This document shows, in pieces, positions 1 to 64,000 of a stretch of DNA of 64,000 bases; the first letter of the stretch is position 1; each line of letters starts with the position of its first letter. Both the position numbers and the translations under genes were made by a program. The notes beneath the pieces are model-generated. The model made no database searches and was not told the DNA's origin. It saw only the letters and a list, made by a program, of their open reading frames with translations. The stretch comes from Paenibacillus sp. CAA11 (GTDB lineage: Bacteria > Bacillota > Bacilli > Paenibacillales > Paenibacillaceae): positions 573,001-637,000 of the forward strand of contig NZ_CP028922.1 of assembly GCF_003060825.1 (NCBI RefSeq). The letters are read 5' to 3'.

Positions 1-1187
1 TCCGGTTTACGGAATATACTGGTGTAGTAGATGCTTTGCTCGGAACCGGAGCCAAAGGCGCTCCCCGCGGGATGTATGCTGCACTGATTCGAGAAGTCAA
101 TGACAGCGGCCTGCCAGTTGTATCGGCCGATATTCCCAGCGGCCTGAATGCCGACACAGGTGAAATGCATGATCCTTGCATCCAGGCGCATCGTACTGTA
201 TGCCTGGCTTTTCTTAAGACTGGTCTGACGCAATATCCCGGTGCTGGTGCTGCCGGGGAGATTGTAGTTCGCGACATCGGGATACCAGAGCATCTGGCCC
301 GGCAGGCCGGACATCAGGACTTCCTGCTGACCGAGGAAGTGCTGGCTGCTGAGCTTGGCGTAAAGCTTGGGAAGCCGCGTCAGCCGGATGGACACAAGGG
401 AACATACGGCCATGTGCTGCTGGCCGCAGGCAGCCTGCGCATGAGCGGCGCCGGCCTGCTCTCGGCCCGTGCCTCCTTACGTGCCGGCTGCGGCCTGGCC
501 ACCTGGGCGCTGCCCGCGGGTGTTCTGCCGTTGGTGATTGGCGCAGCGCCAGAGCTGATGCTGGCTCCGGTCGGCGAGCCTGGGTCCGACGCATACGATG
601 CGACTGCCTCGGACGAGGTGCTGCGCCTGCTGGAAGCGCGCGATGTGCTCGCCGCCGGCCCCGGCTTAGGCCGGTTCGAAGGCGATGGCCGCTTTCTGCG
701 CGCGCTATGGGAAGGCGCGAAGACGCCGCTCGTCCTGGACGCAGATGCGCTGAATATGCTCGCGGACGCAGGCGGCTTGTCCGCCTGGCCGCGCCGGGAA
801 GCGGCGACGGTGCTCACGCCGCACCCCGGGGAAATGGCGCGGCTTGCGGGCGTCAGTACCGCTGAGGTTCAGCGGGACCGGATCGGCCTCGCCCGCCGCT
901 TCGCTCTTGAGCACGGCGTGACGCTCGTGCTGAAGGGTGCCCGCACCGTAATAGCCGGTGCGGATGGCCGCACCTTCGTGAACATGACCGGCAATCCGGG
1001 CATGGCGACTGGCGGTGCGGGTGATGTGCTAACCGGCATCATCGCCGGCTTGCTGGCGCAGGGGCTGGATGCCGCTGCTGCCGCGGCCTATGGCGTGTAT
1101 TTACACGGCCAGGCAGGGGATCGGGCCGCTGCTATGCGCACGGGCGCGGCCTCGCTGATCGCGGGTGATATCCTCGAAGCGCTTTAG
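1..1187 (+). CDS. nnrD: Bifunctional NAD(P)H-hydrate repair enzyme (epimerase + ADP-dependent dehydratase), 5' end outside window
   Basis: This enzyme repairs hydrated NADH/NADPH: the N-terminal YjeF_N part epimerises NAD(P)HX and the C-terminal ribokinase-like part dehydrates it using ADP. The frame is open from base 3. The first visible residues include DALLGTGAKG, the conserved phosphate-binding segment of the epimerase domain, so the gene starts upstream of the window. The TTG at 36 is not a real start. The dehydratase signature GNPGMATGGAGDVLTGI lies about 50 residues before the stop, with the catalytic Asp in GGAGD. The region from 400 to 1187 is very GC-rich and alanine-rich compared with the flanks. 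The next transcribed unit starts with the proS T-box leader. Confidence 0.93.
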   Translation, partial: RFTEYTGVVDALLGTGAKGAPRGMYAALIREVNDSGLPVVSADIPSGLNADTGEMHDPCIQAHRTVCLAFLKTGLTQYPGAGAAGEIVVRDIGIPEHLARQAGHQDFLLTEEVLAAELGVKLGKPRQPDGHKGTYGHVLLAAGSLRMSGAGLLSARASLRAGCGLATWALPAGVLPLVIGAAPELMLAPVGEPGSDAYDATASDEVLRLLEARDVLAAGPGLGRFEGDGRFLRALWEGAKTPLVLDADALNMLADAGGLSAWPRREAATVLTPHPGEMARLAGVSTAEVQRDRIGLARRFALEHGVTLVLKGARTVIAGADGRTFVNMTGNPGMATGGAGDVLTGIIAGLLAQGLDAAAAAAYGVYLHGQAGDRAAAMRTGAASLIAGDILEAL

Positions 1188-1224
1188 AGGCTGCCCGGAG
1201 GCTTGACGGCAGGCCTCAGCTTGG

Positions 1225-1523
1225 GGTAAATTAACGTAGACAAGAGTTAATTTGTGATCATAATGAACAGCGATGACCAAGAATATAATGTTCGAATACG
1301 GCCGTGATCAGAGAGGAAGTCCTTAGGCTGAGAGACTTTCCGGTACGCTTGAATATTCCCGCCTTGAGAGCTGTGCCGGGGCCTTAATTATGGCCATATA
1401 AACCGGCTCCGCGTGCTCCCGCGTTACCAGAGCTTGGAGAGATGCTGCCCTTTAACATAGGGATGGCGTCTGAATTAGGGTGGTACCGCGAACGCATTCG
1501 TCCCTTACGGATGCGTTCTTTTT
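1225..1523 (+). promoter_or_regulatory. T-box riboswitch leader of proS
   Basis: The conserved T-box sequence AGGGTGGTACCGCG is at 1477-1490. It is followed at once by a terminator stem (1491-1517, arms AACGCAT/ATGCGTT) and a T-rich tract. The region upstream is long and stem-rich, as in Stem I to III of T-box leaders. Uncharged tRNA-Pro is expected to stabilise the antiterminator and switch proS on. Proline-type codons CCC/CCG occur at about 1358-1361 in the 3' part of the presumed Stem I, but I could not fold the RNA well enough to name the specifier. The 5' boundary is approximate. Confidence 0.9.
1491..1523 (+). terminator. Regulated terminator of the proS T-box
   Basis: Inverted repeat AACGCAT...ATGCGTT followed by TCTTTTTG. 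Its 5' arm directly follows the T-box sequence, the usual arrangement for mutually exclusive antiterminator and terminator. Confidence 0.85.
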
Positions 1524-1563
1524 GTTTTTCAATTTAAGCTGATTAGACAGGAGAGATTAGGAA

Positions 1564-3276
1564 ATGAGACAGGATAAATTGCTGATTCCAACGCTGCGTG
1601 AGGCACCAGCCGATGCGGAAGCCTTGAGTCATAAGCTGCTGCTTCGCGGCGGATATATCCGCCAGCTTGCTGCCGGGGTCTACACTTATTTGCCGCTGGG
1701 CTGGCGCGTACTGAAGAAGGTATCCGAAATCGTTCGTGAAGAGATGGATCGTGCGGGGGCTCAAGAGCTGCTGATGCCGGCTATGCAGCCTGCAGAGCTG
1801 TGGCGTGAATCGGGCCGCTATGATGTATATGGCCCTGAGCTGATTCGGCTGAAGGATCGTCATGACCGGGAGTTTGCCCTCGGACCTACACATGAAGAGG
1901 TCATTACAACCGTAGTGCGCAACGATGTGTATTCTTATCGTAAGCTGCCTATGACGCTGTATCAGATTCAGACCAAGTACCGTGACGAACGCCGTCCTCG
2001 CTTTGGGCTGCTACGCGGACGTGAATTTATGATGAAGGATGCTTATTCCTTTGATACGGACTGGGAGGGGCTGGATAAGAACTACTGGAATATGTACCAT
2101 GCCTATGAGCGGATCTTCACTCGCTGTGGTCTGAATTTCCGCGCGGTTGAAGCGGATGCCGGTTCCATCGGGGGCGAAGGCGGTACTCATGAATTTATGG
2201 CCCTGGCTGAGATCGGGGAAGACACAATCGTCAGCAGTGTGAACGGTGACTATGCTGCGAACCTGGAGAAGGCGGTGGCTGGACCAAGAGTGCGTAAGGA
2301 TACGGGCTTTGATCCTGGAACAGCTCCAGCGGTGGAAGAACTGCATACACCAGGCGCATCGACGATTCAACAATTGACTGACTCCCTGGGTATCCAGGCT
2401 GACCAGCTCGTTAAGACGATGCTGTATGTTGTAGATGGGAAGACGATTGCTGTGCTTGTTCGTGGCGATCATGAAGTGAATGAGGTTAAGCTGAAGAACC
2501 TGCTTGGAGCGGAGAATGTAAGACTGGCGGAGTACGCCGAAGCAGCTGCTGCCGGAGCAGTTACAGGTTTTGCCGGGCCTGTAGGTCTGAACATTCCGAT
2601 CATTGTGGACGAGGACGTAGCCGTTCCGGCCGCGTGGATCGTCGGTGCGAATAAAGCGGACTACCACCTGAAGAATGTCGTTCTGGGCCGCGACTTCTCG
2701 GCTGAGCGGACAGGCGACGTAAGAAATGTAACGGAAGATGATGTTTGTCCGGTCACCGGTGGACCGCTTCAGTTCCACCGCGGCATCGAAGTCGGCCATG
2801 TGTTCAAGCTGGGTACGAAGTACAGCGAGAAGCTGGGCGCGAAGTTCCTTGATCCTTCAGGCAAGGAGCAGCCTATGATTATGGGCTGCTACGGCATCGG
2901 GGTATCGCGGATTCTGTCCGCGGTGACAGAGCAGCGCGGGGACGAAGCAGGAGGCATGGTCTGGCCGGCGGAAATTACGCCGTACCAAGTGCATCTGATT
3001 CTGATCTCTGTGAAGGACACCGCTCAGGTTGAGCTGGCGGAAGCGATCTATACCCGTCTGCAGGAAGCTGGCGTTGAGGTGCTGTTTGATGACCGCGATG
3101 AGCGTGCAGGCGTGAAGTTCAAAGATGCGGATCTGATCGGCGTGCCGCTGCGCGTGACGGTTGGCAAGCAGGCTGGCGAAGGTCTGGTAGAGTTCAAGAA
3201 CCGCAGCACCGGAGAGAACGGTGTGCTGAACGTTGACCAAGTGGCGGAAGAAATTGCGAAGTTCTACACGAAGTAA
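1564..3276 (+). CDS. proS: Prolyl-tRNA synthetase
   Basis: This cytoplasmic enzyme charges tRNA-Pro. The 570-residue length matches the bacterial ProRS type that carries an inserted YbaK-like editing domain (about residues 225-395 here). Class II motifs are visible: GPTHEEV (108-113), RDERRPRFG with REFMMKDAY (140-161, motif 2), and [11 protein letters not shown] (about 440-450, motif 3). The anticodon-binding domain fills the last 100 residues. The ATG at 1564 follows an AGGAGAG site at about 1550. The gene stands alone behind its T-box leader and ends at a hairpin shared with the convergent SDR gene. Confidence 0.97.
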
Positions 3277-3349
3277 TGGGGTGGAGTGATGACGTGGCAG
3301 CTGGTTTGGCTGCCTGTCAGATTCTATAACGTGGAATATAGGAAGATGA

Positions 3350-3404
3350 ACAAAGGCTATTCTTTCAAGAGGCCCTGCGGGGCCTTATGATGAATAGCCT
3401 TTGT
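3350..3404. terminator. Rho-independent terminator between convergent proS and SDR gene
   Basis: Long hairpin with outer arms ACAAAGGCTAT / ATAGCCTTTGT and inner arms GGCCC/GGGCC, followed on the plus strand by a T-rich tract. It sits between two convergent genes and may serve both, although the minus-strand T tract is weak. Confidence 0.75.
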
Positions 3405-3423
3405 TTGTTTTGTCTATTCGGCA

Positions 3424-4323
3424 TTAGGTGGTAACCATGCTGCCCCCGTTGACATGGATAGTCTCTCCTGTCACGAAGGAGGAGTCACAGCTTGCCAGGT
3501 ACACATAGGCCGGGGCCAGCTCATAGGGCTGAGCTGCTCTCCCCCATGGTGTATCCGTTCCGAATACTTTGACCTCTTCCGGACTGAAGCTGGATACGAT
3601 CAGCGGTGTCCAGACCGGGCCCGGGGCCACGGCGTTAACTCGGATACAGCGCGGCGCCAGCTGAAGGGCCAGGGAGCGGGTAAAGCTTACGATGGCTCCC
3701 TTGGTGGAAGAATAGTCAACCAGCTCTTTATGGCCTTGATATGCGGTGATCGAGGCCGTATTGATGATCGAGGCACCTTCCCCAAGGTGGGGAAGAGCGG
3801 CCTGGGACAGGAAGAAGAAGGGGAAGATGTTGGTCTGAAAAGTCTGATACAGCTGCTCCTCGCTGATATCGACAATGCTCTTTTGCGGGTACTGCACCCC
3901 ATGGTTGTTCACTAGGATATCCAGGCGTCCGAAGCAGTGAAGGGCGTCCCGAATGACAGAATTGCAGTTCTCCTTCAGCCGCAAATCCGTCTTGATTGCT
4001 ATGCAGCGCTGTCCAAGCTGCTCAACTGCATTCTGCGTGACTTTGGCATCCGACACCTCGTACAGGTAAGCGATTACGATGTCAGCACCCTCTTTGGCAA
4101 AGGCAACGGCCACCGCCCGGCCGATGCCGCTGTCTCCGCCGGTGATCACGGCCACTTTACCCTTCAGCTTGCCGCTGCCGCAGTAAGCGGGATTGTCCCA
4201 GATAGGCCTAGGGACCATCTGGCTTTCCAGCCCCGGCTGGACTGGCTGGTGCTGCGGCGGAAAGGAGATAGGCTGTTCCTTGCAGACGGTCTCCTTGCTG
4301 TAATATGGAAAGACGGGATTCAT
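3424..4323 (-). CDS. SDR-family oxidoreductase (general-stress YhdF/YdaD type)
   Basis: Classical short-chain dehydrogenase of 299 residues with a 45-residue N-terminal extension, as in the Bacillus stress proteins YdaD/YhxD/YhdF that are often annotated as glucose 1-dehydrogenase-like. The NAD(P) site TGGDSGIG is at about 61-68, NNHG at about 139-142, and the catalytic YxxxK is seen as YSSTK. The substrate cannot be read from the sequence. The ATG has a clear AAAGGAGGAG site upstream on the minus strand. It is a single gene. The upstream 180 bp towards the alcohol dehydrogenase probably holds its promoter, but I could not choose one. Confidence 0.88.
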   Translation of the reverse strand: MNPVFPYYSKETVCKEQPISFPPQHQPVQPGLESQMVPRPIWDNPAYCGSGKLKGKVAVITGGDSGIGRAVAVAFAKEGADIVIAYLYEVSDAKVTQNAVEQLGQRCIAIKTDLRLKENCNSVIRDALHCFGRLDILVNNHGVQYPQKSIVDISEEQLYQTFQTNIFPFFFLSQAALPHLGEGASIINTASITAYQGHKELVDYSSTKGAIVSFTRSLALQLAPRCIRVNAVAPGPVWTPLIVSSFSPEEVKVFGTDTPWGRAAQPYELAPAYVYLASCDSSFVTGETIHVNGGSMVTT

Positions 4324-4507
4324 AAGATGGCAGACTCCTCCTTTGCATACCTAGGTTCTATGCCTTATGTGTATGCAATGACCCACCAGGGAATGCTGCC
4401 TAGCCGAATAGCTGCACCCCCTAGCCTTGGGGCTTTGGATAAGAAGGAGAGGGGAAACCAGGTAATCTTAGACCGTCAGCATTCTGTTGGAAGTGGCCGA
4501 CCTAGGC

Positions 4508-5530
4508 TTATTGCTTGCTGAAATCAAGTACAATCCGCCCGTTCACTTCACCGGATTCCAGTTCGGCAAAAATATCATTGATTTCATCCAAGCGGCGAGT
4601 CTGGGTAATGGCCTTCACCTTGCCGTCTGCTGCAAACTGCAGGGTCTCCTGCAGGTCCTTACGGCTGCCGACGATGGAGCCGACGATTTTGACACCGTTC
4701 AGCACGGTATCGAAGATCGGCACTTCCATCGTCTCCGGCGGGAGCCCAACGGCTACGCAGGAGCCGCCCCGGCGAACCGCCTGATAGGCCTGGCCGAAGG
4801 CAGCCTTGGATACCGCGGTGCAGATGGAAGCATGTGCCCCGCCAATTTTCTCTTGAATCCACTTGCCGGCGTCCGTCTCCTTAGGATTCACGGTAAGGTC
4901 AGCACCAAGCTTCCGCGCAAGCTCCAGCTTGTCCTCGAAGGTGTCAACCGCCACCACTTTGAGGCCCATGGCCTTGGCATATTGAACGGCCAGATGGCCT
5001 AGGCCGCCGATGCCAAAGATGGCTACCCAGTCGCCTGGCTTCGTATCGGATACCTTGAGCGCTTTGTAAGTCGTAACCCCGGCGCAGAACAGAGGGGCAG
5101 CCTCAATGAAGCTTAGAATGTCCGGGATCTTGACCACATAGTTCGCATCGGCCAGACAATAATCCGCATAGCTGCCATCCACGGAATACCCTGCATTATG
5201 CTGGTCCGGGCATAACGTCTCCCTTCCTGATAAGCAGTATTCGCAATGACCGCAGGCTGAATAAAGCCATGGGATTCCTACGGGGTCCCCTACCTTGAGA
5301 TGGGTAACGCCTTCGCCCAGTTCTTCGATAACCCCAACCCCTTCGTGACCGGGCGTAAGAGGCAGCTTGGGCTTGACAGGCCAGTCACCGTGGACGGCAT
5401 GAAGGTCGGTGTGACATACCCCGCAGGCCTCAATGCGGACTACAGCCTGGCCCAGGCCGGGGGTCGGCTTAGGGACATCTTCAATTTGTAGCTGCTTTTT
5501 GAACTCGTGAACAACCGCTGCTTTCATCAT
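4508..5530 (-). CDS. adhP: Zinc-dependent alcohol dehydrogenase (AdhP type)
   Basis: This enzyme oxidises primary alcohols or reduces aldehydes with NAD. The 340 residues are typical of bacterial AdhP/AdhT. Visible features are [10 protein letters not shown] (catalytic zinc Cys), GHEGVGVI (catalytic-domain Glu/His motif), the structural-zinc cluster CGHCEYC...C, and the Rossmann motif [17 protein letters not shown]. The start is ATG-ATG; the first is used here, six bases after AGAGG. It is transcribed alone. The 180 bp separating it from the SDR gene show no strong terminator, so readthrough into the SDR gene is possible. Confidence 0.95.
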
Positions 5531-5878
5531 TGAAAACCTCTTTTCCTCTATAAATTAGGAGTAACATCTATATTATTACCACATATTTACTTACAATTTA
5601 TGAATTTTTTGAGAATATTGAGGAAATAAGGGTTTGGTTTGTTGTAGACTTTCAGCAAGCGGTTAACTGATGGGGGGCCAGAACAAAGTTCTTAGAGCAA
5701 CCCACAGGGGTGGCTAAGCATTAGACTTCCTCAGGAGAGGGCTGTTCGGTTCATGTCCGGTAACTCTGGTTAATGGAACAGGATCTCGAATGAAGCTTGG
5801 AGGCGTGATTTATTTTACAAGTTGGCAGAGCTGCGAACATGAAGTACAACCCACTTTTTCAAAGAAAGGGCGATCCCA
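5531..5878. other. Intergenic region between divergent adhP and stalk-domain gene
   Basis: The 348-bp spacer must hold the promoters of both divergent genes. The left third is AT-rich (adhP side). The right half (about 5660-5870) is GC-richer and would be a long leader for the downstream gene. I see no terminator, riboswitch consensus or open reading frame that I can name in it. Confidence 0.5.
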
Positions 5879-6718
5879 ATGAAGAAAGCTTGTATTAGTA
5901 TGATTCTCGCATTCATTCTGGTCCTTACATCATCGTCTGCTCATGCGGCAGGCCATCAAGTTAAATTGGACGGTGTAGTCCTAGCCTCAGCTGAAGTGAA
6001 GAACAACCGTACGCTGGTGCCATTGCGTATGGTCAGTGAGAGTTTGGGCGCAAAAGTTGATTGGTCCAATAGGGGAGTAGTTCTTACTAAGAAGGATATA
6101 AAAGTGACTTTAAAACAAAATAGCAGCACTGCGGCAGTAAACGGCAAAAAGGTACAACTTGATGTAAAACCCTATGCCAAGAACAATCATGTTATGGTCC
6201 CCCTCAGATTTATTGCAGAAACGTTTGGTTGTAATGTCAGCTATAGCGGCTCTACGGTAACAATTAAGAGCGCGCCTCTGGTTATTGATCAGGTGAAGGT
6301 GAAGGCTTTGCAGCAGGAATATCATATGACCATCGGCGGCGTAGTCCAGCAGATCAGTGGGAATGCATATAACGAGGCCATTTATAATATCATTGCACAG
6401 AACAAAGGCAGTGAGGTGGATGAACCGGCTAGTTACTCTTGGATGGTGAACACTGACGTGCCTGGCTCCTATTATAAGAATAATCAATTTGACTTCCTTG
6501 ACGAAAAGGGAAACAGCATAAAGCGTTATGATATCTATACTTTGATTCGCTCTTTACCCGCTGAACTTCTGGTAGGATACCCGGACGTATTGATATATGA
6601 TGCTTCTGAGGGGAAATGGTATTTATTTAACAGTGCCGCAAGAGGTTCTATTGATCAGTTGATTGATAAGGCCGCACAGAACGGTTATTTGAAGGTGATC
6701 AGCGATACAGTCGCTTAG
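5879..6718 (+). CDS. Secreted protein with copper amine oxidase-like N-terminal (stalk) domains
   Basis: 279 residues. A signal peptide with a hydrophobic core (about 5-22) and an AHA-A cleavage site is followed by two copies of the short Copper_amine_oxidN1 repeat, recognised by TLVPLRMVSESLGAKVDW (about 42-60) and VMVPLRFIAETFGCNV (about 102-117). In Paenibacillaceae such domains are common in exported proteins and are thought to bind the cell surface; they do not indicate amine oxidase activity. The C-terminal 140 residues match nothing I recognise. The start ATG follows AAAGAAAGGG. A hairpin lies about 105 bp downstream. Confidence 0.8.
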   Translation: MKKACISMILAFILVLTSSSAHAAGHQVKLDGVVLASAEVKNNRTLVPLRMVSESLGAKVDWSNRGVVLTKKDIKVTLKQNSSTAAVNGKKVQLDVKPYAKNNHVMVPLRFIAETFGCNVSYSGSTVTIKSAPLVIDQVKVKALQQEYHMTIGGVVQQISGNAYNEAIYNIIAQNKGSEVDEPASYSWMVNTDVPGSYYKNNQFDFLDEKGNSIKRYDIYTLIRSLPAELLVGYPDVLIYDASEGKWYLFNSAARGSIDQLIDKAAQNGYLKVISDTVA

Positions 6719-6736
6719 GATTAGTTCAATAGAGAC

Positions 6737-6862
6737 AAGAGGGGAGCCGATCCACATTTAGGATAGGCTTTCTCTTCATTCTTATTGGCGTTCTATTGGT
6801 GATGAAAGAGAAGAAATAATATGAACACCCCCTTCACTTTATAAGCTGAAGGGGGGTGTTCT
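6737..6862 (+). terminator. Two terminator-like hairpins after the stalk-domain gene
   Basis: A first stem (6737-6775, AAGAGGGGAGCC with AGGCTTTCTCTT) is followed by a stronger GC-rich one (6823-6862, GAACACCCCC / GGGGGTGTTC). Neither has a long T tract. Together they probably end the upstream transcript. Confidence 0.55.
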
Positions 6863-6954
6863 ATAAGTCCGGTATTAAGACTGTTATGTTGGGGGGCGAA
6901 TTATGGCTACCTTGACTGATGTTCAAACTCCATGTTCCTGCCTTACCATGCAGC

Positions 6955-6984
6955 TTCGACTTTGCCGTGAAATTAGGCTAAAAT
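6955..6984 (+). promoter_or_regulatory. Possible promoter of the SsuE-like gene
   Basis: TTCGAC (6955-6960) and TAAAAT (6979-6984) are separated by 18 bp. The match is moderate, in an AT-rich stretch about 70 bp before the start codon. Confidence 0.35.
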
Positions 6985-7052
6985 AAGAAAAACAAGAACA
7001 TAAAAATTGAAGTAATTTCTTTCTTATTTAGAGGAAAGGGGATCGATGATCA

Positions 7053-7619
7053 ATGGTTAAAGTTACGGTAATTAACGGTACGCCTAATCCTTCGTCACGC
7101 CTTCAGGCGGTGATTGAGCTGACAGAGGAGCTGCTTCGCTCACAGGGAGCTGAGGTTCATCATGTGAACGTAGGCGAGCTGCCGGCCGATGATCTGATAC
7201 ATACTCGATTTGAAAGTGAGGCCATTGTCAAAGCCAATGCCCTTGTTGCCCAAGCAGATGCAGTCATTGTGGCCAGTCCCGTGTATCAGGCTTCCTATAC
7301 AGGGGTGCTGAAGACCTTCTTGGATCTTGTGCCGCAAAAGGGTCTGACGGGCAAGGTGATCCTTCCTCTGTTCATTGGGGGAAGCCTTGCGCATCTATTG
7401 ACGATTGATTATGCTCTGAAGCCGGTTCTGTCTGCCCTTGGAGCCAGACACATTCTCGCTGGCGTGTATACGGTGGATGCTCAAGTAGCCCGTACAGAGC
7501 AGGGAGGCTTTGAGATTGCGGAGGAGCTGAAGACAAGGCTGGCAGAGAACGCCGCTGACCTGGTGCGCGAAGCCCAGCTGCGTCTGAAATTCTCTGAACC
7601 GCCGAAGGGGCTGTCCTAA
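7053..7619 (+). CDS. ssuE: NADPH-dependent FMN reductase (SsuE family)
   Basis: 188-residue flavodoxin-fold protein that reduces FMN with NAD(P)H. In other bacteria it supplies reduced flavin to alkanesulfonate or other two-component monooxygenases. The family is recognised from VINGTPNPSSR at the N-terminus (phosphate loop), SPVYQASYTGVLKTFLDL (about 75-92) and the conserved stretch GGSLAHLLTIDYALKPVLSA. No monooxygenase or sulfonate transporter is adjacent, so the physiological partner is unknown. An AGGAAAGGGG site precedes the ATG. The next gene starts 62 bp downstream and may be cotranscribed. Confidence 0.88.
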   Translation: MVKVTVINGTPNPSSRLQAVIELTEELLRSQGAEVHHVNVGELPADDLIHTRFESEAIVKANALVAQADAVIVASPVYQASYTGVLKTFLDLVPQKGLTGKVILPLFIGGSLAHLLTIDYALKPVLSALGARHILAGVYTVDAQVARTEQGGFEIAEELKTRLAENAADLVREAQLRLKFSEPPKGLS

Positions 7620-7681
7620 AGACCTGCGTTAGGTGTAAAATAGACAGCATGGAATCACCCATATGGATGGAGGAATTTATT

Positions 7682-8287
7682 GTGCAAAAGCTGGTATTCT
7701 TTGTCGGCGTTGCCGGCACAGGCAAGACGACGGTTGCCCGGAAGCTGGCGGACCGGATTCAGGCGGCTTTCCTGGACCGTGATACCGTAGGCGGACGTTT
7801 TGTGGAGAGCATTCTGGAGATGAACGGTCTGGACAAGAATGATCGCGATTCCGAGTTTTATAAGAAGAACCTGCGTGACCTGGAATATGATACGACCCGG
7901 GATATCTGTATTGAGAACCTGGCTGCGGGCCAGAACGTCTTCATGATCTCGCCGTTTACGGCCGAGCTTAAGAACAAGGCTTGGTTGGATGAGACACTGG
8001 CAGCGGCTGGCCGCGATCAGAAGCAGGTGGACGTGAAGGTTATTGTGGTGGCCTTGCAGGACATGGACGTTCAGAAGGAACGGATTATCGAGCGTCAGAC
8101 CGAACGGGATACCTGGAAGCTGAACCATTGGGACGACTTCAAGCAGCGGGTTGATTTTGTGCCGGAAGTGAATTGGAATATTCCTTCCTCCTCCGTGCGT
8201 GTATTTGATAACAGCGGCGAGCTGACGGATGAGAAGGTTGAGGGGCTGTATCAGTTCCTTATGGAAGAAGTGCAAGAAGCGCGTTAG
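7682..8287 (+). CDS. P-loop kinase/NTPase of unknown substrate
   Basis: About 201 residues. The start is taken as GTG at 7682, eight bases after GGAGG (7669-7673); the in-frame ATG at 7649 would put the ribosome site inside the gene. Walker A is GVAGTGKTT near the N-terminus, followed by the shikimate/gluconate-kinase-like pattern FLDRDTVGGRFVE. Its size and layout resemble small-molecule kinases of the AAA_33/zeta-like group. The substrate cannot be assigned. A hairpin (8307-8347) follows. Confidence 0.75.
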   Translation: MQKLVFFVGVAGTGKTTVARKLADRIQAAFLDRDTVGGRFVESILEMNGLDKNDRDSEFYKKNLRDLEYDTTRDICIENLAAGQNVFMISPFTAELKNKAWLDETLAAAGRDQKQVDVKVIVVALQDMDVQKERIIERQTERDTWKLNHWDDFKQRVDFVPEVNWNIPSSSVRVFDNSGELTDEKVEGLYQFLMEEVQEAR

Positions 8288-8306
8288 AAGCGCATAGGAA
8301 TAAGGC

Positions 8307-8350
8307 AGCGGGAGAGGGCGGCAGCATGCGAGAAACCTTCTCCCGCTTTC
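8307..8350 (+). terminator. Terminator after P-loop kinase gene
   Basis: Arms AGCGGGAGA / TCTCCCGCT followed by TTCTGT. The T tract is short, so efficiency may be partial. Confidence 0.6.
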
Positions 8351-8471
8351 TGTATACAGGCTGACTGGGTCAGCCGTTACACTACACAAGATTATATTCT
8401 GCCTGAGACTTGGCAACACGCGGCCCAGCCGCTTTTTATATTGTTCATATCATGATCCAAGGAGGCCTTTT

Positions 8472-10259
8472 ATGCTGAAATTTCCAAAACCGGATGTGGA
8501 GCAATTTTTCCAAACTTATGTTATTCGCGGATTTGCAGTGACCCCTGATGAGCAGCGCCTCATCTTCAACAGCAACCTGAATGGTGAGCCCAACCTGTGG
8601 GCGATGGATTTGCCGAATACGTATCCTTACCCGCTGACTTATATCGACCAGAGCTCAAGCTTTATCAAGCCAGACCCGAAGGGCCGCTTCATTCTAGCCG
8701 GGTTTGATAACAATGGGGATGAGAACTACCATTTGTATGCCCTGCCGGTTCAAGGCGGAGTTCCTCTGAAGGTTGTGCCGGGCGAGGCGGAGGATAAATT
8801 CGATTTTTGCCACCTGTCTAAAGATGGGGAGCGCCTTTATTATATGACTTCGATCGACAATCCGAACTTCCTGAATGCGCATTGCCGGAACCTGGTCACA
8901 GGGGAAGACAAGCTGCTGCTTAAGGGTGAAGAGACAACGACATTTCTATCCGCAGTAAGCCCGGAAGAGGACCGTTTCGTGTATGCCAAGATGTATGCCA
9001 ATACTCATCAGCTGGCCTACTTGCATACTGGGGATGAGGTTATTGCCTTGTCGCCGGATGCGGAGCAGGTACAGCTGAGTCATGAGTTTATTTTTACAGA
9101 TAACGACACCGTGGTGTACATCACCAATTACGACAGTGAATACGCCTATGTGATGCAGTATTCGCTGGCCGCGCGTGAATTCAAAGCTCTATGTCAGGTG
9201 CCGGGTGAGGATGTTGGGCTGATAAAGTATCACAAAGAATCCGGAACTCTCTATATTTGGACAGATAAAGGAATTGAGAATAAAATGTATGCCTTCCGTC
9301 CTGACGGAGAAGGGCTTCAGGAGATGGAGCTGCCTACGGATATTGTAGGGCAGGCTGTCGTTGCCGAGTCCGGCAACATTTATATTCTGGCCAGAGGGGC
9401 GGTAGATCCGTTTAATATTTACCGTTTTACAGACGGAGCATGGGAAGCGCTGACCAAGAATCAAGTCATCGGTCTGTCTCCCGAGCAGCTCGTATACCCG
9501 GATGTGGTACGTTATCCTTCCTTCGATGGACTGGAGATTGAAGCCTTGCTCTTTAAGGCAAAAGAGGAGAATGCGAACGGTTATACGATCTTTTGGCCGC
9601 ATGGCGGGCCGCAGGCTGCAGAGGGCAAGTTCTTCCGCTCCATGTTCCAGTTCATGCTGGCCCATGGATATAACATCTTCGCTCCAAACTTCCGGGGTAG
9701 CACCGGCTACGGAGCTGAGTTCGTGAAGATGATTGAAGGGGACTGGGGCGAGGGGCCGCGTCTGGACTGCGTTGCCGGGATGGATTGGCTGTTCGATCAG
9801 GGCATCTCCAGCCGTGATAAGCTGTTCATCGTGGGCGGAAGCTATGGCGGCTATATGACGCTGCTGCTGGCTGGCCGTCACCCTGAATATTTCCGGGCAG
9901 CGGTGGATATTTTCGGCCCAAGCAATCTGTTCACCTTCATCGAGTCCGTGCCAGAGGACTGGAAGCCGATTATGGATCAGTGGCTGGGCAATCCGGAGCG
10001 TGACCGCGAGCGCTTGACCAAGGACTCGCCGATTACGTATTTGGATCAGATGGTGAAGCCGATGCTGGTGATTCAAGGAGCGAACGACCCACGGGTCGTC
10101 AAGGCAGAGTCCGATCAGATCGTAGCCGCTTTGCAGGAGCGGAGCGTAGAGGTGGAGTACATCGTTCTGGATGATGAGGGGCACGGCTTCTCCAAGCGGA
10201 AGAACGAAATCCATGTATACCGGAGCATGCTGGAGTTCCTGAACAAGCATCAGGCATGA
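8472..10259 (+). CDS. S9 family peptidase (prolyl oligopeptidase-like)
   Basis: 595 residues with no signal peptide, so probably cytoplasmic. The first ~340 residues read as a WD40/TolB-like beta-propeller, and the last ~250 form an alpha/beta hydrolase. The catalytic serine is in GGSYGGYM, the Asp is likely in GANDPRV and the His in DDEGHGF, all in the expected order. HGGPQ forms the oxyanion-hole segment. The family cleaves short peptides. Strong AAGGAGG site before the ATG. Its TGA overlaps the ATG of the next gene (ATGA), so the two are translationally coupled. Confidence 0.92.
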   Translation: MLKFPKPDVEQFFQTYVIRGFAVTPDEQRLIFNSNLNGEPNLWAMDLPNTYPYPLTYIDQSSSFIKPDPKGRFILAGFDNNGDENYHLYALPVQGGVPLKVVPGEAEDKFDFCHLSKDGERLYYMTSIDNPNFLNAHCRNLVTGEDKLLLKGEETTTFLSAVSPEEDRFVYAKMYANTHQLAYLHTGDEVIALSPDAEQVQLSHEFIFTDNDTVVYITNYDSEYAYVMQYSLAAREFKALCQVPGEDVGLIKYHKESGTLYIWTDKGIENKMYAFRPDGEGLQEMELPTDIVGQAVVAESGNIYILARGAVDPFNIYRFTDGAWEALTKNQVIGLSPEQLVYPDVVRYPSFDGLEIEALLFKAKEENANGYTIFWPHGGPQAAEGKFFRSMFQFMLAHGYNIFAPNFRGSTGYGAEFVKMIEGDWGEGPRLDCVAGMDWLFDQGISSRDKLFIVGGSYGGYMTLLLAGRHPEYFRAAVDIFGPSNLFTFIESVPEDWKPIMDQWLGNPERDRERLTKDSPITYLDQMVKPMLVIQGANDPRVVKAESDQIVAALQERSVEVEYIVLDDEGHGFSKRKNEIHVYRSMLEFLNKHQA

Positions 10260-10897
10260 GGGCAGGCTTCAGAAAGATTGCGCTCATCGGCGGGAGCGGC
10301 AAGGTAGGGCGCTATATTCCGGAATATGCGGCGGCCCAAGGGCTTCAGGTGCGTATGCTGATCAGAAATCCGGCCAAAGTCAGCTATGCGGATTCGCGTA
10401 TTGAACTGATTCAGGGGGATGCGCAGAATCGGGAGTCGCTGCTGGAGACACTTCAAGGCTGTGATGTGGTGGTTAACACCTTGGGGCAGCCGGAAAGGGA
10501 GCCGAATCCGATTTACAGCAAAGTGACTGCAGAGCTTGTCTCGGTTATGCAAGAGCTGGACATACAGAGGTATATGGGTGTAACGGGAGGCTCTCTAACG
10601 CTAGAGGGAGACCGCAAAAGCTTGCTAGACCGCATAGGGGCAAGGATGTTCCGTCTCTTGTATCCCGTTATGATGGAGGATAAGGCACGGGAGGTAAGGG
10701 TTCTGCAAGCGAGTTCGCTCGATTAGACCTTATTCAGACTACCTTTCGTTCAGGAGAAGCCGCCCCTAGGGCGGGTGCGCGTAAGCTTGCATGATCTCCC
10801 AGGCAGAACGATCACCAACTATGATATTGCGGAGTATATTCTCAGACATTTAGATCAGGAGCGGTTTCGGAGAAAGCTACCTTTTATCTCTAATTAA
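10256..10897 (+). pseudogene. NmrA-like NAD(P)-binding oxidoreductase broken by an in-frame amber codon
   Basis: The first 156 residues contain the Rossmann motif GGSGKVGR and read as an atypical SDR/NmrA protein, ending at TAG (10724-10726) just after the residues SSLD. The same frame continues without a break for 56 further codons (starting TLFRLPF) to TAA at 10895-10897. The restored product would be 213 residues, the usual length for this family. The family normally has Trp at this site (DWT-type motif), and one base change TGG to TAG explains the stop. The start overlaps the peptidase stop codon by ATGA. It is either a recent pseudogene, a sequencing error, or a readthrough case. Confidence 0.8.
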
Positions 10898-10909
10898 ACA
10901 TGGAAATCG

Positions 10910-10942
10910 GCAGAGCGTGAGTGAGGCTCTGCTGTTTTTTTT
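10910..10942 (+). terminator. Terminator of the peptidase/oxidoreductase operon
   Basis: GCAGAGC / GCTCTGC stem followed by eight T residues. Confidence 0.85.
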
Positions 10943-11036
10943 ATCAGTAAATAAAAAATGACAATATTAAGTTCAAAGATAGGAGCAGCACTGAAATGAT
11001 GGATATCCTGAGCTGGTTTACTTCTCGGGTCAACTT

Positions 11037-11300
11037 TCATTCTACGCTTGCCCGGAAGGTTAGAAATGTAACAATCATAAGTATCCAAGCGCGTCCAAGC
11101 AGCAGGGGCCCAGCATGATATAGGGTTCCAATGTAAATCACGGCTAAGGTCATAACGACAAATATAATGCTCACCCACAAATAGAGGGGGGAGTTCTTCA
11201 TGGCTAGGATCTTCTTCTCCCGATGTTCCTTGCTGACTATTAGGATGCTTAAAAACTTATGTAAGAATAAGAGACCACCCCCTATAAAAACTAAATGCAC
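11037..11300 (-). CDS. Small two-TM membrane protein of unknown function
   Basis: 87 residues from a GTG start at 11300, with AAGGGGG about 11 bases upstream (a rather long spacing). Two hydrophobic stretches are separated by a basic loop (KEHREKK), which suggests a hairpin-like membrane protein with the loop in the cytoplasm. I do not recognise the family. It lies downstream of nrdDG on the same strand but is separated from it by a terminator and a large inverted repeat, so it is probably transcribed on its own. Confidence 0.55.
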   Translation of the reverse strand: MHLVFIGGGLLFLHKFLSILIVSKEHREKKILAMKNSPLYLWVSIIFVVMTLAVIYIGTLYHAGPLLLGRAWILMIVTFLTFRASVE

Positions 11301-11430
11301 GGTATGTTCATCCCCCTTCAGGCGGTATGTCTATCCTCTCCCATTGGTAATTGCGATATATTCCTTTTGTTTGAACAAAACTCCTTTTATGTAGTGAATG
11401 ATTATCGTAATAAATGATTTATCTCGTAAA

Positions 11431-11523
11431 TATATAGAATGAACTAAAGAAATGAACGGTATAGGACCGTATTAGGCCGTGATAACAGAAAATTCAATGT
11501 AAAACTTTAGTTCATTCTATATA
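11431..11523. repeat. 93-bp element with perfect 19-bp terminal inverted repeats
   Basis: The left arm tatatagaatgaactaaag (11431-11449) is the exact reverse complement of 11505-11523. The 55-bp interior holds a second small stem (ACGGT/ACCGT). It lies in the 377-bp gap between the nrdG terminator and the small membrane gene. It could be a MITE-like remnant, a processed RNA hairpin, or a double operator. No coding capacity. Confidence 0.8.
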
Positions 11524-11598
11524 GAATAATAAAAGCCTTAAAATCAACATGTCATTGGCTAATAACAATATGTGCTGTATATGAAAGGAGTTCATCGC

Positions 11599-11644
11599 AA
11601 AAAACCTCCATTCCTTAGGTCTTAGCCGAAGGAATAGAGGCTTG
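11599..11644 (-). terminator. Terminator of nrdDG
   Basis: On the minus strand, GCCTCTATTCCTT pairs with AAGGAATGGAGG and is followed by TTTTTTGC. It lies about 35 bp past the nrdG stop. Confidence 0.85.
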
Positions 11645-11677
11645 AAATTCAGGTGTAAGCTTCATGAGCGGGAAGCA

Positions 11678-12202
11678 TCAAGAATGGAACGAGTATTTCT
11701 CGGTCCATAGCACGGGCTTGCCTGCTGCTAGGCTGGTATCAATATCAATAATCCGCTGATTGCTGCTGCCGCAGTAGCGCAGGGAAGGGTCGCGCAGTGC
11801 TTCCTCGAAGCGGCCGTCTACTAGAACATTGCAGCGGCGCATCAGTTCAAACTCTGGTGATGCTGTATCCCGGATCAGCTCCTCATAAGTGTAGCCGGTG
11901 TAGATCCATATGGAGACAGGCCCGGCCTTGTCCAGCAGGCGATCGACAAAGGCGCTTACTTCCGGTGCAGAGAAGAAGGGATCTCCGCCGAGGATGCTCA
12001 GTCCGCTAAGCAGCGGATTCGCGGCAATGTCGGCAATGATCTCATCCTGCCTTTGCAGTGTGAACGGTTCGCCATAATTGAAGTTCCAGGTCGCCGGGCT
12101 GAAGCAGCCCTTGCAGCGGTGCCTGCAGCCACTGATGAATATGGCGGCCCTCAGGCCTTCGCCTTCATTGATAGATTCCGGGTAATAGCCGCAGATATTC
12201 AT
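11678..12202 (-). CDS. nrdG: Anaerobic ribonucleotide reductase-activating protein
   Basis: Radical-SAM activase of 174 residues that installs the glycyl radical on NrdD. The [4Fe-4S] motif CxxxCxxC is seen as CRHRCKGC (Cys 26, 30, 33). GGDPFF follows as the SAM-binding GGE-like motif. Its ATG overlaps the nrdD stop by four bases, so translation is coupled and the two make one operon ending in the hairpin at 11599-11644. The presence of nrdDG implies dNTP synthesis without oxygen. Confidence 0.95.
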   Translation of the reverse strand: MNICGYYPESINEGEGLRAAIFISGCRHRCKGCFSPATWNFNYGEPFTLQRQDEIIADIAANPLLSGLSILGGDPFFSAPEVSAFVDRLLDKAGPVSIWIYTGYTYEELIRDTASPEFELMRRCNVLVDGRFEEALRDPSLRYCGSSNQRIIDIDTSLAAGKPVLWTEKYSFHS

Positions 12203-14172
12203 TGAGTATGCTTCACCCGGTCGCGCACCTCGGCTTGCTTGGCACTGTTGAAGCGGGTCTGGAAATCCCCGGTCAAATAACCGGTTACCCGGCGCAAGCG
12301 GCGAATGTGCACGTCTTTCTCATGGGCGCCGCAGGAAGGGCAGGTCGCCCCGATAATGCCTTCATGGCCGCAGGCCGAGCAGCGGTCAATCGGGTGATTG
12401 ATGCTGAAGTAGCTGACCTGTTGTGAGAGGGCATACTGCACTATGTTTAAAAATGCCGCAGGATTGCTGCGGGCATTGCCGTTCAGCTCGATATAAGAGA
12501 TGGCCCCTGCATTGCACAGGTCATGGAAGCGGGCTTCGAGCTGGATTTTGCGGGCTGCTGTGATCGGGTAATACACGGGAATATGGAACGAGTTCGTATA
12601 GTACTCCCGGTCCGTCACTCCCTCAATCGATCCATAGGTTACCCGGTCACGCTTGGTGAACTTCCCGGACAAGCCTTCGGCCGGTGTAGCGAACAAGGTG
12701 ATATTAAGATTAAGCTCCTCGCTCTTGCGGTCACAGTATTCGCGAAGATGAGCAATGACAGCAAAGGCTTTGTCATAGATGGCCGAATCTTCGCCGTGAT
12801 GCTTGCCGTACATGGCCTTCATGCATTCGGCGAGCCCGATGAACCCGATGGACAAGCTTCCGTGCTTCAGCAGGTCTCCAACCTTATCTTCAGGCCCGAG
12901 CTGTTCACCGCCTTCCCAGACTCCTTCCCGCATCATGAAGTCGGATGCCTTGGCCTTCTGGGCAGCCTGAATCCGGAAGCGGTGAAGAAGTCCCTCCAGG
13001 GCAATCTCCAGATAATGACTCAGAGCGCGATAGAAGCCTTTCTCGTCCGCAGTCTTGCGGCGGCCTAAGGCGATGCCGTGCTCAAGACCCAGCTTGACCA
13101 AATTAAGCGTATTAAAGGACAAGTTTCCTTTGCCGGACAGATGATTCCGCCCGAATCGGTCGCTCAGCACGCGTGTCCGGCAGCCCATGGTAGCGAACTC
13201 GGTATCCGGGTCAGCCGGATTGTAGTACTGCAGGTTCAGCGGCGCATCCAGGTTCGCAAAGTTCGGATACAGACGGCGGGCCGAGCACTCCGCGGCCTTG
13301 AGGAACAAGTGGTAGTTCGGCTCACCTGGTGCCTGGTTGATACCCTGCTTGCATTTGAAAATCTGAATCGGGAAGATCGGCGTCTCTCCGCTGCCAAGTC
13401 CGCGCATCGTCGCGGTCAGCAGGGAGTCGATAACCAGTTGCCCTTCAGGCGAGGTGCATGTGCCGTAATTAATGCTGGTGAACGGAATTTGCCCCCCGGC
13501 CCGGCTGGACATCGTATTCAGGTTGTGGATCAGACTCTCGGCTCCCTGCAAGGTCTCGATTTCCGTCTCCTTAAGAGCATATCGGAAGGTCTTCGGATAG
13601 CGTTCCTTGAGGTCGGTACGGCTCATGGAGATGTCGCCGAGATCTGTTTGTGGATGCTCTTCGAAATAATCCAGTCCTTTACGGAAGTACTTCGCGAAGG
13701 ATTTGGCTACATATGGGGCGAGGTCATGGTCCAGCTTGTTGGAGGAAACCCCGCCATATTGGGAATTTTGCTGGGACTGAAAAATGATTGCAACCAGAGC
13801 CATCGCCGTCATGATGGAATTCGGCGGGCGGACACTGCCGTTACCGGTATTGAAGCCCTCCCGGAGCAGCTTGTCGAATGGGATAAAGATGCAGTTGGTT
13901 GTCCCAATTGCATATTGATCCAGGTCGTGAACGTACACGTAGTTGTCGTCGATCGCACTTACGACAGGCTGCGGCATAATAAAATGCTTTGCGTACCATT
14001 TCGCGTATTCGCTCCCGAATTTGCTCATCTTGCCAGAGAAGCTTTCCCCGTTCAAATTGGCATTTTCCCGCAAGAGTTCCAGGTCACGGCTGTCGATAAT
14101 GTCTTCACCCAACTTCATGATCTCACCCAGCATTTGCTCCTCATTGTTGTAGGCATAATTTTTCAGCGCCAT
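12199..14172 (-). CDS. nrdD: Anaerobic (class III) ribonucleoside-triphosphate reductase
   Basis: 657 residues from the ATG at 14172, nine bases after AAAGGGG; a GTG two codons upstream sits too close to the ribosome site. The enzyme makes dNTPs from NTPs using a glycyl radical. The C-terminus shows the zinc site CSACG...CPSCG, followed by RRVTGYL with the radical glycine at about residue 631. No N-terminal ATP-cone is evident, since the sequence enters the catalytic domain quickly. Upstream tandem NrdR boxes indicate control by dNTP status. Confidence 0.95.
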   Translation of the reverse strand: MALKNYAYNNEEQMLGEIMKLGEDIIDSRDLELLRENANLNGESFSGKMSKFGSEYAKWYAKHFIMPQPVVSAIDDNYVYVHDLDQYAIGTTNCIFIPFDKLLREGFNTGNGSVRPPNSIMTAMALVAIIFQSQQNSQYGGVSSNKLDHDLAPYVAKSFAKYFRKGLDYFEEHPQTDLGDISMSRTDLKERYPKTFRYALKETEIETLQGAESLIHNLNTMSSRAGGQIPFTSINYGTCTSPEGQLVIDSLLTATMRGLGSGETPIFPIQIFKCKQGINQAPGEPNYHLFLKAAECSARRLYPNFANLDAPLNLQYYNPADPDTEFATMGCRTRVLSDRFGRNHLSGKGNLSFNTLNLVKLGLEHGIALGRRKTADEKGFYRALSHYLEIALEGLLHRFRIQAAQKAKASDFMMREGVWEGGEQLGPEDKVGDLLKHGSLSIGFIGLAECMKAMYGKHHGEDSAIYDKAFAVIAHLREYCDRKSEELNLNITLFATPAEGLSGKFTKRDRVTYGSIEGVTDREYYTNSFHIPVYYPITAARKIQLEARFHDLCNAGAISYIELNGNARSNPAAFLNIVQYALSQQVSYFSINHPIDRCSACGHEGIIGATCPSCGAHEKDVHIRRLRRVTGYLTGDFQTRFNSAKQAEVRDRVKHTQ

Positions 14173-14340
14173 CGTCACATTCCCCTTTCCATATCTAGGC
14201 CAAACGGCCGCAAAAAATCATACATCCCTGGCAGGAATGTATAGGTATATTGCTGACAGAACCACGCTGCATTCCGTCGATTTTGTTATTCAAAGCCAAG
14301 CCGCTGCAAAAACCGTGAATAGTGTCTAATTACCATTTAT

Positions 14341-14388
14341 TCACTATATGTCGGTCGTTGATTATGACACTACTACAATATATAGTGT
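14341..14388 (-). promoter_or_regulatory. Tandem NrdR boxes upstream of nrdD
   Basis: Box 1 (14341-14356) contains CACTATAT. Box 2 (14373-14388) reads TACAATATATAGTGT on the plus strand and fits the NrdR consensus ACACTATATATAGTGT at about 13 of 16 positions. The boxes start 32 bp apart, about three helical turns, as is usual for NrdR pairs. They lie about 170 bp before the start codon, so the promoter is likely within or just after them. Confidence 0.75.
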
Positions 14389-14621
14389 TTTGTAAATGAG
14401 GAAAATCGTACAATCCCCCTTCTTGAGGAAGAGGAAAACCCGGGTCGCCTTGTCCTGCTTGTCCTGCGGGAAAATGTGAATTTTTGTGGCGAAAGCTGTC
14501 CTAAGGGTCGGTTTCAGTTGTGGCTTAGAGGAGGTGCACCAACCGTTCATTTTGGAAACGAGAGAAGAGGCTGGTACAATAGAAGGAGACTCTATATTTG
14601 GCTGGAAAGGGGAAGGGTAAG

Positions 14622-14921
14622 ATGGCTATTGCAGAGGTAACAGTGATCCCGATAGGAACGGGATCTACAAGCTTAAGCTCCTATGTGGCACACATGCAGC
14701 GGGTCTTGTCAGGGCTTGAGGGAATCAGCTACGAGCTGACCTCGATGAGCACGATCATTGAGGGGCCACTGGACCGGATCTTCGCTGCCATTACGGCACT
14801 TCATGAAGCGCCGTTTCATGAAGGAGCTCAGCGGGTATCCACTTCGGTGAAGATAGATGACCGCAGGGATAAAGCGGGCTCGTCCGAGCAGAAGCTTCGG
14901 TCTGTTCGTGAGAAGCTGTGA
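14622..14921 (+). CDS. MTH1187/YqgV family thiamine-binding protein
   Basis: About 99 residues from the ATG at 14622, which follows GGGGAAGGG; a TTG eight codons upstream would leave no ribosome site. The DUF77 ferredoxin-like fold is recognised from AIAEVTVIPIGTGSTSLSSY at the start and the central YELTSMSTIIEG stretch. Family members bind thiamine or its phosphates and form tetramers. The physiological role is unclear. No thiamine biosynthesis or transport gene and no TPP riboswitch is adjacent. Confidence 0.85.
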   Translation: MAIAEVTVIPIGTGSTSLSSYVAHMQRVLSGLEGISYELTSMSTIIEGPLDRIFAAITALHEAPFHEGAQRVSTSVKIDDRRDKAGSSEQKLRSVREKL

Positions 14922-14956
14922 GCAGCCTGTTAGTATGCGCTGGAAGAGAATCATGC

Positions 14957-15023
14957 GGTTATTTCGGGGTTGCATAATTTTAAAATCGGAGTATAATATT
15001 TTTTGTTTGACGCCGAAATAACC
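14957..15023. repeat. 11-bp perfect inverted repeat bracketing the tRNA-Thr promoter
   Basis: GGTTATTTCGG (14957-14967) and CCGAAATAACC (15013-15023) are exact reverse complements. They flank the promoter at 14970-14997. The right arm ends one base before the tRNA. It could be a paired operator or a leader hairpin. Confidence 0.7.
14970..14997 (+). promoter_or_regulatory. Promoter of tRNA-Thr
   Basis: TTGCAT (14970-14975), 16-bp spacer, TATAAT (14992-14997). Expected transcription start at about 15004, 20 bp before the mature tRNA. Confidence 0.75.
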
Positions 15024-15024
15024 T

Positions 15025-15096
15025 GCTGGTGTAGCTCAGGGGTAGAGCAACGCACTCGTAATGCGTAGGCCGGGGGTTCAATTCCCTTCACCAGCA
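15025..15096 (+). tRNA. tRNA-Thr (anticodon CGT)
   Basis: A full cloverleaf can be drawn: acceptor GCTGGTG/CACCAGC, D-arm GCTC...GAGC, anticodon stem ACGCA/TGCGT with loop CTCGTAA (anticodon CGT, reads ACG), and T-loop TTCAATT. The discriminator base is A and no CCA is encoded. It is a single tRNA gene followed by its own terminator. Confidence 0.95.
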
Positions 15097-15113
15097 TCCT
15101 TACCAAGCAAATA

Positions 15114-15155
15114 AGACGCGAGCTTCCGGACTTTATGGAATCGCGTCTTTTTATT
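15114..15155 (+). terminator. Terminator of the tRNA-Thr gene
   Basis: AGACGCGA...TCGCGTCT stem with inner TTCC/GGAA pairing, followed by TTTTTATTT. Confidence 0.85.
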
Positions 15156-15181
15156 TGGTTTCACTTATTATAGAGAGTAAT

Positions 15182-15674
15182 TCACTTTAAAATAAAATCA
15201 CCAGAACCCTTATACTTATTTAGCTTAGGGTTCCAGGTGAAGACCCCTTCGGCAGCATTCCATCCAACCTCGGGTTTGTAGTTTTTCCAATATTGATCTA
15301 CTCTGCCTTTCTTGTCAATTTGAACATCGATATCTCCCGTTAGATCCAGAACCTTAGTTAGAGTCCCATTCTTAAGTCTGTAAGCATACAGCTGCGTATT
15401 TGATAGCAAGTAGGTTCCGATGAGAGCAACATGCTTTTCCTTGCTGGTCACCGAATATATCTTCATGCTTACTTCATCAAAATAATCACTATTGAGACCT
15501 GTATCAATAAGTACTACGTATCCTTTGGAATTAATCAGATAAAAGTTGCCTGATTCCGTCAGAATAAAGGATTCTTTCTTCTTGTCATCGTTAATGTCGT
15601 CTGTCTTAACAAGCTTAACAACTTCATTAGGGTATTTGGCTGCAAGGATATCTTGTGGTGACTTAGCTTTTCAT
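15182..15674 (-). pseudogene. Hypothetical gene frameshifted in an A-run right after its start codon
   Basis: The minus-strand frame is open from about 15669 down to TAA at 15182, well beyond the apparent 94-residue product starting at 15466. At the 5' end a good GGAGG (15681-15685) and ATG (15674) are present, but the sequence ATGAAAAGC puts the ATG one base out of frame and gives a stop after three codons. Removing one A from the AAAA run restores a 163-residue protein beginning MKAKSPQDILAAKYPNE. The product has no signal peptide, is lysine-rich, and matches no family I know. It is a one-base insertion mutation, a sequencing error, or a slippage switch. Confidence 0.7.
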
Positions 15675-15740
15675 AGGACACCTCCAATAAATTGATACAA
15701 TGGTACCATTAATTGGGCCCAAATGAGAAGATGGACATGT

Positions 15741-15977
15741 CTATGACTTGGTTTGACGCCTATTCTTTATCTTCTTTTCAATATAATTGATTAAACTAAA
15801 AATCATCATAATCAAGGCTACTGAAACTACAAAGTTAATAACCAGTTTTAATATATTCTCAAATGAAAATATAGAATTTTGGGTGTTGTACCGAAAAACG
15901 GCTAATCTCTCGTAAGTTAAATTTCCGATTAAATTCCCAATGAAAAACGCAATAATGAGTTTCCAAATATTATTCAT
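15741..15977 (-). CDS. Small two-TM membrane protein
   Basis: 78 residues from the ATG at 15977 (MNNIWKL...), eight bases after GGAGG; the ATG five codons upstream would include that site. Two hydrophobic segments (about 5-20 and 43-65) are followed by a lysine/arginine-rich tail (EKKIKNRRQTKS), placing the C-terminus inside the cell. Family unknown. It is AT-rich like its broken neighbour downstream, and both may belong to the same accessory stretch. Confidence 0.6.
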   Translation of the reverse strand: MNNIWKLIIAFFIGNLIGNLTYERLAVFRYNTQNSIFSFENILKLVINFVVSVALIMMIFSLINYIEKKIKNRRQTKS

Positions 15978-16150
15978 CGTTGTGGCCTCCATTGCATAAT
16001 AGCAAAAGCCTATGGATCTATTGAAGTCATATAAGCTTCGAGGAATGGGATTCGAAGGACAGAAAGGGGAGCTTGCTACCTAACATGAATATAACCAAAG
16101 AAAGCTGCAGACAATCAACGAATGCCAACTGGAAGGTTAGATCTAGGATG

Positions 16151-16190
16151 AGCGCGATGATCTCGATTGCGAGTGAAATCGCGCTTTTTT
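16151..16190 (+). terminator. Orphan terminator (plus strand)
   Basis: AGCGCGAT...ATCGCGCT stem followed by TTTTTT on the plus strand. No plus-strand gene ends nearby, so it may close a short untranslated RNA from about 16030 or catch tRNA readthrough. Confidence 0.65.
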
Positions 16191-16238
16191 GGGTATGCGG
16201 ACACCGCGCTAAATGGGGTGAGAAGCCTCTTCCTGCTC

Positions 16239-16349
16239 CTATAAATTATGTATGGCATAGGTTAAGAAGGAATACATCCCCCAGAATAATAGCGCTATAG
16301 CAGCGATGACTCCGAACACAAACCATCCGACGAATTTTTTACCGTTCAC
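16239..16349 (-). CDS. 36-residue single-TM peptide
   Basis: Short frame starting at GTG 16349, preceded by AAAGGAGAG with normal spacing and ending at TAG 16239. It reads MNGKKFVGWFVFGV... with one hydrophobic helix (about 6-23), a lysine pair at the N-terminus and an aromatic tail. The strong ribosome site and clean membrane-helix pattern argue that it is translated. Small peptides of this kind often act in sporulation or bind membrane complexes, but I cannot assign a role. Confidence 0.6.
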   Translation of the reverse strand: MNGKKFVGWFVFGVIAAIALLFWGMYSFLTYAIHNL

Positions 16350-16472
16350 AAGATACTCTCCTTTAGGACAAAGATCAGCATTACAGCTGTTCAGATACCA
16401 CAATAACACAGATTTGCTGGAAAAATAAAATTCTAAGGGCGAGCCAGGCGGTGGCCCTCTCGCTAAAACTTT

Positions 16473-16514
16473 AATAAAGCACGGACTCTCTAGGCCGAGA
16501 ATCCGTGCTTTATT
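16473..16514. terminator. Symmetric terminator hairpin after the Sm-like gene
   Basis: Perfect 13-bp arms AATAAAGCACGGA / TCCGTGCTTTATT with an inner GAGA/TCTC stem. It lies about 37 bp past the stop of the minus-strand gene at 16551. Confidence 0.7.
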
Positions 16515-16550
16515 AGAATGATTGCGGCCGCAGTCTTATACGGTTAAGCG

Positions 16551-16784
16551 TTAGATTAATGCGATAGCCAGCAGTGTGAACAAGCTTAATGTAAGAATAG
16601 CTCCAGATCCATAACCGTAAGGATAGAAGGCGGAAGTCTGAACCTGCTGTCTTCCTTCTTGTCTAAGGTAGACGTTCTGATGGTCGACATCCACAATGGT
16701 GCCTTCATATCTCTTCCCATCGACGGTCAAGATGCGAACCTTCCTGTTCTTGCATCTCAAGCAATTATAATATGCTTCTGGCAA
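16551..16784 (-). CDS. Small protein with Sm-like segment and hydrophobic C-terminus
   Basis: 77 residues from the TTG at 16784, nine bases after AAGGAGG; the in-frame GTG at 16793 abuts the ribosome site. Residues about 15-50 (RKVRILTVDGKRYEGTIVDV) look like the Sm/LSM beta-strand pattern seen in small bacillar proteins. There follow a Tyr/Gly patch and a C-terminal hydrophobic stretch of about 18 residues. The two Cys (CLRC) near the N-terminus could bind metal or form a disulfide. The function is unknown; a spore-coat or membrane-surface role is possible. Confidence 0.6.
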   Translation of the reverse strand: MPEAYYNCLRCKNRKVRILTVDGKRYEGTIVDVDHQNVYLRQEGRQQVQTSAFYPYGYGSGAILTLSLFTLLAIALI

Positions 16785-17019
16785 TAGTCTCACCCTCCTT
16801 TTAATATCTAATTTATGAGAAGGATGAGAGTTGGGAACGGCGGCTGTTCAAAGTAGACTCTTCACTCGAACTATAAGGGATTGTGCTGCGTTCCTGGGAA
16901 GTGCTTCCTGCCCAGATGGTCTGAACTAGAGAGCGGGCAAGATTCAAAGGTAAGCCGGAAAGGGTATAGAAAGGGGGAAATGATCACAAAAACGATTACA
17001 TATAAAAGAGGTGGAACGG

Positions 17020-17901
17020 ATGAACAAGAAAAGAGGCTCACAGCTTATTCAACAGCTTATTTTTGTAGGACCGACCGCTTTGTTTTTTGTGGTGATCGTA
17101 GCGGTTCCGTTCTTTTTGGGATTGTATTATTCTTTTACGAGCTGGAACGGGATTTCCAAGCATACAGAATGGACGGGGCTTCGCAATTATGTCCATATCT
17201 TTACTAAGGACCCTTCCTTTCTGAATTCATTTTGGTTTACTGCAAAATTCACCGTGCTCGGATTAGTCCTAACTAACCTGCTGGGCTTTGCTCTGGCGTA
17301 CATTCTAACTCGCAAGCTCTTTACGAGAAATGCTATGCGCACCGTCTTCTTTATCCCGCACGTGATTGGAGGTCTGCTGCTGGGCTTTATTTGGCAGTTT
17401 ATCTTTGTCAGGGGCTTTGCATCCATTGGACAGGCTACTGGCTGGTCCTTTTTTAATCTTTCTTGGCTGGGGACAGAGAGCACGGCATTCTGGTCGATTG
17501 TGATTGTATTTGTATGGCAGAATGCCGGGTATTTGATGGTGATCTACATCTCGGCGCTCAACAACGTTCCCAAGGGGCTGCTGGAGGCCGCAAAGGTGGA
17601 TGGAGCAGGCAGATGGCAGGTGCTCAAAAATGTAACCATTCCCCTCGTCATGCCGGCTGTAACGGTATGCTTGTTTCTCTCTATATCCTGGTCTTTCAAG
17701 CTGTTCGATCTGAACCTGTCACTGACCAAGGGCGGGCCGTTCAAGGCGACCGAGTCGGTCGCGCTCAATATTTACAATGAAGCGTATACCCTTAGCCGCT
17801 ACGGTATGGGTTCCGCCAAGGCGATTATATTCTTCGTGATTGTGGCGATCATCTCGATGATTCAGGTGTGGGCTACGAAGCGGAAGGAGGTTCAGGTGTA
17901 A
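17020..17901 (+). CDS. Sugar ABC transporter permease 1 (MalF type), operon 1
   Basis: 293 residues from the ATG at 17020 after AGAGGTGG (a GTG at 17011 lies within the site). Six membrane helices. The ATPase-docking EAA loop reads EAAKVDGAGRWQVLKNVTIP (about 198-217). Partner of the next permease and the lipoprotein in a three-gene CUT1-type importer. No ATPase gene is present, so a shared MsmX-like ATPase elsewhere is inferred. It is clearly paralogous to the permease at 48202, with long identical stretches such as GGLLLGFIWQFIF and LVMPAVTV. Confidence 0.93.
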   Translation: MNKKRGSQLIQQLIFVGPTALFFVVIVAVPFFLGLYYSFTSWNGISKHTEWTGLRNYVHIFTKDPSFLNSFWFTAKFTVLGLVLTNLLGFALAYILTRKLFTRNAMRTVFFIPHVIGGLLLGFIWQFIFVRGFASIGQATGWSFFNLSWLGTESTAFWSIVIVFVWQNAGYLMVIYISALNNVPKGLLEAAKVDGAGRWQVLKNVTIPLVMPAVTVCLFLSISWSFKLFDLNLSLTKGGPFKATESVALNIYNEAYTLSRYGMGSAKAIIFFVIVAIISMIQVWATKRKEVQV

Positions 17902-18797
17902 TGAATACAACCGCGACTACAACTAGAGCAGCAAGTGCCGCTGCTCCGTCACCCGCTACTCCCAAAAAAGAAAGAAGATACAGCGCGTCCCTGCTTATCA
18001 CAGAAGCTGTAATTGTTCTGCTTGGGCTGATATTTCTGGTCCCTTTCTATTTTCTGCTGGTGAACTCGGTTAAGGAGTATGGGGATATCTTGTCCAACTC
18101 TTCCGGCTGGCCGTTAGCCTTTCATTGGAACAATTACGTAGAGGCCTGGAAAGCGACGGATTTCCCCATGGCTTTTCTGAACTCGCTATGGATTACGGTG
18201 GTCAGCAATGTGCTGCTTGCCCTGATCTGTGCTATGGCAGCTTATAAAATGGTGCGCCGGGCGACCTGGTTCAACCGGATTTTGTACCTGGGCTTTGTAG
18301 CGGCCATGGTCATTCCTTTCCAGTCCATTATGATTCCGCTCGTGCAGGTATTGAGTGGGCTGGACATCATGAACAGCCGTACCGGACTTATTATCGCTTA
18401 CCTTGGATTTGGGGCACCGATGACGGTGTTTCTGTTCCACGGATTTGTTAAATCCGTACCGATTGATATTGAGGAAGCCGGACGGGTGGATGGCAGTACG
18501 CCTTACGGCATCTTCTTCCGGCTGGTGCTTCCTCTGATGCAGCCGATTATTGCAACGGTTATCATTCTGAACACCCTCTGGATCTGGAATGACTACCTTA
18601 TGCCTTATCTGATCCTGCAGGATCCGGGCTTACGCACCATTCCCATCGCAACGTACACCTTCTTCGGACAATATACGAAGCAGTGGGATCTGGCGTTGCC
18701 AGCACTAGTGCTGGGCATTACCCCTGTGGTGATCTTTTTCCTGGCGATGCAGAAGTACATTATCGAAGGGGTGTCTGCTGGCTCAGTCAAGGGCTGA
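17901..18797 (+). CDS. Sugar ABC transporter permease 2 (MalG type), operon 1
   Basis: 298 residues from the ATG at 17901, which overlaps the preceding TAA by one base (TAATG) and follows GGAAGGAGG. A Thr/Ala/Pro-rich cytoplasmic N-terminus of about 35 residues precedes six helices. The EAA loop is EEAGRVDGSTPYGIFFRLVLP. The C-terminus ends in the usual EGVSAGSVKG pattern of MalG-type permeases. Translationally coupled to permease 1. Confidence 0.93.
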   Translation: MNTTATTTRAASAAAPSPATPKKERRYSASLLITEAVIVLLGLIFLVPFYFLLVNSVKEYGDILSNSSGWPLAFHWNNYVEAWKATDFPMAFLNSLWITVVSNVLLALICAMAAYKMVRRATWFNRILYLGFVAAMVIPFQSIMIPLVQVLSGLDIMNSRTGLIIAYLGFGAPMTVFLFHGFVKSVPIDIEEAGRVDGSTPYGIFFRLVLPLMQPIIATVIILNTLWIWNDYLMPYLILQDPGLRTIPIATYTFFGQYTKQWDLALPALVLGITPVVIFFLAMQKYIIEGVSAGSVKG

Positions 18798-18850
18798 TCA
18801 GATGAGCGTTTCTGGCGGATAGAGATAGAGGAAGAGGAGGAGAATGATCC

Positions 18851-20107
18851 ATGAGACGTTGGAAATTAGGGCTTGTGCTGCTGATGACTGCAGTATTGGC
18901 ATCCGGCTGCGGAAGCAATAACGATAACGGCGATAAGAAGACCGTGCATATTTTTCAGTTCAAAGTGGAGATCTCTGATGCGCTGAACCGCTTGAAAGCG
19001 GAATATGAGAAGGAGCATCCCGATATCAAGCTGGATATCCAGACAGTCGGTGGAGGAAGCGACTATGGTGCATCGCTGAAGGCCAAAGTCGCCTCGGGAG
19101 AAGAGCCTGATATTTTCACCATCGGCGGCTATGTGGAACGGGATATGTGGATGGACTATCTTGAGGATTTGTCCGACCAGCCTTGGGCGAAAGAGGTTAA
19201 GGATGTGGCCAGAGAGCAAATGACGGTGGACGGCAAGCTGTACGGCATGCCGATGAATCTGGAAGGCTACGGCTTCATGTATAATAAAGACCTATTCGCC
19301 AAAGCGGGCATTACCAAGCTGCCGATGACGATCAGCGAGCTGGAGGAGGCCTGCAAGAAGCTGAAGACGGCGGGAATTACCCCATTTGCCGATGGCTATC
19401 AGGACTGGTTCGTGCTGGGGAATCACAATATTAATGTGGCCTTTGCCCAACAGAAGGACCCTGCGGCCTTTATTCAAGGGCTTACGGACGGTACGGAGAA
19501 ATTTGCCGATAACGAGGTGTTTCAGAAGTGGACCCGGCTGCTGGATATGACCGTGAAATACGGCAACAGCAATCCGCTGTCCACGGATTACAACACCCAG
19601 GTGACCTTGTTCGCCACCGGCAAGGCCGCGATGATGCAGCAGGGGAACTGGACCCAGGTGCAGGTGGATGGCATCAACCCCGACCTGAAGATGGGCTTTC
19701 TGCCGATGCCGATCGACGATACGGCAGAGGACAATGACAAGCTGTATGTCGGGGTGCCCAGCAACTGGGTTGTGAATAAGAACTCCCCGGTGAAGCAGGA
19801 GGCTAAGGATTTCTTGAACTGGATGGTCTCCTCGGATATAGGGAAGCAGTATATTACGAAGGAATTTAAGTTCATTCCGGCAATGAATAATATTAAGGGC
19901 ACTGAAGAGGACCTTGGCAGCCTGGGGGTAGAAATTCAGAAATACGCGGATGCCGGCAAGACGCTAACTTGGAACTGGACCCGGCTCCCGAACGGGATGC
20001 CGCAGGAGCTGTCCAGCAGCATGCAGGCGTATATAGGCGGCAAGCTGACCAAAGAGGAAATGCTGGAGCAGTTTCAAGAGAACTGGGATAATCTAAGTGT
20101 TAAATAG
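18851..20107 (+). CDS. Extracellular sugar-binding lipoprotein, operon 1
   Basis: 418-residue family 1 solute-binding protein. Lipoprotein signal with lipobox LASGC (Cys at about 20), so anchored to the outer face of the membrane. The body shows the MalE-like pattern EYEKEHPDIKLDIQTVGGGSDY and DIFTIGGYVERDMW. The substrate is probably an oligosaccharide, otherwise unassignable. It is homologous to the protein at 50069. GAGGAGGAG precedes the ATG. The operon ends at the hairpin 20130-20163. Confidence 0.92.
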   Translation: MRRWKLGLVLLMTAVLASGCGSNNDNGDKKTVHIFQFKVEISDALNRLKAEYEKEHPDIKLDIQTVGGGSDYGASLKAKVASGEEPDIFTIGGYVERDMWMDYLEDLSDQPWAKEVKDVAREQMTVDGKLYGMPMNLEGYGFMYNKDLFAKAGITKLPMTISELEEACKKLKTAGITPFADGYQDWFVLGNHNINVAFAQQKDPAAFIQGLTDGTEKFADNEVFQKWTRLLDMTVKYGNSNPLSTDYNTQVTLFATGKAAMMQQGNWTQVQVDGINPDLKMGFLPMPIDDTAEDNDKLYVGVPSNWVVNKNSPVKQEAKDFLNWMVSSDIGKQYITKEFKFIPAMNNIKGTEEDLGSLGVEIQKYADAGKTLTWNWTRLPNGMPQELSSSMQAYIGGKLTKEEMLEQFQENWDNLSVK

Positions 20108-20129
20108 AGTAGAAAAATGGATGTATTTA

Positions 20130-20163
20130 AAGAGGCTTCTCCGCGATAGGGAGAAGCCTCTTG
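20130..20163. terminator. Terminator of sugar ABC operon 1
   Basis: AAGAGGCTTCTCC / GGAGAAGCCTCTT stem with a 7-nt loop. The T tract is short. It lies between convergent genes and may serve both strands. Confidence 0.7.
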
Positions 20164-20246
20164 CTATGTGTGTCGGAGGCTGCTGTCCGTCTAGCTCCTG
20201 GTGAGCTTACGGACAACTCCAAGCCTGCCTACAGACTGATGCCGCT

Positions 20247-21035
20247 CTACAATTTCTCAGCGGTCAGAGTGAAAGTCTTCGGAATGCCTTTGTCGAACAC
20301 CTCGGAGGACTGGTTGGGCAGCTCCTCCAGCTGCTTAATGAACAGCCCTGATCCCGCAATGGCGGTTACAATCTCTCCTAGCGTCCAGTGGCGTAAGAGA
20401 ACCTTCTGAATTTCAGGCTCTTTATGCTCGTCCGGAAGGAATTTATAGAAGGAGATATCCTTCTCCTCAAGCGTGGTATCGAAATAATCGCCGGTGACCT
20501 TATGCTTGCGAATGTTAGCTGTAGTCCCGCGCGAGGTGATCAGCTTGGTGGAGATCGGGTGGAAATCCTGCAGGATCAACCGTCCGCCTGGAGCCAGAAG
20601 CCGGGAGACGACGTGAAATAAGGGAGAGAGATCCATAAAATAATGCAGGATGCCAAACTCCATAAATACGATGTCAAATGGATCATGATATATTGATTCC
20701 GGCAGATGAAGCACATCGGACACGATATACTCCAGGGGAACACCGGCTGCTGCCGCAAGCTTGATAGCGTATTGCTCGTTCTCATGTGAGAAGTCGGCTA
20801 CGGTAACCCGGGCGCCAAGCAGGGCGAGAGCTACGGCTTTATTGCCGTTAGAGCCCATCAGGTTTATCACTCTTTTTCCTTGAAGTTCGCCCATATGCTC
20901 CAGCACGCTGCCAATTCTCTTGGCAGGGGTCTCCTTAATCTTGGCGGCAGCCTCCTCAGGCTGGCCAAAGCGCTGAATCCAGGCTTCATAGGTACCTGTG
21001 TTCCAGGCTTCCCGGTTTTGTTCAAATGACTGCAA
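20247..21035 (-). CDS. Class I SAM-dependent methyltransferase
   Basis: About 262 residues. GGAGG upstream favours TTG at 21035 (eight-base spacing), with GTG at 21038 as the alternative. Motif I reads VINLMGSNGNKAVALALLG, an unusual form with NLMGSNG in place of the common E/DxGxGxG. VTVADFS (motif II Asp) and FDIVFMEFGILHYFMDLSPL (post-motif region) follow. The substrate is unknown; small-molecule or ubiE-like methyltransferases share this layout. A single gene with its terminator probably the shared hairpin at 20130. Confidence 0.85.
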   Translation of the reverse strand: MQSFEQNREAWNTGTYEAWIQRFGQPEEAAAKIKETPAKRIGSVLEHMGELQGKRVINLMGSNGNKAVALALLGARVTVADFSHENEQYAIKLAAAAGVPLEYIVSDVLHLPESIYHDPFDIVFMEFGILHYFMDLSPLFHVVSRLLAPGGRLILQDFHPISTKLITSRGTTANIRKHKVTGDYFDTTLEEKDISFYKFLPDEHKEPEIQKVLLRHWTLGEIVTAIAGSGLFIKQLEELPNQSSEVFDKGIPKTFTLTAEKL

Positions 21036-21656
21036 CACGCATTCCTCCATCAGTATCAAAAGTTGTGTAGGCCCATCATACTACAGATTGGCCAGCTTCC
21101 CCAAGCTTCATCCCTAGAGGGGCTGTGTACATAATAGAAGACAGGCATCCGCGGGATGCCTGTCTGTTTGCTTAGTGTTCAGTTTATTTATTTAATGAGG
21201 TACCACCTGCCATGTACACTTGGCGGCGTCCTAATATTCCTTATTCAGACCGTAACCTTCGTTACTATTCTAAAACAACAAAAGCCCTACCTCTCTTTTG
21301 TCCTTGCGGCTCCGATGACCGCGCCAGTGTGAATCAGAACTACTTAGAAAAACTCAAGTCTGCTTCGCAGAAGCCCTAAACTGCAACGTAAGAATAGTTC
21401 ATCTGCTTCAATGGGTCATTGTAATTGGAGTTTTTATACCGTGATGGTATTAGGAGGGTTAAAGCCTAATGAGGAAAAAACTGAAGTTTACAACTCAATT
21501 TATTATTATACACCATAGGGCTATTTGTTGCAAGAGAAAATAAATTTTGTCATAAAATGGACCTTTGTTGCTTATGTCTACTTATAAAATGGTTAAAATT
21601 AAAGTAATAAATAAAATGCATCTAGGCTCTTATTTTTAAAAGGAGGAACATTAGGT
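21036..21656. other. 621-bp region with no clear gene
   Basis: Contains an orphan GC-rich hairpin (21139-21165, AGACAGGCATCC / GGATGCCTGTCT), a weak 55-codon plus-strand frame (21212-21379, listed separately), then AT-rich DNA leading to the 36-residue peptide at 21657. No riboswitch or RNA consensus that I can name. The length and moderate GC of 21180-21480 are unusual for a simple promoter region. Confidence 0.5.
21212..21379 (+). CDS. Doubtful 55-residue ORF
   Basis: ATG at 21212 to TAA at 21379. The product has a CPCGSDD segment and is Arg/Lys/Tyr-rich. The only ribosome-site candidate is GAGG about 12 bases upstream, which is poor. Kept as a low-confidence call because it fills an otherwise unexplained gap. 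Confidence 0.2.
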   Translation: MYTWRRPNIPYSDRNLRYYSKTTKALPLFCPCGSDDRASVNQNYLEKLKSASQKP

Positions 21657-21767
21657 ATGAATCCACATTTAGCCTACTTTTTAATATTTGCTGCTGCCGG
21701 AATTCTGGGGATTGGCGGGATCGGCTGGTGGATGGTCCGACTGGGCAAAGGGGTTAAGGACCGATAA
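21657..21767 (+). CDS. 36-residue single-TM peptide
   Basis: ATG at 21657 preceded by AAAAGGAGGAAC, ending at TAA 21765-21767. It reads MNPHLAYFLIFAAAGI..., with a Gly-rich hydrophobic helix (about 6-27) followed by a basic tail (VRLGKGVKDR), so the C-terminus is likely cytoplasmic. The strong ribosome site makes translation likely. Same length as the peptide at 16239 but not similar in sequence. Function unknown. Confidence 0.6.
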   Translation: MNPHLAYFLIFAAAGILGIGGIGWWMVRLGKGVKDR

Positions 21768-21965
21768 TCCACTTTAGTCACCAGCGAAGCGGTCGTGTCT
21801 GTCAGGCAGGGCTGCTTTTTTCTATGTTTTTTTATCATGTGCCGCTGTATTTGACTTTCCCCGAATATACTTTTGCTAGACTGAAGAGTGCAGCCTTGCT
21901 TCATTAATCTGTCTTTTAAATAAAGTTATGGCTTATGTTCTGTTAAGAAAAAGGGGGAGTCAGAT

Positions 21966-23591
21966 TTGGCAGATCAAGCACAGCCAGCGCTCAAGATTGT
22001 TATTCTGGAAACCAGCGACGTCCATGGATTTATCGTGCCCTATTCCTATGCCGATGGGACGAAGCTTGATTCGGGGCTTGCCCGGCTGGCGGAGGTTATT
22101 CGCAAAGAACGGGAACTGGCGAAGGAGGAAGAAGGGGCTGAGGTATTGCTGATTGACAACGGGGATTGTCTGCAGGGCTCTCCGCTGACCTATTATCAGG
22201 CGAAGGTGGATGATTCACTTCCCAGTGCAGTGTTGGAATGTATGAACTACCTGCGTTATGATGCCGCTGTCCCAGGAAATCATGAATTCAATTTTGGCCT
22301 CGACTATTTGCGCCGAGCCAGAGCTGGCTCCAAATTCCCTTGGCTCTCTGCTAACATTATATCAGAGCGAACAGGGGAGCCGTGGTTCGGCACCCCTTAC
22401 CGGATATGGGAGCTTGCTGGCGGAGTGCGTGTAGCCCTTCTGGGGCTTACTACAAGTTATATCCCGAACTGGGAACAGGCCGAGCATATTGCGGGCATTC
22501 AGTTCGACGACCCTGTAGAGACCGCCCGCCGCTGGGTGCCTTACCTGCGTCAGCAGGAGGAGGCCGATCTGGTCATCGTATCCTATCATGGCGGACTGGA
22601 ACGTGACCCCGAGTCAGGGGAGCCCACCGAGCCGCAGACGGGGGAGAACAGAGGTTATGCACTTTGTACAGAAGTGCCGGGAATCGATGTGCTCCTGACC
22701 GGTCATCAGCACAGACTGCTTGAAGGCTTAGAGATTAGTGGCGTCAGTGTGGTTCAGCCCAGCAGTGAAGGCAAATATCTGGGGAAGGTAACCGTAACCC
22801 TGCACAAACAGCACGGGGTCTGGATGGTAGTTCGCAAGCAGTCCGAGCTTCGCTCTTGTGAGGATCAAGCCGCCGACTTTGAGATTTTAGGCCGGGTTGC
22901 TCCGGCAGAGGAAGCCTTGCAGGAATGGCTGGACCAGCCGATTGGCGAGGTGCGGGGAGAGATGCAAATTGCGGATACAGCGCTTGCCCGGAGAGAGAAG
23001 CATCCCTTCGTTGAGTGGCTGAACAAGGTTCAGCTTGAGGTCAGCGGGGCCGAGTTGTCCTGTACGTCCCTGTTTGATGAGCAAGCGGCGGGCTTTGGCT
23101 CCACAATTACGATGCGGGATATTATTACGAATTATAAATATCCGAATACGCTGCGTGTGCTAAAGCTTTGCGGAGCTGACATCAAGGCGGCGCTGGAGAG
23201 ATCAGCAGCTTATTTCACACTGGACCCTGAAGGGAATATCGTGGTAAATCCGGAATTTTTATATCCGAAGCCGCAGCACTTTAATTACGATATGTGGGAA
23301 GGCATCGAATATGTCCTCGATATCTCAAGGCCGTTGGGAGAACGGGTGACCCGGCTCTTAAGAAACGGTGTTCCAATGAAGCCGGAAGAGGAGTTCAATG
23401 TGGTCATGAACAACTACCGTGCCGGGGGAGGCGGGGATTATTTCATGTTCCGGGATAAGCCGGTCGTAAGAGATATTCCTGCGGATATGGTAGAGGTGCT
23501 GGCTGATTATGTAAGAAAGACCGGGGTCATTGACCCGGTGCTGACCCCCTCCTGGAGCGTGACGGCTGGCAGCAGATCTAAAGTGTTATAA
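21966..23591 (+). CDS. 5'-nucleotidase / UDP-sugar hydrolase family metallophosphoesterase, cytoplasmic
   Basis: 541 residues from a TTG start after AAGGGGGAG. The N-terminal calcineurin-like domain carries ETSDVHG, IDNGDCLQGSP, GNHEFNFG and GHQH, the metal-ligand series of the family. A 5_nucleotid_C domain fills the second half, with NNYRAGGGGDY for nucleotide binding. There is no signal peptide or sortase motif, unlike most family members, so it is a cytoplasmic YunD-like form that may dephosphorylate nucleotides or 2',3'-cyclic nucleotides. Single gene ending at the hairpin 23607-23645. Confidence 0.9.
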   Translation: MADQAQPALKIVILETSDVHGFIVPYSYADGTKLDSGLARLAEVIRKERELAKEEEGAEVLLIDNGDCLQGSPLTYYQAKVDDSLPSAVLECMNYLRYDAAVPGNHEFNFGLDYLRRARAGSKFPWLSANIISERTGEPWFGTPYRIWELAGGVRVALLGLTTSYIPNWEQAEHIAGIQFDDPVETARRWVPYLRQQEEADLVIVSYHGGLERDPESGEPTEPQTGENRGYALCTEVPGIDVLLTGHQHRLLEGLEISGVSVVQPSSEGKYLGKVTVTLHKQHGVWMVVRKQSELRSCEDQAADFEILGRVAPAEEALQEWLDQPIGEVRGEMQIADTALARREKHPFVEWLNKVQLEVSGAELSCTSLFDEQAAGFGSTITMRDIITNYKYPNTLRVLKLCGADIKAALERSAAYFTLDPEGNIVVNPEFLYPKPQHFNYDMWEGIEYVLDISRPLGERVTRLLRNGVPMKPEEEFNVVMNNYRAGGGGDYFMFRDKPVVRDIPADMVEVLADYVRKTGVIDPVLTPSWSVTAGSRSKVL

Positions 23592-23648
23592 ATCATAATG
23601 ACAAATTAAAGGCATGAAGCCAGGATTTCCTGACTTCATGCCTTTTTA
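23592..23648. repeat. Terminator repeat, copy 1 (after the nucleotidase gene)
   Basis: ATCATAATGACAAA spacer followed by a stem AAAGGCATGAAG...CTTCATGCCTTT and T tract. A near copy (about 90% identical over 57 bp by eye) lies at 25091-25147. Works as a Rho-independent terminator for the nucleotidase gene. Confidence 0.85.
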
Positions 23649-23717
23649 GGATGGTTGTTATCCTCACTGCTCTTCTTTAGCCTTCATTTGACTTCATGTC
23701 ATTTGTTCCTGTTTTCC

Positions 23718-24659
23718 CTATAAAGCTCTAACTTGATACCTGCTTCTGCATGAGATCAAATACAATCCGTAACCCACAATATTTGTCAACAAAAATAATG
23801 CAATCCATCCAATATTGCCCTTGCCTTCATAATATGCGTTGAACCCAGCCCAGACCGTGAACAGCAGGCAGTAGCCGCCGAGCAGGAATAATCCCAGACT
23901 GTAGAAAAAGGTATAGTTAAAATAGGTAGCCGCCACGCTGACTATGAAAGAATGGTCGTCAATGACAGGCTCCTCAGCAGCTGAAGAGCTAGCTATATCG
24001 CGAATTGTAGTCTTGATGAAGAAATTGGGCTCTGGTCGGGAAGGTTTCCCCCCTTTGATTTCCAGGTAAAACGAGCTGAAATTAAGCCACTGCTCTGTAT
24101 CTGAATCAGCTGCATACATAAACAATCTGGAAGGCTCAGCCTTCGGCCGATCAAATTGCTCGATGCTAACTCCCTTTACTCCCCAGGTGTTATCTACCCA
24201 GGCCTTGAGTTTATCCTGAAGTGGTTGGGATAGAGCAGTGTTGGAGGGATCCGCTGATTCCTGCTCCACCAATTGATAGGCATCTTCAGCAAATTTTTGT
24301 ACCATTCGTTCATTCCATACGCCAATGATCAGCCCTAGGCAGATGGCGGACAAGACCAGTAGGATGATCGCACTGCGGAGTACTCCGGTGGCAAAACGCC
24401 TTTTGACCGAGTAGATTTTCTCCAGCTCCCGTTTGACTTCACCGGCTTCGCCAAACTGTGACAATGCCATAGCTACCGCCTGTTGTTCGCTAATCCCGGT
24501 CTGCATATGCTCCAGTACCCCCGAGATCAGATTGGCTGTCATTTCCTCGCGGAAATCATTGACTTCGCCAGCGGGTTCTTTCATCAGCTTGCACAACTGG
24601 TCAACATATTCTGTAATCCGGCGGGTAGATTCAGCCGTTAAGCTCACAGATCTCATCAT
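23718..24659 (-). CDS. HAAS-domain (permease-prefix) membrane protein
   Basis: 313 residues. The N-terminal ~90 residues form the alpha-helical HAAS/permease-prefix domain (ITEYVDQLCKLM..., then SEQQAVAMALSQFGEAGEVKREL). A membrane helix follows at about 95-115, then a ~110-residue soluble part, probably extracytoplasmic, and three C-terminal helices (about 230-305). In Bacillota HAAS proteins are typically encoded next to PadR regulators, as here. It overlaps the upstream padR stop by four bases (ATGA), so the pair is coupled. The molecular role is unknown. Confidence 0.8.
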   Translation of the reverse strand: MMRSVSLTAESTRRITEYVDQLCKLMKEPAGEVNDFREEMTANLISGVLEHMQTGISEQQAVAMALSQFGEAGEVKRELEKIYSVKRRFATGVLRSAIILLVLSAICLGLIIGVWNERMVQKFAEDAYQLVEQESADPSNTALSQPLQDKLKAWVDNTWGVKGVSIEQFDRPKAEPSRLFMYAADSDTEQWLNFSSFYLEIKGGKPSRPEPNFFIKTTIRDIASSSAAEEPVIDDHSFIVSVAATYFNYTFFYSLGLFLLGGYCLLFTVWAGFNAYYEGKGNIGWIALFLLTNIVGYGLYLISCRSRYQVRAL

Positions 24660-24997
24660 CGATTCCCTCCTAGTAAGGTATCTATTATGTTGCGGAACAC
24701 CGCCCAGCTTCGCTGGCTTTCCTCCAAGCGTACTTGTCCCTCCGGCAGCAACCGATAATATTTGCGCCGTCCACCACCGCTGGATTCATCGTCTTCTCCC
24801 CAAAAGGCCTCTAGTAGTCCTTGTTTCTCTAACCGCTTAAGCGCCATATACAAGGTGGCTTCTTTAATATCCATCGCACCGCCGCTTATCTCGCGCACTT
24901 TCTTGGCAATTTCATACCCGTACATCGGTTTGTCCTGAAGTAGACTCATGAGAATGACATCGATGTAGCCCTTTAACATCTCTTTATCAAAATCCAA
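24656..24997 (-). CDS. PadR family transcriptional regulator
   Basis: 113 residues from the TTG at 24997, eight bases after GGGAGGG; longer starts run into the terminator repeat. The PadR winged helix is recognised from MYGYEIAKKV and the recognition segment EATLYMALKRLEKQGLL, then the wing with GGGRRKYYRLLPEG. A dimerisation helix follows. It presumably represses its own operon with the HAAS-domain membrane protein; the inducer is unknown. The pair sits between two near-identical terminator sequences. Confidence 0.9.
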   Translation of the reverse strand: MDFDKEMLKGYIDVILMSLLQDKPMYGYEIAKKVREISGGAMDIKEATLYMALKRLEKQGLLEAFWGEDDESSGGGRRKYYRLLPEGQVRLEESQRSWAVFRNIIDTLLGGNR

Positions 24998-25090
24998 TAA
25001 AATGCCCTCCCTGTTTTGACTACTTCGTGTTACGAGGTACATCATATTATGTTTTGGAATAAAATGCAAACTGAAAGGAGCAATACAATA

Positions 25091-25147
25091 ATCATAATGA
25101 CAAACAAAAGGCATGAAGTCAGGGTTTCCTGACTTCATGCCTTTGTT
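25091..25147. repeat. Terminator repeat, copy 2 (after the ApbE gene)
   Basis: Same spacer ATCATAATGACAAA and stem AAAGGCATGAAGTCAGG / CCTGACTTCATGCCTTT as at 23592-23648. It lies between the apbE stop (25177) and padR. On the minus strand the stem is followed by TTTGTTTGTCA, so it can end the apbE transcript. Confidence 0.8.
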
Positions 25148-25176
25148 TAGATTGCTAGTACCTATCCATATTTGCA

Positions 25177-26292
25177 TCAATTAGCAAAAGTGTAATCGTC
25201 ATTCGTCTTCTTCAGCATTTGCTTAAAGCCCGAAGTGGCATACAGCTTCTTATCTTTGGTGATAAACAGTGCCTCGGTGTTCGGAATGTTCTCTACAAAT
25301 TTAAGGCCTTCATCTACACCCAGAACAAACGTGGTGGTGGATAAGGCATCCGCATCGGCGGAGCGGTCGGTCACAATGGTGACACTGCTGAGATTGTTAT
25401 CCACCGGGTAGCCCGTCTTGGGATTGATAATATGCTGATAGAGCTTGCCGTTCTCTATGAAAAAGCGCTCATAGATGCCAGAGGTGACAATGGTCTTGTT
25501 ATCGACTGAAATGTTGCCGATCGGATTGCCGCGCTCCTTATCGGGATCCTGAATGCCGATCGTCCAGTTCTTGCCGCCCAGCTTCTGGCCGACGGCAAAG
25601 ACGTTGCCTCCCAGGTCAATGATTGCACTTTTAAAGCCATGTCCAGTAATATAGTCGGCAATAACATCGGCAGCATAGCCTTTGCCGATAGAGCCTAGGT
25701 CAATGCTCATGCCGGCCTCTTCCAAGTAAATTTCGTTCGTCTCCGCTTTCATTTGAATCTTGCGATAATCGCACAGCTTCTGGGCCTTCTCAATCTGATC
25801 AGCCGGAGGCACATGCGCGCCTTCATGGCCAATATTCCAGAGTGTAACCAGGTTGCCGATGGCCGGGTCGAATTGTCCATCGGTCCGCCGGGCATAGTCC
25901 AGCGCCTTGGAGACCAGCTCAAAGGTATCGGCAGAGACCTTCACCGGCGCTTGGCCTGAGGCCTTGTTGACCTTAGAGATCTCACTGACCTCACTGGTCC
26001 GGCTAATTTTGCTGTCAATATCCTCAAGCAGGGAGCGGATATCCTCAAAGTTCTGTTTTTCTGCTTTGTTATCGTAGATTTTGACCGTGACAACCGTATC
26101 GAAGATAAAATAGGTTTCAGACTTCGGGGTCACGTTCGCTGAAGAGCTATCAGCTTTCGCTGAGCTCGATCCCTTAGACTGGGAAGAGTTTGCGCTCGTT
26201 TCCCCGTTTGTATTTCCCCCGCATCCGCTCAGAAGGACAATCATGGCCGTCAAAGCAGCCAGCACAGCGGTTCTTGACTTGGTTAAGTACAT
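25177..26292 (-). CDS. apbE: FAD:protein FMN transferase lipoprotein (ApbE; FmnB-like)
   Basis: 371 residues from the ATG at 26292 after AAAGAGGAACC; the longer frame adds 14 unlikely residues. Lipobox LLSGC (Cys about 24), so it acts outside the membrane. ApbE covalently attaches FMN from FAD to Thr/Ser of secreted acceptor proteins. Seen here: TYFIFDTVVTVKIY at the start of the fold, DLGSIGKGYAADVI and IIDLGGNVFAVG (substrate and metal sites), and a C-terminal TTTFVLG segment with DADALSTT (Mg2+ ligand region). A natural acceptor, the two-domain FMN_bind lipoprotein, is encoded at 39484. Divergent from the eetB-ecf operon. Confidence 0.94.
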   Translation of the reverse strand: MYLTKSRTAVLAALTAMIVLLSGCGGNTNGETSANSSQSKGSSSAKADSSSANVTPKSETYFIFDTVVTVKIYDNKAEKQNFEDIRSLLEDIDSKISRTSEVSEISKVNKASGQAPVKVSADTFELVSKALDYARRTDGQFDPAIGNLVTLWNIGHEGAHVPPADQIEKAQKLCDYRKIQMKAETNEIYLEEAGMSIDLGSIGKGYAADVIADYITGHGFKSAIIDLGGNVFAVGQKLGGKNWTIGIQDPDKERGNPIGNISVDNKTIVTSGIYERFFIENGKLYQHIINPKTGYPVDNNLSSVTIVTDRSADADALSTTTFVLGVDEGLKFVENIPNTEALFITKDKKLYATSGFKQMLKKTNDDYTFAN

Positions 26293-26453
26293 GGCGGTTC
26301 CTCTTTTCTCATAAATTCGACAGAAGTATACCAACTGTGCAATTTAACTGAAAATGAGATATCTCATAATTGAAATATTTTTATGAAAAACTCGTGATTA
26401 AGTGATCGTTTTGTGAAAATAGAAAAATCATCTGGAACAAGCCAGCTACTTCA

Positions 26454-26482
26454 TTGAAGGATCAGGATGGCCCATGTATAAT
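26454..26482 (+). promoter_or_regulatory. Sigma-A type promoter upstream of the eetB operon
   Basis: TTGAAG (26454-26459), 17-bp spacer, TATAAT (26477-26482). It would give a leader of about 160 nt for eetB that contains the palindromes at 26578-26614. Confidence 0.65.
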
Positions 26483-26577
26483 GAGGTTCGCCTAAGATTT
26501 AGGAAATTAAAAAATAAGAGATTTTCCTTGATCGGCCGGGCCTTTTGGCGGATAGGGAGACTTTTAGGAGGGCGGAG

Positions 26578-26614
26578 TGTGATTTTCTTAACAGTTCAAG
26601 TGAAAAAAATCACA
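26578..26614 (+). promoter_or_regulatory. Tandem FNR/CRP-like palindromes before eetB
   Basis: Site 1, TGTGATTTTCTTAACA (26578-26593), and site 2, AGTGA-N6-TCACA (26599-26614), fit the Bacillus FNR consensus TGTGA-N6-TCACA at 9 of 10 half-site positions each. Their centres are 21 bp apart, two helical turns. AATAAT at 26615-26620 is placed so that site 1 would be centred at -41.5. Binding is inferred, not shown. Confidence 0.5.
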
Positions 26615-26649
26615 AATAATATCGGTATAAGGAACAAGGGAAGGGGACG

Positions 26650-27210
26650 ATGATGATGTCGTCATTGCAAGAGGATACAGGCCAGATTCTGAAGAGAACG
26701 GTGATCGTGGCTATCTTTGCTGCGGTTGCGGTGGTTCTCAGTATCGTAGAATCCTTCGTGCCTATGAATATGTCGGTTCCCGGGGCTAAGCTGGGTCTGG
26801 CCAATATTATGGTTTTGACCTGTATGTATTTTCTGCGGGGCCGGGATGCCTTTGTAATGGTAGTGCTTAAGACCTTGCTTACCGCTTTTATATTTGGTAC
26901 ATTCTCCAGCTTTCTGTTCAGCTTCCTGGGCGCCTTGTTCAGCTTTGGTGTGATGTGGGTTCTGCTCAAGCTGGGCAAAGATCGGCTAAGCCTCATTGGC
27001 ATCAGTGTGGCCGGAGGCCTTGCTCACAATATCGGCCAGCTGACTGCTGCCGCCATTATCATTCGTTCATCGGTCATCTTCTATTATTTGCCGATGCTGA
27101 TGCTGATGGGATTGGTTACCGGCATCGGCGTAGGGATCGCGGTGCGCGTACTGATTCCCTCGTTGTCAAAGTTATCCTTGTTCGAGGGTTTTCTCACGGC
27201 AGAAGCGTAG
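26650..27210 (+). CDS. eetB: Gx transporter family membrane protein (EetB-like)
   Basis: 186 residues, six predicted helices. The family is recognised from ESFVPMNMSVPGAKLGLANIM, the GAKLGLAN signature of the Gx transporter (formerly heptaprenyl diphosphate synthase component I-like, PF07456) proteins. In the Listeria electron-transfer locus EetB is this family. It resembles ECF S-components in size and hydrophobicity, and here it is followed directly by ECF genes. Three ATG codons in a row at 26650-26658 follow AAGGGG; the second or third gives better spacing. First gene of an apparent operon running to the UbiA gene. Confidence 0.85.
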   Translation: MMMSSLQEDTGQILKRTVIVAIFAAVAVVLSIVESFVPMNMSVPGAKLGLANIMVLTCMYFLRGRDAFVMVVLKTLLTAFIFGTFSSFLFSFLGALFSFGVMWVLLKLGKDRLSLIGISVAGGLAHNIGQLTAAAIIIRSSVIFYYLPMLMLMGLVTGIGVGIAVRVLIPSLSKLSLFEGFLTAEA

Positions 27211-27247
27211 GGCGCGATTTCGTCAAAGGTGAAAGGGGGGGCTGTAC

Positions 27248-28102
27248 ATGGGAACTGGGGTTGATCGGCCGGGGGCTGCCGCCATTGAGCTGGCAGAAGT
27301 GTCCTTTGCCTACGGGAAAGAGCCGCCGATTCTAAATCAGGTAAGCGCAAGCATTCCCGCAGGGAGCTGGGTATCCATTGTGGGCGCGAATGGCTGCGGT
27401 AAATCCACCTTGGGGAGGTTGATCGGCGGGCTCTTAACCCCAAGTAGAGGGCGGATTGCTATTGATGGTGAGGCCTGGAGCCGAGAATCGCGCGTCCGGC
27501 TGAGGCAGCGGATCGGTATGGTATTCCAGAATCCGGACAATCAGTTTGTCGGAGCCACGGTGGAAGAGGATTTGGCCTTCGGGCTTGAGGGCCAATGTTT
27601 GCCTAGAGCAGAGATGAGCTTGCGGATTGAGCGCTATGCCGCCCTACTGGGTATTCAGGCTTTGCTGAAGAAGCATCCCGGCGAGCTCTCCGGCGGGCAG
27701 AAGCAGCGAATTGCGGCCGCAGCATCGCTGGTTCTTGAGCCGTCCATCCTCATCTTCGATGAAGCCTCTTCCATGCTGGATGAGAAGGCAAGGGCGGACT
27801 GGCTGATGCTGCTGAGAGAAATGAGAAGCAGCGGTGCCTATACGCTGGTCTCCATTACTCATGATGCCGAGGAGATCCTCGCATCAGATCGGGTGCTTGC
27901 CTTGGGTGACGGCGGGCTAGCAGGGGATGTCACGCCGCAGCAGCTGTTCGCGGATTACGGGCTAATGAACGCCTGCCGTATCCGGGCCCCGTTCCGCATT
28001 CAGCTTGAGCATGAACTGAAGTCAGCCTGTGCTGGCTTCCCCGGCCAGCTGCAGGAGGAAGTCATGAAGGAGATATTATGGCCATTACATTCGATCAAGT
28101 AG
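27248..28102 (+). CDS. ecfA1: ECF transporter ATPase A1
   Basis: 284-residue ABC ATPase. Walker A GANGCGKST (46-54), Q-loop VFQNPDNQF (92-100, the NPDNQ form typical of ECF/CbiO ATPases), signature LSGGQ (147-151), Walker B LIFDEA with DEAS, and H-switch THD. With EcfA2 it should form the heterodimer that powers an ECF transporter. It sits 37 bp after eetB and overlaps ecfA2 by 25 bp. The usual bacillar ecfA1A2T copy lies in the ribosomal protein region, so this looks like a second, dedicated module (inference). Confidence 0.93.
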   Translation: MGTGVDRPGAAAIELAEVSFAYGKEPPILNQVSASIPAGSWVSIVGANGCGKSTLGRLIGGLLTPSRGRIAIDGEAWSRESRVRLRQRIGMVFQNPDNQFVGATVEEDLAFGLEGQCLPRAEMSLRIERYAALLGIQALLKKHPGELSGGQKQRIAAAASLVLEPSILIFDEASSMLDEKARADWLMLLREMRSSGAYTLVSITHDAEEILASDRVLALGDGGLAGDVTPQQLFADYGLMNACRIRAPFRIQLEHELKSACAGFPGQLQEEVMKEILWPLHSIK

Positions 28103-28971
28103 ATTATGCCTACGAGGCTAATACGCTGTGGAGGCAGACGGCCCTGCAGGATGTGAACCTGGAGCTGGCAGAGGGCTGTCTGAACGCAATAGCCGGAGCT
28201 TCGGGCTCCGGCAAATCCACACTGCTCCAGCTGTTGAACGGCATTCTGAAGCCAACCGGGGGCAGGCTTCAGGTGCTGGACGTTGAGCTTGCAGCCGGGG
28301 TCAAGCCTCCGAAGCTGCGTGAGCTGCGGCGAAGGGTGGGCCTCGTGTTCCAATTCCCGGAGCATCAGCTCTTCGAGGATACCGTCGAGAAGGACCTTTG
28401 CTTCGGACCGCTGAACTTCGGGCTGTCTGAGGCCGAGGCGAAGGATCGGGCCAGGCAGGCCCTAAGCCGGCTTGGACTCGGCTCGGAGCTGCTGCCCCGC
28501 AGCCCGTTCCATCTCAGCGGCGGGCAAATGCGCAAGGTAGCGATCGCCTCGGTTCTCGCCATGGACCCGGACGTGCTGGTCCTGGATGAGCCGACGGCTA
28601 CACTGGACCCGGTCAGTCGCCATGAGCTGATTCAGCTCCTGTCACGGCTTTGCCGGGAAGAAGGCAAGACAGTCATTGTGGTCACGCACCGTCTTGAAGA
28701 GATGCTCCCTTTCGCGGACCGCTGGGTGATGATGAAGGAAGGGCGCTGCCGATTCCAGGGAACATCGGCGCAGTTGGTGCAGGAAGCGCCGCAGCTGGAA
28801 GCCGAGGGCTTTACGCTTCCTGATTGCATTCATATCTGGCGGCGGCTCGCGGCTGCCTATGGCCTTGAGCAGGAGGAGCCCTGCTTCTCAGCCGGAGAGC
28901 TGGCTGGCCGGATTCGTCAGCTGCTGGAAGAAGAGCAGGGGGCCGCTGCGGCAGCTCAAGGAGGGCAGTAG
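28078..28971 (+). CDS. ecfA2: ECF transporter ATPase A2
   Basis: 297-residue ABC ATPase. Walker A GASGSGKST (40-48), Q-loop VFQFPEHQLFE (90-100, typical of EcfA2), signature LSGGQMRK (146-153), Walker B VLVLDEPTATLD, and H-switch THR in place of THD. An Ala/Gln-rich C-terminus follows. The start ATG, preceded by AAGGAG, lies 25 bp inside the ecfA1 frame, so the two products are translationally coupled. Confidence 0.93.
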   Translation: MAITFDQVDYAYEANTLWRQTALQDVNLELAEGCLNAIAGASGSGKSTLLQLLNGILKPTGGRLQVLDVELAAGVKPPKLRELRRRVGLVFQFPEHQLFEDTVEKDLCFGPLNFGLSEAEAKDRARQALSRLGLGSELLPRSPFHLSGGQMRKVAIASVLAMDPDVLVLDEPTATLDPVSRHELIQLLSRLCREEGKTVIVVTHRLEEMLPFADRWVMMKEGRCRFQGTSAQLVQEAPQLEAEGFTLPDCIHIWRRLAAAYGLEQEEPCFSAGELAGRIRQLLEEEQGAAAAAQGGQ

Positions 28972-28972
28972 C

Positions 28973-29764
28973 ATGCGGAACAAGCTGATGATCGGCCGGA
29001 CCATTGACACCGGCTCCTGGGTTCATACGCTGGATCCCAGAGCCAAGCTGACCGCTATGCTGCTCTATGCTGCGGCGATTATAGTTTGCAGCTCCTGGCT
29101 GTCCTTAGGGCTGATCGCCCTGTTCTCTTTCGGATTCATGGCAGCAACGCGCATTCCCTTCAAATATTATTTGAAGGCGGCGAAGCCCTTATGGGTGCTG
29201 ATGCTGTTCATCCTGCTTGCCCAGACGTTCACAGTCCGGGGCGAAACCATCTGGTTCAGGCTGGGCTCCTGGACGGTTTATCTCGAAGGGCTCAGCCTGG
29301 GCGCGATGTCTTGCGCCCGGATGGCGCTGCTCGTCTCATTCACGGCGCTGCTGACCTTTACCACAACGCCGGGCCGGCTCAATCAGGGGCTAGAAGGCAT
29401 GCTGAAGCCGCTCCGGCGGATTGGAATTTCCTCACAGCGGCTTACGCTGATGCTCAGTATCGCCCTTCGGTTTATCCCGACGATCCTGGAGGAGACGAAC
29501 AAGATCCTGAAGGCCCAGGCTGCACGAGGTGCCGAACTTCGGGAGCTGCCTTGGAAGGAGAAGGGGCGCATGCTGATTTCTCTGCTTGTTCCAGTTACCG
29601 TAGGCGCCTTCCGACGTGCGGAAGAGCTGGTGGTATCCATGGAGGCCAGAGGGTATATCGTAGGGGCTCCGAGATCGGAGTATCAGGTCCTGACCTGGAG
29701 CGGCAGGGAAACGGTGTTTATTGGCTGCTACGTCATGCTTATGGTGACGATGCTGTGGTTATAA
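28973..29764 (+). CDS. ecfT: ECF transporter transmembrane subunit T
   Basis: 263 residues from the ATG at 28973 after AAGGAGGG. N-terminal helices start after the conserved HTLDPRAKL. The two cytoplasmic coupling motifs are seen as QAARGAELRELPW and MEARGYIVG (the A-R-G pairs that contact EcfA1/A2). This completes an A1-A2-T module with no classical S-component beside it other than the EetB-like protein upstream. In Listeria, ECF subunits take part in flavin movement for extracellular electron transfer. Confidence 0.92.
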   Translation: MRNKLMIGRTIDTGSWVHTLDPRAKLTAMLLYAAAIIVCSSWLSLGLIALFSFGFMAATRIPFKYYLKAAKPLWVLMLFILLAQTFTVRGETIWFRLGSWTVYLEGLSLGAMSCARMALLVSFTALLTFTTTPGRLNQGLEGMLKPLRRIGISSQRLTLMLSIALRFIPTILEETNKILKAQAARGAELRELPWKEKGRMLISLLVPVTVGAFRRAEELVVSMEARGYIVGAPRSEYQVLTWSGRETVFIGCYVMLMVTMLWL

Positions 29765-29816
29765 GCGACATCTTGGAATGGAAGTATTTTGTGAAGTCAT
29801 AAGGGGGAGACAAGCG

Positions 29817-31790
29817 ATGGCACGCTATTTTAACGGGAAGGAAATTGAACTGCTGGCGCCGGCAGGGACGTTCGAAATCTTCAAGGAAGTGATTCAGGCA
29901 AATTGTGATGCGGTCTATTTTGGGGGGCCGGGGCTGAATATGCGCCTGATGCGCAAGGGCTACAATTTTACTCGGGAAGAGATGGAAGAAGCGATTGGGA
30001 TTGCGCACGGACTTGGGAAAAAGGTGTATGTGACCGTCAACAACATGCTGAATGAGCAGGAGCTGGAGGAGGCGGCCGAATATTTAACCTTCTTGGCGCA
30101 AATTCAGCCGGATGCCTTGATTGTGCAGGACTTTGCAGTCATTTCTCTGATTCGGGAGCTGCAGCTGCCGCTAAATATCCATTCTTCCGTTATGATGAAC
30201 GCTCACAATATAGAGATGGTTCAAGCCCTTAAGGAGCTTGGCGTAACCCGGGTGGTTACCTCACGCGAGATGGATCTGAATACAACGCGGTATCTGCAGG
30301 CAGTCACAGGCATGGAACTGGAGTATTTTATACATGGAGATATGTGCTCGGTTCATGGTGCTAACTGTTATTTCAGTTCCATGGTCTTTGGCATGAGCGG
30401 CAACCGGGGCAAGTGCATGAAGCCCTGCCGCTGGGACTACCGGGTGAAGAAGGATGGCAATGTGTATCCGACCGAGTATCCCCTTGCCGTTAAGGATATG
30501 TTCATGTATGAGCACATCCCGGAGCTGATTCAGGGCGGGATTACTTCCTTCAAAATTGAAGGCCGCATGCGGGACGTATCCTTTGTCCTCATGCTCGTGA
30601 ACAGCTATGGGGACGCGATCGACCGCTATATCGAGGATCCGGTCGGATTCGACCGCAGCAAGGATACGAAGCTGCTGTTCGAGAACCGCAAGCGCGATTT
30701 CTCCACCGCCTATGCCTTCGGAACTCCAGGGCTGTCCAATATTAACAAACGGTACGAGGGAACCGGGAAGTTCTACAGTACCGGCAAGGTGTTCAGCACC
30801 CCGGCCGAGGAGCGAGAGATCAAGGAAGAACGCCTTCAGACGGTCCGCGATCGCTTAAGCGCGGCGAAGCGCGCGGAGGCAGCCGCCCATCAAGGGGAGC
30901 TGTCCGTACATGTGAATAATATGGCTCAGGCCCAGGCGGCTTTAGACGCAGGAGCGGATCATATTTACCTGTCTGGGGACGTCTATGAACCAGACCACCC
31001 CTTTACCAAGGCGGAGATCAAGGAGCTCGGGACCCTAAAGAGGACGTCCAAGATCTACTTAGGTCTTCCGCGGATGATGACCGAGCTGCATTTTGAACAG
31101 TATGACGGCCTGCTTTCCGGGGAGCGTCTGCCGCTTGATGGAATTCTCGTTACGAATGTGGGGGCGGTTCGCAGGTTTGCAGGCAAGGGTTATCCTCTGA
31201 TTGGGGATTTCAATCTGAATATCTATAACAACCTGGCTGCGAAATTTTACCGGGAGCGTGGAGTAGGGCGGTTCACAGCCTCGATCGAGGCGCCGCTGGA
31301 GGATTTCGCGCGTCTGCTTGAGACAGGTGAGGGGCCGGTAGAGGTGATCGTGCACGGCTCTCCGGCAATCATGTATATGGAGCATGATCTTTATCAGAAT
31401 GCGGAGGTCTTTCAGGCTATTGCCGAAGAGGATAACAAGTACGTCTCCAACGATGTGCTGGTGCTGATGACCGACAAGGGAGAAAGCCCAGTGTACCGGG
31501 ATGTGCATGGCCGCTGCCATCTGACCTTGGCCAAGGAGCTCTGCCTGCTGCCGCTCGTGAAGGAACTCCAAGAGGCCGGTACGACCCATTTCCGTATCGA
31601 AGGCGCTACCTATCGTCCGGAGCAGCTTAGTACGATAGTGGGAGCTTACCGCCGCGTGCTGGATCGTCCAGAGCTTGCTGCGGAGGAATTCGCCCGCCTG
31701 TCTCCTATCTATGCGGGATATACGCTTGGGGCACTGCAGTTCAACGGAACGCCTGCCGCAGCCGGAGCTAGAGCGGAGGTGCTGGCATGA
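29817..31790 (+). CDS. U32 family protein with Fe-S-type cysteines
   Basis: 657 residues from the ATG at 29817 after AAGGGGGAG. The U32 barrel begins ELLAPAGTFEIFKEVIQANCDAVYFGG. A cysteine set characteristic of Fe-S U32 proteins is present: CSVHGANC (about 177-183) and CMKPC (about 200-204). The C-terminal half repeats a barrel-like fold. U32 members include tRNA/rRNA hydroxylation proteins (TrhP, RlhA) and UbiU/UbiV, which hydroxylate quinone precursors without oxygen. The genes around it (EetB, ECF, UbiA) would suit a quinone role, but length and layout are nearer to the RNA-modifying type. Overlaps the next gene by ATGA. Confidence 0.85.
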   Translation: MARYFNGKEIELLAPAGTFEIFKEVIQANCDAVYFGGPGLNMRLMRKGYNFTREEMEEAIGIAHGLGKKVYVTVNNMLNEQELEEAAEYLTFLAQIQPDALIVQDFAVISLIRELQLPLNIHSSVMMNAHNIEMVQALKELGVTRVVTSREMDLNTTRYLQAVTGMELEYFIHGDMCSVHGANCYFSSMVFGMSGNRGKCMKPCRWDYRVKKDGNVYPTEYPLAVKDMFMYEHIPELIQGGITSFKIEGRMRDVSFVLMLVNSYGDAIDRYIEDPVGFDRSKDTKLLFENRKRDFSTAYAFGTPGLSNINKRYEGTGKFYSTGKVFSTPAEEREIKEERLQTVRDRLSAAKRAEAAAHQGELSVHVNNMAQAQAALDAGADHIYLSGDVYEPDHPFTKAEIKELGTLKRTSKIYLGLPRMMTELHFEQYDGLLSGERLPLDGILVTNVGAVRRFAGKGYPLIGDFNLNIYNNLAAKFYRERGVGRFTASIEAPLEDFARLLETGEGPVEVIVHGSPAIMYMEHDLYQNAEVFQAIAEEDNKYVSNDVLVLMTDKGESPVYRDVHGRCHLTLAKELCLLPLVKELQEAGTTHFRIEGATYRPEQLSTIVGAYRRVLDRPELAAEEFARLSPIYAGYTLGALQFNGTPAAAGARAEVLA

Positions 31791-33106
31791 GCAGCTATAT
31801 CGGACCGGAAGAGGTTATTCGCAAGCGGCAGGAATACTTCTATCCTTGCACCAGTCATTTCTATCGCCGTCCCCCTCAGATCGTCAAGGGAGAGATGCAA
31901 TATCTCTACGGGCATGACGGGAAGCGCTACACCGATTTCTTCGCCGGGGTTTCCGTTGTAGCCTGTGGACACTGCAACCCGGTAATTGCCGGGGAGACTG
32001 CCCGGCAGCTGCAGGAGCTGCAGCATACGTCGACCATCTACCTGACCCAGCCGAATGTGGATCTTGCTGAGCGGCTGGCCGATGTCCTGCCCGGCGAACT
32101 GCGCCGCTCGTTCTTCTGCAACAGCGGGTCGGAAGCCAATGAGGGCGCGCTGCTGCTGGCCCGCATGTACACAGGGCGCCGGGAGTTCATCGCACTGGAG
32201 TACGGCCTGCATGGCCGGACTTATCTGACGATGAGCGTAACCGGGCTGCCGATGTGGCGGACTGATCCGGAGCTGGCTCACGACCGGGACGTTACCTTTA
32301 TTCCGCGGCCCTTCTCCAGGGACTTGTCCAAGGATGAGGCTGCGCACCGATCTTTGAAAGCGCTGGAGGCGGTGCTGGCCGAGAAGGGCAGCCGGATCGC
32401 CGCGATGATTGCCGAGCCAATTCAGGGCAATGGCGGCATGATCTCCCCGCCGCAGTGGTATTATCCGGAGGTGAAGCGGCTGCTGGCGCAGCACGGCGTA
32501 CTGCTGATCGCCGATGAGATTCAGACCGGCTTCGGCCGAACAGGGCGGATGTTCGCCATGGACCACTGGGGCGTTGTTCCCGACATCTTGACCATGGCGA
32601 AGGCGCTGGGCAGCGGGATTCCGATCGCTGCCTTCGCCACCACGGACGAGATTGCTGCCAAGCTGAACCGGCCATCGGCCTCCACCTTTGGCGGCAATCC
32701 GGTCTCGTCGGTGACGGCGATGGCGGTACTCGATTTCATCGAGCGGCACCGCCTGCCTGACCGCGCTGAGAAGCTGGGCCTTCTGCTTCGCGAAGGGCTC
32801 GAGGAGCTGGCCGCCTTCTATCCGTCAATTGTGACGGATGTGCGCGGTGCCGGCCTGATGCTTGGTGCAGGGATCGCTGAGGATCAGCCCGAGCTTGGAG
32901 CGCAGCTGACAGATGATATTCTGGAAGCGATGAAGGACCGGGGCTTTATGATCGGGAAGAATGGCGTGGACCGCAATGTGCTGGCCTTCCAGCCGCCATT
33001 GGTTCTGACCGAGGAGGATATCCATGAGATGCTTGCGGCATTAAGAGAGACTCTGCAGGGGCTTCAAGAAGGAGCCGGTGCCGAAAGCCGACCGGGGGGG
33101 CGGTGA
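31787..33106 (+). CDS. Class III PLP-dependent aminotransferase
   Basis: 439 residues. The class III (ornithine/GABA/alanine-glyoxylate) pattern is complete: FCNSGSEANEGALLLAR (cofactor phosphate site), LIADEIQTGFGRTGRMFA (PLP ring Asp) and TMAKALGSGIP with the Schiff-base lysine at about 271. The closest known types are AGXT2-like and 4-aminobutyrate aminotransferases; the substrate is not predictable. GGAGG lies just upstream inside the U32 frame, and the start overlaps the U32 stop by four bases, so it belongs to the same operon. Its link to electron transfer is unclear. Confidence 0.9.
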   Translation: MSSYIGPEEVIRKRQEYFYPCTSHFYRRPPQIVKGEMQYLYGHDGKRYTDFFAGVSVVACGHCNPVIAGETARQLQELQHTSTIYLTQPNVDLAERLADVLPGELRRSFFCNSGSEANEGALLLARMYTGRREFIALEYGLHGRTYLTMSVTGLPMWRTDPELAHDRDVTFIPRPFSRDLSKDEAAHRSLKALEAVLAEKGSRIAAMIAEPIQGNGGMISPPQWYYPEVKRLLAQHGVLLIADEIQTGFGRTGRMFAMDHWGVVPDILTMAKALGSGIPIAAFATTDEIAAKLNRPSASTFGGNPVSSVTAMAVLDFIERHRLPDRAEKLGLLLREGLEELAAFYPSIVTDVRGAGLMLGAGIAEDQPELGAQLTDDILEAMKDRGFMIGKNGVDRNVLAFQPPLVLTEEDIHEMLAALRETLQGLQEGAGAESRPGGR

Positions 33107-33110
33107 GCGT

Positions 33111-33986
33111 ATGCACATTGCGGCTGCAGTTTATCGCAAAGCTAAGCTGTTCGGCGAGCTGGTTATGTTCTCGCATACACTGTTCTCGTTGCCGTTCGCT
33201 ATTATTTCAATGGTATGGGCAGCAGGAGGCATGCCCTCCTGGCGGGTCATTATTTGGGGACTGATTGCGCTGGTCGCTGCCCGCAACGGGGCTAATGCCT
33301 TGAATCGTGTGGCGGATCGCGTCTTCGATGAGCTGAATCCAAGGACGGCAGGAAGGCATTTGCCGCGGCGGCTGCTGGACTCCCGGGAGGTTATGATATT
33401 TGTAGTGGTTAACTATGCGATATTTATCGCTGCTTCCGGAATGTTAAATCCATTATGTCTGGCATTGTCACCCGTAGCGATCTTCCTGATCTCCTCATAC
33501 TCTTATACCAAGCGTTTTACGTACCTGAGTCATCTGTACTTGGGGTTTGTCATCGCGTCTGCGCCGATCGGAGCCTGGTTTGCCGTAACAGGACAATTCG
33601 CCTTTACACCGTTCGTGCTTGGTACGGTTGTGATGCTGTGGATTGCAGGCTTTGACATTATTTACGGCACACAGGACATTGAATTCGACAGGTCCCAGGG
33701 CCTGTGGTCGATTCCTAGCTATTTCGGATTGAACCTTGCGCTCTGGATCGCCAAAGGGCTTCATTTTATCATGGTGCTGTTGCTGTTGTTCCTGTATGTG
33801 TTCCGTGATCTCGGATGGTTGTATTTGACGGGAATCGGAATCGCTGTATTGCTGCTCCTGGCAGAGCACAACATTATTAAGCCGACGAACAAGAGGCTGA
33901 TGCATATTGCGTCCTATAATCTGAACCAGGTGATCAGCATGGTGATTCTGTTCTGTACGCTCGGGGATTATTTTCTGGTGAATTGA
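33111..33986 (+). CDS. UbiA family polyprenyltransferase (DmkA-like role)
   Basis: 291 residues from the ATG at 33111, four bases after the aminotransferase stop. Eight or nine helices. The first Asp-rich motif is NRVADRVFDELNPRTAGRHLP (about residues 64-84) and the second YGTQDIEFDRSQGLWSIP. This is the UbiA/MqnP pattern, not the MenA pattern, so the aromatic acceptor may be a 4-hydroxybenzoate-type or futalosine-pathway intermediate. In the Listeria electron-transfer locus a prenyltransferase (DmkA) makes demethylmenaquinone; a similar role is inferred here. Last gene of the operon, ended by a hairpin at 34017-34053. Confidence 0.88.
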   Translation: MHIAAAVYRKAKLFGELVMFSHTLFSLPFAIISMVWAAGGMPSWRVIIWGLIALVAARNGANALNRVADRVFDELNPRTAGRHLPRRLLDSREVMIFVVVNYAIFIAASGMLNPLCLALSPVAIFLISSYSYTKRFTYLSHLYLGFVIASAPIGAWFAVTGQFAFTPFVLGTVVMLWIAGFDIIYGTQDIEFDRSQGLWSIPSYFGLNLALWIAKGLHFIMVLLLLFLYVFRDLGWLYLTGIGIAVLLLLAEHNIIKPTNKRLMHIASYNLNQVISMVILFCTLGDYFLVN

Positions 33987-34016
33987 ACATGCCTTGTTAA
34001 GTTAGAGTCTAAAGAG

Positions 34017-34065
34017 AGCTAACCTGTTTTCCAAGCTGGGAGATCGGTTAGCTTGTCTTGTATTT
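34017..34065 (+). terminator. Terminator of the eetB-ecf-ubiA operon
   Basis: AGCTAACC / GGTTAGCT stem followed by TGTCTTGTATTT. The T tract is interrupted. Confidence 0.6.
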
Positions 34066-34126
34066 CAGGTGATTTCAAGTTTCCACTTTATGGGTTATGA
34101 TGTGAGTTAAAAGGGGGAGGTACGCC

Positions 34127-34864
34127 ATGACCAGCTATCATATTTTAGATATTGTGTTTGATTATAACGGACAGCAGCAGGTGATTCATCCTGTCCTGAT
34201 TCAAGACGGCACGGACACGATCCTTGTCGATTGCGGGTATCCAGATTTCGAACGGCTGCTAGAAGAAGCTATGGCAAAGTATGCGATCCGGCTTGATTCG
34301 TTGAACAAGCTTATCTTGACCCACCATGATATGGATCACATGGGCTCAGCCGCCGCTCTGAAGCGGAAATATCCGCATATAGAGATTGCAGCAAGTGAGG
34401 TAGAAGCCCCTTATGTTAACGGATGTCAGCAGGCACTGCGATTGACACAGGCTGAGGCCTCCCTGGATGACTTGCCAGAGGCTGAGAGGGGGTATGCCGA
34501 GCAGTTCATTCAGTACCTGAAGTCCATTGAAGCTGTAGATGTTGACCGGATTCTGGGGAGCGGGGAGCGCCTGCCTTGGTGCGGCGGCATAGAAGTGGTG
34601 TCTACGCCGGGGCATACGGCAGGGCATATCTCTTTATACTTGCCTGCCAGCAGAGCTCTAATTGCCGGCGATGCCGTTGTAATCGAAGATGACAAGCTGA
34701 ACATTGCGAATCCGGAGTATGCGGATCATTTGGAACAGGCCATTTCGTCTGCTGAGCGCCTGCTTGATTACGACATAGAGCAGCTGGTTTGCTATCATGG
34801 GGGACGATTTCAGGGGGACGTGAAGGAAGCTCTGCGGGAGCTGGTTCGTGAATATCGCGAATAG
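34127..34864 (+). CDS. MBL-fold metallo-hydrolase
   Basis: 245 residues with the metallo-beta-lactamase metal motif THHDMDHMG (HxHxDH form, about 66-74), a second His in STPGHTAGHIS, the bridging Asp in IAGDAV and the last His in CYHGG. No signal peptide. The family covers thiolesterases, lactonases and glyoxalase II-type enzymes, so the substrate stays open. AAGGGGGAGG precedes the ATG. It stands alone between two terminators. Its place among the quinone and flavin genes may be chance. Confidence 0.88.
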   Translation: MTSYHILDIVFDYNGQQQVIHPVLIQDGTDTILVDCGYPDFERLLEEAMAKYAIRLDSLNKLILTHHDMDHMGSAAALKRKYPHIEIAASEVEAPYVNGCQQALRLTQAEASLDDLPEAERGYAEQFIQYLKSIEAVDVDRILGSGERLPWCGGIEVVSTPGHTAGHISLYLPASRALIAGDAVVIEDDKLNIANPEYADHLEQAISSAERLLDYDIEQLVCYHGGRFQGDVKEALRELVREYRE

Positions 34865-34964
34865 GATGCTGACTTCTGGCTCTGGCTCCTATGAGTCGAA
34901 TGAGGGTTAAGAGGACTGCTGTATTGTCGGTCATAATTTAGAAGGCTCATTTATTATGTATTCT

Positions 34965-35001
34965 GCCTGTCTCAAGCTTGAAGCTTGGGACAGGCTTTTT
35001 T
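34965..35001 (+). terminator. Terminator after the MBL-fold gene
   Basis: GCCTGTCTCAAGC / GCTTGGGACAGGC stem followed by TTTTTTT. Confidence 0.85.
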
Positions 35002-35055
35002 AGCATGGCGAATGATATATAAGGAGCAGGCAAACGAGGCAAACAGTAACTTTAC

Positions 35056-35787
35056 CTACCTGTTATAATGCGCAGGATTCTGCTGCGGCCCGTAAGCGCC
35101 TTGAGCATAGGCGGTATAGGCTTGCGGATTGTAGCCGTAAGGAGCATAGCTTGACTGGCTATAGCCCTGCTGATGATAGGTTGGCAGGGGATAAGGCTGC
35201 CCTGTCTGACCATACTCTGCGGGAGAAGCATATGCTGCTCCGGTTGGCGGGCAGTCCTTCGGCATCGGCGGACCGATGATCGTGGTCTGCTGAATGGGGG
35301 CCAGCGCTTCCCGCATCAGCGGTTCGTTCAGGCCATAGGCATGAGTCCAGGCGTGAGGCGGCGTTAACCGCAAAATGTCTGAGCCGAAGATCACCTCCGG
35401 CGTATCCGTGTCAAAGATAGCCAGCAGGTGGGTGCGAGGCGTGGTCGCAATCTCGTAATGCCACCAGCCTTGCGGTACATTGGCAACCTGGCCAGGCTTG
35501 ATGGGCAGCTCGATGAGCTCTTTTCTAAATGGGTCCATGAGGGAGACAACCGCCTCCCCGGAAATGCAGTAGACGAGTTCGGAGGCATTCTGGTGATAAT
35601 GCGGCTCTACGACGTTTCCTTGGGTCAAGTAGATATCCAGCAGTGAGCTGCTGCCTAGGGATTTTAGCTGTTGAATGCCTAGTGCCAGAATGTAGTTATG
35701 AGGGTCCTTTTGGTAAAAGACGTTATACCTTAAGTCATAGGTGAATTCTCCGGCGTAAGGGGTGTGCTGTACGTGAGGGATGGTCAA
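35056..35787 (-). CDS. Cupin-domain protein with Tyr/Gln/Pro-rich tail
   Basis: 243 residues from a TTG start, eight to nine bases after AGGGAG. The cupin core is clear: EPHYHQNASELVYCISGEAVV (first metal motif) and ANVPQGWWHYEIA (second). It is followed by a linker and a low-complexity tail of about 60 residues rich in Tyr, Gln, Pro and Gly (TYHQQGYSQSSYAPYG). Cupins with such tails occur among oxalate decarboxylase-like spore coat proteins of bacilli, so a spore-surface role is plausible but not shown. Single gene downstream of the hepS-hepT terminator. Confidence 0.78.
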   Translation of the reverse strand: MTIPHVQHTPYAGEFTYDLRYNVFYQKDPHNYILALGIQQLKSLGSSSLLDIYLTQGNVVEPHYHQNASELVYCISGEAVVSLMDPFRKELIELPIKPGQVANVPQGWWHYEIATTPRTHLLAIFDTDTPEVIFGSDILRLTPPHAWTHAYGLNEPLMREALAPIQQTTIIGPPMPKDCPPTGAAYASPAEYGQTGQPYPLPTYHQQGYSQSSYAPYGYNPQAYTAYAQGAYGPQQNPAHYNR

Positions 35788-35883
35788 TTTTCATCTCCCT
35801 GCCTTTCGTGAATTACTGGGTAAGAACCTATGCCCTCAATGTATTCATGGATATGGGCGATTGTCACAAGTGATTTAACACAA

Positions 35884-35925
35884 AACGCCGAGCCCCCAAA
35901 GAATAGAAGGACTCGGCATTTTATA
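35884..35925 (-). terminator. Terminator of the pplA-ndh2-hepS-hepT unit
   Basis: On the minus strand, TGCCGAGTCC pairs with GGGCTCGGCG and is followed by TTTTGTGTT. It lies 25 bp past the hepT stop. Confidence 0.8.
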
Positions 35926-35949
35926 ATATTGCATTAGTTTGTATTAGCT

Positions 35950-36930
35950 TCAATAACTACGGCCTGCAAAATAGTTAAGCAGCACACGAAGATCCTGATG
36001 GGCCGGATAATCGGCCAACTGCAGAATGATAGCCTCAGCCTCACCCAGGAACTGCTGGCTGAGCGATTCTGCGCGTTCCAGTGCGCCGCTGGCAGTAATG
36101 GCGGCGAGCACGAGCTCTACCTCTTCGGCAGAGGAGGCCGGACCGATGGAACGGATGAGCGGGGCAAGCTCTGGATCTTCCAAAGCATACAGCACGGGAA
36201 GCGTGACCTGACCCTGCCTAAGGTCGCTGCCTGCCGGCTTGCCCAGCTGCTGGGAGGAGCTGGTGAAGTCCAGAATGTCATCCCGGATTTGGAAGGATAG
36301 TCCGAGCTTCTCTCCAAAAGTGTACAGCAGCTCGGCTGTCTCATTTGTTGCTTTGGCTGCTAAGGCGCCGATCTTTAAGCAGGAGGCGATAAGCTGGGCG
36401 GTTTTGTTCTTCGATTTCGCCAAATAATCGTCCAGGGTCTGATTATAATCGAACGCGTGGGACAGCTGCTGATATTCCCCGATGCACAGCTGGGTTGTAG
36501 CGATCGAAGAGAGATCATAAGCATAGCGCTCTCGCTCAGCGGAATAGATGGAGATCAGCTCAATCACCCTGGCCGACATATAGTTGCCGATATGAATGGC
36601 CTCCTGGACGCCGAACTGCATGTGCAGAGCAGGTTGGCCGCGCCGCATAGGAGAGTTGTCGATCACATCATCGTGGATTAGTGAAGCGGCGTGAATAAAC
36701 TCGGCGGCTGCGGCCAATCTGAGCAGCTTGCCCTTGTCCGGAGACGGGCCGAAGCGGCTGCCTACGAGAACCATTAACGGCCGCACCCGCTTGCCGCCGG
36801 AGCGGACAAGCTGTGTAATGCCGCGGGCAATAACTGAAGACCTGGGGACATCCTTATCCAGTTTGACGATATGTTCAATTTCTCGGTCGATGGATTTCAC
36901 GGAGAGGTTCAGTGCTTCGTCCAGCTTCAT
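35950..36930 (-). CDS. hepT: Polyprenyl diphosphate synthase, large subunit (HepT; DmkB-like role)
   Basis: 326-residue trans-isoprenyl diphosphate synthase. Both Asp-rich motifs are present: LIHDDVIDNSPMRRG (FARM) and DDILDF (SARM), with GGKRVRP near residue 48 for substrate binding. Together with the HepS-like protein encoded just upstream it should make heptaprenyl diphosphate, the side chain of (demethyl)menaquinone. The DmkB gene of the Listeria electron-transfer locus is of this family. The main menaquinone copy (beside menG in bacilli) would lie elsewhere, so this is probably a dedicated paralogue. Confidence 0.92.
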   Translation of the reverse strand: MKLDEALNLSVKSIDREIEHIVKLDKDVPRSSVIARGITQLVRSGGKRVRPLMVLVGSRFGPSPDKGKLLRLAAAAEFIHAASLIHDDVIDNSPMRRGQPALHMQFGVQEAIHIGNYMSARVIELISIYSAERERYAYDLSSIATTQLCIGEYQQLSHAFDYNQTLDDYLAKSKNKTAQLIASCLKIGALAAKATNETAELLYTFGEKLGLSFQIRDDILDFTSSSQQLGKPAGSDLRQGQVTLPVLYALEDPELAPLIRSIGPASSAEEVELVLAAITASGALERAESLSQQFLGEAEAIILQLADYPAHQDLRVLLNYFAGRSY

Positions 36931-36984
36931 AAGATTCCCTCCAGTAATGTGACTAAGGCAAATGGATCGTTTCTAGTCATCGTC

Positions 36985-37431
36985 TTAAATGGCTTGAACA
37001 GTAGGGTGATTCCGCTCAGCTTCGAGCTGCAGAAAATTCTTCATGCCTTTCAGCAACAGCTCATCGGCCGGATGTCCTTCTGTACGATGGATTTGAATTT
37101 GTTTGACCGTTCTGGCCAGAGCTTGGAGAAGATCGTATTCTCCCCATTTCAGAGCCAGCTGCATGTAAAAGCTGTATAGATAGTCGCCGTCCAGCACACT
37201 GCGGGTTAGCTCCATGCCAGAGCCCTGACAGCAGTCATGCCGAAGGAGGGCGAACTTGATTGCAAGGTAAAGGGATAAAAGACGGGTCTGACGGGTCTTC
37301 GTGATGCTAGAGCGTTGAAGCATTTGTGCCATAGGCAGCAGCTGCTCCTGGCTGATATCCAGAACAATGCCGGCCTCGGGCGACAGTTCGCCCTGCAATA
37401 AATTTATTGCATCTTGTATGAGTTCAGTCAT
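36985..37431 (-). CDS. hepS: Heptaprenyl diphosphate synthase component I-like (HepS)
   Basis: 148 residues, shorter than Bacillus HepS (about 250). The central segment VLDGDYLYSFYMQLALKWGEYDLLQALARTV fits the HEPPP_synt_1 pattern (L-x-GDY-x-S...LA...GD...I..LA). The small subunit sets chain length by pairing with HepT. It lies 54 bp upstream of hepT on the same strand, preceded by AAGGAGTG. Its own promoter region is tiny, since the ndh2 terminator ends only about 40 bp upstream, so expression probably relies on readthrough. Assignment is by pattern and context. Confidence 0.7.
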   Translation of the reverse strand: MTELIQDAINLLQGELSPEAGIVLDISQEQLLPMAQMLQRSSITKTRQTRLLSLYLAIKFALLRHDCCQGSGMELTRSVLDGDYLYSFYMQLALKWGEYDLLQALARTVKQIQIHRTEGHPADELLLKGMKNFLQLEAERNHPTVQAI

Positions 37432-37470
37432 CTTAAGGCACTCCTTACCCGCACCGATGTCGGCGTTGTT

Positions 37471-37508
37471 AAAAAGGGGAGTAATGCGTTAATCCGCATT
37501 ACTCCTTT
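37471..37508 (-). terminator. Terminator between ndh2 and hepS (possible attenuator)
   Basis: On the minus strand, AAAGGAGTAATGCG pairs with CGCATTACTCC and is followed by CCTTTTT. Only about 40 bp separate it from hepS, so it probably lowers hepS-hepT expression and does not isolate it. Confidence 0.75.
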
Positions 37509-37550
37509 GATGTTTATGGGAGAAATTTAATCATCAATCATGATATGACT

Positions 37551-39428
37551 CTATTCGGTATAAAGGTACCATTTCCTCACAATAGGGATACGGCGCCACT
37601 GCTTCTTAAGCCATGGAAGCACATAATAGTCCAGACCGAACATGCTGCCCGATCCGCCGATCAAAGCGATGCCTGCGGCGAGGTACCATAGCATCTCTGT
37701 CGATGCCATGCTGGAGCTCCAGATCATGATGCCTAGACCGACTGTGGCGATGGAAGATATTGCGGTGAACAATCCGACAATCAGCAGTACACCGATACAG
37801 ATCTCTGCGATGACCATACAGAATTGGAATACGGTAGCCAGGCTGGTGTAGCCGCCATCGGCATTATAGAAGAAGATATCCATGAAGCCGTTAACCATGT
37901 TGGTAATAAAGTGCGGTACTGGCATAGCCTCTACGGCTTCCTTGGCACTGGTGACCGCTGAAGCGGCTGTTTGAGCATCTACGGTCGTCGATACCGCTTC
38001 CGAAGCCTGACTGGCTGCTGTTACAGCATCCGAGGCGTGGGGGGAAGGCGGGATCAAGAAGATGTTATTAGGATCTTTCCAAATCTTCGGCAGCTTATCC
38101 AGCCCTTCGGCCAGCCACTTATAGCCCACAAAAACGCGAAGCGGAAGCAGCCAGAAGTTTGGGGAGCGCTTGGAGAAATGCCCGCCCACAAAGCTGCGAC
38201 GGTTGTTCACATGGAAGAACTCATGCATCATGTAGGTCCATACTTTGTTGAACCCGGCAACCGTAAATAAATAATACAAATTGATCAGGTGCTTACAGAA
38301 CATGGCGAAGAATCCGCTGACTTGGAACATCTTATTCGGAAGGCCGACGTTGGCAACGCCATAGCGGCTGCCGATGCTGACCATGGTGCCGTGGAAGCCC
38401 GGTTTGTAGGATTTCTTCGGTTTGCCATGAACGTCTGCATAAATGTTGTGAGCGATCAGAGGTCCTGCCTGCTCCGCATTCTCAACCATTTGCGGAACGG
38501 GGCGCGTCTCGCCTTCAGGAATATAGAAGATGTTATCGCCAACGACATACACATCTTCATGATCTATGCTCTGCAGCTTGTCATTGGTGACAATCCGCTT
38601 GCGTCCCTGCTGCTGCACGTCCAGGCTGCCCACGAGATCCGAGCCCTCGACACCTGCGGTCCATACGATAGTGTCCGCTTCGAGCTCCTTCTCACCGAGC
38701 AGTACGCTGTCTTTGGTCACGCCCGTAATCTTGGCGCTAGTAATAATCTCTACGCCCTTCTTCTCCAGATAGCGTGCGGCTTTAGCAATAAGCTTGTCAG
38801 GCAGAATTGGCAGGATCTTCGGTGCCATATCCGCTACAACCAGACGCACTTCTTCGCGCTTGATATAGAACTCCTTGCAGAGTTCATCGCGGAATTCTGT
38901 CATCTCACCGATTAATTCCACCCCGGTAAAGCCTGCTCCAACGACAACGAAGGAGAGTTTCTTGCGTCTGATCTCAGGATCAGTCTCCTTGGCCGCTTCT
39001 CCGAACTTCTGGCGGATCTGGGCCTTCAGGCGAATAGCATCCTCATAGGACCATAGGGTCAGTGAATTCTGTTCGGCACCCGGGATGCCAAAGAATGTAG
39101 GCTTACATCCTGTACCGATGACCAGGTAGTCGTAGTCATAGACGGTCTCGCTTGAGCGCAGCTGTTTGGCTCCAAAGTCGATGGTCTCGATATTGTCGAG
39201 CACCACATCTACTTTGCGGCCTTCGAACATCTTCTTCAGCTCAATCTTCACCGAGTCTTCAGGGGCACGGTTTGCAGCAACCTCGTGCAGCTCTGTGAGG
39301 AGCGTATGATACGGGTTGCGGTCTATCAATTGAATCTGTATATCTTTGTCTTTCTTGAATTTCTTGGCCAGATGCTTACCGGTGACAACGCCGCCGTAAC
39401 CGCCGCCAAGGAGTACGATTTTCTTCAA
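37551..39428 (-). CDS. ndh2: Type II NADH dehydrogenase with C-terminal DoxX-like membrane domain (Ndh2 of EET)
   Basis: 625 residues from the TTG at 39428 after GAAGGTGA; a GTG three codons upstream lies inside that site. Residues 1-400 are an NDH-2: FAD site LLGGGYGGVVTGKHL, NADH site VVGAGFTGVELIGEM, and VYVVGDN. An Ala/Thr/Ser-rich linker (about 470-505) leads to a four-helix DoxX/terminal-oxidase-like part (about 510-610). Ordinary NDH-2 enzymes are about 400 residues. A ~626-residue form with an added membrane domain is characteristic of Ndh2 in the Listeria extracellular electron transfer locus. It should pass electrons from NADH to demethylmenaquinone. Downstream of the FMN-binding lipoprotein, 46 bp away. 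Confidence 0.92.
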   Translation of the reverse strand: MKKIVLLGGGYGGVVTGKHLAKKFKKDKDIQIQLIDRNPYHTLLTELHEVAANRAPEDSVKIELKKMFEGRKVDVVLDNIETIDFGAKQLRSSETVYDYDYLVIGTGCKPTFFGIPGAEQNSLTLWSYEDAIRLKAQIRQKFGEAAKETDPEIRRKKLSFVVVGAGFTGVELIGEMTEFRDELCKEFYIKREEVRLVVADMAPKILPILPDKLIAKAARYLEKKGVEIITSAKITGVTKDSVLLGEKELEADTIVWTAGVEGSDLVGSLDVQQQGRKRIVTNDKLQSIDHEDVYVVGDNIFYIPEGETRPVPQMVENAEQAGPLIAHNIYADVHGKPKKSYKPGFHGTMVSIGSRYGVANVGLPNKMFQVSGFFAMFCKHLINLYYLFTVAGFNKVWTYMMHEFFHVNNRRSFVGGHFSKRSPNFWLLPLRVFVGYKWLAEGLDKLPKIWKDPNNIFLIPPSPHASDAVTAASQASEAVSTTVDAQTAASAVTSAKEAVEAMPVPHFITNMVNGFMDIFFYNADGGYTSLATVFQFCMVIAEICIGVLLIVGLFTAISSIATVGLGIMIWSSSMASTEMLWYLAAGIALIGGSGSMFGLDYYVLPWLKKQWRRIPIVRKWYLYTE

Positions 39429-39483
39429 AAGGCTCACCTTCTTTACTTAAACTGACTTCTCGGTAGGTCGTTCCTAAGCCGAA

Positions 39484-40398
39484 TTACTTGGCTTGCTCAA
39501 GAGCTTTGCCTGCAAGCTCGAAGTACTCTTTCAAATGAATAGTAGCACCGGAGATGGCGTCAGTTTTGCCTTCAGCATCGAAAGTGATGTCGGCAGGATC
39601 TTGCTTTTCAACAAGATAAGCTTCAGCTTTGGCTGCTTCTTCATGCCATTCTGCTTGAGCGCCGCCAGCCTTCATGCCGTATTTACCTTCCATGGAATTC
39701 GTCTTCTTGTCTTCGCCTTTGGCGTTCACACCGCTGAAGTTCACCTTCACGATCTTGCCTGCAGCCACAACAACGTCAACAGTGGATTTCCAGCCGGATT
39801 CTTTGTCAAAGTCAGCGCCTTCGGCATGATAAGTGCCGTCTTTGTACTTACCTGCTTCTACAGGACCTGCGCTAAGCGCTTTCTCAGCCAGCTGGAAAAA
39901 CTCGCCTACGTGGATGGATACGCCGGAGATGGCATCGGTCTTGCCTTCATTATTAACGGTTACGGCTTTAGGATCTTGCTTCTCCACCAGATAAGCTTCA
40001 GCTTTCTCGGCTTGTTCATGCCATTCGGAGGAAGCGCCGCCGGCTTTCATGCCGTATTTACCGTCTTTGGAGTAGGTAACTTTGTCTACGCCTATTTTCT
40101 CATTAGTTGCATTCCATTTGGCATCCGTGATTTTGCCCCCGGATACGGTAAGCACAACGTAAGATTGCCAGCCTGTCTTGGCGTCAGGTTCGCCTTGAGC
40201 GAAATAAGTGCCGTCCTTATAAGTGCCTTCCGCAGCTTTGTCGGTACTTGCGTTCGTGCTGCCTGAATTGGTTGTAGTGGCTGGGGCACTGTTCCCATTC
40301 GCAGACTTATTGCTGTTGCCGTTATCGGAACCGCAGCCTGCCAGAAGTCCCAAGAGCAGAGCACTGCTGAGAATAACGGATGTTTTTTTCATGTTCAT
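39484..40398 (-). CDS. pplA: FMN-binding lipoprotein with two FMN_bind domains (PplA-like)
   Basis: 304 residues from the ATG at 40398, eight bases after GGAGG. Lipobox LLAGC (Cys about 21), then a Ser/Thr/Asn-rich linker of about 40 residues and two tandem FMN_bind domains that repeat each other (KYGMKAGGA, EWHEQAEKAEAYLVEKQDP in both). The flavinylation motifs are DAISGVS (domain 1) and DAISGAT (domain 2); FMN joins the last Ser/Thr through ApbE. PplA of Listeria is a two-domain lipoprotein of this kind and carries electrons to extracellular Fe(III) or other acceptors. First gene of the pplA-ndh2 operon. Confidence 0.93.
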   Translation of the reverse strand: MNMKKTSVILSSALLLGLLAGCGSDNGNSNKSANGNSAPATTTNSGSTNASTDKAAEGTYKDGTYFAQGEPDAKTGWQSYVVLTVSGGKITDAKWNATNEKIGVDKVTYSKDGKYGMKAGGASSEWHEQAEKAEAYLVEKQDPKAVTVNNEGKTDAISGVSIHVGEFFQLAEKALSAGPVEAGKYKDGTYHAEGADFDKESGWKSTVDVVVAAGKIVKVNFSGVNAKGEDKKTNSMEGKYGMKAGGAQAEWHEEAAKAEAYLVEKQDPADITFDAEGKTDAISGATIHLKEYFELAGKALEQAK

Positions 40399-40437
40399 GA
40401 TCATGACCTCCAATTAATATGAAAAATAATTTATATA

Positions 40438-40459
40438 TTAAAATGTGTAGACATTTTAA
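40438..40459. repeat. Palindrome in the pplA leader
   Basis: TTAAAATGT-GTAG-ACATTTTAA, perfect 9-bp arms, about 40 bp before the pplA start and within the predicted leader. It could be an operator or an mRNA hairpin. Confidence 0.6.
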
Positions 40460-40537
40460 TAACAAAAGTAAGGGGAAAGACCTAAGAAGTAGGAAGGGGA
40501 AAGGCCTGAAGGTAGTTTGAATTTACCAGTCGAGGGC

Positions 40538-40580
40538 ATTTTAGCATATAAAGTATTACCCTTATGTGAAAAAAATCACT
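40538..40580 (-). promoter_or_regulatory. FNR/CRP-type activator site and promoter of pplA-ndh2
   Basis: The 16-mer at 40565-40580 reads AGTGATTTTTTTCACA on the minus strand (TGTGA-N6-TCACT on plus), 9 of 10 to the FNR half-site consensus. An extended -10, TGCTAAAAT, has its hexamer at 40543-40538. The distance puts the palindrome centre at exactly -41.5, and there is no good -35 hexamer: the class II activator layout. Start site expected near 40531, giving a leader of about 130 nt. Confidence 0.65.
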
Positions 40581-40595
40581 TGGTGTGTGACAAAT

Positions 40596-40636
40596 AAAAC
40601 CCTACCGTTTAGAATGCTTACATGCGGCAGGGTTTT
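40596..40636 (-). terminator. Terminator of the antiporter gene
   Basis: On the minus strand, AAAACCCTGCCG pairs with CGGTAGGGTTTT (one mismatch) and is followed by ATTTG. It separates the antiporter from pplA. Confidence 0.75.
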
Positions 40637-40660
40637 CTAGAGTTTTAGAATTAAAAAATT

Positions 40661-42214
40661 TTAATTTTTCTTGGTTGAATCTTGTTCCGAAGGGGGGGCG
40701 TTCACACCAGGCTCTGTTGGCTGCTTAATAAGTTCAGGTTCCGGAACAACGGGCATGAAGGGGGTCTCCTGGAAGCTGAACACTTCTTTGATTCGCTTGC
40801 GTTCTGTCTTGGGGCTGAGGATATAAAGAGTATCCCCCTCTTCGATCACGGTGTTCCCTCGGGGGGTGACAATCTGTTCGCCGCGAATGACAGCGGTCAC
40901 AAGCACATCTTCCGGAAGCCCTAAGTTTTGAATCTCGCGGCCGATGACCCGCATTCCTGCATGGATATGCAGATGGTTAATTTCCGATTTAGTCTTGCCT
41001 AGCGAGACGAGCTCCAGCAGCGAATGCGTGTTGCTTCCAGCTTCATTCGCGAGCCCCAACCGAACGGCCAGCGGTGAGATGGTGGCCCCCTGGATGACTG
41101 CGGAGGTCAGAATGACGAAGAAGACGACGTTGAAGAATAGCTGACCGTGTTCAAGCTGTGCCAGCAAAGGGTAGGTGGCCAGCACGATAGGAACGGCGCC
41201 TCGAAGTCCGGCCCATGAGATGAGGATCATGTCTTTGAAGCCGAATTTGGAGAACAGCAGGCTGAGCAGAACACCGATCGGCCGGGCAATGAACATCAGG
41301 ATCAGGGAGAGAGCCAGCCCCGGAAGAATAATTTGATACAGCTGGGCAGGAAATACAAGCAGTCCCAGCAGGGTGAACATCGTAATCTGCATGATCCAGC
41401 CAAAGCCTTTGTTGAACTGCAGGATGGACTGGCGGTAAGTCAGGTCACTATTACCCAGGACCAGGGCCATTACGTACACTGCCAGAAGGCCGCTTCCGTG
41501 GGCAGCTGAAGTTACACCGTAGGTGAGAATGGCGAAGGCCACGGCCATGACGGGGTACAGGCCCGAGGAATCAAAGTCCATTTTGTTGATGAATTTGACA
41601 CCCAGCCAGCCTAGAATAAGCCCCAGGCCGAGCCCGAGACCCATTTCCAGAATAAAAGAGAGAAACAGCTCTATAATCGGTTGATCGGGATGCTGAATCC
41701 ACTCGATTAAGGTAACGGTCAGGAAGACAGCCATGGGATCATTGCTGCCAGACTCTGCCTCCAGCGTTGACGTAATCCGCTCTTTAATGTTCTTGCCGCT
41801 TAGGACAGAGAATACCGCGGCTGCATCTGTGGAGCCGACAATGGCTCCGAATAGAAGCCCGTCTATCAAGGGAACGCCGAGAATATATGCTGCGCAAAGC
41901 CCCATGATCACTGTAGTAATCAGTACCCCAAGGGTAGCCAGCGATAGGGCGCTTGGAATTACGGGTTTGATGGTAACGTATTTCGTCTGCATGCCTCCAT
42001 CGAACAAAATGATAATCAGCGCGAAGGTGCCGACCAGCTGAGTGAGGAAGACATTATCAAAATATATAAACCGGCTGAGTACCATCCCAATGACGATAAA
42101 GAAAACCAGTGAAGGCAGGCCAAACCGGCTGGAGAATTTGGTGGATAGTACACCCACGAGCAGAAGGCCAGCCAGCAGTATAATGATATAATCTGTTAAT
42201 GTGGTTAAGTGCAA
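40661..42214 (-). CDS. CPA1-type K+(Na+)/H+ antiporter with TrkA_C domain (NhaP2/CvrA-like)
   Basis: 517 residues from a TTG start after GGGAGGA. About 12 helices fill residues 5-400, with LFDGGMQTKY and the ion-binding segment LEAESGSNDPMAV (Asn-Asp pair typical of CPA1). The cytoplasmic tail carries a TrkA_C/RCK_C domain (about 405-485), which is usual in CvrA/NhaP2 antiporters and lets nucleotides or c-di-AMP regulate them. A charged, Pro-rich end follows. Single gene between two terminators. Ion preference cannot be read from the sequence. Confidence 0.92.
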   Translation of the reverse strand: MHLTTLTDYIIILLAGLLLVGVLSTKFSSRFGLPSLVFFIVIGMVLSRFIYFDNVFLTQLVGTFALIIILFDGGMQTKYVTIKPVIPSALSLATLGVLITTVIMGLCAAYILGVPLIDGLLFGAIVGSTDAAAVFSVLSGKNIKERITSTLEAESGSNDPMAVFLTVTLIEWIQHPDQPIIELFLSFILEMGLGLGLGLILGWLGVKFINKMDFDSSGLYPVMAVAFAILTYGVTSAAHGSGLLAVYVMALVLGNSDLTYRQSILQFNKGFGWIMQITMFTLLGLLVFPAQLYQIILPGLALSLILMFIARPIGVLLSLLFSKFGFKDMILISWAGLRGAVPIVLATYPLLAQLEHGQLFFNVVFFVILTSAVIQGATISPLAVRLGLANEAGSNTHSLLELVSLGKTKSEINHLHIHAGMRVIGREIQNLGLPEDVLVTAVIRGEQIVTPRGNTVIEEGDTLYILSPKTERKRIKEVFSFQETPFMPVVPEPELIKQPTEPGVNAPPSEQDSTKKN

Positions 42215-42456
42215 GCGTAGTCCTCCCGTCTGTAATAATTAAAGTATATGCAATTCATTTAGACAAAAAACATGACGAACGAAACAAAGGCCTTTCTCCA
42301 AAGCTTGGGTGCGTTTTTTAAAATAATGGAGCTATTAATCAAAAAACAGTTAGGTTCAACCGATAAAGAACAGAGAGCTGCTATTAATGGAAAAGTTCAT
42401 AGCATCAATGGGTATTAGACGCTTTACGAAGAGTGCTAGGAAAGGAAGTCGTACCC

Positions 42457-43959
42457 GTGAAGGTTTATAAGACGTTTATTATTCGCCTTGTGTTCAATTA
42501 TTTGATCGGATCATTGGTGGCTGTGGCTGGTGTCGGGGGATTGATGGTGCTCACAACATTGAGCCTTTCATCGAAGGAGCTGCTGTGGCTGTTAACGGTA
42601 TTAGTCATATCTGCGGCTGTCATGATTACTGCTGAAACCCTGGTGTTCATCCGCCATGTTAAGCCAATTCGCGAGGTGTTCGATCAAGAGCGAACAAGCT
42701 GGGACCGCCTGGAAATAATATATAAACATGTCCATAGGCTTCCAGGGCTTGCTGTTAAGCGGATAATGATTCCGCATTTTATTGGCATGGCGCTGCCGGC
42801 GATTGTGCTGACGTTGTGGTTCCTGAAGCTGGGGAAGTTCTCTTTTCCGGCTTACTATATCTTCTTTGCCTTTCTGGGTGCTTTGCTGATTGCATCGATG
42901 CATGCGATCATTGAATTTTATCTGACTTGCTATGCGATTCGTCCCATTATTGGCAAGCTGCACGAGTACAGTCGCAGGAATTATGGACGGGATATTTCGC
43001 TGGAGGGGCAGGTTATCATCTCGATTCGGCGAAAATTCCGCTGGAGTGCCTTTCTGATCGGGGTCTTCCCGCTTTTGCTGTATAGTCTTGTCGTTCAGTT
43101 CAAGATGGGAGGTTGGACGAACGGCGATAATACATATTGGCAGTGGGCAGGGTATGTGCTGATTGTGGGTTTGCTCTTCTCTTACATGGGAGCATGGATG
43201 CTGACCCGTGAGGTGGAGCGTCCGATTCAGCATCTGTATGAAGTGATGGCAAAAGTCAAAGCAGGCAATCTTCAGACCCATGCGAGCGACTTGTTCTCCG
43301 ATGAGTTCTCCAAGCTGGTATCGGGCTTTAATCACATGCTTCAGAGCATTAAGGAGCAGGATGCCCGCAACAACCAGCTGATTGAGAGTTACTTCTCGAC
43401 CTTGGCAGCCGCACTTGATGCGAGAGATCCTTATACGGCCGGGCATTCGCAGCGAGTGGCGGAATATGCCATCCATATCGGCATGCTGGCTAATCTTCCG
43501 GAAGCTACAATGGAACAGCTGCGCAAGTCAGCACTGCTTCATGACATCGGCAAGATCGGAACGCGGGATGCTGTGCTGCTGAAGGATGGCAAGCTGACCG
43601 AAGAGGAATTCGGCCAGATCAAGCAGCATCCGGTCCAGGGGGAGAACATCCTTCGGCAGATCGAACCCTCGGATGCGATCGCTCCCATTCTTCCCGGCGT
43701 TCGGTCCCACCATGAGAGATATGATGGCAAAGGGTACCCGGATGCACTCCGGGCTGAAGATATCCCGCTATTCGGCCGGATTATCGCTGTTGCGGATGCC
43801 TTCGACGCGATGACCTCAAGCAGGCCATACCGCCAGGGAATGGATACGGATACGGCGATCCGGATTCTTGAAGAAGGCAGAGGGACCCAGTGGGACCCTT
43901 ATTTTGCAGGTTTGTTTGTTGAGGATTATAAACGTAAGAAAGGGGGCGTTTCTTCTTAA
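42457..43959 (+). CDS. Membrane HD-GYP protein (c-di-GMP phosphodiesterase)
   Basis: 500 residues from the GTG at 42457, eight bases after AAAGGAAG. Several N-terminal helices (about 8-210) form a membrane sensor, followed by a HAMP domain (EVERPIQHLYEVMAKVKAGNLQ, about 257-278) and a complete HD-GYP domain: HSQRVAEYA, LLHDIGKIG, HPVQGENIL, HHERYDGKGYP and ADAFDAMTSSRPYR. All metal-binding His/Asp and the GYP tripeptide are intact, so it should hydrolyse c-di-GMP. No c-di-GMP riboswitch or cyclase is nearby. No clear terminator before csbD. Confidence 0.92.
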   Translation: MKVYKTFIIRLVFNYLIGSLVAVAGVGGLMVLTTLSLSSKELLWLLTVLVISAAVMITAETLVFIRHVKPIREVFDQERTSWDRLEIIYKHVHRLPGLAVKRIMIPHFIGMALPAIVLTLWFLKLGKFSFPAYYIFFAFLGALLIASMHAIIEFYLTCYAIRPIIGKLHEYSRRNYGRDISLEGQVIISIRRKFRWSAFLIGVFPLLLYSLVVQFKMGGWTNGDNTYWQWAGYVLIVGLLFSYMGAWMLTREVERPIQHLYEVMAKVKAGNLQTHASDLFSDEFSKLVSGFNHMLQSIKEQDARNNQLIESYFSTLAAALDARDPYTAGHSQRVAEYAIHIGMLANLPEATMEQLRKSALLHDIGKIGTRDAVLLKDGKLTEEEFGQIKQHPVQGENILRQIEPSDAIAPILPGVRSHHERYDGKGYPDALRAEDIPLFGRIIAVADAFDAMTSSRPYRQGMDTDTAIRILEEGRGTQWDPYFAGLFVEDYKRKKGGVSS

Positions 43960-44097
43960 GAAGCGTCCTTTTTGTATGCCGATTCGGCGATACTCAAGAC
44001 GGGTAATGATCTGTATGTGGGAGCCCACAACGGTTGTTTTTCCTATGAAGAAGCTGCTACCGATTCACAGCAGACTAACAATAAGGAGCTGATAGAC

Positions 44098-44298
44098 ATG
44101 GATAGCAATGTTTTTAAAGGGAAGTGGAATCAACTGAAGGGTGAGGCCAAGAAGCAGTGGGGGAAATTGACGGATGATGACCTGGATGTCATCGGAGGCG
44201 AGAAGGACAAGCTGATCGGCAAGCTTCAGGAACGTTACGGACATTCGAAGGACGACGCCGAACGTGAATACCACAACTGGACCCGGGACCGCAGTTAA
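44098..44298 (+). CDS. CsbD family stress protein
   Basis: 66 residues from the ATG at 44098 after AAGGAG. The family is recognised from FKGKWNQLKGEAKKQWGKLTDDDLDVIGGEKDKLIGKLQERYG, including the typical K-W-x-Q-x-K-G repeat and the acidic/basic amphipathic pattern. CsbD-type proteins are induced by general stress (sigma-B in Bacillus); the molecular function is unknown. I did not find a convincing sigma-B promoter upstream. Confidence 0.9.
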   Translation: MDSNVFKGKWNQLKGEAKKQWGKLTDDDLDVIGGEKDKLIGKLQERYGHSKDDAEREYHNWTRDRS

Positions 44299-44390
44299 GC
44301 AACCCTAGTCTATAGGGTTGATCATATCATGCAGCAGCAAGCAGACTAAGGCAGGGGAATCCTGCTGAAATAGAAGGAGCGAGAGCCTCC

Positions 44391-44582
44391 ATGTATCAAT
44401 CTCACGTCGTAGAAGGCAGAATAATGGAGCTAAGAGAGGACCGGGTGGTCACGGTCCAGGGAGACACGGTCAGCACTTATTCTCTTCGATATTACATGCT
44501 GGCAGGCGAAGAGGATCTCGAAGCTCAAGCATCGGTGAGAGAACCGATAGGCAGAACCTTCAGGGAATACGGACGAGAATAA
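44391..44582 (+). CDS. Conserved-looking small hypothetical protein
   Basis: 63 residues, ATG preceded by AAGGAGCGAG. Charged and soluble, with a short beta-rich start (HVVEGRIMELREDRVVTVQGDTV). I do not recognise the family. It follows csbD by 92 bp and is followed by a strong terminator, so both may be on one transcript. Confidence 0.6.
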   Translation: MYQSHVVEGRIMELREDRVVTVQGDTVSTYSLRYYMLAGEEDLEAQASVREPIGRTFREYGRE

Positions 44583-44637
44583 CGTGAAGCGTTCTCGTGC
44601 ATGGAGGCTTCCCTCCTTCCTCTGGCCGCTGCAGAAT

Positions 44638-44675
44638 AAAGACGCAAGCCGCATTTAGCGGTTTGCGTCTTTTTG
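44638..44675. terminator. Bidirectional terminator between the csbD unit and yesN-like gene
   Basis: AAAGACGCAAGCCGC / GCGGTTTGCGTCTTT stem, T tract on the plus side and TTTATT on the minus side, between convergent genes. Confidence 0.85.
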
Positions 44676-44687
44676 CGTAACAAAGGG

Positions 44688-46286
44688 TTATGATATCGAG
44701 TTCTGCTTGCGATATTCATTCGGTGTGACTCCTTCCAGCCTCTTAAATACTTTGCTGAAATATTTCTCGTCCTGGAATCCTACCATCTCCGCTACTTGAA
44801 TAATGCGAAAATTCGGGTTCAGCAGAAGCATGCGGGCATGCTGAATACGGGTTTGTACAACAAAATCGGAGAGGGTGATGCCGAACACCTGCTTGAACCT
44901 CCGGGAAATATACTCGCGGCTGAGGAAGAAGCGGGAGGATATATCCTGCAGGGAGATTTCCTGGTGGTAATGTTCCTCTACAAAGCGTGCAATTTCCTGA
45001 ATGGTGGGCATTTCCGTCCTCGTTACCTTAGCCATCTGCTGGCCGGCAGCCTTAAGTGTACTCACCAGCTGTTCCAGCCACAGCCCGAAGTCCAGCTCAC
45101 CCGCTTGATTCAGCGGAAGAGAGCAAGGAGGCTGTCGGGTGCTGCCCCAATCCCGAGTGTCCGCGTCCGCCCCCCACTGGTGCAGCATCCAGTTCCATTC
45201 TTGACTTAGGTGGAGCAGCTGCTCGGGGGTTATCGGACTGCGCTGTTTGATCTCTTCCAGCCACAGCGACACATTCTGACGAAGCAGCTCTTCGTTCCCG
45301 CTCATGGCGGCAGTGCGAAGCTTATCCTCCCATCCGGTCAGAGCGGGAGGCTGCGAAGTGGCTATAGTCCGGTTGTCATAGAGGTGTACATATTCGCCGT
45401 TTTCTTGCAGATTTCTGCGCCACAGAGCCTGCTCGGCCTCCTGAAGCAGCAGGGGGATATCCGAAGGAAGGGTATGCTCTAGGCTGAGTCCAAAATGCAC
45501 ACGTCGGTGAAACGCAGTATAGATTCCTTCATTTATTCGCTTGAGAATTCCAGCCAGATTCTCTTGCCCCCAATAGTAGATCAGCACAGTCCCCGGACTG
45601 TGCAGATAACGAAAAATGATGCCCGCCTGCTGGATGAATTCGCTGCAAATATTAATGAGCGCAAATAGAAGCAGCTCATCTTGTTCACCGAATTTTTCCA
45701 GTATCTCCGGGTCCAGCTGCTGGATGCTTGCGGCGGCTGCTGAGCAGGCTGCATGCACAGGCGGCAGAAGCCCTTCCTCACGCAGCTGGGTTAGGACCTG
45801 CTCGGTGCCAGTCTCCCCCGATGTAAGGGTGGTCAGCATGCGGTCCACCAGATGGGGCCTTAGTTCATTGAGGGCCACATTCTGCTTTATCATATATCCC
45901 TGCTGAAGCTCATGCTCTCGCCATACCCTCACAGCTGTCTCCAGTGCTTCATTTAAGGCCGTTTCTTCTACGGGTTTGAGGATATAATCCATCCCTCCAT
46001 ACCGCAGAGTATGTCTAACCAGATCAAAGTCATCATAACCGCTGATGACAATAACCTTGATCTGAGGGGCCGATTCGCTCAGCCAGGCGATAAGCTCCTT
46101 GCCGTCGCTGCGGGGCATCCGCATATCGGTGAGCACAATTTGCGGGTTGTGCTGCCGGATCACCGCCAGGGCTTCTTCGCCATCGGAGGCCTCCAGAATT
46201 TGATGAATCCCATGCTGCTCCCATGCGGCCAGCAGCCGGATCGCCTCCCTGACATGCTTCTCATCATCCACAATCAATGCTTTCAT
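44688..46286 (-). CDS. Two-component response regulator, AraC type (YesN-like)
   Basis: 532 residues from the ATG at 46286 after GGAGAGGAG; the longer frame adds 39 residues that overlap the kinase gene. The receiver domain shows IVDDEKHVRE (acidic pair), the phosphoacceptor Asp in LTDMRMPRSDG (about 54) and VISGYDDF. A ~270-residue middle region follows, then two AraC HTH motifs (ISLQDISSRFFLSREYISRRFK and IQVAEMVGFQDEKYFSKVFK). It overlaps the sensor kinase by 23 bp. The divergent sugar ABC operon 2 is the likely target. Confidence 0.93.
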   Translation of the reverse strand: MKALIVDDEKHVREAIRLLAAWEQHGIHQILEASDGEEALAVIRQHNPQIVLTDMRMPRSDGKELIAWLSESAPQIKVIVISGYDDFDLVRHTLRYGGMDYILKPVEETALNEALETAVRVWREHELQQGYMIKQNVALNELRPHLVDRMLTTLTSGETGTEQVLTQLREEGLLPPVHAACSAAAASIQQLDPEILEKFGEQDELLLFALINICSEFIQQAGIIFRYLHSPGTVLIYYWGQENLAGILKRINEGIYTAFHRRVHFGLSLEHTLPSDIPLLLQEAEQALWRRNLQENGEYVHLYDNRTIATSQPPALTGWEDKLRTAAMSGNEELLRQNVSLWLEEIKQRSPITPEQLLHLSQEWNWMLHQWGADADTRDWGSTRQPPCSLPLNQAGELDFGLWLEQLVSTLKAAGQQMAKVTRTEMPTIQEIARFVEEHYHQEISLQDISSRFFLSREYISRRFKQVFGITLSDFVVQTRIQHARMLLLNPNFRIIQVAEMVGFQDEKYFSKVFKRLEGVTPNEYRKQNSIS

Positions 46287-48075
46287 CGCGCTCTGTACTC
46301 CTCTCCGGGATGTCCAGTGTAACCCGGACCCCCTGCGGTGAAATATTCTCAATTTGTAAATCAGCGCTTTCATCAGAATAGAGCCTGAGCCGGGCAAGAA
46401 CATTGCGCAGCCCGATTGGGGCTGCAGGGTCAGGCGGACGGATATGGCTGTCCGCCCTTTCCGTTAGACTGGCTGCAATTTGTTCAAGCCGTTCGGGGGG
46501 AATCGACGCGCCATTGTTCTCCAGGGTGATAATCAGCCTCTTCATCGGGGTGATTCGGCTGGAGAAGTGCAGGCAAGCGTCTTGAATCCCCGCTTCAATT
46601 CCATGTTTGAAGTAATTCTCGGCTAGGGGCTGCAGAATCATCTTGGGCACTAGAGCCTGCAGGCTCTCTTCATCAAGTGACCAGGTGATGTGCAGACGAT
46701 CGGCAAAGCGTTCCTGTTGCAGTTCAAGATATAGCTTGAGATAGCTGATCTCCTGCTGAAGGGGAACAAGCGCTTCTTCGTTGCGCATGTTGTATCTCAT
46801 GATGTTCGCCAGCGACACAATCAGCGAGTATACGCGCGGCGCTTGATGCTGCAGGGCCAGAGTGCCGATGGACTGCAGAGAGTTATATAAGAAATGCGGA
46901 TCGATCTGGGCCTGGAGCGCCTTGAGCTGAGTTGTCTTATTGACGAGCTCTAATTTGTACTCTTGCAGAATCAGATTGTTGATTGTGTCCATCATTTGCC
47001 GGAACCGTCTAGAGAGTACGCCGATTTCATCCTCCCGCGCAGCAACCTGGATATCGATATCCAGCCGTCCTATTTGAATCTCGTTCATATAGCGGGCAAG
47101 CTGCTTAATGGGCCGGGTAATGCGAAATGAAATGAAGAGCGTACCGAAAACCACCGTGAGCAGCGCCAGACCTGCGATCACCGCGTTGATGCTGGTCAGT
47201 TGGGTGGAGTTCTGGTATAGCGCCGCATGCGGAATGGATTTGACCAAGGTCCACTTTGCGAACGGGAGCTCAATGCGCTGATAAATGTGCATGGCGTTAT
47301 CCCCATCAAAGTATCCTTCGTTATCGCTTCCCGTCCGACTTAGAAGTTCGGGCTGCTTCATAGCCTGGCCTAGTTCATCCGGATTGCCGCTGTATATAAT
47401 CACTCCCTGTTCGTTGACCAGCTGTATATTTTCTTTCTCTGGGTCATATAAGGAGTCACAGATGCTGTTCAAGCTGTCCAGCCGCAGGTCAATCGCGAGC
47501 AGCGCGATTTGTTCCTTGGAGGGAATTCGGCTAATGGAACGGTAAAAGGTCAGCACGGGCCCCGCTTCAGGGGCTGCAGCTGTCGAGAGACCGTAGCTGT
47601 GCATAGAATGCGGCGGTTCGATCGCCATGTCCATGTTGGCAAACTTGAGCGCCTCCGTGTAAGGCTTGGCATGGTCTTCCCGCCGGGGCAGGCTGCGGGT
47701 CACCAGTGTGGATTGCTTATGCAGTCTGGAATACAGATAGAGCTGCGTAATATCCGGCAGCGCTCCTTGAATGGTAAGCAGCGTCGTATAAATTTCCGCT
47801 GAAGAGCGATAGTCGTCCGGCCCCTTGGTCAGATTGCGGAGGAAGCTCGGATCGGCATAAGCAAGATTGGAAGTCTCTCGAATGCGGTTTAAATAATTGG
47901 ATAGATTTGTCCCGCCTTGGATCATCAGGCGTTTGTTCTCGGCTAGTGACTGCGCTTTCACAGATTCTCGCGTATGGGTCAGCGTAATCAGCAGTGAAAT
48001 GACCAGCGGGAGCGTTGTAACTATCAGCATGAACTTTACAAGCCGGGCGCGTATACTGCGGAATTTCAGGTTCAT
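46264..48075 (-). CDS. Sensor histidine kinase (YesM-like, His_kinase family)
   Basis: 603 residues. One helix near the N-terminus, a large extracytoplasmic sensor region (about 35-285), a second helix, HAMP (ITRPIKQLARYMNEIQIGRLD), then the LytS/YesM-type phosphoacceptor DPHFLYNSLQSIGTLALQH (about 393-411) and ATPase motifs ENYFKHG (N-box) and GLRNVLARL (G-box). Senses an external cue, probably a carbohydrate or its loaded binding protein, and phosphorylates the response regulator encoded downstream. Transcribed divergently from the sugar ABC operon 2; the 126-bp spacer holds both promoters. Confidence 0.92.
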   Translation of the reverse strand: MNLKFRSIRARLVKFMLIVTTLPLVISLLITLTHTRESVKAQSLAENKRLMIQGGTNLSNYLNRIRETSNLAYADPSFLRNLTKGPDDYRSSAEIYTTLLTIQGALPDITQLYLYSRLHKQSTLVTRSLPRREDHAKPYTEALKFANMDMAIEPPHSMHSYGLSTAAAPEAGPVLTFYRSISRIPSKEQIALLAIDLRLDSLNSICDSLYDPEKENIQLVNEQGVIIYSGNPDELGQAMKQPELLSRTGSDNEGYFDGDNAMHIYQRIELPFAKWTLVKSIPHAALYQNSTQLTSINAVIAGLALLTVVFGTLFISFRITRPIKQLARYMNEIQIGRLDIDIQVAAREDEIGVLSRRFRQMMDTINNLILQEYKLELVNKTTQLKALQAQIDPHFLYNSLQSIGTLALQHQAPRVYSLIVSLANIMRYNMRNEEALVPLQQEISYLKLYLELQQERFADRLHITWSLDEESLQALVPKMILQPLAENYFKHGIEAGIQDACLHFSSRITPMKRLIITLENNGASIPPERLEQIAASLTERADSHIRPPDPAAPIGLRNVLARLRLYSDESADLQIENISPQGVRVTLDIPERSTERDESIDCG

Positions 48076-48201
48076 CCTCCGCCTTTCTTAGGTACAAGAA
48101 TGGGTCAATATTTTCCACCTAATCGTTCATAATCCTCCATGTTTTTCCTGATGGCAATTCGTCATACTAGAGCTACCTCTTAAGCAAAGGAGAAGGATTT
48201 C

Positions 48202-49083
48202 ATGAACCGCAGAACTTATTTGAAATGGGCCCACCAACTGATTTTCGTAGGCCCTGCCGCACTCTTTTTTATTCTCATCATGATCGTCCCGTTCCTGCTC
48301 GGTGTCTATTATTCTTTTACCGATTGGGATGGTGTGTCGGGCAAGGTCGATTGGATCGGTCTAAATAACTTCCGGCAAATATTCATGGAGGATACCCAGT
48401 TCCGCGAGGCTTTCTGGTTTACAGCCCGCTTCACTCTAATCGGTGTAGTGCTGACCAATGTGCTCGGCTTTTTTCTGGCTTATTTCCTGACCAAGCCGCT
48501 TGCAACCCGAAATATCCTGCGGACGGTCTTCTTCATGCCGAATGTCATCGGCGGTCTGCTGCTCGGATTCATCTGGCAGTTTATCTTCATCAAGGGGTTT
48601 GGCGCACTGGGTGAGAGCACAGGGCTTGGCTTCTTCAAGCTGGCCTGGCTCGGCACGGAGAATACGGCCTTCTGGGGCATTGTCATTGTCTTTGTGTGGC
48701 AGACGGCCGGTTACCTGATGGTTATTTATATCTCCTCGCTCAGCAATGTACCGAAAGACCTGCTTGAGGCCGCTGAAATTGATGGAGCGAGCAGAGGCCA
48801 AATTCTAAAATCCATTATCATTCCCCTTGTTATGCCCGCCGTGACCGTCTCCTTGTTCCTGGCGATCTCCTGGTCCTTCAAGATGTATGACTTAAATTTG
48901 TCACTGACCAAGGGGGGGCCTTACGGCTCGACAGAATCGGTAGCCATGAATATTTATAACGAGGCATTTGCCCGCAACAATTACGGGCTGGGGACAGCCA
49001 AGGCCATCATCTTCTTCCTGATCGTTGCTGTTATTACCAGTCTGCAGGTGAAGTTCACGAAGAGCAGGGAGGTTGAAGCTTAA
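48202..49083 (+). CDS. Sugar ABC transporter permease 1 (MalF type), operon 2
   Basis: 293 residues, AAAGGAG before the ATG. Six helices, EAA loop EAAEIDGASRGQILKSIIIP. By eye well over half of the residues are identical to the permease at 17020, including the whole ATPase-docking region, so the two operons are duplicates that have diverged. Divergent YesM/YesN-like genes suggest inducible control, which operon 1 lacks locally. Confidence 0.93.
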   Translation: MNRRTYLKWAHQLIFVGPAALFFILIMIVPFLLGVYYSFTDWDGVSGKVDWIGLNNFRQIFMEDTQFREAFWFTARFTLIGVVLTNVLGFFLAYFLTKPLATRNILRTVFFMPNVIGGLLLGFIWQFIFIKGFGALGESTGLGFFKLAWLGTENTAFWGIVIVFVWQTAGYLMVIYISSLSNVPKDLLEAAEIDGASRGQILKSIIIPLVMPAVTVSLFLAISWSFKMYDLNLSLTKGGPYGSTESVAMNIYNEAFARNNYGLGTAKAIIFFLIVAVITSLQVKFTKSREVEA

Positions 49084-49084
49084 G

Positions 49085-49924
49085 ATGATGGATGCTCTGA
49101 AAAAATATCGGGCGGCCACAGGGATTACTGAACTCGTTATGATTGCCATCGGCCTGTTATTCCTCATTCCGTTCTATTTCCTAACGGTCAATTCCGTGAA
49201 GAGCTTCGGGGATTTGATGTCTAATGCAGCCAGCCTGCCGCAAGCTTGGGAATGGGAGAACTACCGAAAGGCTTGGGAGATTACAGACTTTCCTGCAGCC
49301 TTCTTGAATTCGCTGACGATCACCGTGGTCAGCAATCTGGCTCTGGCCTTCTTCAGTGCCACGGCAGCCTACTGGATGGTGCGCCACAATACCCGGTTAA
49401 ATCGTCTGCTGTTCTTCCTGTTCGTTGCTGCCATGGTCATTCCGTTCCAATCCATTATGATTCCGCTGGTAAAGGTGGGTGGCTACCTGGGTCTTATGGA
49501 CAGCCTTTATGGGCTGATCATCTGCTATTTGGGCTTTGGCGTTCCACTGTCCATATTTCTCTTCCACGGATTTGTCAAATCGATTCCGCTGGAGATTGAG
49601 GAGGCTGCTCGTGTGGATGGTTCGGGCACTTTAGGCTTATTCTACCGCATCGTGTTCCCGCTGATGAAGCCGATGTTTGTTACGGTGATCATTCTGAATA
49701 CGCTGTGGATCTGGAATGACTATTTGCTGCCATCCTTGGTTCTTCAGTCTCCGGGTGACCGGACAATTCCGATTGCCACTTATGCGTTCTTCGGCCAGTA
49801 TACGAAGCAGTGGGATTTGGCTTTGCCTGCCCTGGTGCTTGGCATATTGCCGGTGATTGTCTTCTTCCTCACGATGCAGAGATATGTCATTGAAGGGATT
49901 ACCCAAGGGGCAGTCAAGGGGTGA
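49085..49924 (+). CDS. Sugar ABC transporter permease 2 (MalG type), operon 2
   Basis: 279 residues from the ATG at 49085, one base after the upstream stop codon and 12 bases after GGGAGG. Six helices; EAA loop EEAARVDGSGTLGLFYRIVFP; C-terminus EGITQGAVKG. Lacks the 20-residue Thr/Ala/Pro extension seen in its operon 1 paralogue. The exact start (49085 or 49088) is uncertain. Confidence 0.92.
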   Translation: MMDALKKYRAATGITELVMIAIGLLFLIPFYFLTVNSVKSFGDLMSNAASLPQAWEWENYRKAWEITDFPAAFLNSLTITVVSNLALAFFSATAAYWMVRHNTRLNRLLFFLFVAAMVIPFQSIMIPLVKVGGYLGLMDSLYGLIICYLGFGVPLSIFLFHGFVKSIPLEIEEAARVDGSGTLGLFYRIVFPLMKPMFVTVIILNTLWIWNDYLLPSLVLQSPGDRTIPIATYAFFGQYTKQWDLALPALVLGILPVIVFFLTMQRYVIEGITQGAVKG

Positions 49925-50000
49925 AGGAGGTCAATTCACTCCACCAGATTGATCAATATCCTGTCTGTTCGTCTTAATGAAGTTATCTATATAATTGAAT

Positions 50001-50014
50001 TGCAAGCGATTGCA
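50001..50014 (+). promoter_or_regulatory. cre-like / LacI-family operator before the binding-protein gene
   Basis: TGCAAGCGATTGCA is a perfect palindrome around CG and fits the CcpA cre consensus TGWAANCGNTNWCA except at the two W positions. It sits 55 bp before the lipoprotein gene, inside the operon, where carbon repression could set its level separately. Confidence 0.5.
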
Positions 50015-50068
50015 CAACTTGAAAAACAGTCTTAACCGCCAATTGAAAGAAAAAGGGAGGATTCATTC

Positions 50069-51373
50069 TTGAAGAACTATGCCAAGCTGTCATTGATCGT
50101 TACCATGTCACTCTCACTTATGCTGGCAGGCTGCGGAAACAAGGATAACAGTAACAGCAAGAAGTCGGCTGATACGCAGGGACAAGGCCAGGCCCAGGAG
50201 ACGAAGACCATCAAAATTTTTCAGTTCAAGGTAGAAATTGCTGAAGCTCTGAACAAGCTAAAGGGCGAATATGAGGCAAGCCATCCCGGGGTTAAGCTGG
50301 ATATTCAGACGGTTGGTGGAGGCTCTGATTACAATGCTGCACTCAAAGCTAAATTCGCTTCAGGGGATGAACCGGATATTTTTAACAACGGAGGCTACAG
50401 CGACCTGGATACCTGGCAGAACAATTTGGAGGATCTGTCTGGCGAGCCTTGGGTGAAGGATATTGTGGATGTGGCGAAGGAACCGATCACCAAAGATGGG
50501 AAGCTGTATGGGCAGCCTATGAATCTTGAAGGTTATGGCTTTGTCTACAATAAGGACTTATTCGCGAAGGCAGGAGTCTCCGAGGTTCCTACTACGCTGA
50601 CCGGTCTTGAAGAGGCGGCTAAAAAGCTTCAGGCAGCTGGAATTACTCCGTTTGTCAATGGCTATCAGGAAATGTGGATTCTGGGCAACCATAATCTGAA
50701 CGTGGCTTTCGCTCATCAGGATGATCCCAATGCCTTCATCAAGAGCCTGAACGACGGCACAGGCAAAATTCCGGGCAACCGTGCCTTCGAAGAATGGGTG
50801 AACCTGCTTGATCTAACTTTGAAATACGGAAACAAGAACCCACTGACTACTGATTACAATACGGAAATGACCGATTTCTCTAATAGTAAGGCAGCCATCA
50901 CCCAGCAGGGCAACTGGACCCAGGTGCAGATTGACAGCATTAATCCGAACCTCAATCTCGGAATGATGCCGATGCCGATCAATGAGGATGCGGCGGCTAA
51001 TGATAAGCTGTTTGTAGGGGTTCCGAACAGCTGGGTGATCAATAATAAGTCCAAGGTTAAGGCGGAAGCGAAGGAGTTCTTGAACTGGATGGTTACCTCG
51101 GATATTGGCAAGAAATATATTACCGACGAGTTCAAATTTATCCCGGCATTCAAGAGCATCAAGGTGGACCCGGCGATCCTTGGCGATCTGGGCGCGGAAG
51201 TGATGAAATATAGTCAGGAAGGGAAGGCACTGAGCTGGAACTTTAATAAATACCCGGATGGGGCATTTAACGAATTCGCCAATCAAATTCAAGCCTATAT
51301 TGCCGGGAAATCTGATAAGAAGCGATTGTTAGAAGATTTACAGCATTCCTGGGACAGTATGAAGTCGAAATAG
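50069..51373 (+). CDS. Extracellular sugar-binding lipoprotein, operon 2
   Basis: 434 residues from a TTG start eight bases after GGGAGGA. Lipobox LAGC (Cys about 22), a Ser/Gln/Lys linker, then the family 1 binding-protein fold (VEIAEALNKLKGEYEASHPG, DIFNNGGYSDLDTW, NLEGYGFVYNKDLFAKAG). Homologous along its length to the protein at 18851. Separated from the permease genes by 144 bp, which contain a cre-like palindrome. The operon ends at 51392-51425. Confidence 0.92.
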   Translation: MKNYAKLSLIVTMSLSLMLAGCGNKDNSNSKKSADTQGQGQAQETKTIKIFQFKVEIAEALNKLKGEYEASHPGVKLDIQTVGGGSDYNAALKAKFASGDEPDIFNNGGYSDLDTWQNNLEDLSGEPWVKDIVDVAKEPITKDGKLYGQPMNLEGYGFVYNKDLFAKAGVSEVPTTLTGLEEAAKKLQAAGITPFVNGYQEMWILGNHNLNVAFAHQDDPNAFIKSLNDGTGKIPGNRAFEEWVNLLDLTLKYGNKNPLTTDYNTEMTDFSNSKAAITQQGNWTQVQIDSINPNLNLGMMPMPINEDAAANDKLFVGVPNSWVINNKSKVKAEAKEFLNWMVTSDIGKKYITDEFKFIPAFKSIKVDPAILGDLGAEVMKYSQEGKALSWNFNKYPDGAFNEFANQIQAYIAGKSDKKRLLEDLQHSWDSMKSK

Positions 51374-51391
51374 GACTATACTCGGAGTATG

Positions 51392-51425
51392 ATAGACGGC
51401 TTTCCTGACGAAAGCCGTCTATTTT
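51392..51425 (+). terminator. Terminator of sugar ABC operon 2
   Basis: ATAGACGGCTTTC / GAAAGCCGTCTAT stem followed by TTTTCC. Confidence 0.85.
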
Positions 51426-51534
51426 CCGCGGAATTCCTGCTTTTGTTGCCTATTCCAATTGTTCGCTTCATGATATGATGTTTACAATCCGTGAGATGGA
51501 CAAAAAGCTTAGTGTTATAGGCAGGAGTGAAGGC

Positions 51535-52935
51535 ATGGAGAGCTTCGGGGATGCATTTTTGCTTAATCTCGGTATGTTGGTCACAACGGCTTATTTAGCC
51601 AATTTAATTTATAAGTATGCCTTTGCTTTTGCATCGCGCAGAATAAAATATGTGTCGGCGATTGTTCTGGTTATCTTCGCCGGTTGGGTCAGCATGTACT
51701 TTGGTCTCCGTCTAAGCGAAGAGGTTATTTTTGACCTCCGCGTGGTCCCATTGATTATTGCTGCGCTCAGTTCTATAGGGCCGTCAAGCCTGCTGCTGAT
51801 CGGGGTTGGCATCGGGGCATGCCGCTTCACCTTCGGGTATAGTGAGGCCGCACTTGCCGGGTTCTTGAACCTTGCAATTGTAGGGGTTGTCGCCGCGCTG
51901 CTGCAAGGATGGCTCAGCCGCTCCGGAGTTCGCTATGGCGTGAAGGCCGCAGTTATATTGTTGACACTTAATATAGTGAACTCGCTGAACATCGGCTGGC
52001 TGGGAGTCATCCCATTTAAGGAATACGCGGTAGAGATTATGCCGATAACCCTCCCGCTCGGGACGCTGCTAAGCATCGGGTTTGCACTGATATTTAGGGA
52101 TTTTCAGATGGAGCGCAGGCGAATCGTGGATCTGAAGGAAGCGAACCAGCTGCTTAAGCGTCAGACGGAAGACCTTCATAAGACCAAGATTATTTTAGAA
52201 GAGAGGGCGAAGCAGCTGATGCTGGCTTCCCAGTATAAATCGGAGTTTTTGGCGAATATGTCTCATGAGCTTAGAACCCCGCTGAACAGCATCATCAATC
52301 TGGCACAGCTTATCGCTGAGAGCGGGAAGGATCATCCGGATGATGAGAATGTAATGTACGGCGAGATCATTCATAAATCGGGCGAGGATCTGCTCCAGCT
52401 AATCAATGATATTCTTGATCTGTCTAAGGTGGAGGCGGGACGGCTTGAAATCGTCGAGGAAGAAGTGAGTGTTCTCGAAATTCCGGAGATGCTTCGTCTG
52501 CAATTTGAGCACACTGCACTGCGTAAAGGATTGGAATTCGAGATTGAGCAAGAAGAGACGCTGCCGGTTACGATTCATTCAGACCCTCAGCGCATCCAGC
52601 AAATCTTGCGAAATCTGCTTGCCAATGCGTTCAAATTTACCGAAGAGGGTAAGGTGAAGCTGGAAATCCGGGAGTCAGGCCCTGAAGACCAGCTGAAGGG
52701 GAAATGGATTATATTTGCGGTGTCGGATACAGGAATCGGTATTCCCAAGGATAAGCATCAGACGATCTTCGAGGCGTTTCAGCAGGCGGACAGCTCGATC
52801 AGCCGGAAATATGGCGGGACAGGCTTAGGCTTGTCCATTAGCAGGGATCTTGCACGGCTTCTCGGCGGATTTATCCGTTTGCAGAGCAAGGAAGGCGCCG
52901 GCAGCACGTTCTCGCTTTATCTGCCGCTCAGGTGA
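51535..52935 (+). CDS. Orphan sensor histidine kinase with LytS-like membrane domain
   Basis: 466 residues from the ATG at 51535, seven bases after AGGAG. Five to six N-terminal helices (about 8-195) resemble the 5TM-5TMR_LYT sensor. A coiled coil (about 200-240) leads to a HisKA domain with the phosphoacceptor in MSHELRTPLNSI, then N-box NLLANAFKFTEEG, DTGIGIP and GGTGLGLSIS. The catalytic core is complete. It ends right after the ATPase domain with no receiver, and no response regulator gene is adjacent. Confidence 0.9.
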   Translation: MESFGDAFLLNLGMLVTTAYLANLIYKYAFAFASRRIKYVSAIVLVIFAGWVSMYFGLRLSEEVIFDLRVVPLIIAALSSIGPSSLLLIGVGIGACRFTFGYSEAALAGFLNLAIVGVVAALLQGWLSRSGVRYGVKAAVILLTLNIVNSLNIGWLGVIPFKEYAVEIMPITLPLGTLLSIGFALIFRDFQMERRRIVDLKEANQLLKRQTEDLHKTKIILEERAKQLMLASQYKSEFLANMSHELRTPLNSIINLAQLIAESGKDHPDDENVMYGEIIHKSGEDLLQLINDILDLSKVEAGRLEIVEEEVSVLEIPEMLRLQFEHTALRKGLEFEIEQEETLPVTIHSDPQRIQQILRNLLANAFKFTEEGKVKLEIRESGPEDQLKGKWIIFAVSDTGIGIPKDKHQTIFEAFQQADSSISRKYGGTGLGLSISRDLARLLGGFIRLQSKEGAGSTFSLYLPLR

Positions 52936-52977
52936 TACAATATGAACCGGAAGATTAACTAGGAAAGGGATGGGATT

Positions 52978-53361
52978 ATGGCACGAAAAGCAATTTCAAC
53001 AACTCAGGCTCCTGGAGCTATCGGCCCATATTCACAAGGCGTGGAAATCGGAAACCTGGTATATACCTCCGGTCAGCTGGGGCTTGATCCGGCAACGGGA
53101 GAACTGGCGGAGGGAGTGGCTGCTCAGGCTGCCCAGTCGCTGCGAAACGTGCAGGCGATTCTGGAAGCTGCAGGTACGAGCCTGGATAAAGTCATTAAGA
53201 CGACAGTATTCTTAAAAGACATGGGCGACTTCACTAAGGTGAATGAAGTGTACAGCACTTTCTTCAATGAGCCCTACCCTGCGCGAAGTGCTGTAGAGGT
53301 GGCTCGTCTACCGAAGGACGGTTTGGTAGAAATCGAAGTTATCGCTCTTAAGCAGTCTTAA
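52978..53361 (+). CDS. ridA: RidA family reactive intermediate/imine deaminase
   Basis: 127 residues, the normal length. RidA hydrolyses reactive enamines/imines made by PLP enzymes. Signature segments: [23 protein letters not shown] at the N-terminus, the Arg of the active site in [12 protein letters not shown], and GLVEIEVIA at the end. GGGATGGG lies before the ATG, a moderate site. The group II intron lies directly behind its terminator. Confidence 0.95.
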
Positions 53362-53396
53362 GTTATACGAAACATGTCTGTAATAAACGGACGTAC

Positions 53397-53427
53397 GGAC
53401 GCCAGAATTTATGCTGGCGTCCTTTTT
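53397..53427 (+). terminator. Terminator of ridA, target of the group II intron
   Basis: GGACGCCAG / CTGGCGTCC stem followed by TTTTT. The intron begins at 53432, ten bases after the stem. Confidence 0.88.
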
Positions 53428-53431
53428 AAGT

Positions 53432-55333
53432 GTGCGCCCGGCATGGGCGATAACTCGGCGGTGAAAGTCCGCTACAGGCTTGGCAGTAGGAACTGTTAGC
53501 TGAAGGCAAGGGTGTCCGCCGCGAGGCGGAATCTGAAGGAAGCCGGAGGCAAACCCTCGGTCTGACGAACAGAAATCACATAGAAGGCATCATGGGACGG
53601 ACGAGCTTGCACTACAAAGCAAAGTCCAATACTGCCCGAATCCCATGGTGTAAATGTGGCAGATAGATGAGGGGAAGGTTATCGCTCTTACCCGGGGAGG
53701 TCTCACAGACGACAAGTAGGAAAAAAAAACCGAAAGACGGAGTAAAGCTTGCTGTGAGAAGTCAGCAGAGGCCATAGTACCCGGAAGGTTTTTTTTTCGG
53801 GGAAGGGCCGAACAATCGTAAGTCTCGAGTACATACCGAAAGGAGAGCTGACGCGATGAAAGCAGAATACCGAAAGGGCTACCTGCAAAGGGATAGCGTG
53901 GAACGCGAAGAGCATGCGGGAGTGCGGAGCGCCGGTACTCGGGAACGTAAAGAAAGAGGCGGTGCAACAGACCTGCTGGAGCAGATTCTGGACAGAGACA
54001 ATCTGAACAGAGCCTACAAACAGGTCAAACGCAACCATGGAGCGCCAGGAATCGACGGAATGACCGTAGAAGACGCGCTACCCTGGCTGCAGGAACATAG
54101 AGACGAGCTGTTGCAAAAGATCCGGGAAGGCAGATACAAGCCCAGCCCAGTACGGCGCAAGGAAATTCCCAAAGCAGATGGAAGCGGAGTACGGAAGCTT
54201 GGCATACCCACGGTCGTAGACCGAGTGATTCAGCAGGCAGTCGCCCAGCAGCTCCAGCCCCTGTTCGAGCCGCTCTTCTCGGAGGGAAGCTATGGCTACC
54301 GCCCCGGTCGGAGCGCACAACAGGCCATTCGCAAGGTGAAAGACTATGCAGAACAGGGATACGGCTACGCAGTAGAAATCGACCTCTCCAAATACTTCGA
54401 CACGCTGAATCATGAGCTGCTTATGCATCTTTTGCGCAAACAAATTCAGGACAGACGCGTAACCGAACTGATTAAGAGATACCTGAAAAGTGGGGTTATG
54501 GAGAACGGGGTGCACTGCAAAACAGAAGAAGGCTCCCCTCAGGGAGGCCCCCTGTCGCCGCTTCTGGCGAACATCTACCTGAACGAATTTGACCAAGAGA
54601 TGAAAGGCCGCGGAGTGAACGTCATCCGCTATGCGGACGATATTGTGGTGCTTGCCAAAAGCAAACGGGCAGCGGTGCGGCTACTGGAATCCTGCGGAAA
54701 GTACCTGGAGACCAAACTGAGACTCCAGATCAATACGCAGAAAAGTAAGGTCGGTAGCGTAGTGGCTCGAAAGCACTTCAAATTTCTCGGCTTTGCCCTG
54801 GGAAAGAACAAGAACGGCATGTATATCCGTGCCCATGGACAATCCCTCGCAAAAGCGAAGAAGAAGTTGAAAGAACTCACAAGTCGCAGCCAGGGCAGAA
54901 ATGTTCGCCAAGTCATGGAAAAGGTAAAAGTCTACATTCGGGGATGGATTGGTTACTACTATGTGGCCGACATGAAACGGATCCTGCAAAGCTGGAGCGA
55001 ATGGTTGCGAAGACGACTGCGGATGTACATCTGGAAACAGTGGAAAAAGCCGCGAACAAAAGTACAAAACCTGCGGAAGCTGGGGATACCGGAATGGCAG
55101 GCTTACCAGTGGGGCAATTCCCGTCTCGGGTACTGGCGCATCGCCGGAAGTCCAGTGTTGTCTCGTTCCATAACAAACAAAAAGCTCGTACAGGCAGGAT
55201 ATTATGACTTTCCTGCGCAATACGAGCGTTTACGTAAATTGCACTTATGCGGTTGAACCGCCGTATACCGAACGGTACGTACGGTGGTGTGAGAGGTCGG
55301 CTACTCATCTAATGAATAGCCTCCTACTCGATT
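53432..55333 (+). mobile_element. Group IIC-like intron with intact reverse transcriptase
   Basis: The 5' end GTGCGCCCGG (53432) matches the group II 5' consensus GTGYG. Domain V is visible at about 55252-55297 (pairing CCGTATACCGAACGG...CGTACGG), and domain VI and the 3' end lie at about 55300-55333, ending CCTACTCGAT. The insertion lies just past a Rho-independent terminator in the coding direction, as is usual for bacterial group IIC introns. Total length about 1.9 kb. The encoded maturase is uninterrupted and lacks an endonuclease domain, also a IIC trait. Confidence 0.9.
53856..55256 (+). CDS. ltrA: Group II intron reverse transcriptase/maturase
   Basis: 466 residues, ATG preceded by AAAGGAGAG. 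RT motifs: LGIPTVVDRVIQQA (RT2a region), SYGYRPGRSAQQA (RT3), the QGGPLSPLLANIYLNEFD segment (RT4) and YADDIVV (catalytic YADD, RT5). The maturase (X) domain covers about 345-440 with WIGYYYVADM and RLRMYIWKQWKKP. There is no HNH endonuclease after it; the protein ends soon after the thumb. It splices its own intron RNA and primes reverse transcription at the insertion site. Located inside intron domain IV. Confidence 0.95.
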   Translation: MKAEYRKGYLQRDSVEREEHAGVRSAGTRERKERGGATDLLEQILDRDNLNRAYKQVKRNHGAPGIDGMTVEDALPWLQEHRDELLQKIREGRYKPSPVRRKEIPKADGSGVRKLGIPTVVDRVIQQAVAQQLQPLFEPLFSEGSYGYRPGRSAQQAIRKVKDYAEQGYGYAVEIDLSKYFDTLNHELLMHLLRKQIQDRRVTELIKRYLKSGVMENGVHCKTEEGSPQGGPLSPLLANIYLNEFDQEMKGRGVNVIRYADDIVVLAKSKRAAVRLLESCGKYLETKLRLQINTQKSKVGSVVARKHFKFLGFALGKNKNGMYIRAHGQSLAKAKKKLKELTSRSQGRNVRQVMEKVKVYIRGWIGYYYVADMKRILQSWSEWLRRRLRMYIWKQWKKPRTKVQNLRKLGIPEWQAYQWGNSRLGYWRIAGSPVLSRSITNKKLVQAGYYDFPAQYERLRKLHLCG

Positions 55334-55381
55334 AGGCTGCAAAGCGGCTTGAAGCTGCTATGCCGTGTCGTATTTGACTGC

Positions 55382-56140
55382 TCAGTCCCGGGCACGTGCC
55401 CTGGCAAACATCATCCATAGGGCATAGAGAAATAAAATAATCGCAAGAGATCCGGCTGTAAGATAGACGTTCTTGGTGTCTCTCTGCTCGGCCGCAATGG
55501 CAATGAAGGCCCAGACGAAGACTAGCGGGAAGATAGGGTCCCTGTAAGGGAAGCTTACGAGCACGGCCAGTACGGCAGCGACGCACAGCATGATGATCGC
55601 CCACTTAGCATCCGATAAGCCCCAGCCGTCCCAGTGGTTCTTCTCAAGTACTGCGGCCACATTGACAATGGTTGCAATGCTGATCCAGCCGAGATAGATC
55701 GAAAAGGGCAGGCGAATGAACCAGGTTTCACCCGGTGTGGGGTAGGGGAGATTGCGCGCTTTGCGGTAGATGATGATTAAGCTTAGCAGCAGGAGAATCA
55801 TCGCTGCGACAGACCACTCACTATATGGGTACTGCCAGAGTAAAATCCAAGATAAGTTGAAGATGCAGGAGAGGATGAACCACGGCCCAATGGTTCTTAC
55901 CGAATCGCGGTTCTCCGTAGCACGGCGGAATTGAAACACAGTAAAACCGGCGAGCAGCAGGTAAATTAGACTCCAGATCATGAAGGCATAGCCTGCGGGC
56001 GTTATTAGAGTATGATACTTATCAGATAATTCACCGATACTCATGCCGCCGAGCGGAATGGTGATCGCCAGAACGTTCACGGTAATCATGGCGAGATAAG
56101 CAAGCACGTTCCACCATTTATAGGGATTCAGTCTTTGCAT
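55382..56140 (-). CDS. TspO/MBR-related tryptophan-rich membrane protein
   Basis: 252 residues with seven hydrophobic segments and many Trp residues. ITPAGYAFMIWSLIYLLLAGF and CIFNLSWILLWQY fit the TspO/MBR pattern (PAGYAFxIWxxIY), and this longer seven-helix form is common in Bacillota. TspO proteins bind porphyrins or other hydrophobic ligands; the role of the long form is unknown. The stop lies about 48 bp beyond the intron's 3' end, so the intron sits in the space between the convergent ridA and this gene. Confidence 0.82.
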   Translation of the reverse strand: MQRLNPYKWWNVLAYLAMITVNVLAITIPLGGMSIGELSDKYHTLITPAGYAFMIWSLIYLLLAGFTVFQFRRATENRDSVRTIGPWFILSCIFNLSWILLWQYPYSEWSVAAMILLLLSLIIIYRKARNLPYPTPGETWFIRLPFSIYLGWISIATIVNVAAVLEKNHWDGWGLSDAKWAIIMLCVAAVLAVLVSFPYRDPIFPLVFVWAFIAIAAEQRDTKNVYLTAGSLAIILFLYALWMMFARARARD

Positions 56141-56425
56141 GAGTTCTCCTCCATTTCTAGGGGGTCTATAAGGATCTTTGTGTTTATAATTGGAATGACC
56201 CGTGGTTCATTCTTGGACAGCAAGAAGCGCTTCACTCTATGAATATACCCACATTTCTCAGGAACATTAACCTTTTGCTAAAAGTGTTCAAATATTGGTG
56301 GACAGGATCGCTTTTGACCATCCGCCTTTTGTTCTTGATCAAGACAGGATTTCTTGTTTTTAAAAGGGACTCTTGATGTATAATATAGTATTAAGTTCTC
56401 AATCGAAGATAGACAGGAGAAAGCA

Positions 56426-59400
56426 ATGAATCAACGTCTGTATGCTACTTGGCTCGGTGATGTGTTCTTTTGCTTCTCGGGCGAGATATCAGAAATGAAA
56501 GTGGATGCATGGGTTGCGGTAATGCGCCGAATGCAGCCCATACCGGGGACAAGACCCTTCAAGCAGGCTGCACTGCGGATTGCAGAGCTGCGCTGGCCAG
56601 CAGTTCTCCGGCATGGAGGAGGCCGCAGGAGCGAACGGAAAGCGCTGACTGGACGCGGCATGGAGGGGCTGGCCTTATCCCCGAAGGATACCTGGGATTT
56701 GCTGCTTCACTACAGTGCTGAGGCTATGGCTGCGCAAGGCATTGAACCGGGGCCTGAACTTAGCTACTGGAGGGAAGCGGCGAAGTTTGCTCTTGAGCTG
56801 TTAAGCCGCGGAAGAATCGTTCCCGGGGCGCTCCCCGCGCCGCTTCCGAGCGGACGCAGACGAGGAAACAGCGGTGCGCTGAAGGCTGTCTGGTGCCCTC
56901 GGCTGGATGACCCAGAGGATGAAGCGCGGTTCAGGCTGCTCGCCAGTGCCATGCCGCCGCTGGGCTTGGCGCCGGTTTTGCCGGCGGCGGAGGAAGAGCT
57001 GCAGCTAGTCGAGACAAGACAGCTTAAGGTGCTCTACTCCTTTATAACCGCAATGATCCATGTAGAGACGGAAGAGGCTGTCAGAGCTTTGGGCCGGAAG
57101 CTGAACCCCGCCCGGGCTAACTATATCCGTGGAACTTCTCCGCTTAGCGAACTGTGGTGGAACAGTCTGCTTGGGGCAGCTCCGCCGGCCGATATCCAAG
57201 GACCTGCCACAGAGATTCACGAGCTGATGGAGGGCTTGTCGGCGGCCTTCGGGTCCGCACCCCAAGTTGAATCCGAAGGAGAGGCGCCTGCGAGCGCCGG
57301 GTTCAGATTATGTCTGCGACTTGAACCGATTGAGCAGCAGGAAGGCTCATTGAGCTGGCGGCTGTCCTTCTGGGCTGAAGGCGCTGAGGATGCGTCCCTT
57401 CTGGTCCCAGCAGGCGTCATCTGGAATGAGCCGCACACAGAGGTGACTTACCGCGGCAAGGTATATCGCGGAATTCAGGAGAACCTGCTGCTGCGTCTAT
57501 ATAAGGCTGCGGAGATTGCCCCGGAAATTCGGGATGCGATGCAGGCCCCCCGGCCGGAGAGTGTGGTTCTGCAAGCGGAGGAGGTCTACCGTTTTCTAAG
57601 CCGTTCGGTCCCGGCGCTTCGGAAGAACGGGGTCACTGTACAGATGCCCTCTCGCTGGACAAGAGAAGGCCGGAGAAAAGCCGGGATCAAGCTGAAGGCG
57701 GAAGGCTGGGAGCGCCAAAGCTCCGCTAAAAGGCAGCCCGAGCTCGGCATGCGTGAGCTCGTGAAATTTGAAGTGGAGGCCGTGCTGGGGGGAATGGCTC
57801 TCAGTGCCGCAGAGCTGTCAGAGCTCGCTTCCGCGAAATCGCCACTCGTTCTATTTCGCGGCGAGTGGATTGAAATCGATGCGAAGGAGATTCGCCAGGT
57901 GCTCCGCCAGATGAAGAAGCAAGAGCAAGGGAGTATGACCTTTGCCGAGCTGATGCATCTGACAGCTGGAGATGAAGATGCTGAGCTGTGGGAAGGACTC
58001 CACCTGGCGGGCATTGAAGTGCAGGGACATCTCGCCTCGCTGATGCAGGGAGACAGTCTGCGCAGCGCACCGCCCCGTCCGATCCCTCCGGCGCTTCACG
58101 GGACACTTCGCCCTTATCAGGAGCGGGGCTTTCAGTGGCTCGCCGCGATGCGGGATATGGGTTTTGGAGCCCTGCTCGCCGATGATATGGGGCTCGGAAA
58201 GACAGTGCAGGTGATTACCACTGTCCTAGATAGGGAGAAGCGATCCGCCCCCTGCCTGATCGTCTGCCCGACTTCTCTGCTTGGCAACTGGCAGCGTGAG
58301 CTTCAGCGCTTTGCTCCGCAGCTGAAAGTGTATGTTCATCATGGAACGAACCGCCTGCATGGAGAAGCGTTCGAAGAGGCCTGGAGAAGCTGTGATGTCG
58401 TTCTAACGACCTATCAGCTGGCCGGACGCGATGCCGGAGAGCTGAGACAGCCGGAATGGTCCACGATCGTGCTTGATGAAGCGCAGTACATTAAGAATTT
58501 TGGAACCAAGCAGGCCCAAAGTGTGATGAAGCTGAACTCTTCGCACCGGATTGCTATGACTGGCACTCCCGTCGAGAACAGGCTTAGCGAACTGTGGTCT
58601 ATCTTTCAGTTTCTTAATCCAGGATATCTTGGCTCCTCTGCTGCCTTCCGCCGCAAGTATGGAACAAGCGGCGATCACCAGCAGGAGGAGCTGGCTAAGC
58701 TGCGCCGTCTGGTTGCACCCTTTCTGCTCCGCCGCCTTAAGAGCGATCCGGATATCCGTAAGGACCTGCCGGAGAAGATTGAGCTGAAGTCCTACTGTTC
58801 ATTGACCGCTGAGCAAGCAGGCATGTACCGCTCGGTGACAGAGGAGCTGATGTCCCGGATCGATGACAGTACGGGCATCGCCCGCAAGGGGCTGGTATTG
58901 TCTTCTCTGACCCGGCTTAAGCAAATTTGCGATCATCCGGCCCTTGCGAATCCAGGAAGACCCTCGGAAGTTCAGCGTTCAGGGAAACTGGAGCGACTGC
59001 TGGAAATTTTGGATACGGTAATGGAGAACGGAGAGGCGGTGCTTATCTTTACCCAGTATGTGAAGATGGGCGAGCTGCTGGTTCCGCATATCCGCGAGCG
59101 CTACAACGAGGAGCCGTTCTTCCTGCATGGGGGAATATCCAAAGCAGAACGCGATGCCATGGTAACAAGCTTTCAGAAGGGTTCAGGCCCGCGGATCTTT
59201 GTCCTGTCCTTGAAGGCGGGCGGGGTAGGGCTTAACCTGACCCGGGCGAACCATGTGATTCACTATGATCGGTGGTGGAACCCTGCTGTAGAGAACCAGG
59301 CCACTGACCGAGTCTTCCGAATTGGTCAGGAGAAGAATGTGGAGGTTCACAAGTTGATCTGCCAAGGCACGCTGGAGGAGCGGATCGACGAGCTGATTGA

Positions 59401-59518
59401 GCGGAAGAAATCGCTCTCGGAGCAGGTTGTAGGTTCCGGGGAACAATGGCTGACAGAAATGTCTACAGATGAGCTTCAGCAGCTGATTACGCTGCAATAC
59501 AGCGATTGGTCGATGTAA
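56426..59518 (+). CDS. SNF2-family DNA helicase/ATPase
   Basis: 1030 residues. The first ~560 form a SNF2-associated N-terminal region like that of Bacillus YwqA. The motor follows: Walker A ADDMGLGKTVQ (about 585), DEAQ box VLDEAQYIKN (about 682), MTGTPVENRLSELWS, and the second RecA domain ending with NQATDRVFRIGQ. No DNA-binding zinc finger is in the protein itself; in relatives a separate SWIM zinc-finger protein is encoded next door, and a degenerate form is found here downstream. Probably remodels DNA-protein complexes or acts in repair. GACAGGAG precedes the ATG. Confidence 0.93.
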   Translation: MNQRLYATWLGDVFFCFSGEISEMKVDAWVAVMRRMQPIPGTRPFKQAALRIAELRWPAVLRHGGGRRSERKALTGRGMEGLALSPKDTWDLLLHYSAEAMAAQGIEPGPELSYWREAAKFALELLSRGRIVPGALPAPLPSGRRRGNSGALKAVWCPRLDDPEDEARFRLLASAMPPLGLAPVLPAAEEELQLVETRQLKVLYSFITAMIHVETEEAVRALGRKLNPARANYIRGTSPLSELWWNSLLGAAPPADIQGPATEIHELMEGLSAAFGSAPQVESEGEAPASAGFRLCLRLEPIEQQEGSLSWRLSFWAEGAEDASLLVPAGVIWNEPHTEVTYRGKVYRGIQENLLLRLYKAAEIAPEIRDAMQAPRPESVVLQAEEVYRFLSRSVPALRKNGVTVQMPSRWTREGRRKAGIKLKAEGWERQSSAKRQPELGMRELVKFEVEAVLGGMALSAAELSELASAKSPLVLFRGEWIEIDAKEIRQVLRQMKKQEQGSMTFAELMHLTAGDEDAELWEGLHLAGIEVQGHLASLMQGDSLRSAPPRPIPPALHGTLRPYQERGFQWLAAMRDMGFGALLADDMGLGKTVQVITTVLDREKRSAPCLIVCPTSLLGNWQRELQRFAPQLKVYVHHGTNRLHGEAFEEAWRSCDVVLTTYQLAGRDAGELRQPEWSTIVLDEAQYIKNFGTKQAQSVMKLNSSHRIAMTGTPVENRLSELWSIFQFLNPGYLGSSAAFRRKYGTSGDHQQEELAKLRRLVAPFLLRRLKSDPDIRKDLPEKIELKSYCSLTAEQAGMYRSVTEELMSRIDDSTGIARKGLVLSSLTRLKQICDHPALANPGRPSEVQRSGKLERLLEILDTVMENGEAVLIFTQYVKMGELLVPHIRERYNEEPFFLHGGISKAERDAMVTSFQKGSGPRIFVLSLKAGGVGLNLTRANHVIHYDRWWNPAVENQATDRVFRIGQEKNVEVHKLICQGTLEERIDELIERKKSLSEQVVGSGEQWLTEMSTDELQQLITLQYSDWSM

Positions 59519-59543
59519 CTACACAGAAGAAGCAGGTGATCAG

Positions 59544-60314
59544 ATGGAAGGGAAGGCACAGGCGGCGGTTACCGCAGCAGCAGGCGTCATTGAAGTGGCC
59601 TGGCCGGCAGTGGCCCAAGGGCGCAAAGCCACAGAGGCGCCCTCCTCCTGCAAGGTAAGGCTGCCCGTTCGCGAGCTGGACGCGAAGGGCCGGAGCGCCA
59701 TTCTCAAGCGGCTGGAGCGCGATCCGCTTGAGCTTGGAGCGATGCTGAGCGGCAAGGTTCCAGCGAGCCTGGCGAAGCTGCTGCCCGAAGCGCCCCCTTG
59801 GGCGGAAGCTGCTGACGGGCAGCCGCAGGGCAGCTGCGCTTGCGGCAAGCCGGACTGCCCGCGCATTCCAGCGGCTGCAGGCGTGGCCGCAGAGCGCTGG
59901 CAGTCGGAGCTGCTGCTGCGCCTTCAGGCGCTGGGGGCAGCTCCGGAGACGCTTGGCGCGGCTGTCTTCGCGGCCTGGGCACAGGACGTGACGACGGCTT
60001 CACGCTCCTTCGAACAATGGGCGAAGGGGCGTGAAGGGGTGTCGGCGGAAGCAACGCCGCAGGAGGGCCCGTCCCTCGGCGAATGGCTCGCCGAGGCCGC
60101 GGTGCAGGGCCGGCTGCATGAGCCCGGCCCGCAGCTCCATGATGTCCGGGTGCAATTAAGCCCGGACCCGGGGGCGGAGCCGCCGGAGGTGAATGCGGCG
60201 GCTCTGGCGGCCCTGCTGCCTGCCGTGCGGGGCGCCGCAGGAGGCCTTGCGGCTGTGGCCGCCAAGGCGATGGAGCGGGCGGCAGCGCTGGCGCAGGACC
60301 TAAAGCCGGAATAG
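59544..60314 (+). CDS. Ala-rich protein with degenerate SWIM-like zinc-finger region
   Basis: 256 residues, over 20% Ala, very GC-rich. The segment about 35-80 (VRLPVRELDAKGRSAILKRL, DPLELGAMLSGKVP) follows the layout that precedes SWIM fingers in YwqB-type partners of SNF2 ATPases. CACGKPDCPR (about 94-103) then occupies the SWIM position but has Arg where CxCxnCxH needs His. The C-terminal half is low-complexity. It starts 25 bp after the helicase, so the two are one operon and the product is probably its accessory subunit. Function inferred from context. Confidence 0.65.
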   Translation: MEGKAQAAVTAAAGVIEVAWPAVAQGRKATEAPSSCKVRLPVRELDAKGRSAILKRLERDPLELGAMLSGKVPASLAKLLPEAPPWAEAADGQPQGSCACGKPDCPRIPAAAGVAAERWQSELLLRLQALGAAPETLGAAVFAAWAQDVTTASRSFEQWAKGREGVSAEATPQEGPSLGEWLAEAAVQGRLHEPGPQLHDVRVQLSPDPGAEPPEVNAAALAALLPAVRGAAGGLAAVAAKAMERAAALAQDLKPE

Positions 60315-60340
60315 AGGGGAATCTAAGCACATAAACTAAA

Positions 60341-60376
60341 AAACAGCAGGCCAGAATTGTCTGGGCCTGCTGTTTT
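60341..60376 (+). terminator. Terminator of the SNF2 operon
   Basis: AAACAGCAGGCCCAG-type stem (AACAGCAGGCC / GGCCTGCTGTT) followed by TTTTTGC. Convergent with the alarmone synthetase gene and may serve both. Confidence 0.8.
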
Positions 60377-60396
60377 TGCATCTTTATCATAGGCTT

Positions 60397-61122
60397 CTAA
60401 GACAGCGTCTCTGCCGGGGTATTGTCCCCTAGAGCAAGGATTTCCTTGCGCAGACGAAGCATCTTCTTGTCCAGCGCATCTGCAGCCTGGGCAGCTTCGG
60501 TCAGCTCCTTAACGACATGGGGGGGAACCTGCTTGTCATATTTATAGAACAGGATGTGCTCCATGCTCGCCCAGAAGTCCATAGCCAGCGTCCGCAGCTG
60601 GATCTCCACCTTGATCCAGCGCTGCCCTTCCAGCAGCACCAGCGGGACGGCGACAATGACGTGCAGGCTCTGATAACCGTTCGGCTTGGGGTTTGCGATG
60701 TAGTCCTTAATCTCAAGCACCTTCAGATCTTCGCGATGCTCTAGGTGCTCAAGCAGACTGTAGATATCTTTAACAAACGCACAGACAATCCGCATGCCTG
60801 CAATATCATGAATATTCTCAAAAATGCTGTCTCCTGTAAGCGGAAATCCCTTGCGCTGAAGCTTCTGAATAATGCTCTTCGGCTCTTTGATACGGGTCTT
60901 AATATGTTCAATCGGATTGTAACCGCACTTGTGCTGCCATTCGGTCTGAATCAGCTTGATCCTATTCTTCAGCTCATCCAGAGCAAGCTGGTACATCATG
61001 GGCAGCTGCTTTAGGTGGCCCAATTCACGAAGCTTCTCTTCACCCGAATCCCAGAGCTCGCGAAGCTCTACCAGGGTCAATTGCGCTTTGGAATCGTTTG
61101 GTTCTTCCTTTGGTGTATTCAA
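60397..61122 (-). CDS. relQ: Small alarmone synthetase (RelQ/YjbM-like GTP pyrophosphokinase)
   Basis: 241 residues from the TTG at 61122, eight bases after GGAG; longer starts lack a ribosome site. Transfers pyrophosphate from ATP to GDP/GTP, making (p)ppGpp. Synthetase-domain signatures: RIKEPKSIIQKLQRKG, ENIHDIAGMRIVCAFV (catalytic Asp region), NPKPNGYQSLHVIV and VEIQLRTLAMDFWASMEHILFYK. No hydrolase, TGS or ACT domain, so it is a single-domain synthetase, probably tetrameric like RelQ. Single gene. Confidence 0.93.
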   Translation of the reverse strand: MNTPKEEPNDSKAQLTLVELRELWDSGEEKLRELGHLKQLPMMYQLALDELKNRIKLIQTEWQHKCGYNPIEHIKTRIKEPKSIIQKLQRKGFPLTGDSIFENIHDIAGMRIVCAFVKDIYSLLEHLEHREDLKVLEIKDYIANPKPNGYQSLHVIVAVPLVLLEGQRWIKVEIQLRTLAMDFWASMEHILFYKYDKQVPPHVVKELTEAAQAADALDKKMLRLRKEILALGDNTPAETLS

Positions 61123-61341
61123 GTGATCTACTCCTAACAAAAGATGGATATTGCCTCTTTTATTGTACATTGAACAGCTTGTCAAAATCAAAATGTTAAC
61201 AGGCTGTGGTAGGCTAGGAGCTTACGATTTTCACAGATCCGTGGAAATCTGGTATGATAATGGAGATTAAATGGCTTTCCTGTGAAATGCGGGATGGCCA
61301 AGTTTATTGGGAAGAGATGGGGAACCGGGAGGATGAAGGTC

Positions 61342-62088
61342 ATGAACTTCTTACAGAAACTAAAAAGTGGAGCGAATAAAGCGACCGAACGTGCCCAAAA
61401 CGTCATGGAGATTAACAAGCTAAATACGCAAATTTCAAATATTGAAAAAGAAATGGGCATTTACTACCAGCGAATGGGCCAGGTGTTCTATGAAGGTTAT
61501 CGGGCCAAGGATATGCGTGAGGCCGAGACAGAAATGATGGAGCTGGCGAAGACCTGTGATTTGCTGGCCGAAGAGCAGACGGAGCTTCGAGGGAAGATCG
61601 CCGCTCTTAAGAATGAGCGCTTATGTGAATGCGGCAAAATCGTACCCGAGGAAGCGCTGTTCTGTCCGTATTGCGGCAATAAGCTGAAGGCAAAGCCTGC
61701 ATCATCCGTTAAAAAGGAGCAGCCAGAGCCGCAGGAAAGACGCAACCCTTTCATTTCAGAAGATGAAGGGGCTGCAACGGATGAGACGGTTATTTATTCA
61801 GGACCGCTGATTCCGGATCTGGATGAAGATGCAGAAGACCAGCTGCTTACTCCTGAGGAGGAAGAGCGGCGCCAGCGTGAGCTGGAACGTGAGCGTGAGC
61901 GTCAACTTGAGCTTGACCGCCGGATTCGGACCTGGAAGGAGAACGTCCAAAGTCCGGAGTCTGCCTCGGTCAAATATGACTATAAGCCGCCGGGAAGCGA
62001 ACGCAGCACAGTGAACTGCCAGATTTGTGCTGCCCAGCTGGCCAAAGGCACCAAGTGGTGCCCGCACTGCGGATCGGAACAAATTTAA
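61342..62088 (+). CDS. Zinc-ribbon protein with coiled coil
   Basis: 248 residues from the ATG at 61342 after GGGAGG. Residues about 1-95 are a charged coiled coil (QISNIEKEMGIYYQRMGQVFYEGYR). A zinc ribbon follows (CECGKIVPEEALFCPYCG, about 95-112), then an acidic, Glu/Arg-rich linker (RERERQLELDRR), and a second ribbon at the C-terminus (CQICAAQLAKGTKWCPHCG). No membrane segment. Such proteins are common but uncharacterised in Bacillota; they may act as scaffolds. Single gene. Confidence 0.75.
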   Translation: MNFLQKLKSGANKATERAQNVMEINKLNTQISNIEKEMGIYYQRMGQVFYEGYRAKDMREAETEMMELAKTCDLLAEEQTELRGKIAALKNERLCECGKIVPEEALFCPYCGNKLKAKPASSVKKEQPEPQERRNPFISEDEGAATDETVIYSGPLIPDLDEDAEDQLLTPEEEERRQRELERERERQLELDRRIRTWKENVQSPESASVKYDYKPPGSERSTVNCQICAAQLAKGTKWCPHCGSEQI

Positions 62089-62261
62089 TTCAAGCAAAGG
62101 TCATCAGATTGTCATAATTAGAGGGCCGCGCATCTTCCGGCTTCCCGTATTAATTCATAAGGAAACTCATCGCGTAAAGTGACCCCTGTCAGGGGATGCT
62201 TCTGATGAGCTTTTAGGGAATGCTTGAGAACACAAATGCCAACGACAGGAGTGTGACTGCT

Positions 62262-62567
62262 ATGGAATGCATCGTGCATTTTGAGGTTGTTCATGAAGAG
62301 AAGACGAAGGAACTGAGAGGCCTGATCTTTGTTGATGAAGGGAAGGTGCCGGGAGAGGAAGATTTCCTCAAGATGTTTGAGGAGATGGGCTACCAGCTGA
62401 GACTGGAGGACCGGGAACGCTGGATTTTTAAGCCTGTGGATGCCGGCGCGGATTACAAGGAAATCCGTATTCGCAAGCTTGATACGGGGGATAAGAAGAT
62501 TGCAGAGGATAACAATTTGAAGTCCATCGTCAGCAATTTGCTGCCCTCCCAGTCCCGTCCGCTATAG
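62262..62567 (+). CDS. Small hypothetical protein
   Basis: 101 residues from the ATG at 62262, ten bases after AGGAG; GTG at 62253 is an alternative too close to the site. Acidic N-terminal half with alternating beta/alpha pattern (ECIVHFEVVHEEKTKELRGLIFVDEG). I do not recognise the family. Followed by a strong terminator, upstream of the guanine riboswitch. Confidence 0.65.
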   Translation: MECIVHFEVVHEEKTKELRGLIFVDEGKVPGEEDFLKMFEEMGYQLRLEDRERWIFKPVDAGADYKEIRIRKLDTGDKKIAEDNNLKSIVSNLLPSQSRPL

Positions 62568-62579
62568 GACGCATGCAGG

Positions 62580-62608
62580 AGAAGCTCCGAGAGGAGCTTC
62601 TTTTTTTT
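62580..62608 (+). terminator. Terminator before the guanine riboswitch
   Basis: AGAAGCTCC / GGAGCTTCT stem followed by eight T residues. Confidence 0.85.
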
Positions 62609-62723
62609 GCCTTTTTTCCTCGAAAAAAGTCTGGAGTCCACGAAATACCTCTTTTCTTCCGGGCAGAGTTCCGCTATACTTCTAACATTGCCTTTTATAT
62701 TTTGGGGATAACCCATAACATAC

Positions 62724-63546
<823 letters not shown>

Positions 63547-63612
63547 CTGCCAGGTGACGTTGGCGTTGCGGTAGGATTTTTCTAACAAATTAGAGGGGGG
63601 AAATAACTGTTT

Positions 63613-64000
63613 ATGGCAACTGAACGTATTTTTCAGAAGAACCGTAGTCCGCTAAAGACATTCTCGCTGGGCATCCAGCATGTGCTCGCCATGTATGCGG
63701 GAGCGATCATCGTTCCTATGATTGTCGGCACTCAAATCGGACTGGACCATTCGCAGCTGACTTATCTCATTGCGATTGACCTGCTTGCCTGCGGTGTGGC
63801 TACACTGCTCCAGGTGTGGGGCAACCGCCTGTTCGGGATCGGACTGCCGGTCATGCTGGGCTGCGCCTTTCAAGCTGTCTCCCCCATGATTGCCATCGGT
63901 ACCGATAAGGGCATGGGCATCTCCGCCATTTATGGCGCGATTATCGCCTCGGGACTGTTCGTCTTTCTGTTTGGCGGGCTGTTCAGCAAGCTGATCCGCT
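63613..64000 (+). CDS. pbuX: Xanthine/purine permease, 3' end outside window
   Basis: The first 129 codons are present, from the ATG at 63613 after AGAGGGGGG, with no stop before the edge. Nucleobase:cation symporter-2 family: SLGIQHVLAMYAGAIIVPMIVG in helix 1, then GIGLPVMLGCAFQAVSPMIAIG, the conserved segment near the substrate site. Imports xanthine for Xpt and is controlled by the same riboswitch. Confidence 0.94.
   Translation, partial: MATERIFQKNRSPLKTFSLGIQHVLAMYAGAIIVPMIVGTQIGLDHSQLTYLIAIDLLACGVATLLQVWGNRLFGIGLPVMLGCAFQAVSPMIAIGTDKGMGISAIYGAIIASGLFVFLFGGLFSKLIR

Follow-up and report, generated by a model that had tools for sequence, protein, structure and literature searches.

Does the stretch from 25177 to 40413 of the window (the whole 64,000 nucleotides of Paenibacillus sp. 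CAA11 DNA analyzed here) encode flavin-based extracellular electron transfer (EET), and what would the genes added to it, relative to the Listeria version, do there? Our best explanation, to which we assign a joint probability of roughly 0.7, is that this region is a variant EET locus, widespread in Paenibacillaceae, of the FmnB/PplA/Ndh2 type known from Listeria, and that three added genes, encoding a U32-family protein, a class III aminotransferase (AT3) and a UbiA-like prenyltransferase (the trio), form a quinone module. EET activity is predicted for strain CAA11 from gene content, gene order, homology, co-occurrence and conserved cofactor residues.

The locus contains an FmnB-type ApbE, an FAD exporter of the EetB/EcfA1/EcfA2/FmnA type, a 628-residue Ndh2, a PplA-like lipoprotein and HepS/HepT (Table 1). 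Every gene named in the sequence-only reading was found in its place by Pfam profile matches, and the comparison with Listeria proteins that it suggested gave six counterparts, aligning at 27-40% identity in BLASTP against the annotated Listeria locus.

Table 1. Features of the locus, in window coordinates.
Feature	Position	Strand	Basis
FmnB-type ApbE lipoprotein (FAD:protein FMN transferase)	25177..26292	-	PF02424 302 bits; 38% to Listeria FmnB; lipobox LLSGC
Two further one-mismatch boxes immediately upstream of eetB, role doubtful	26578..26614		pattern search
EetB, predicted substrate-binding subunit of FAD exporter	26650..27210	+	PF07456 149 bits; 40% to Listeria EetB
ECF ATPase EcfA1	27248..28102	+	TIGR04520 279 bits, cut-off 315 not reached
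ECF ATPase EcfA2	28078..28971	+	TIGR04521 323 bits, slightly under cut-off 330
EcfT/FmnA-type transmembrane subunit	28973..29764	+	PF02361 (CbiQ/EcfT) 123 bits; 36% to Listeria FmnA
U32-family protein, C190-x6-C197-x15-C213-x3-C217 (numbered from the longer open frame starting at 29778)	29817..31790	+	PF01136 291 bits
AT3, class III PLP aminotransferase	31787..33106	+	PF00202 341 bits
UbiA-like prenyltransferase, MqnP paralog	33111..33986	+	UbiA Pfam 177 bits; TIGR01475 270 bits, cut-off 180.8
HepT-like polyprenyl diphosphate synthase, paralog of housekeeping copy	35950..36930	-	PF00348 (polyprenyl_synt) 223 bits; own clade in tree
HepS-like subunit	36985..37431	-	PF07307 24.6 bits, cut-off 30; homolog in same place in 15/15 same-genus loci examined
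EET-type Ndh2, C-terminal hydrophobic domain	37551..39437	-	Pyr_redox_2 134 bits; full-length 38% to Listeria Ndh2
PplA-like lipoprotein, two repeats with DAISGVS and DAISGAT	39484..40398	-	PF04205 (FMN_bind) 33 bits; 27% to Listeria PplA
Palindromic CRP/FNR-type box TGTGA-N6-TCACA, one mismatch, upstream of pplA	40565..40580		pattern search

The best solved-structure match of ApbE is 7esa (267 bits), which we take to be Listeria FmnB. The exporter set EetB, FmnA and EcfA/EcfA' is complete by homology, both ATPases lying under their model cut-offs, as do several of the exporter and PplA matches to curated models. The ECF-type flavin transport proposed earlier is best read as FAD export (PMC9973259). 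EetA was found neither in the window nor in the loci L033, L034 and L035/L070 of relatives. It is present in 67 of the 71 distinct EetB loci (identical copies excluded), and an alignment of eetB upstream regions places eetA in most loci examined, the gene having been lost from the window and from the relatives closest to it. EetA does not define EET, as its deletion in Listeria is described as giving no EET phenotype (PMC9973259).

In a tree where this genome's three short NDH-2s have long branches, and with Rnf/Nqr proteins outside the comparison, the long Ndh2 groups with the Listeria and Enterococcus Ndh2 proteins and apart from those three (SH-aLRT 99), bearing out its placement in the EET clade and not among respiratory enzymes. 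Its tail had been called DoxX-like; the DoxD match is below threshold (19.5 vs 22.7 bits), and what stands is a hydrophobic stretch at residues 530-574, matched in position by stretches at 532-574 of Listeria Ndh2. With the NCBIfam PplA model (cut-off 325), PplA reaches 88.5 bits, and two FMN-attachment motifs, D-x-x-[STA]-G-[AVTI]-[TS], occur in it and in 52 of 54 relatives, identical copies included. PplA was not seen in the examined stretch of two close relatives; this, the missing EetA and the matches under curated cut-offs weigh against our explanation.

A locus of this content might mainly serve other flavinylated extracytosolic reductases, similar to fumarate or urocanate reductases, with PplA as one client and metal reduction secondary. 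Indeed, the same genome has an FMN_bind lipoprotein adjoining an FAD_binding_2 protein (C1:4654.1-4655.9 kb), many FMN_bind matches in relatives lie within open frames of 600-700 residues, and eetB and apbE are described as accompanying several flavinylated systems (PMC9973259). Nevertheless, a long chromosomal distance separates that pair from the locus, and the neighbor of ndh2 is pplA, not a reductase gene, in 13 of 15 same-genus loci examined as well as in 40 of 58 right flanks of named loci, and we consider this reading distinctly unlikely.

The gene order from EetB to NDH2 is identical in all 15 same-genus loci examined (of 30 available besides the window's own), and the seven genes from eetB to ubiA in the window overlap or are separated by at most 52 bp. 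Long NDH2 and EetB have an identical distribution, both being present in 34 of 59 relatives with the own genome counted (31 of 36 in the genus and three outside), and long NDH2, EetB and ApbE scoring above 270 bits each occur in the same 31 of the 36 genus members. The shared distribution of long NDH2 and EetB and the fixed order indicate that this grouping is not due to chance. The layout differs from the two divergent arms described at first: the main arms converge, EetB to UbiA on the plus strand and PplA to HepT on the minus strand, with divergence limited to ApbE/EetB. Likewise, the genes then thought to be unrelated insertions include U32 and AT3, which are conserved; the description fits the MBL and cupin genes, which we do not count as parts of the locus, having found no homolog of them in the other loci searched; among the genes between the arms, these two alone have no counterpart in any of the 15 same-genus loci.

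Compared to the Listeria monocytogenes EET locus (fmnA, dmkA, fmnB, pplA, ndh2, eetA, eetB, dmkB), FmnB, PplA, Ndh2, EetB, FmnA/EcfT and a HepT/DmkB-type synthase are alignable, whereas here the locus includes EcfA1/A2 and the added U32-AT3-UbiA but lacks EetA, and DmkA is encoded elsewhere. The locus type is not new, since an EET operon and Fe(III) mineral reduction have been published for Paenibacillus sp. Cedars (PMC10373932). That operon also has ecfA1-ecfA2-ecfT with the EET genes and dmkA elsewhere; it is reported with seven of the eight Listeria genes, and hence counts EetA, unlike the window (PMC10373932). The main text of that paper contains no mention of U32, futalosine or, at word start, menaquinone, and its two mentions of aminotransferase are in figure legends and concern other genes (PMC10373932).

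The sequence-only reading left the U32 protein and the class III aminotransferase unnamed. In the U32 protein, a single chain of about 657 residues, the four cysteines C190/C197/C213/C217 occur in 87 of 87 distinct sequences and follow the CX6CX15CX3/4C pattern proposed to bind [4Fe-4S] in U32 proteins (PMC6747719). It forms a separate clade nearest to the RlhA group, scoring 174 bits with RlhA, 133 with TrhP and 115 with UbiU, and has no match to UbiV at 1e-4. This greater proximity to an rRNA hydroxylase than to the quinone enzyme UbiU speaks against the trio as a quinone module. A single-sequence structure prediction of U32 (mean pLDDT 47) was set aside, and the 11 plasmid records found with U32 were all below 60% identity, with query coverage of 51% or less. 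In AT3, K272 and D243 occur in 84 of 84 distinct sequences.

The prenyltransferase had been taken for a DmkA, which we reject: BLASTP at 1e-4 matches it to neither of two Enterococcus DmkAs, and it lies on the other side of the tree. It is instead an MqnP paralog, 42-45% identical to three MqnPs and grouping with MqnP, with a best E-value of 0.003 against DmkAs (Enterococcus, Acetoanaerobium, G039 and G040 proteins, standing in for Listeria DmkA). The mqnA/ubiX context is absent around it and belongs to a second copy at C1:2767894, in a housekeeping hepS-menG-mqnP-ubiX-mqnA-hepT cluster, so that UbiA and HepS/HepT of the locus are extra copies. The HepT-like protein is 35% identical to DmkB, yet the tree does not place it with Listeria DmkB. 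These paralogs make the dedicated quinone pool of the sequence-only reading plausible, and the chemistry of the EET quinone may not be that of demethylmenaquinone.

Of 107 matched stretches, 93 came from relatives, and 80 of these were kept as loci (71 Paenibacillaceae and nine others). Records partly duplicate one another (L035 is the same as L070, for example), and identical copies were excluded from the counts of upstream boxes, cofactor residues and U32 palindromes. Counting the loci with enough flank, every Paenibacillaceae locus that could be tested (62 of 62) has U32-AT3-UbiA intact, and exporter genes precede it in 66 of 70, the other four being Paenibacillus trio loci without them. 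Within the genus, the trio tracks EET, with U32 in 31 of 31 EET-positive members and AT3 and UbiA in 30 (the exception, G026, is a genome of 450 contigs); at these scores the five EET-negative members have none of the three. This co-occurrence represents few independent events, as the five negative genomes may reflect a single loss. The tie to EET is separable both ways: besides the four loci without exporter, the EET loci of G039, G040 and G056, the three EET-positive genomes outside the genus, lack the trio.

Outside Paenibacillaceae, U32-AT3 is joined to a prenyltransferase in eight of nine loci, six of these with UbiD and UbiX. In Clostridium, UbiD, UbiX and an importer accompany the trio, and EET genes were not found in the flanks examined. 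The run in Clostridium sp. CS001 is U32-AT3-UbiD-UbiA-UbiX-SBP-ABC-permease, and its UbiD exceeds the cut-off of TIGR03701, a menaquinone decarboxylase model (612 vs 495.9 bits). The Pfam scan covered six CS001 proteins and the CS001 U32, and the NCBIfam scan four CS001 proteins and two L126 hydrogenase proteins; other Clostridium runs were recognized from the start of each translation. We infer that U32-AT3-UbiA is a separable module that would make or modify a prenylquinone used for EET.

The trio could, on the other hand, be a neighboring operon with its own job, such as RlhA-like RNA hydroxylation along with ordinary metabolism, while EET proceeds as in Listeria with demethylmenaquinone made by an unlinked DmkA from scavenged DHNA. 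A DmkA homolog does lie elsewhere (C1:4475519-4476487), 56% identical to the DmkA adjoining the EET locus of genome G040, and such homologs (>280 bits) occur in 25 of 31 EET-positive genus members, CAA11 among them, and in 0 of 5 EET-negative ones; the trio thus need not supply the EET quinone. The affinity of U32 to RlhA, the exporter-less Paenibacillus loci and the Clostridium flanks point the same way. Nevertheless, we hold this reading to be somewhat unlikely, as the prenyltransferase is joined to U32-AT3 in nearly all loci, six of them with UbiD/UbiX, the genome encodes, apart from this one, a further long U32 protein, which carries a DUF3656 domain, and MenD matches in the genus only beneath the curated cut-off, so that DHNA would have to be taken up.

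The upstream regions also bear on this question. Of 47 distinct regions preceding pplA, 45 have the box with no more than one mismatch, against 0.7% in shuffles, and the same palindrome without mismatch precedes U32 in all four exporter-less Paenibacillus trio loci and in a Bacillus MAG; a site shared between pplA and stand-alone trio loci of Bacilli again speaks against an unconnected operon. The box upstream of eetB, found in 38 of 69 distinct regions, is not retained as a conserved regulatory site: in the eetA-bearing loci examined the corresponding site is part of the eetA coding sequence, and may be coding conservation. Allowing up to three mismatches, no Rex box was found at the locus; the Rex consensus overlaps the TGTGA-N6-TCACA palindrome (PMC2883068).

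The trio might also be a second MqnP-type branch toward menaquinone or demethylmenaquinone, U32 and AT3 being dispensable or regulatory, with no new quinone. The MqnP-like UbiA would fit, as would the MqnL-type UbiD and the UbiX of the CS001 run (MqnL and MqnM in the futalosine pathway), and the futalosine family PF02621 occurs in 36 of 36 genus members. The housekeeping MqnP cluster is separate from the locus, and U32 and AT3 are not known to be part of the futalosine menaquinone pathway. Against such a branch, their cofactor residues are kept and the pair stays near UbiA across Bacilli and Clostridia, which would be unexpected of dispensable genes, and we regard this branch as possible, if rather doubtful.

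Returning to the trio as a quinone module, UbiU/UbiV, the O2-independent ubiquinone hydroxylases (PMC6747719), share with it the U32 family, the four-Cys motif and the company of UbiA, with UbiD/UbiX in Clostridium, but the locus U32 is one chain, nearest to RlhA and not UbiU, and the Pfam scan of the locus proteins showed neither another U32 nor an SCP2 protein. Rhodoquinone synthesis via RquA (PMC9814641) offers quinone amination as one possible role for AT3, although RquA is a SAM-using methyltransferase homolog, whereas AT3 is a PLP class III aminotransferase. It is conceivable, if a long shot, that the trio, with or without UbiD-UbiX, is an undescribed O2-independent Bacillota quinone pathway in which U32 hydroxylates the ring and AT3 then aminates the same position, giving a low-potential rhodoquinone-like carrier that would take electrons to surface flavoproteins in Paenibacillus and be made from an imported aromatic acid in some Clostridia. 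A 2026 survey describes many Bacillota as apparently lacking quinone pathways and suggests further quinones (PMC13386864).

In the proposed working, Ndh2 would pass electrons from NADH to a membrane quinone, and the quinol would reduce FMN covalently bound to PplA, as well as free flavins or other flavinylated proteins, which would in turn hand electrons to outside acceptors such as Fe(III). FAD would leave the cell through EetB-EcfA1-EcfA2-EcfT, ApbE/FmnB would attach FMN to PplA, and the HepS/HepT paralogs would provide the quinone tail. The trio most likely would make or modify the quinone of this chain, UbiA prenylating an aromatic acid, UbiD/UbiX-type enzymes removing the carboxyl, and changes to the ring falling to the Fe-S protein U32 and the PLP enzyme AT3. 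All of these reactions and the identity of the quinone are predicted from sequence.

As regards EET, the locus extends a known system by one genome, and it cautions that a UbiA protein in an EET locus is not automatically DmkA. The added value is in the trio, a defined, conserved and testable gene set, tied to EET, that could make or alter an undiscovered quinone.

The EET locus and its likely function are already known, since PMC10373932 describes a Paenibacillus in which a single operon combines ecfA1-A2-T with seven of the eight EET genes of Listeria, dmkA lies elsewhere, and Fe(III) mineral reduction was measured. Here the locus lies on a single 4.89-Mb contig (the window being contig bases 573001-637000) of a genome with 99.99% completeness. 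Its plus arm consists, in order, of EetB, EcfA1, EcfA2, EcfT, a U32-family protein (U32), a class III PLP aminotransferase (AT3), a UbiA-type prenyltransferase (UbiA), and an MBL-fold gene, past which a cupin, HepT, HepS, NDH2, and PplA follow on the minus strand. The two arms, described as divergent in the sequence-only reading, are actually convergent, and the only divergent pair is ApbE/EetB. With the likely start codons taken, the genes from eetB to ubiA overlap or are separated by at most 52 bp, which suggests a single transcript. Other features of the window and of its contig (C1) are listed in the table.

Coordinates of the EET locus and of other features mentioned in the text
Feature	Position	Strand	Remark
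EET locus	window 25177-40413		
ApbE	first gene of locus, start of 25177-40413	-	divergent from EetB
Two palindromic boxes	window 26578-26614		before eetB
One palindromic box	window 40565-40580		before pplA
BsrC small RNA family match	window 21266-21352		
Group II intron	window 53515-55332		Rfam matches to D1-D4 parts and the Intron_gpII family
Purine riboswitch	window 62710-62810		
DmkA homolog	C1:4475519-4476487		
Second ApbE	C1:2.074-2.077 Mb (L145:5754-9116)		accompanied by a NusG_II (EetA-like) protein; distant from the EET locus
FAD_binding_2 reductase-like protein adjoining a 118-residue FMN_bind lipoprotein	C1:4654.1-4655.9 kb (L144:6108-7916)		
U32-AT3-UbiA, then NiFe uptake hydrogenase genes, in a Bacillus MAG	L126:4615-12059		

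We compared the proteins with the annotated EET locus of Listeria monocytogenes, taken from a record catalogued with plasmids. Protein alignments gave 38% for ApbE with FmnB, 40% for the two EetBs, 36% for EcfT with FmnA, 35% for HepT with DmkB, 38% over the full length for NDH2 with Ndh2, and 27% for the two PplAs. A tree of the N-terminal part puts 15 long Ndh2s, including that of Listeria, on one side and the short NDH-2s on the other (SH-aLRT 99), the latter being a small sample of three long-branched sequences all from the genome under study; this supports the proposal that NDH2 is of the EET kind. The long Ndh2s split into a Listeria/Enterococcus type and a Paenibacillaceae/Acetoanaerobium type; one member of the order (G039) has two EET-type loci (L048 and L049), one of the Paenibacillaceae type and the other with a Listeria-type Ndh2. 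PplA carries two motifs, DAISGVS and DAISGAT, and exactly two such motifs are found in 52 of 54 relatives. Because the homologous Listeria set, EetB-FmnA-EcfA-EcfA', exports FAD according to PMC9973259, FAD export is a better reading of the ECF set than flavin uptake. The same paper reports that deletion of eetA gave no EET phenotype in Listeria. Among 71 distinct EetB loci (identical copies counted once), EetA (NusG_II) precedes EetB in 67 and is absent from the window and from L033, L034, and L035/L070, its nearest relatives. Elsewhere on C1, the FAD_binding_2/FMN_bind pair, downstream of an apparent two-component system on our reading, is a candidate second flavinylation client.

Among 59 related genomes, the window's own included, of which 36 belong to the genus, long NDH2 (>860 bits) and EetB occur in the same 34, namely 31 genus members plus G039, G040, and G056. 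ApbE exceeds 270 bits in the same 31 genus members, and the five EET-negative members have none or a single one below 175 bits. One of these five (G032, locus L149) still has a HepT that belongs to the EET clade and may be left over from a locus since lost. Of the 30 same-genus loci available apart from that of the window, 15 were checked for gene order: EetB-EcfA1-EcfA2-EcfT-U32-AT3-UbiA and then HepT-HepS-NDH2 follow one another in all 15, ApbE adjoins EetB in 8, PplA is present in 13, and the MBL-fold gene and the cupin have no counterpart in any of them. The PplA exceptions, the close relatives L034 and L035, keep ndh2, the FAD exporter, and U32-AT3-UbiA, but the sequence retrieved around these genes contains nothing that matches pplA; a profile search, which also missed the pplA of G018, gave no FMN_bind protein in their genomes (G009 and G025).

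The U32-AT3-UbiA trio follows the EET genes closely within the genus. Across the 59 genomes, U32 scores >640 bits in exactly the 31 EET-positive members (next best listed match 188 bits, second pieces of the same genes set aside), while AT3 (>670 bits, next best 244) and locus-type UbiA (>460 bits, next best 288) are each found in 30 of these 31, the exception being G026 (450 contigs, 85% completeness). None of the three reaches these scores in the five EET-negative members, which may share one loss, so that the co-occurrence counts for less than its numbers suggest. In G039, G040, and G056, all outside the genus, EET genes are present and the trio is missing. Named genomes scanned for U32 gave 80 loci, 71 in Paenibacillaceae and 9 in others; the nearest matches are from Fontibacillus and Paenibacillus, on which ground the genome under study is assigned to the Paenibacillus group. 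Among Paenibacillaceae loci with enough sequence on the relevant side, U32-AT3-UbiA stand in order in 62/62, EetB-EcfA1-EcfA2-EcfT lie to the left in 66/70, and NDH2 lies to the right in 50/58 (9 kb required). The exporter is missing beside the trio in L110, L112, L118, and L133; L110 and L118 also lack NDH2 and HepT on the right, where the sequence of L112 and L133 stops short.

The nine outside loci come from Clostridium, Geosporobacter, and one Bacillus MAG. Five Clostridium loci (L125, L130, L131, L136, L137) show the run U32-AT3-UbiD-UbiA-UbiX-binding protein-ABC-permease, and Geosporobacter (L127) has all of these genes in a different arrangement; in C. intestinale (L128) no UbiD or UbiX was seen between the genes, and C. 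paridis (L123) has U32-AT3 only. In Clostridium sp. CS001, UbiD scores 612 bits against the menaquinone decarboxylase model (cut-off 495.9), UbiX meets TIGR00421, and the binding protein resembles NMT1/SsuA. EetB, NDH2, PplA, and ApbE have no match within the nine stretches, several of which hold UbiD/UbiX; the trio therefore stays with prenylquinone enzymes even when no EET genes are nearby. In G040, we read a related UbiA with a comparable binding protein behind it; U32 and AT3 are absent there.

The 64-kb window has three copies of the palindrome TGTGA-N6-TCACA (at most one mismatch), against 1.1 expected (three were reached in 10 of 100 shuffles), each of them at an EET promoter region. 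Such a box precedes pplA in 45/47 distinct upstream regions (shuffles 0.7%), eetB in 38/69 (inside eetA in the eetA-bearing loci looked at), and U32 in 19/88 (shuffles 0.9%; window not among them), compared with 6/31 for ApbE, 6/86 for AT3, and 0-2 regions for each remaining gene tested. Since the exporter-less Paenibacillus loci L110, L112, L118, and L133 and the Bacillus MAG carry the box of pplA without mismatch before U32, it appears to be a regulatory tie between the stand-alone trio of Bacilli and pplA; U32 upstream regions of the Clostridium and Geosporobacter loci have no box. The consensus is of the CRP/FNR type, and control by oxygen may act through it.

Locus UbiA aligns at 42-45% with three MqnPs, and its identification as DmkA was rejected, since it resembles MqnP rather than DmkA. 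The genome encodes its DmkA homolog elsewhere on C1, with 56% to the DmkA beside the EET locus of G040; such homologs (>280 bits) occur in 25/31 EET-positive vs 0/5 EET-negative genus members. The futalosine family PF02621 is found in 36/36 genus members, and only G039 and G044 have a MenD above the cut-off, which suggests that no classical pathway provides DHNA for the DmkA of this genome. Since the housekeeping genes hepS-menG-mqnP-ubiX-mqnA-hepT form a separate cluster, the locus holds extra copies of prenylation steps.

In AT3, the lysine and aspartate that we take, from the class III fold, to be the PLP residues are kept in 84/84 distinct sequences. The U32 motif C190-x6-C197-x15-C213-x3-C217 is kept in 87/87. 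According to PMC6747719, such a motif was proposed as [4Fe-4S] ligand in U32 proteins, and UbiU/UbiV of this family contribute to hydroxylating ubiquinone precursors without O2. Compared with four U32 proteins of E. coli, however, the trio U32 is nearer to RlhA, an rRNA hydroxylase (174 bits), than to TrhP (133) or UbiU (115), and in a tree with long branches the U32s of the trio make up a separate clade next to RlhA. Given the conserved U32 motif and PLP residues, U32 and AT3 may carry out ring hydroxylation and ring amination. The main text of PMC10373932 nowhere uses U32, futalosine, or menaquinone (at word start), and no publication linking a U32/aminotransferase/UbiA set to quinones or EET was found among titles and abstract beginnings of the open-licence literature searched. 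The trio is the part of the locus worth following.
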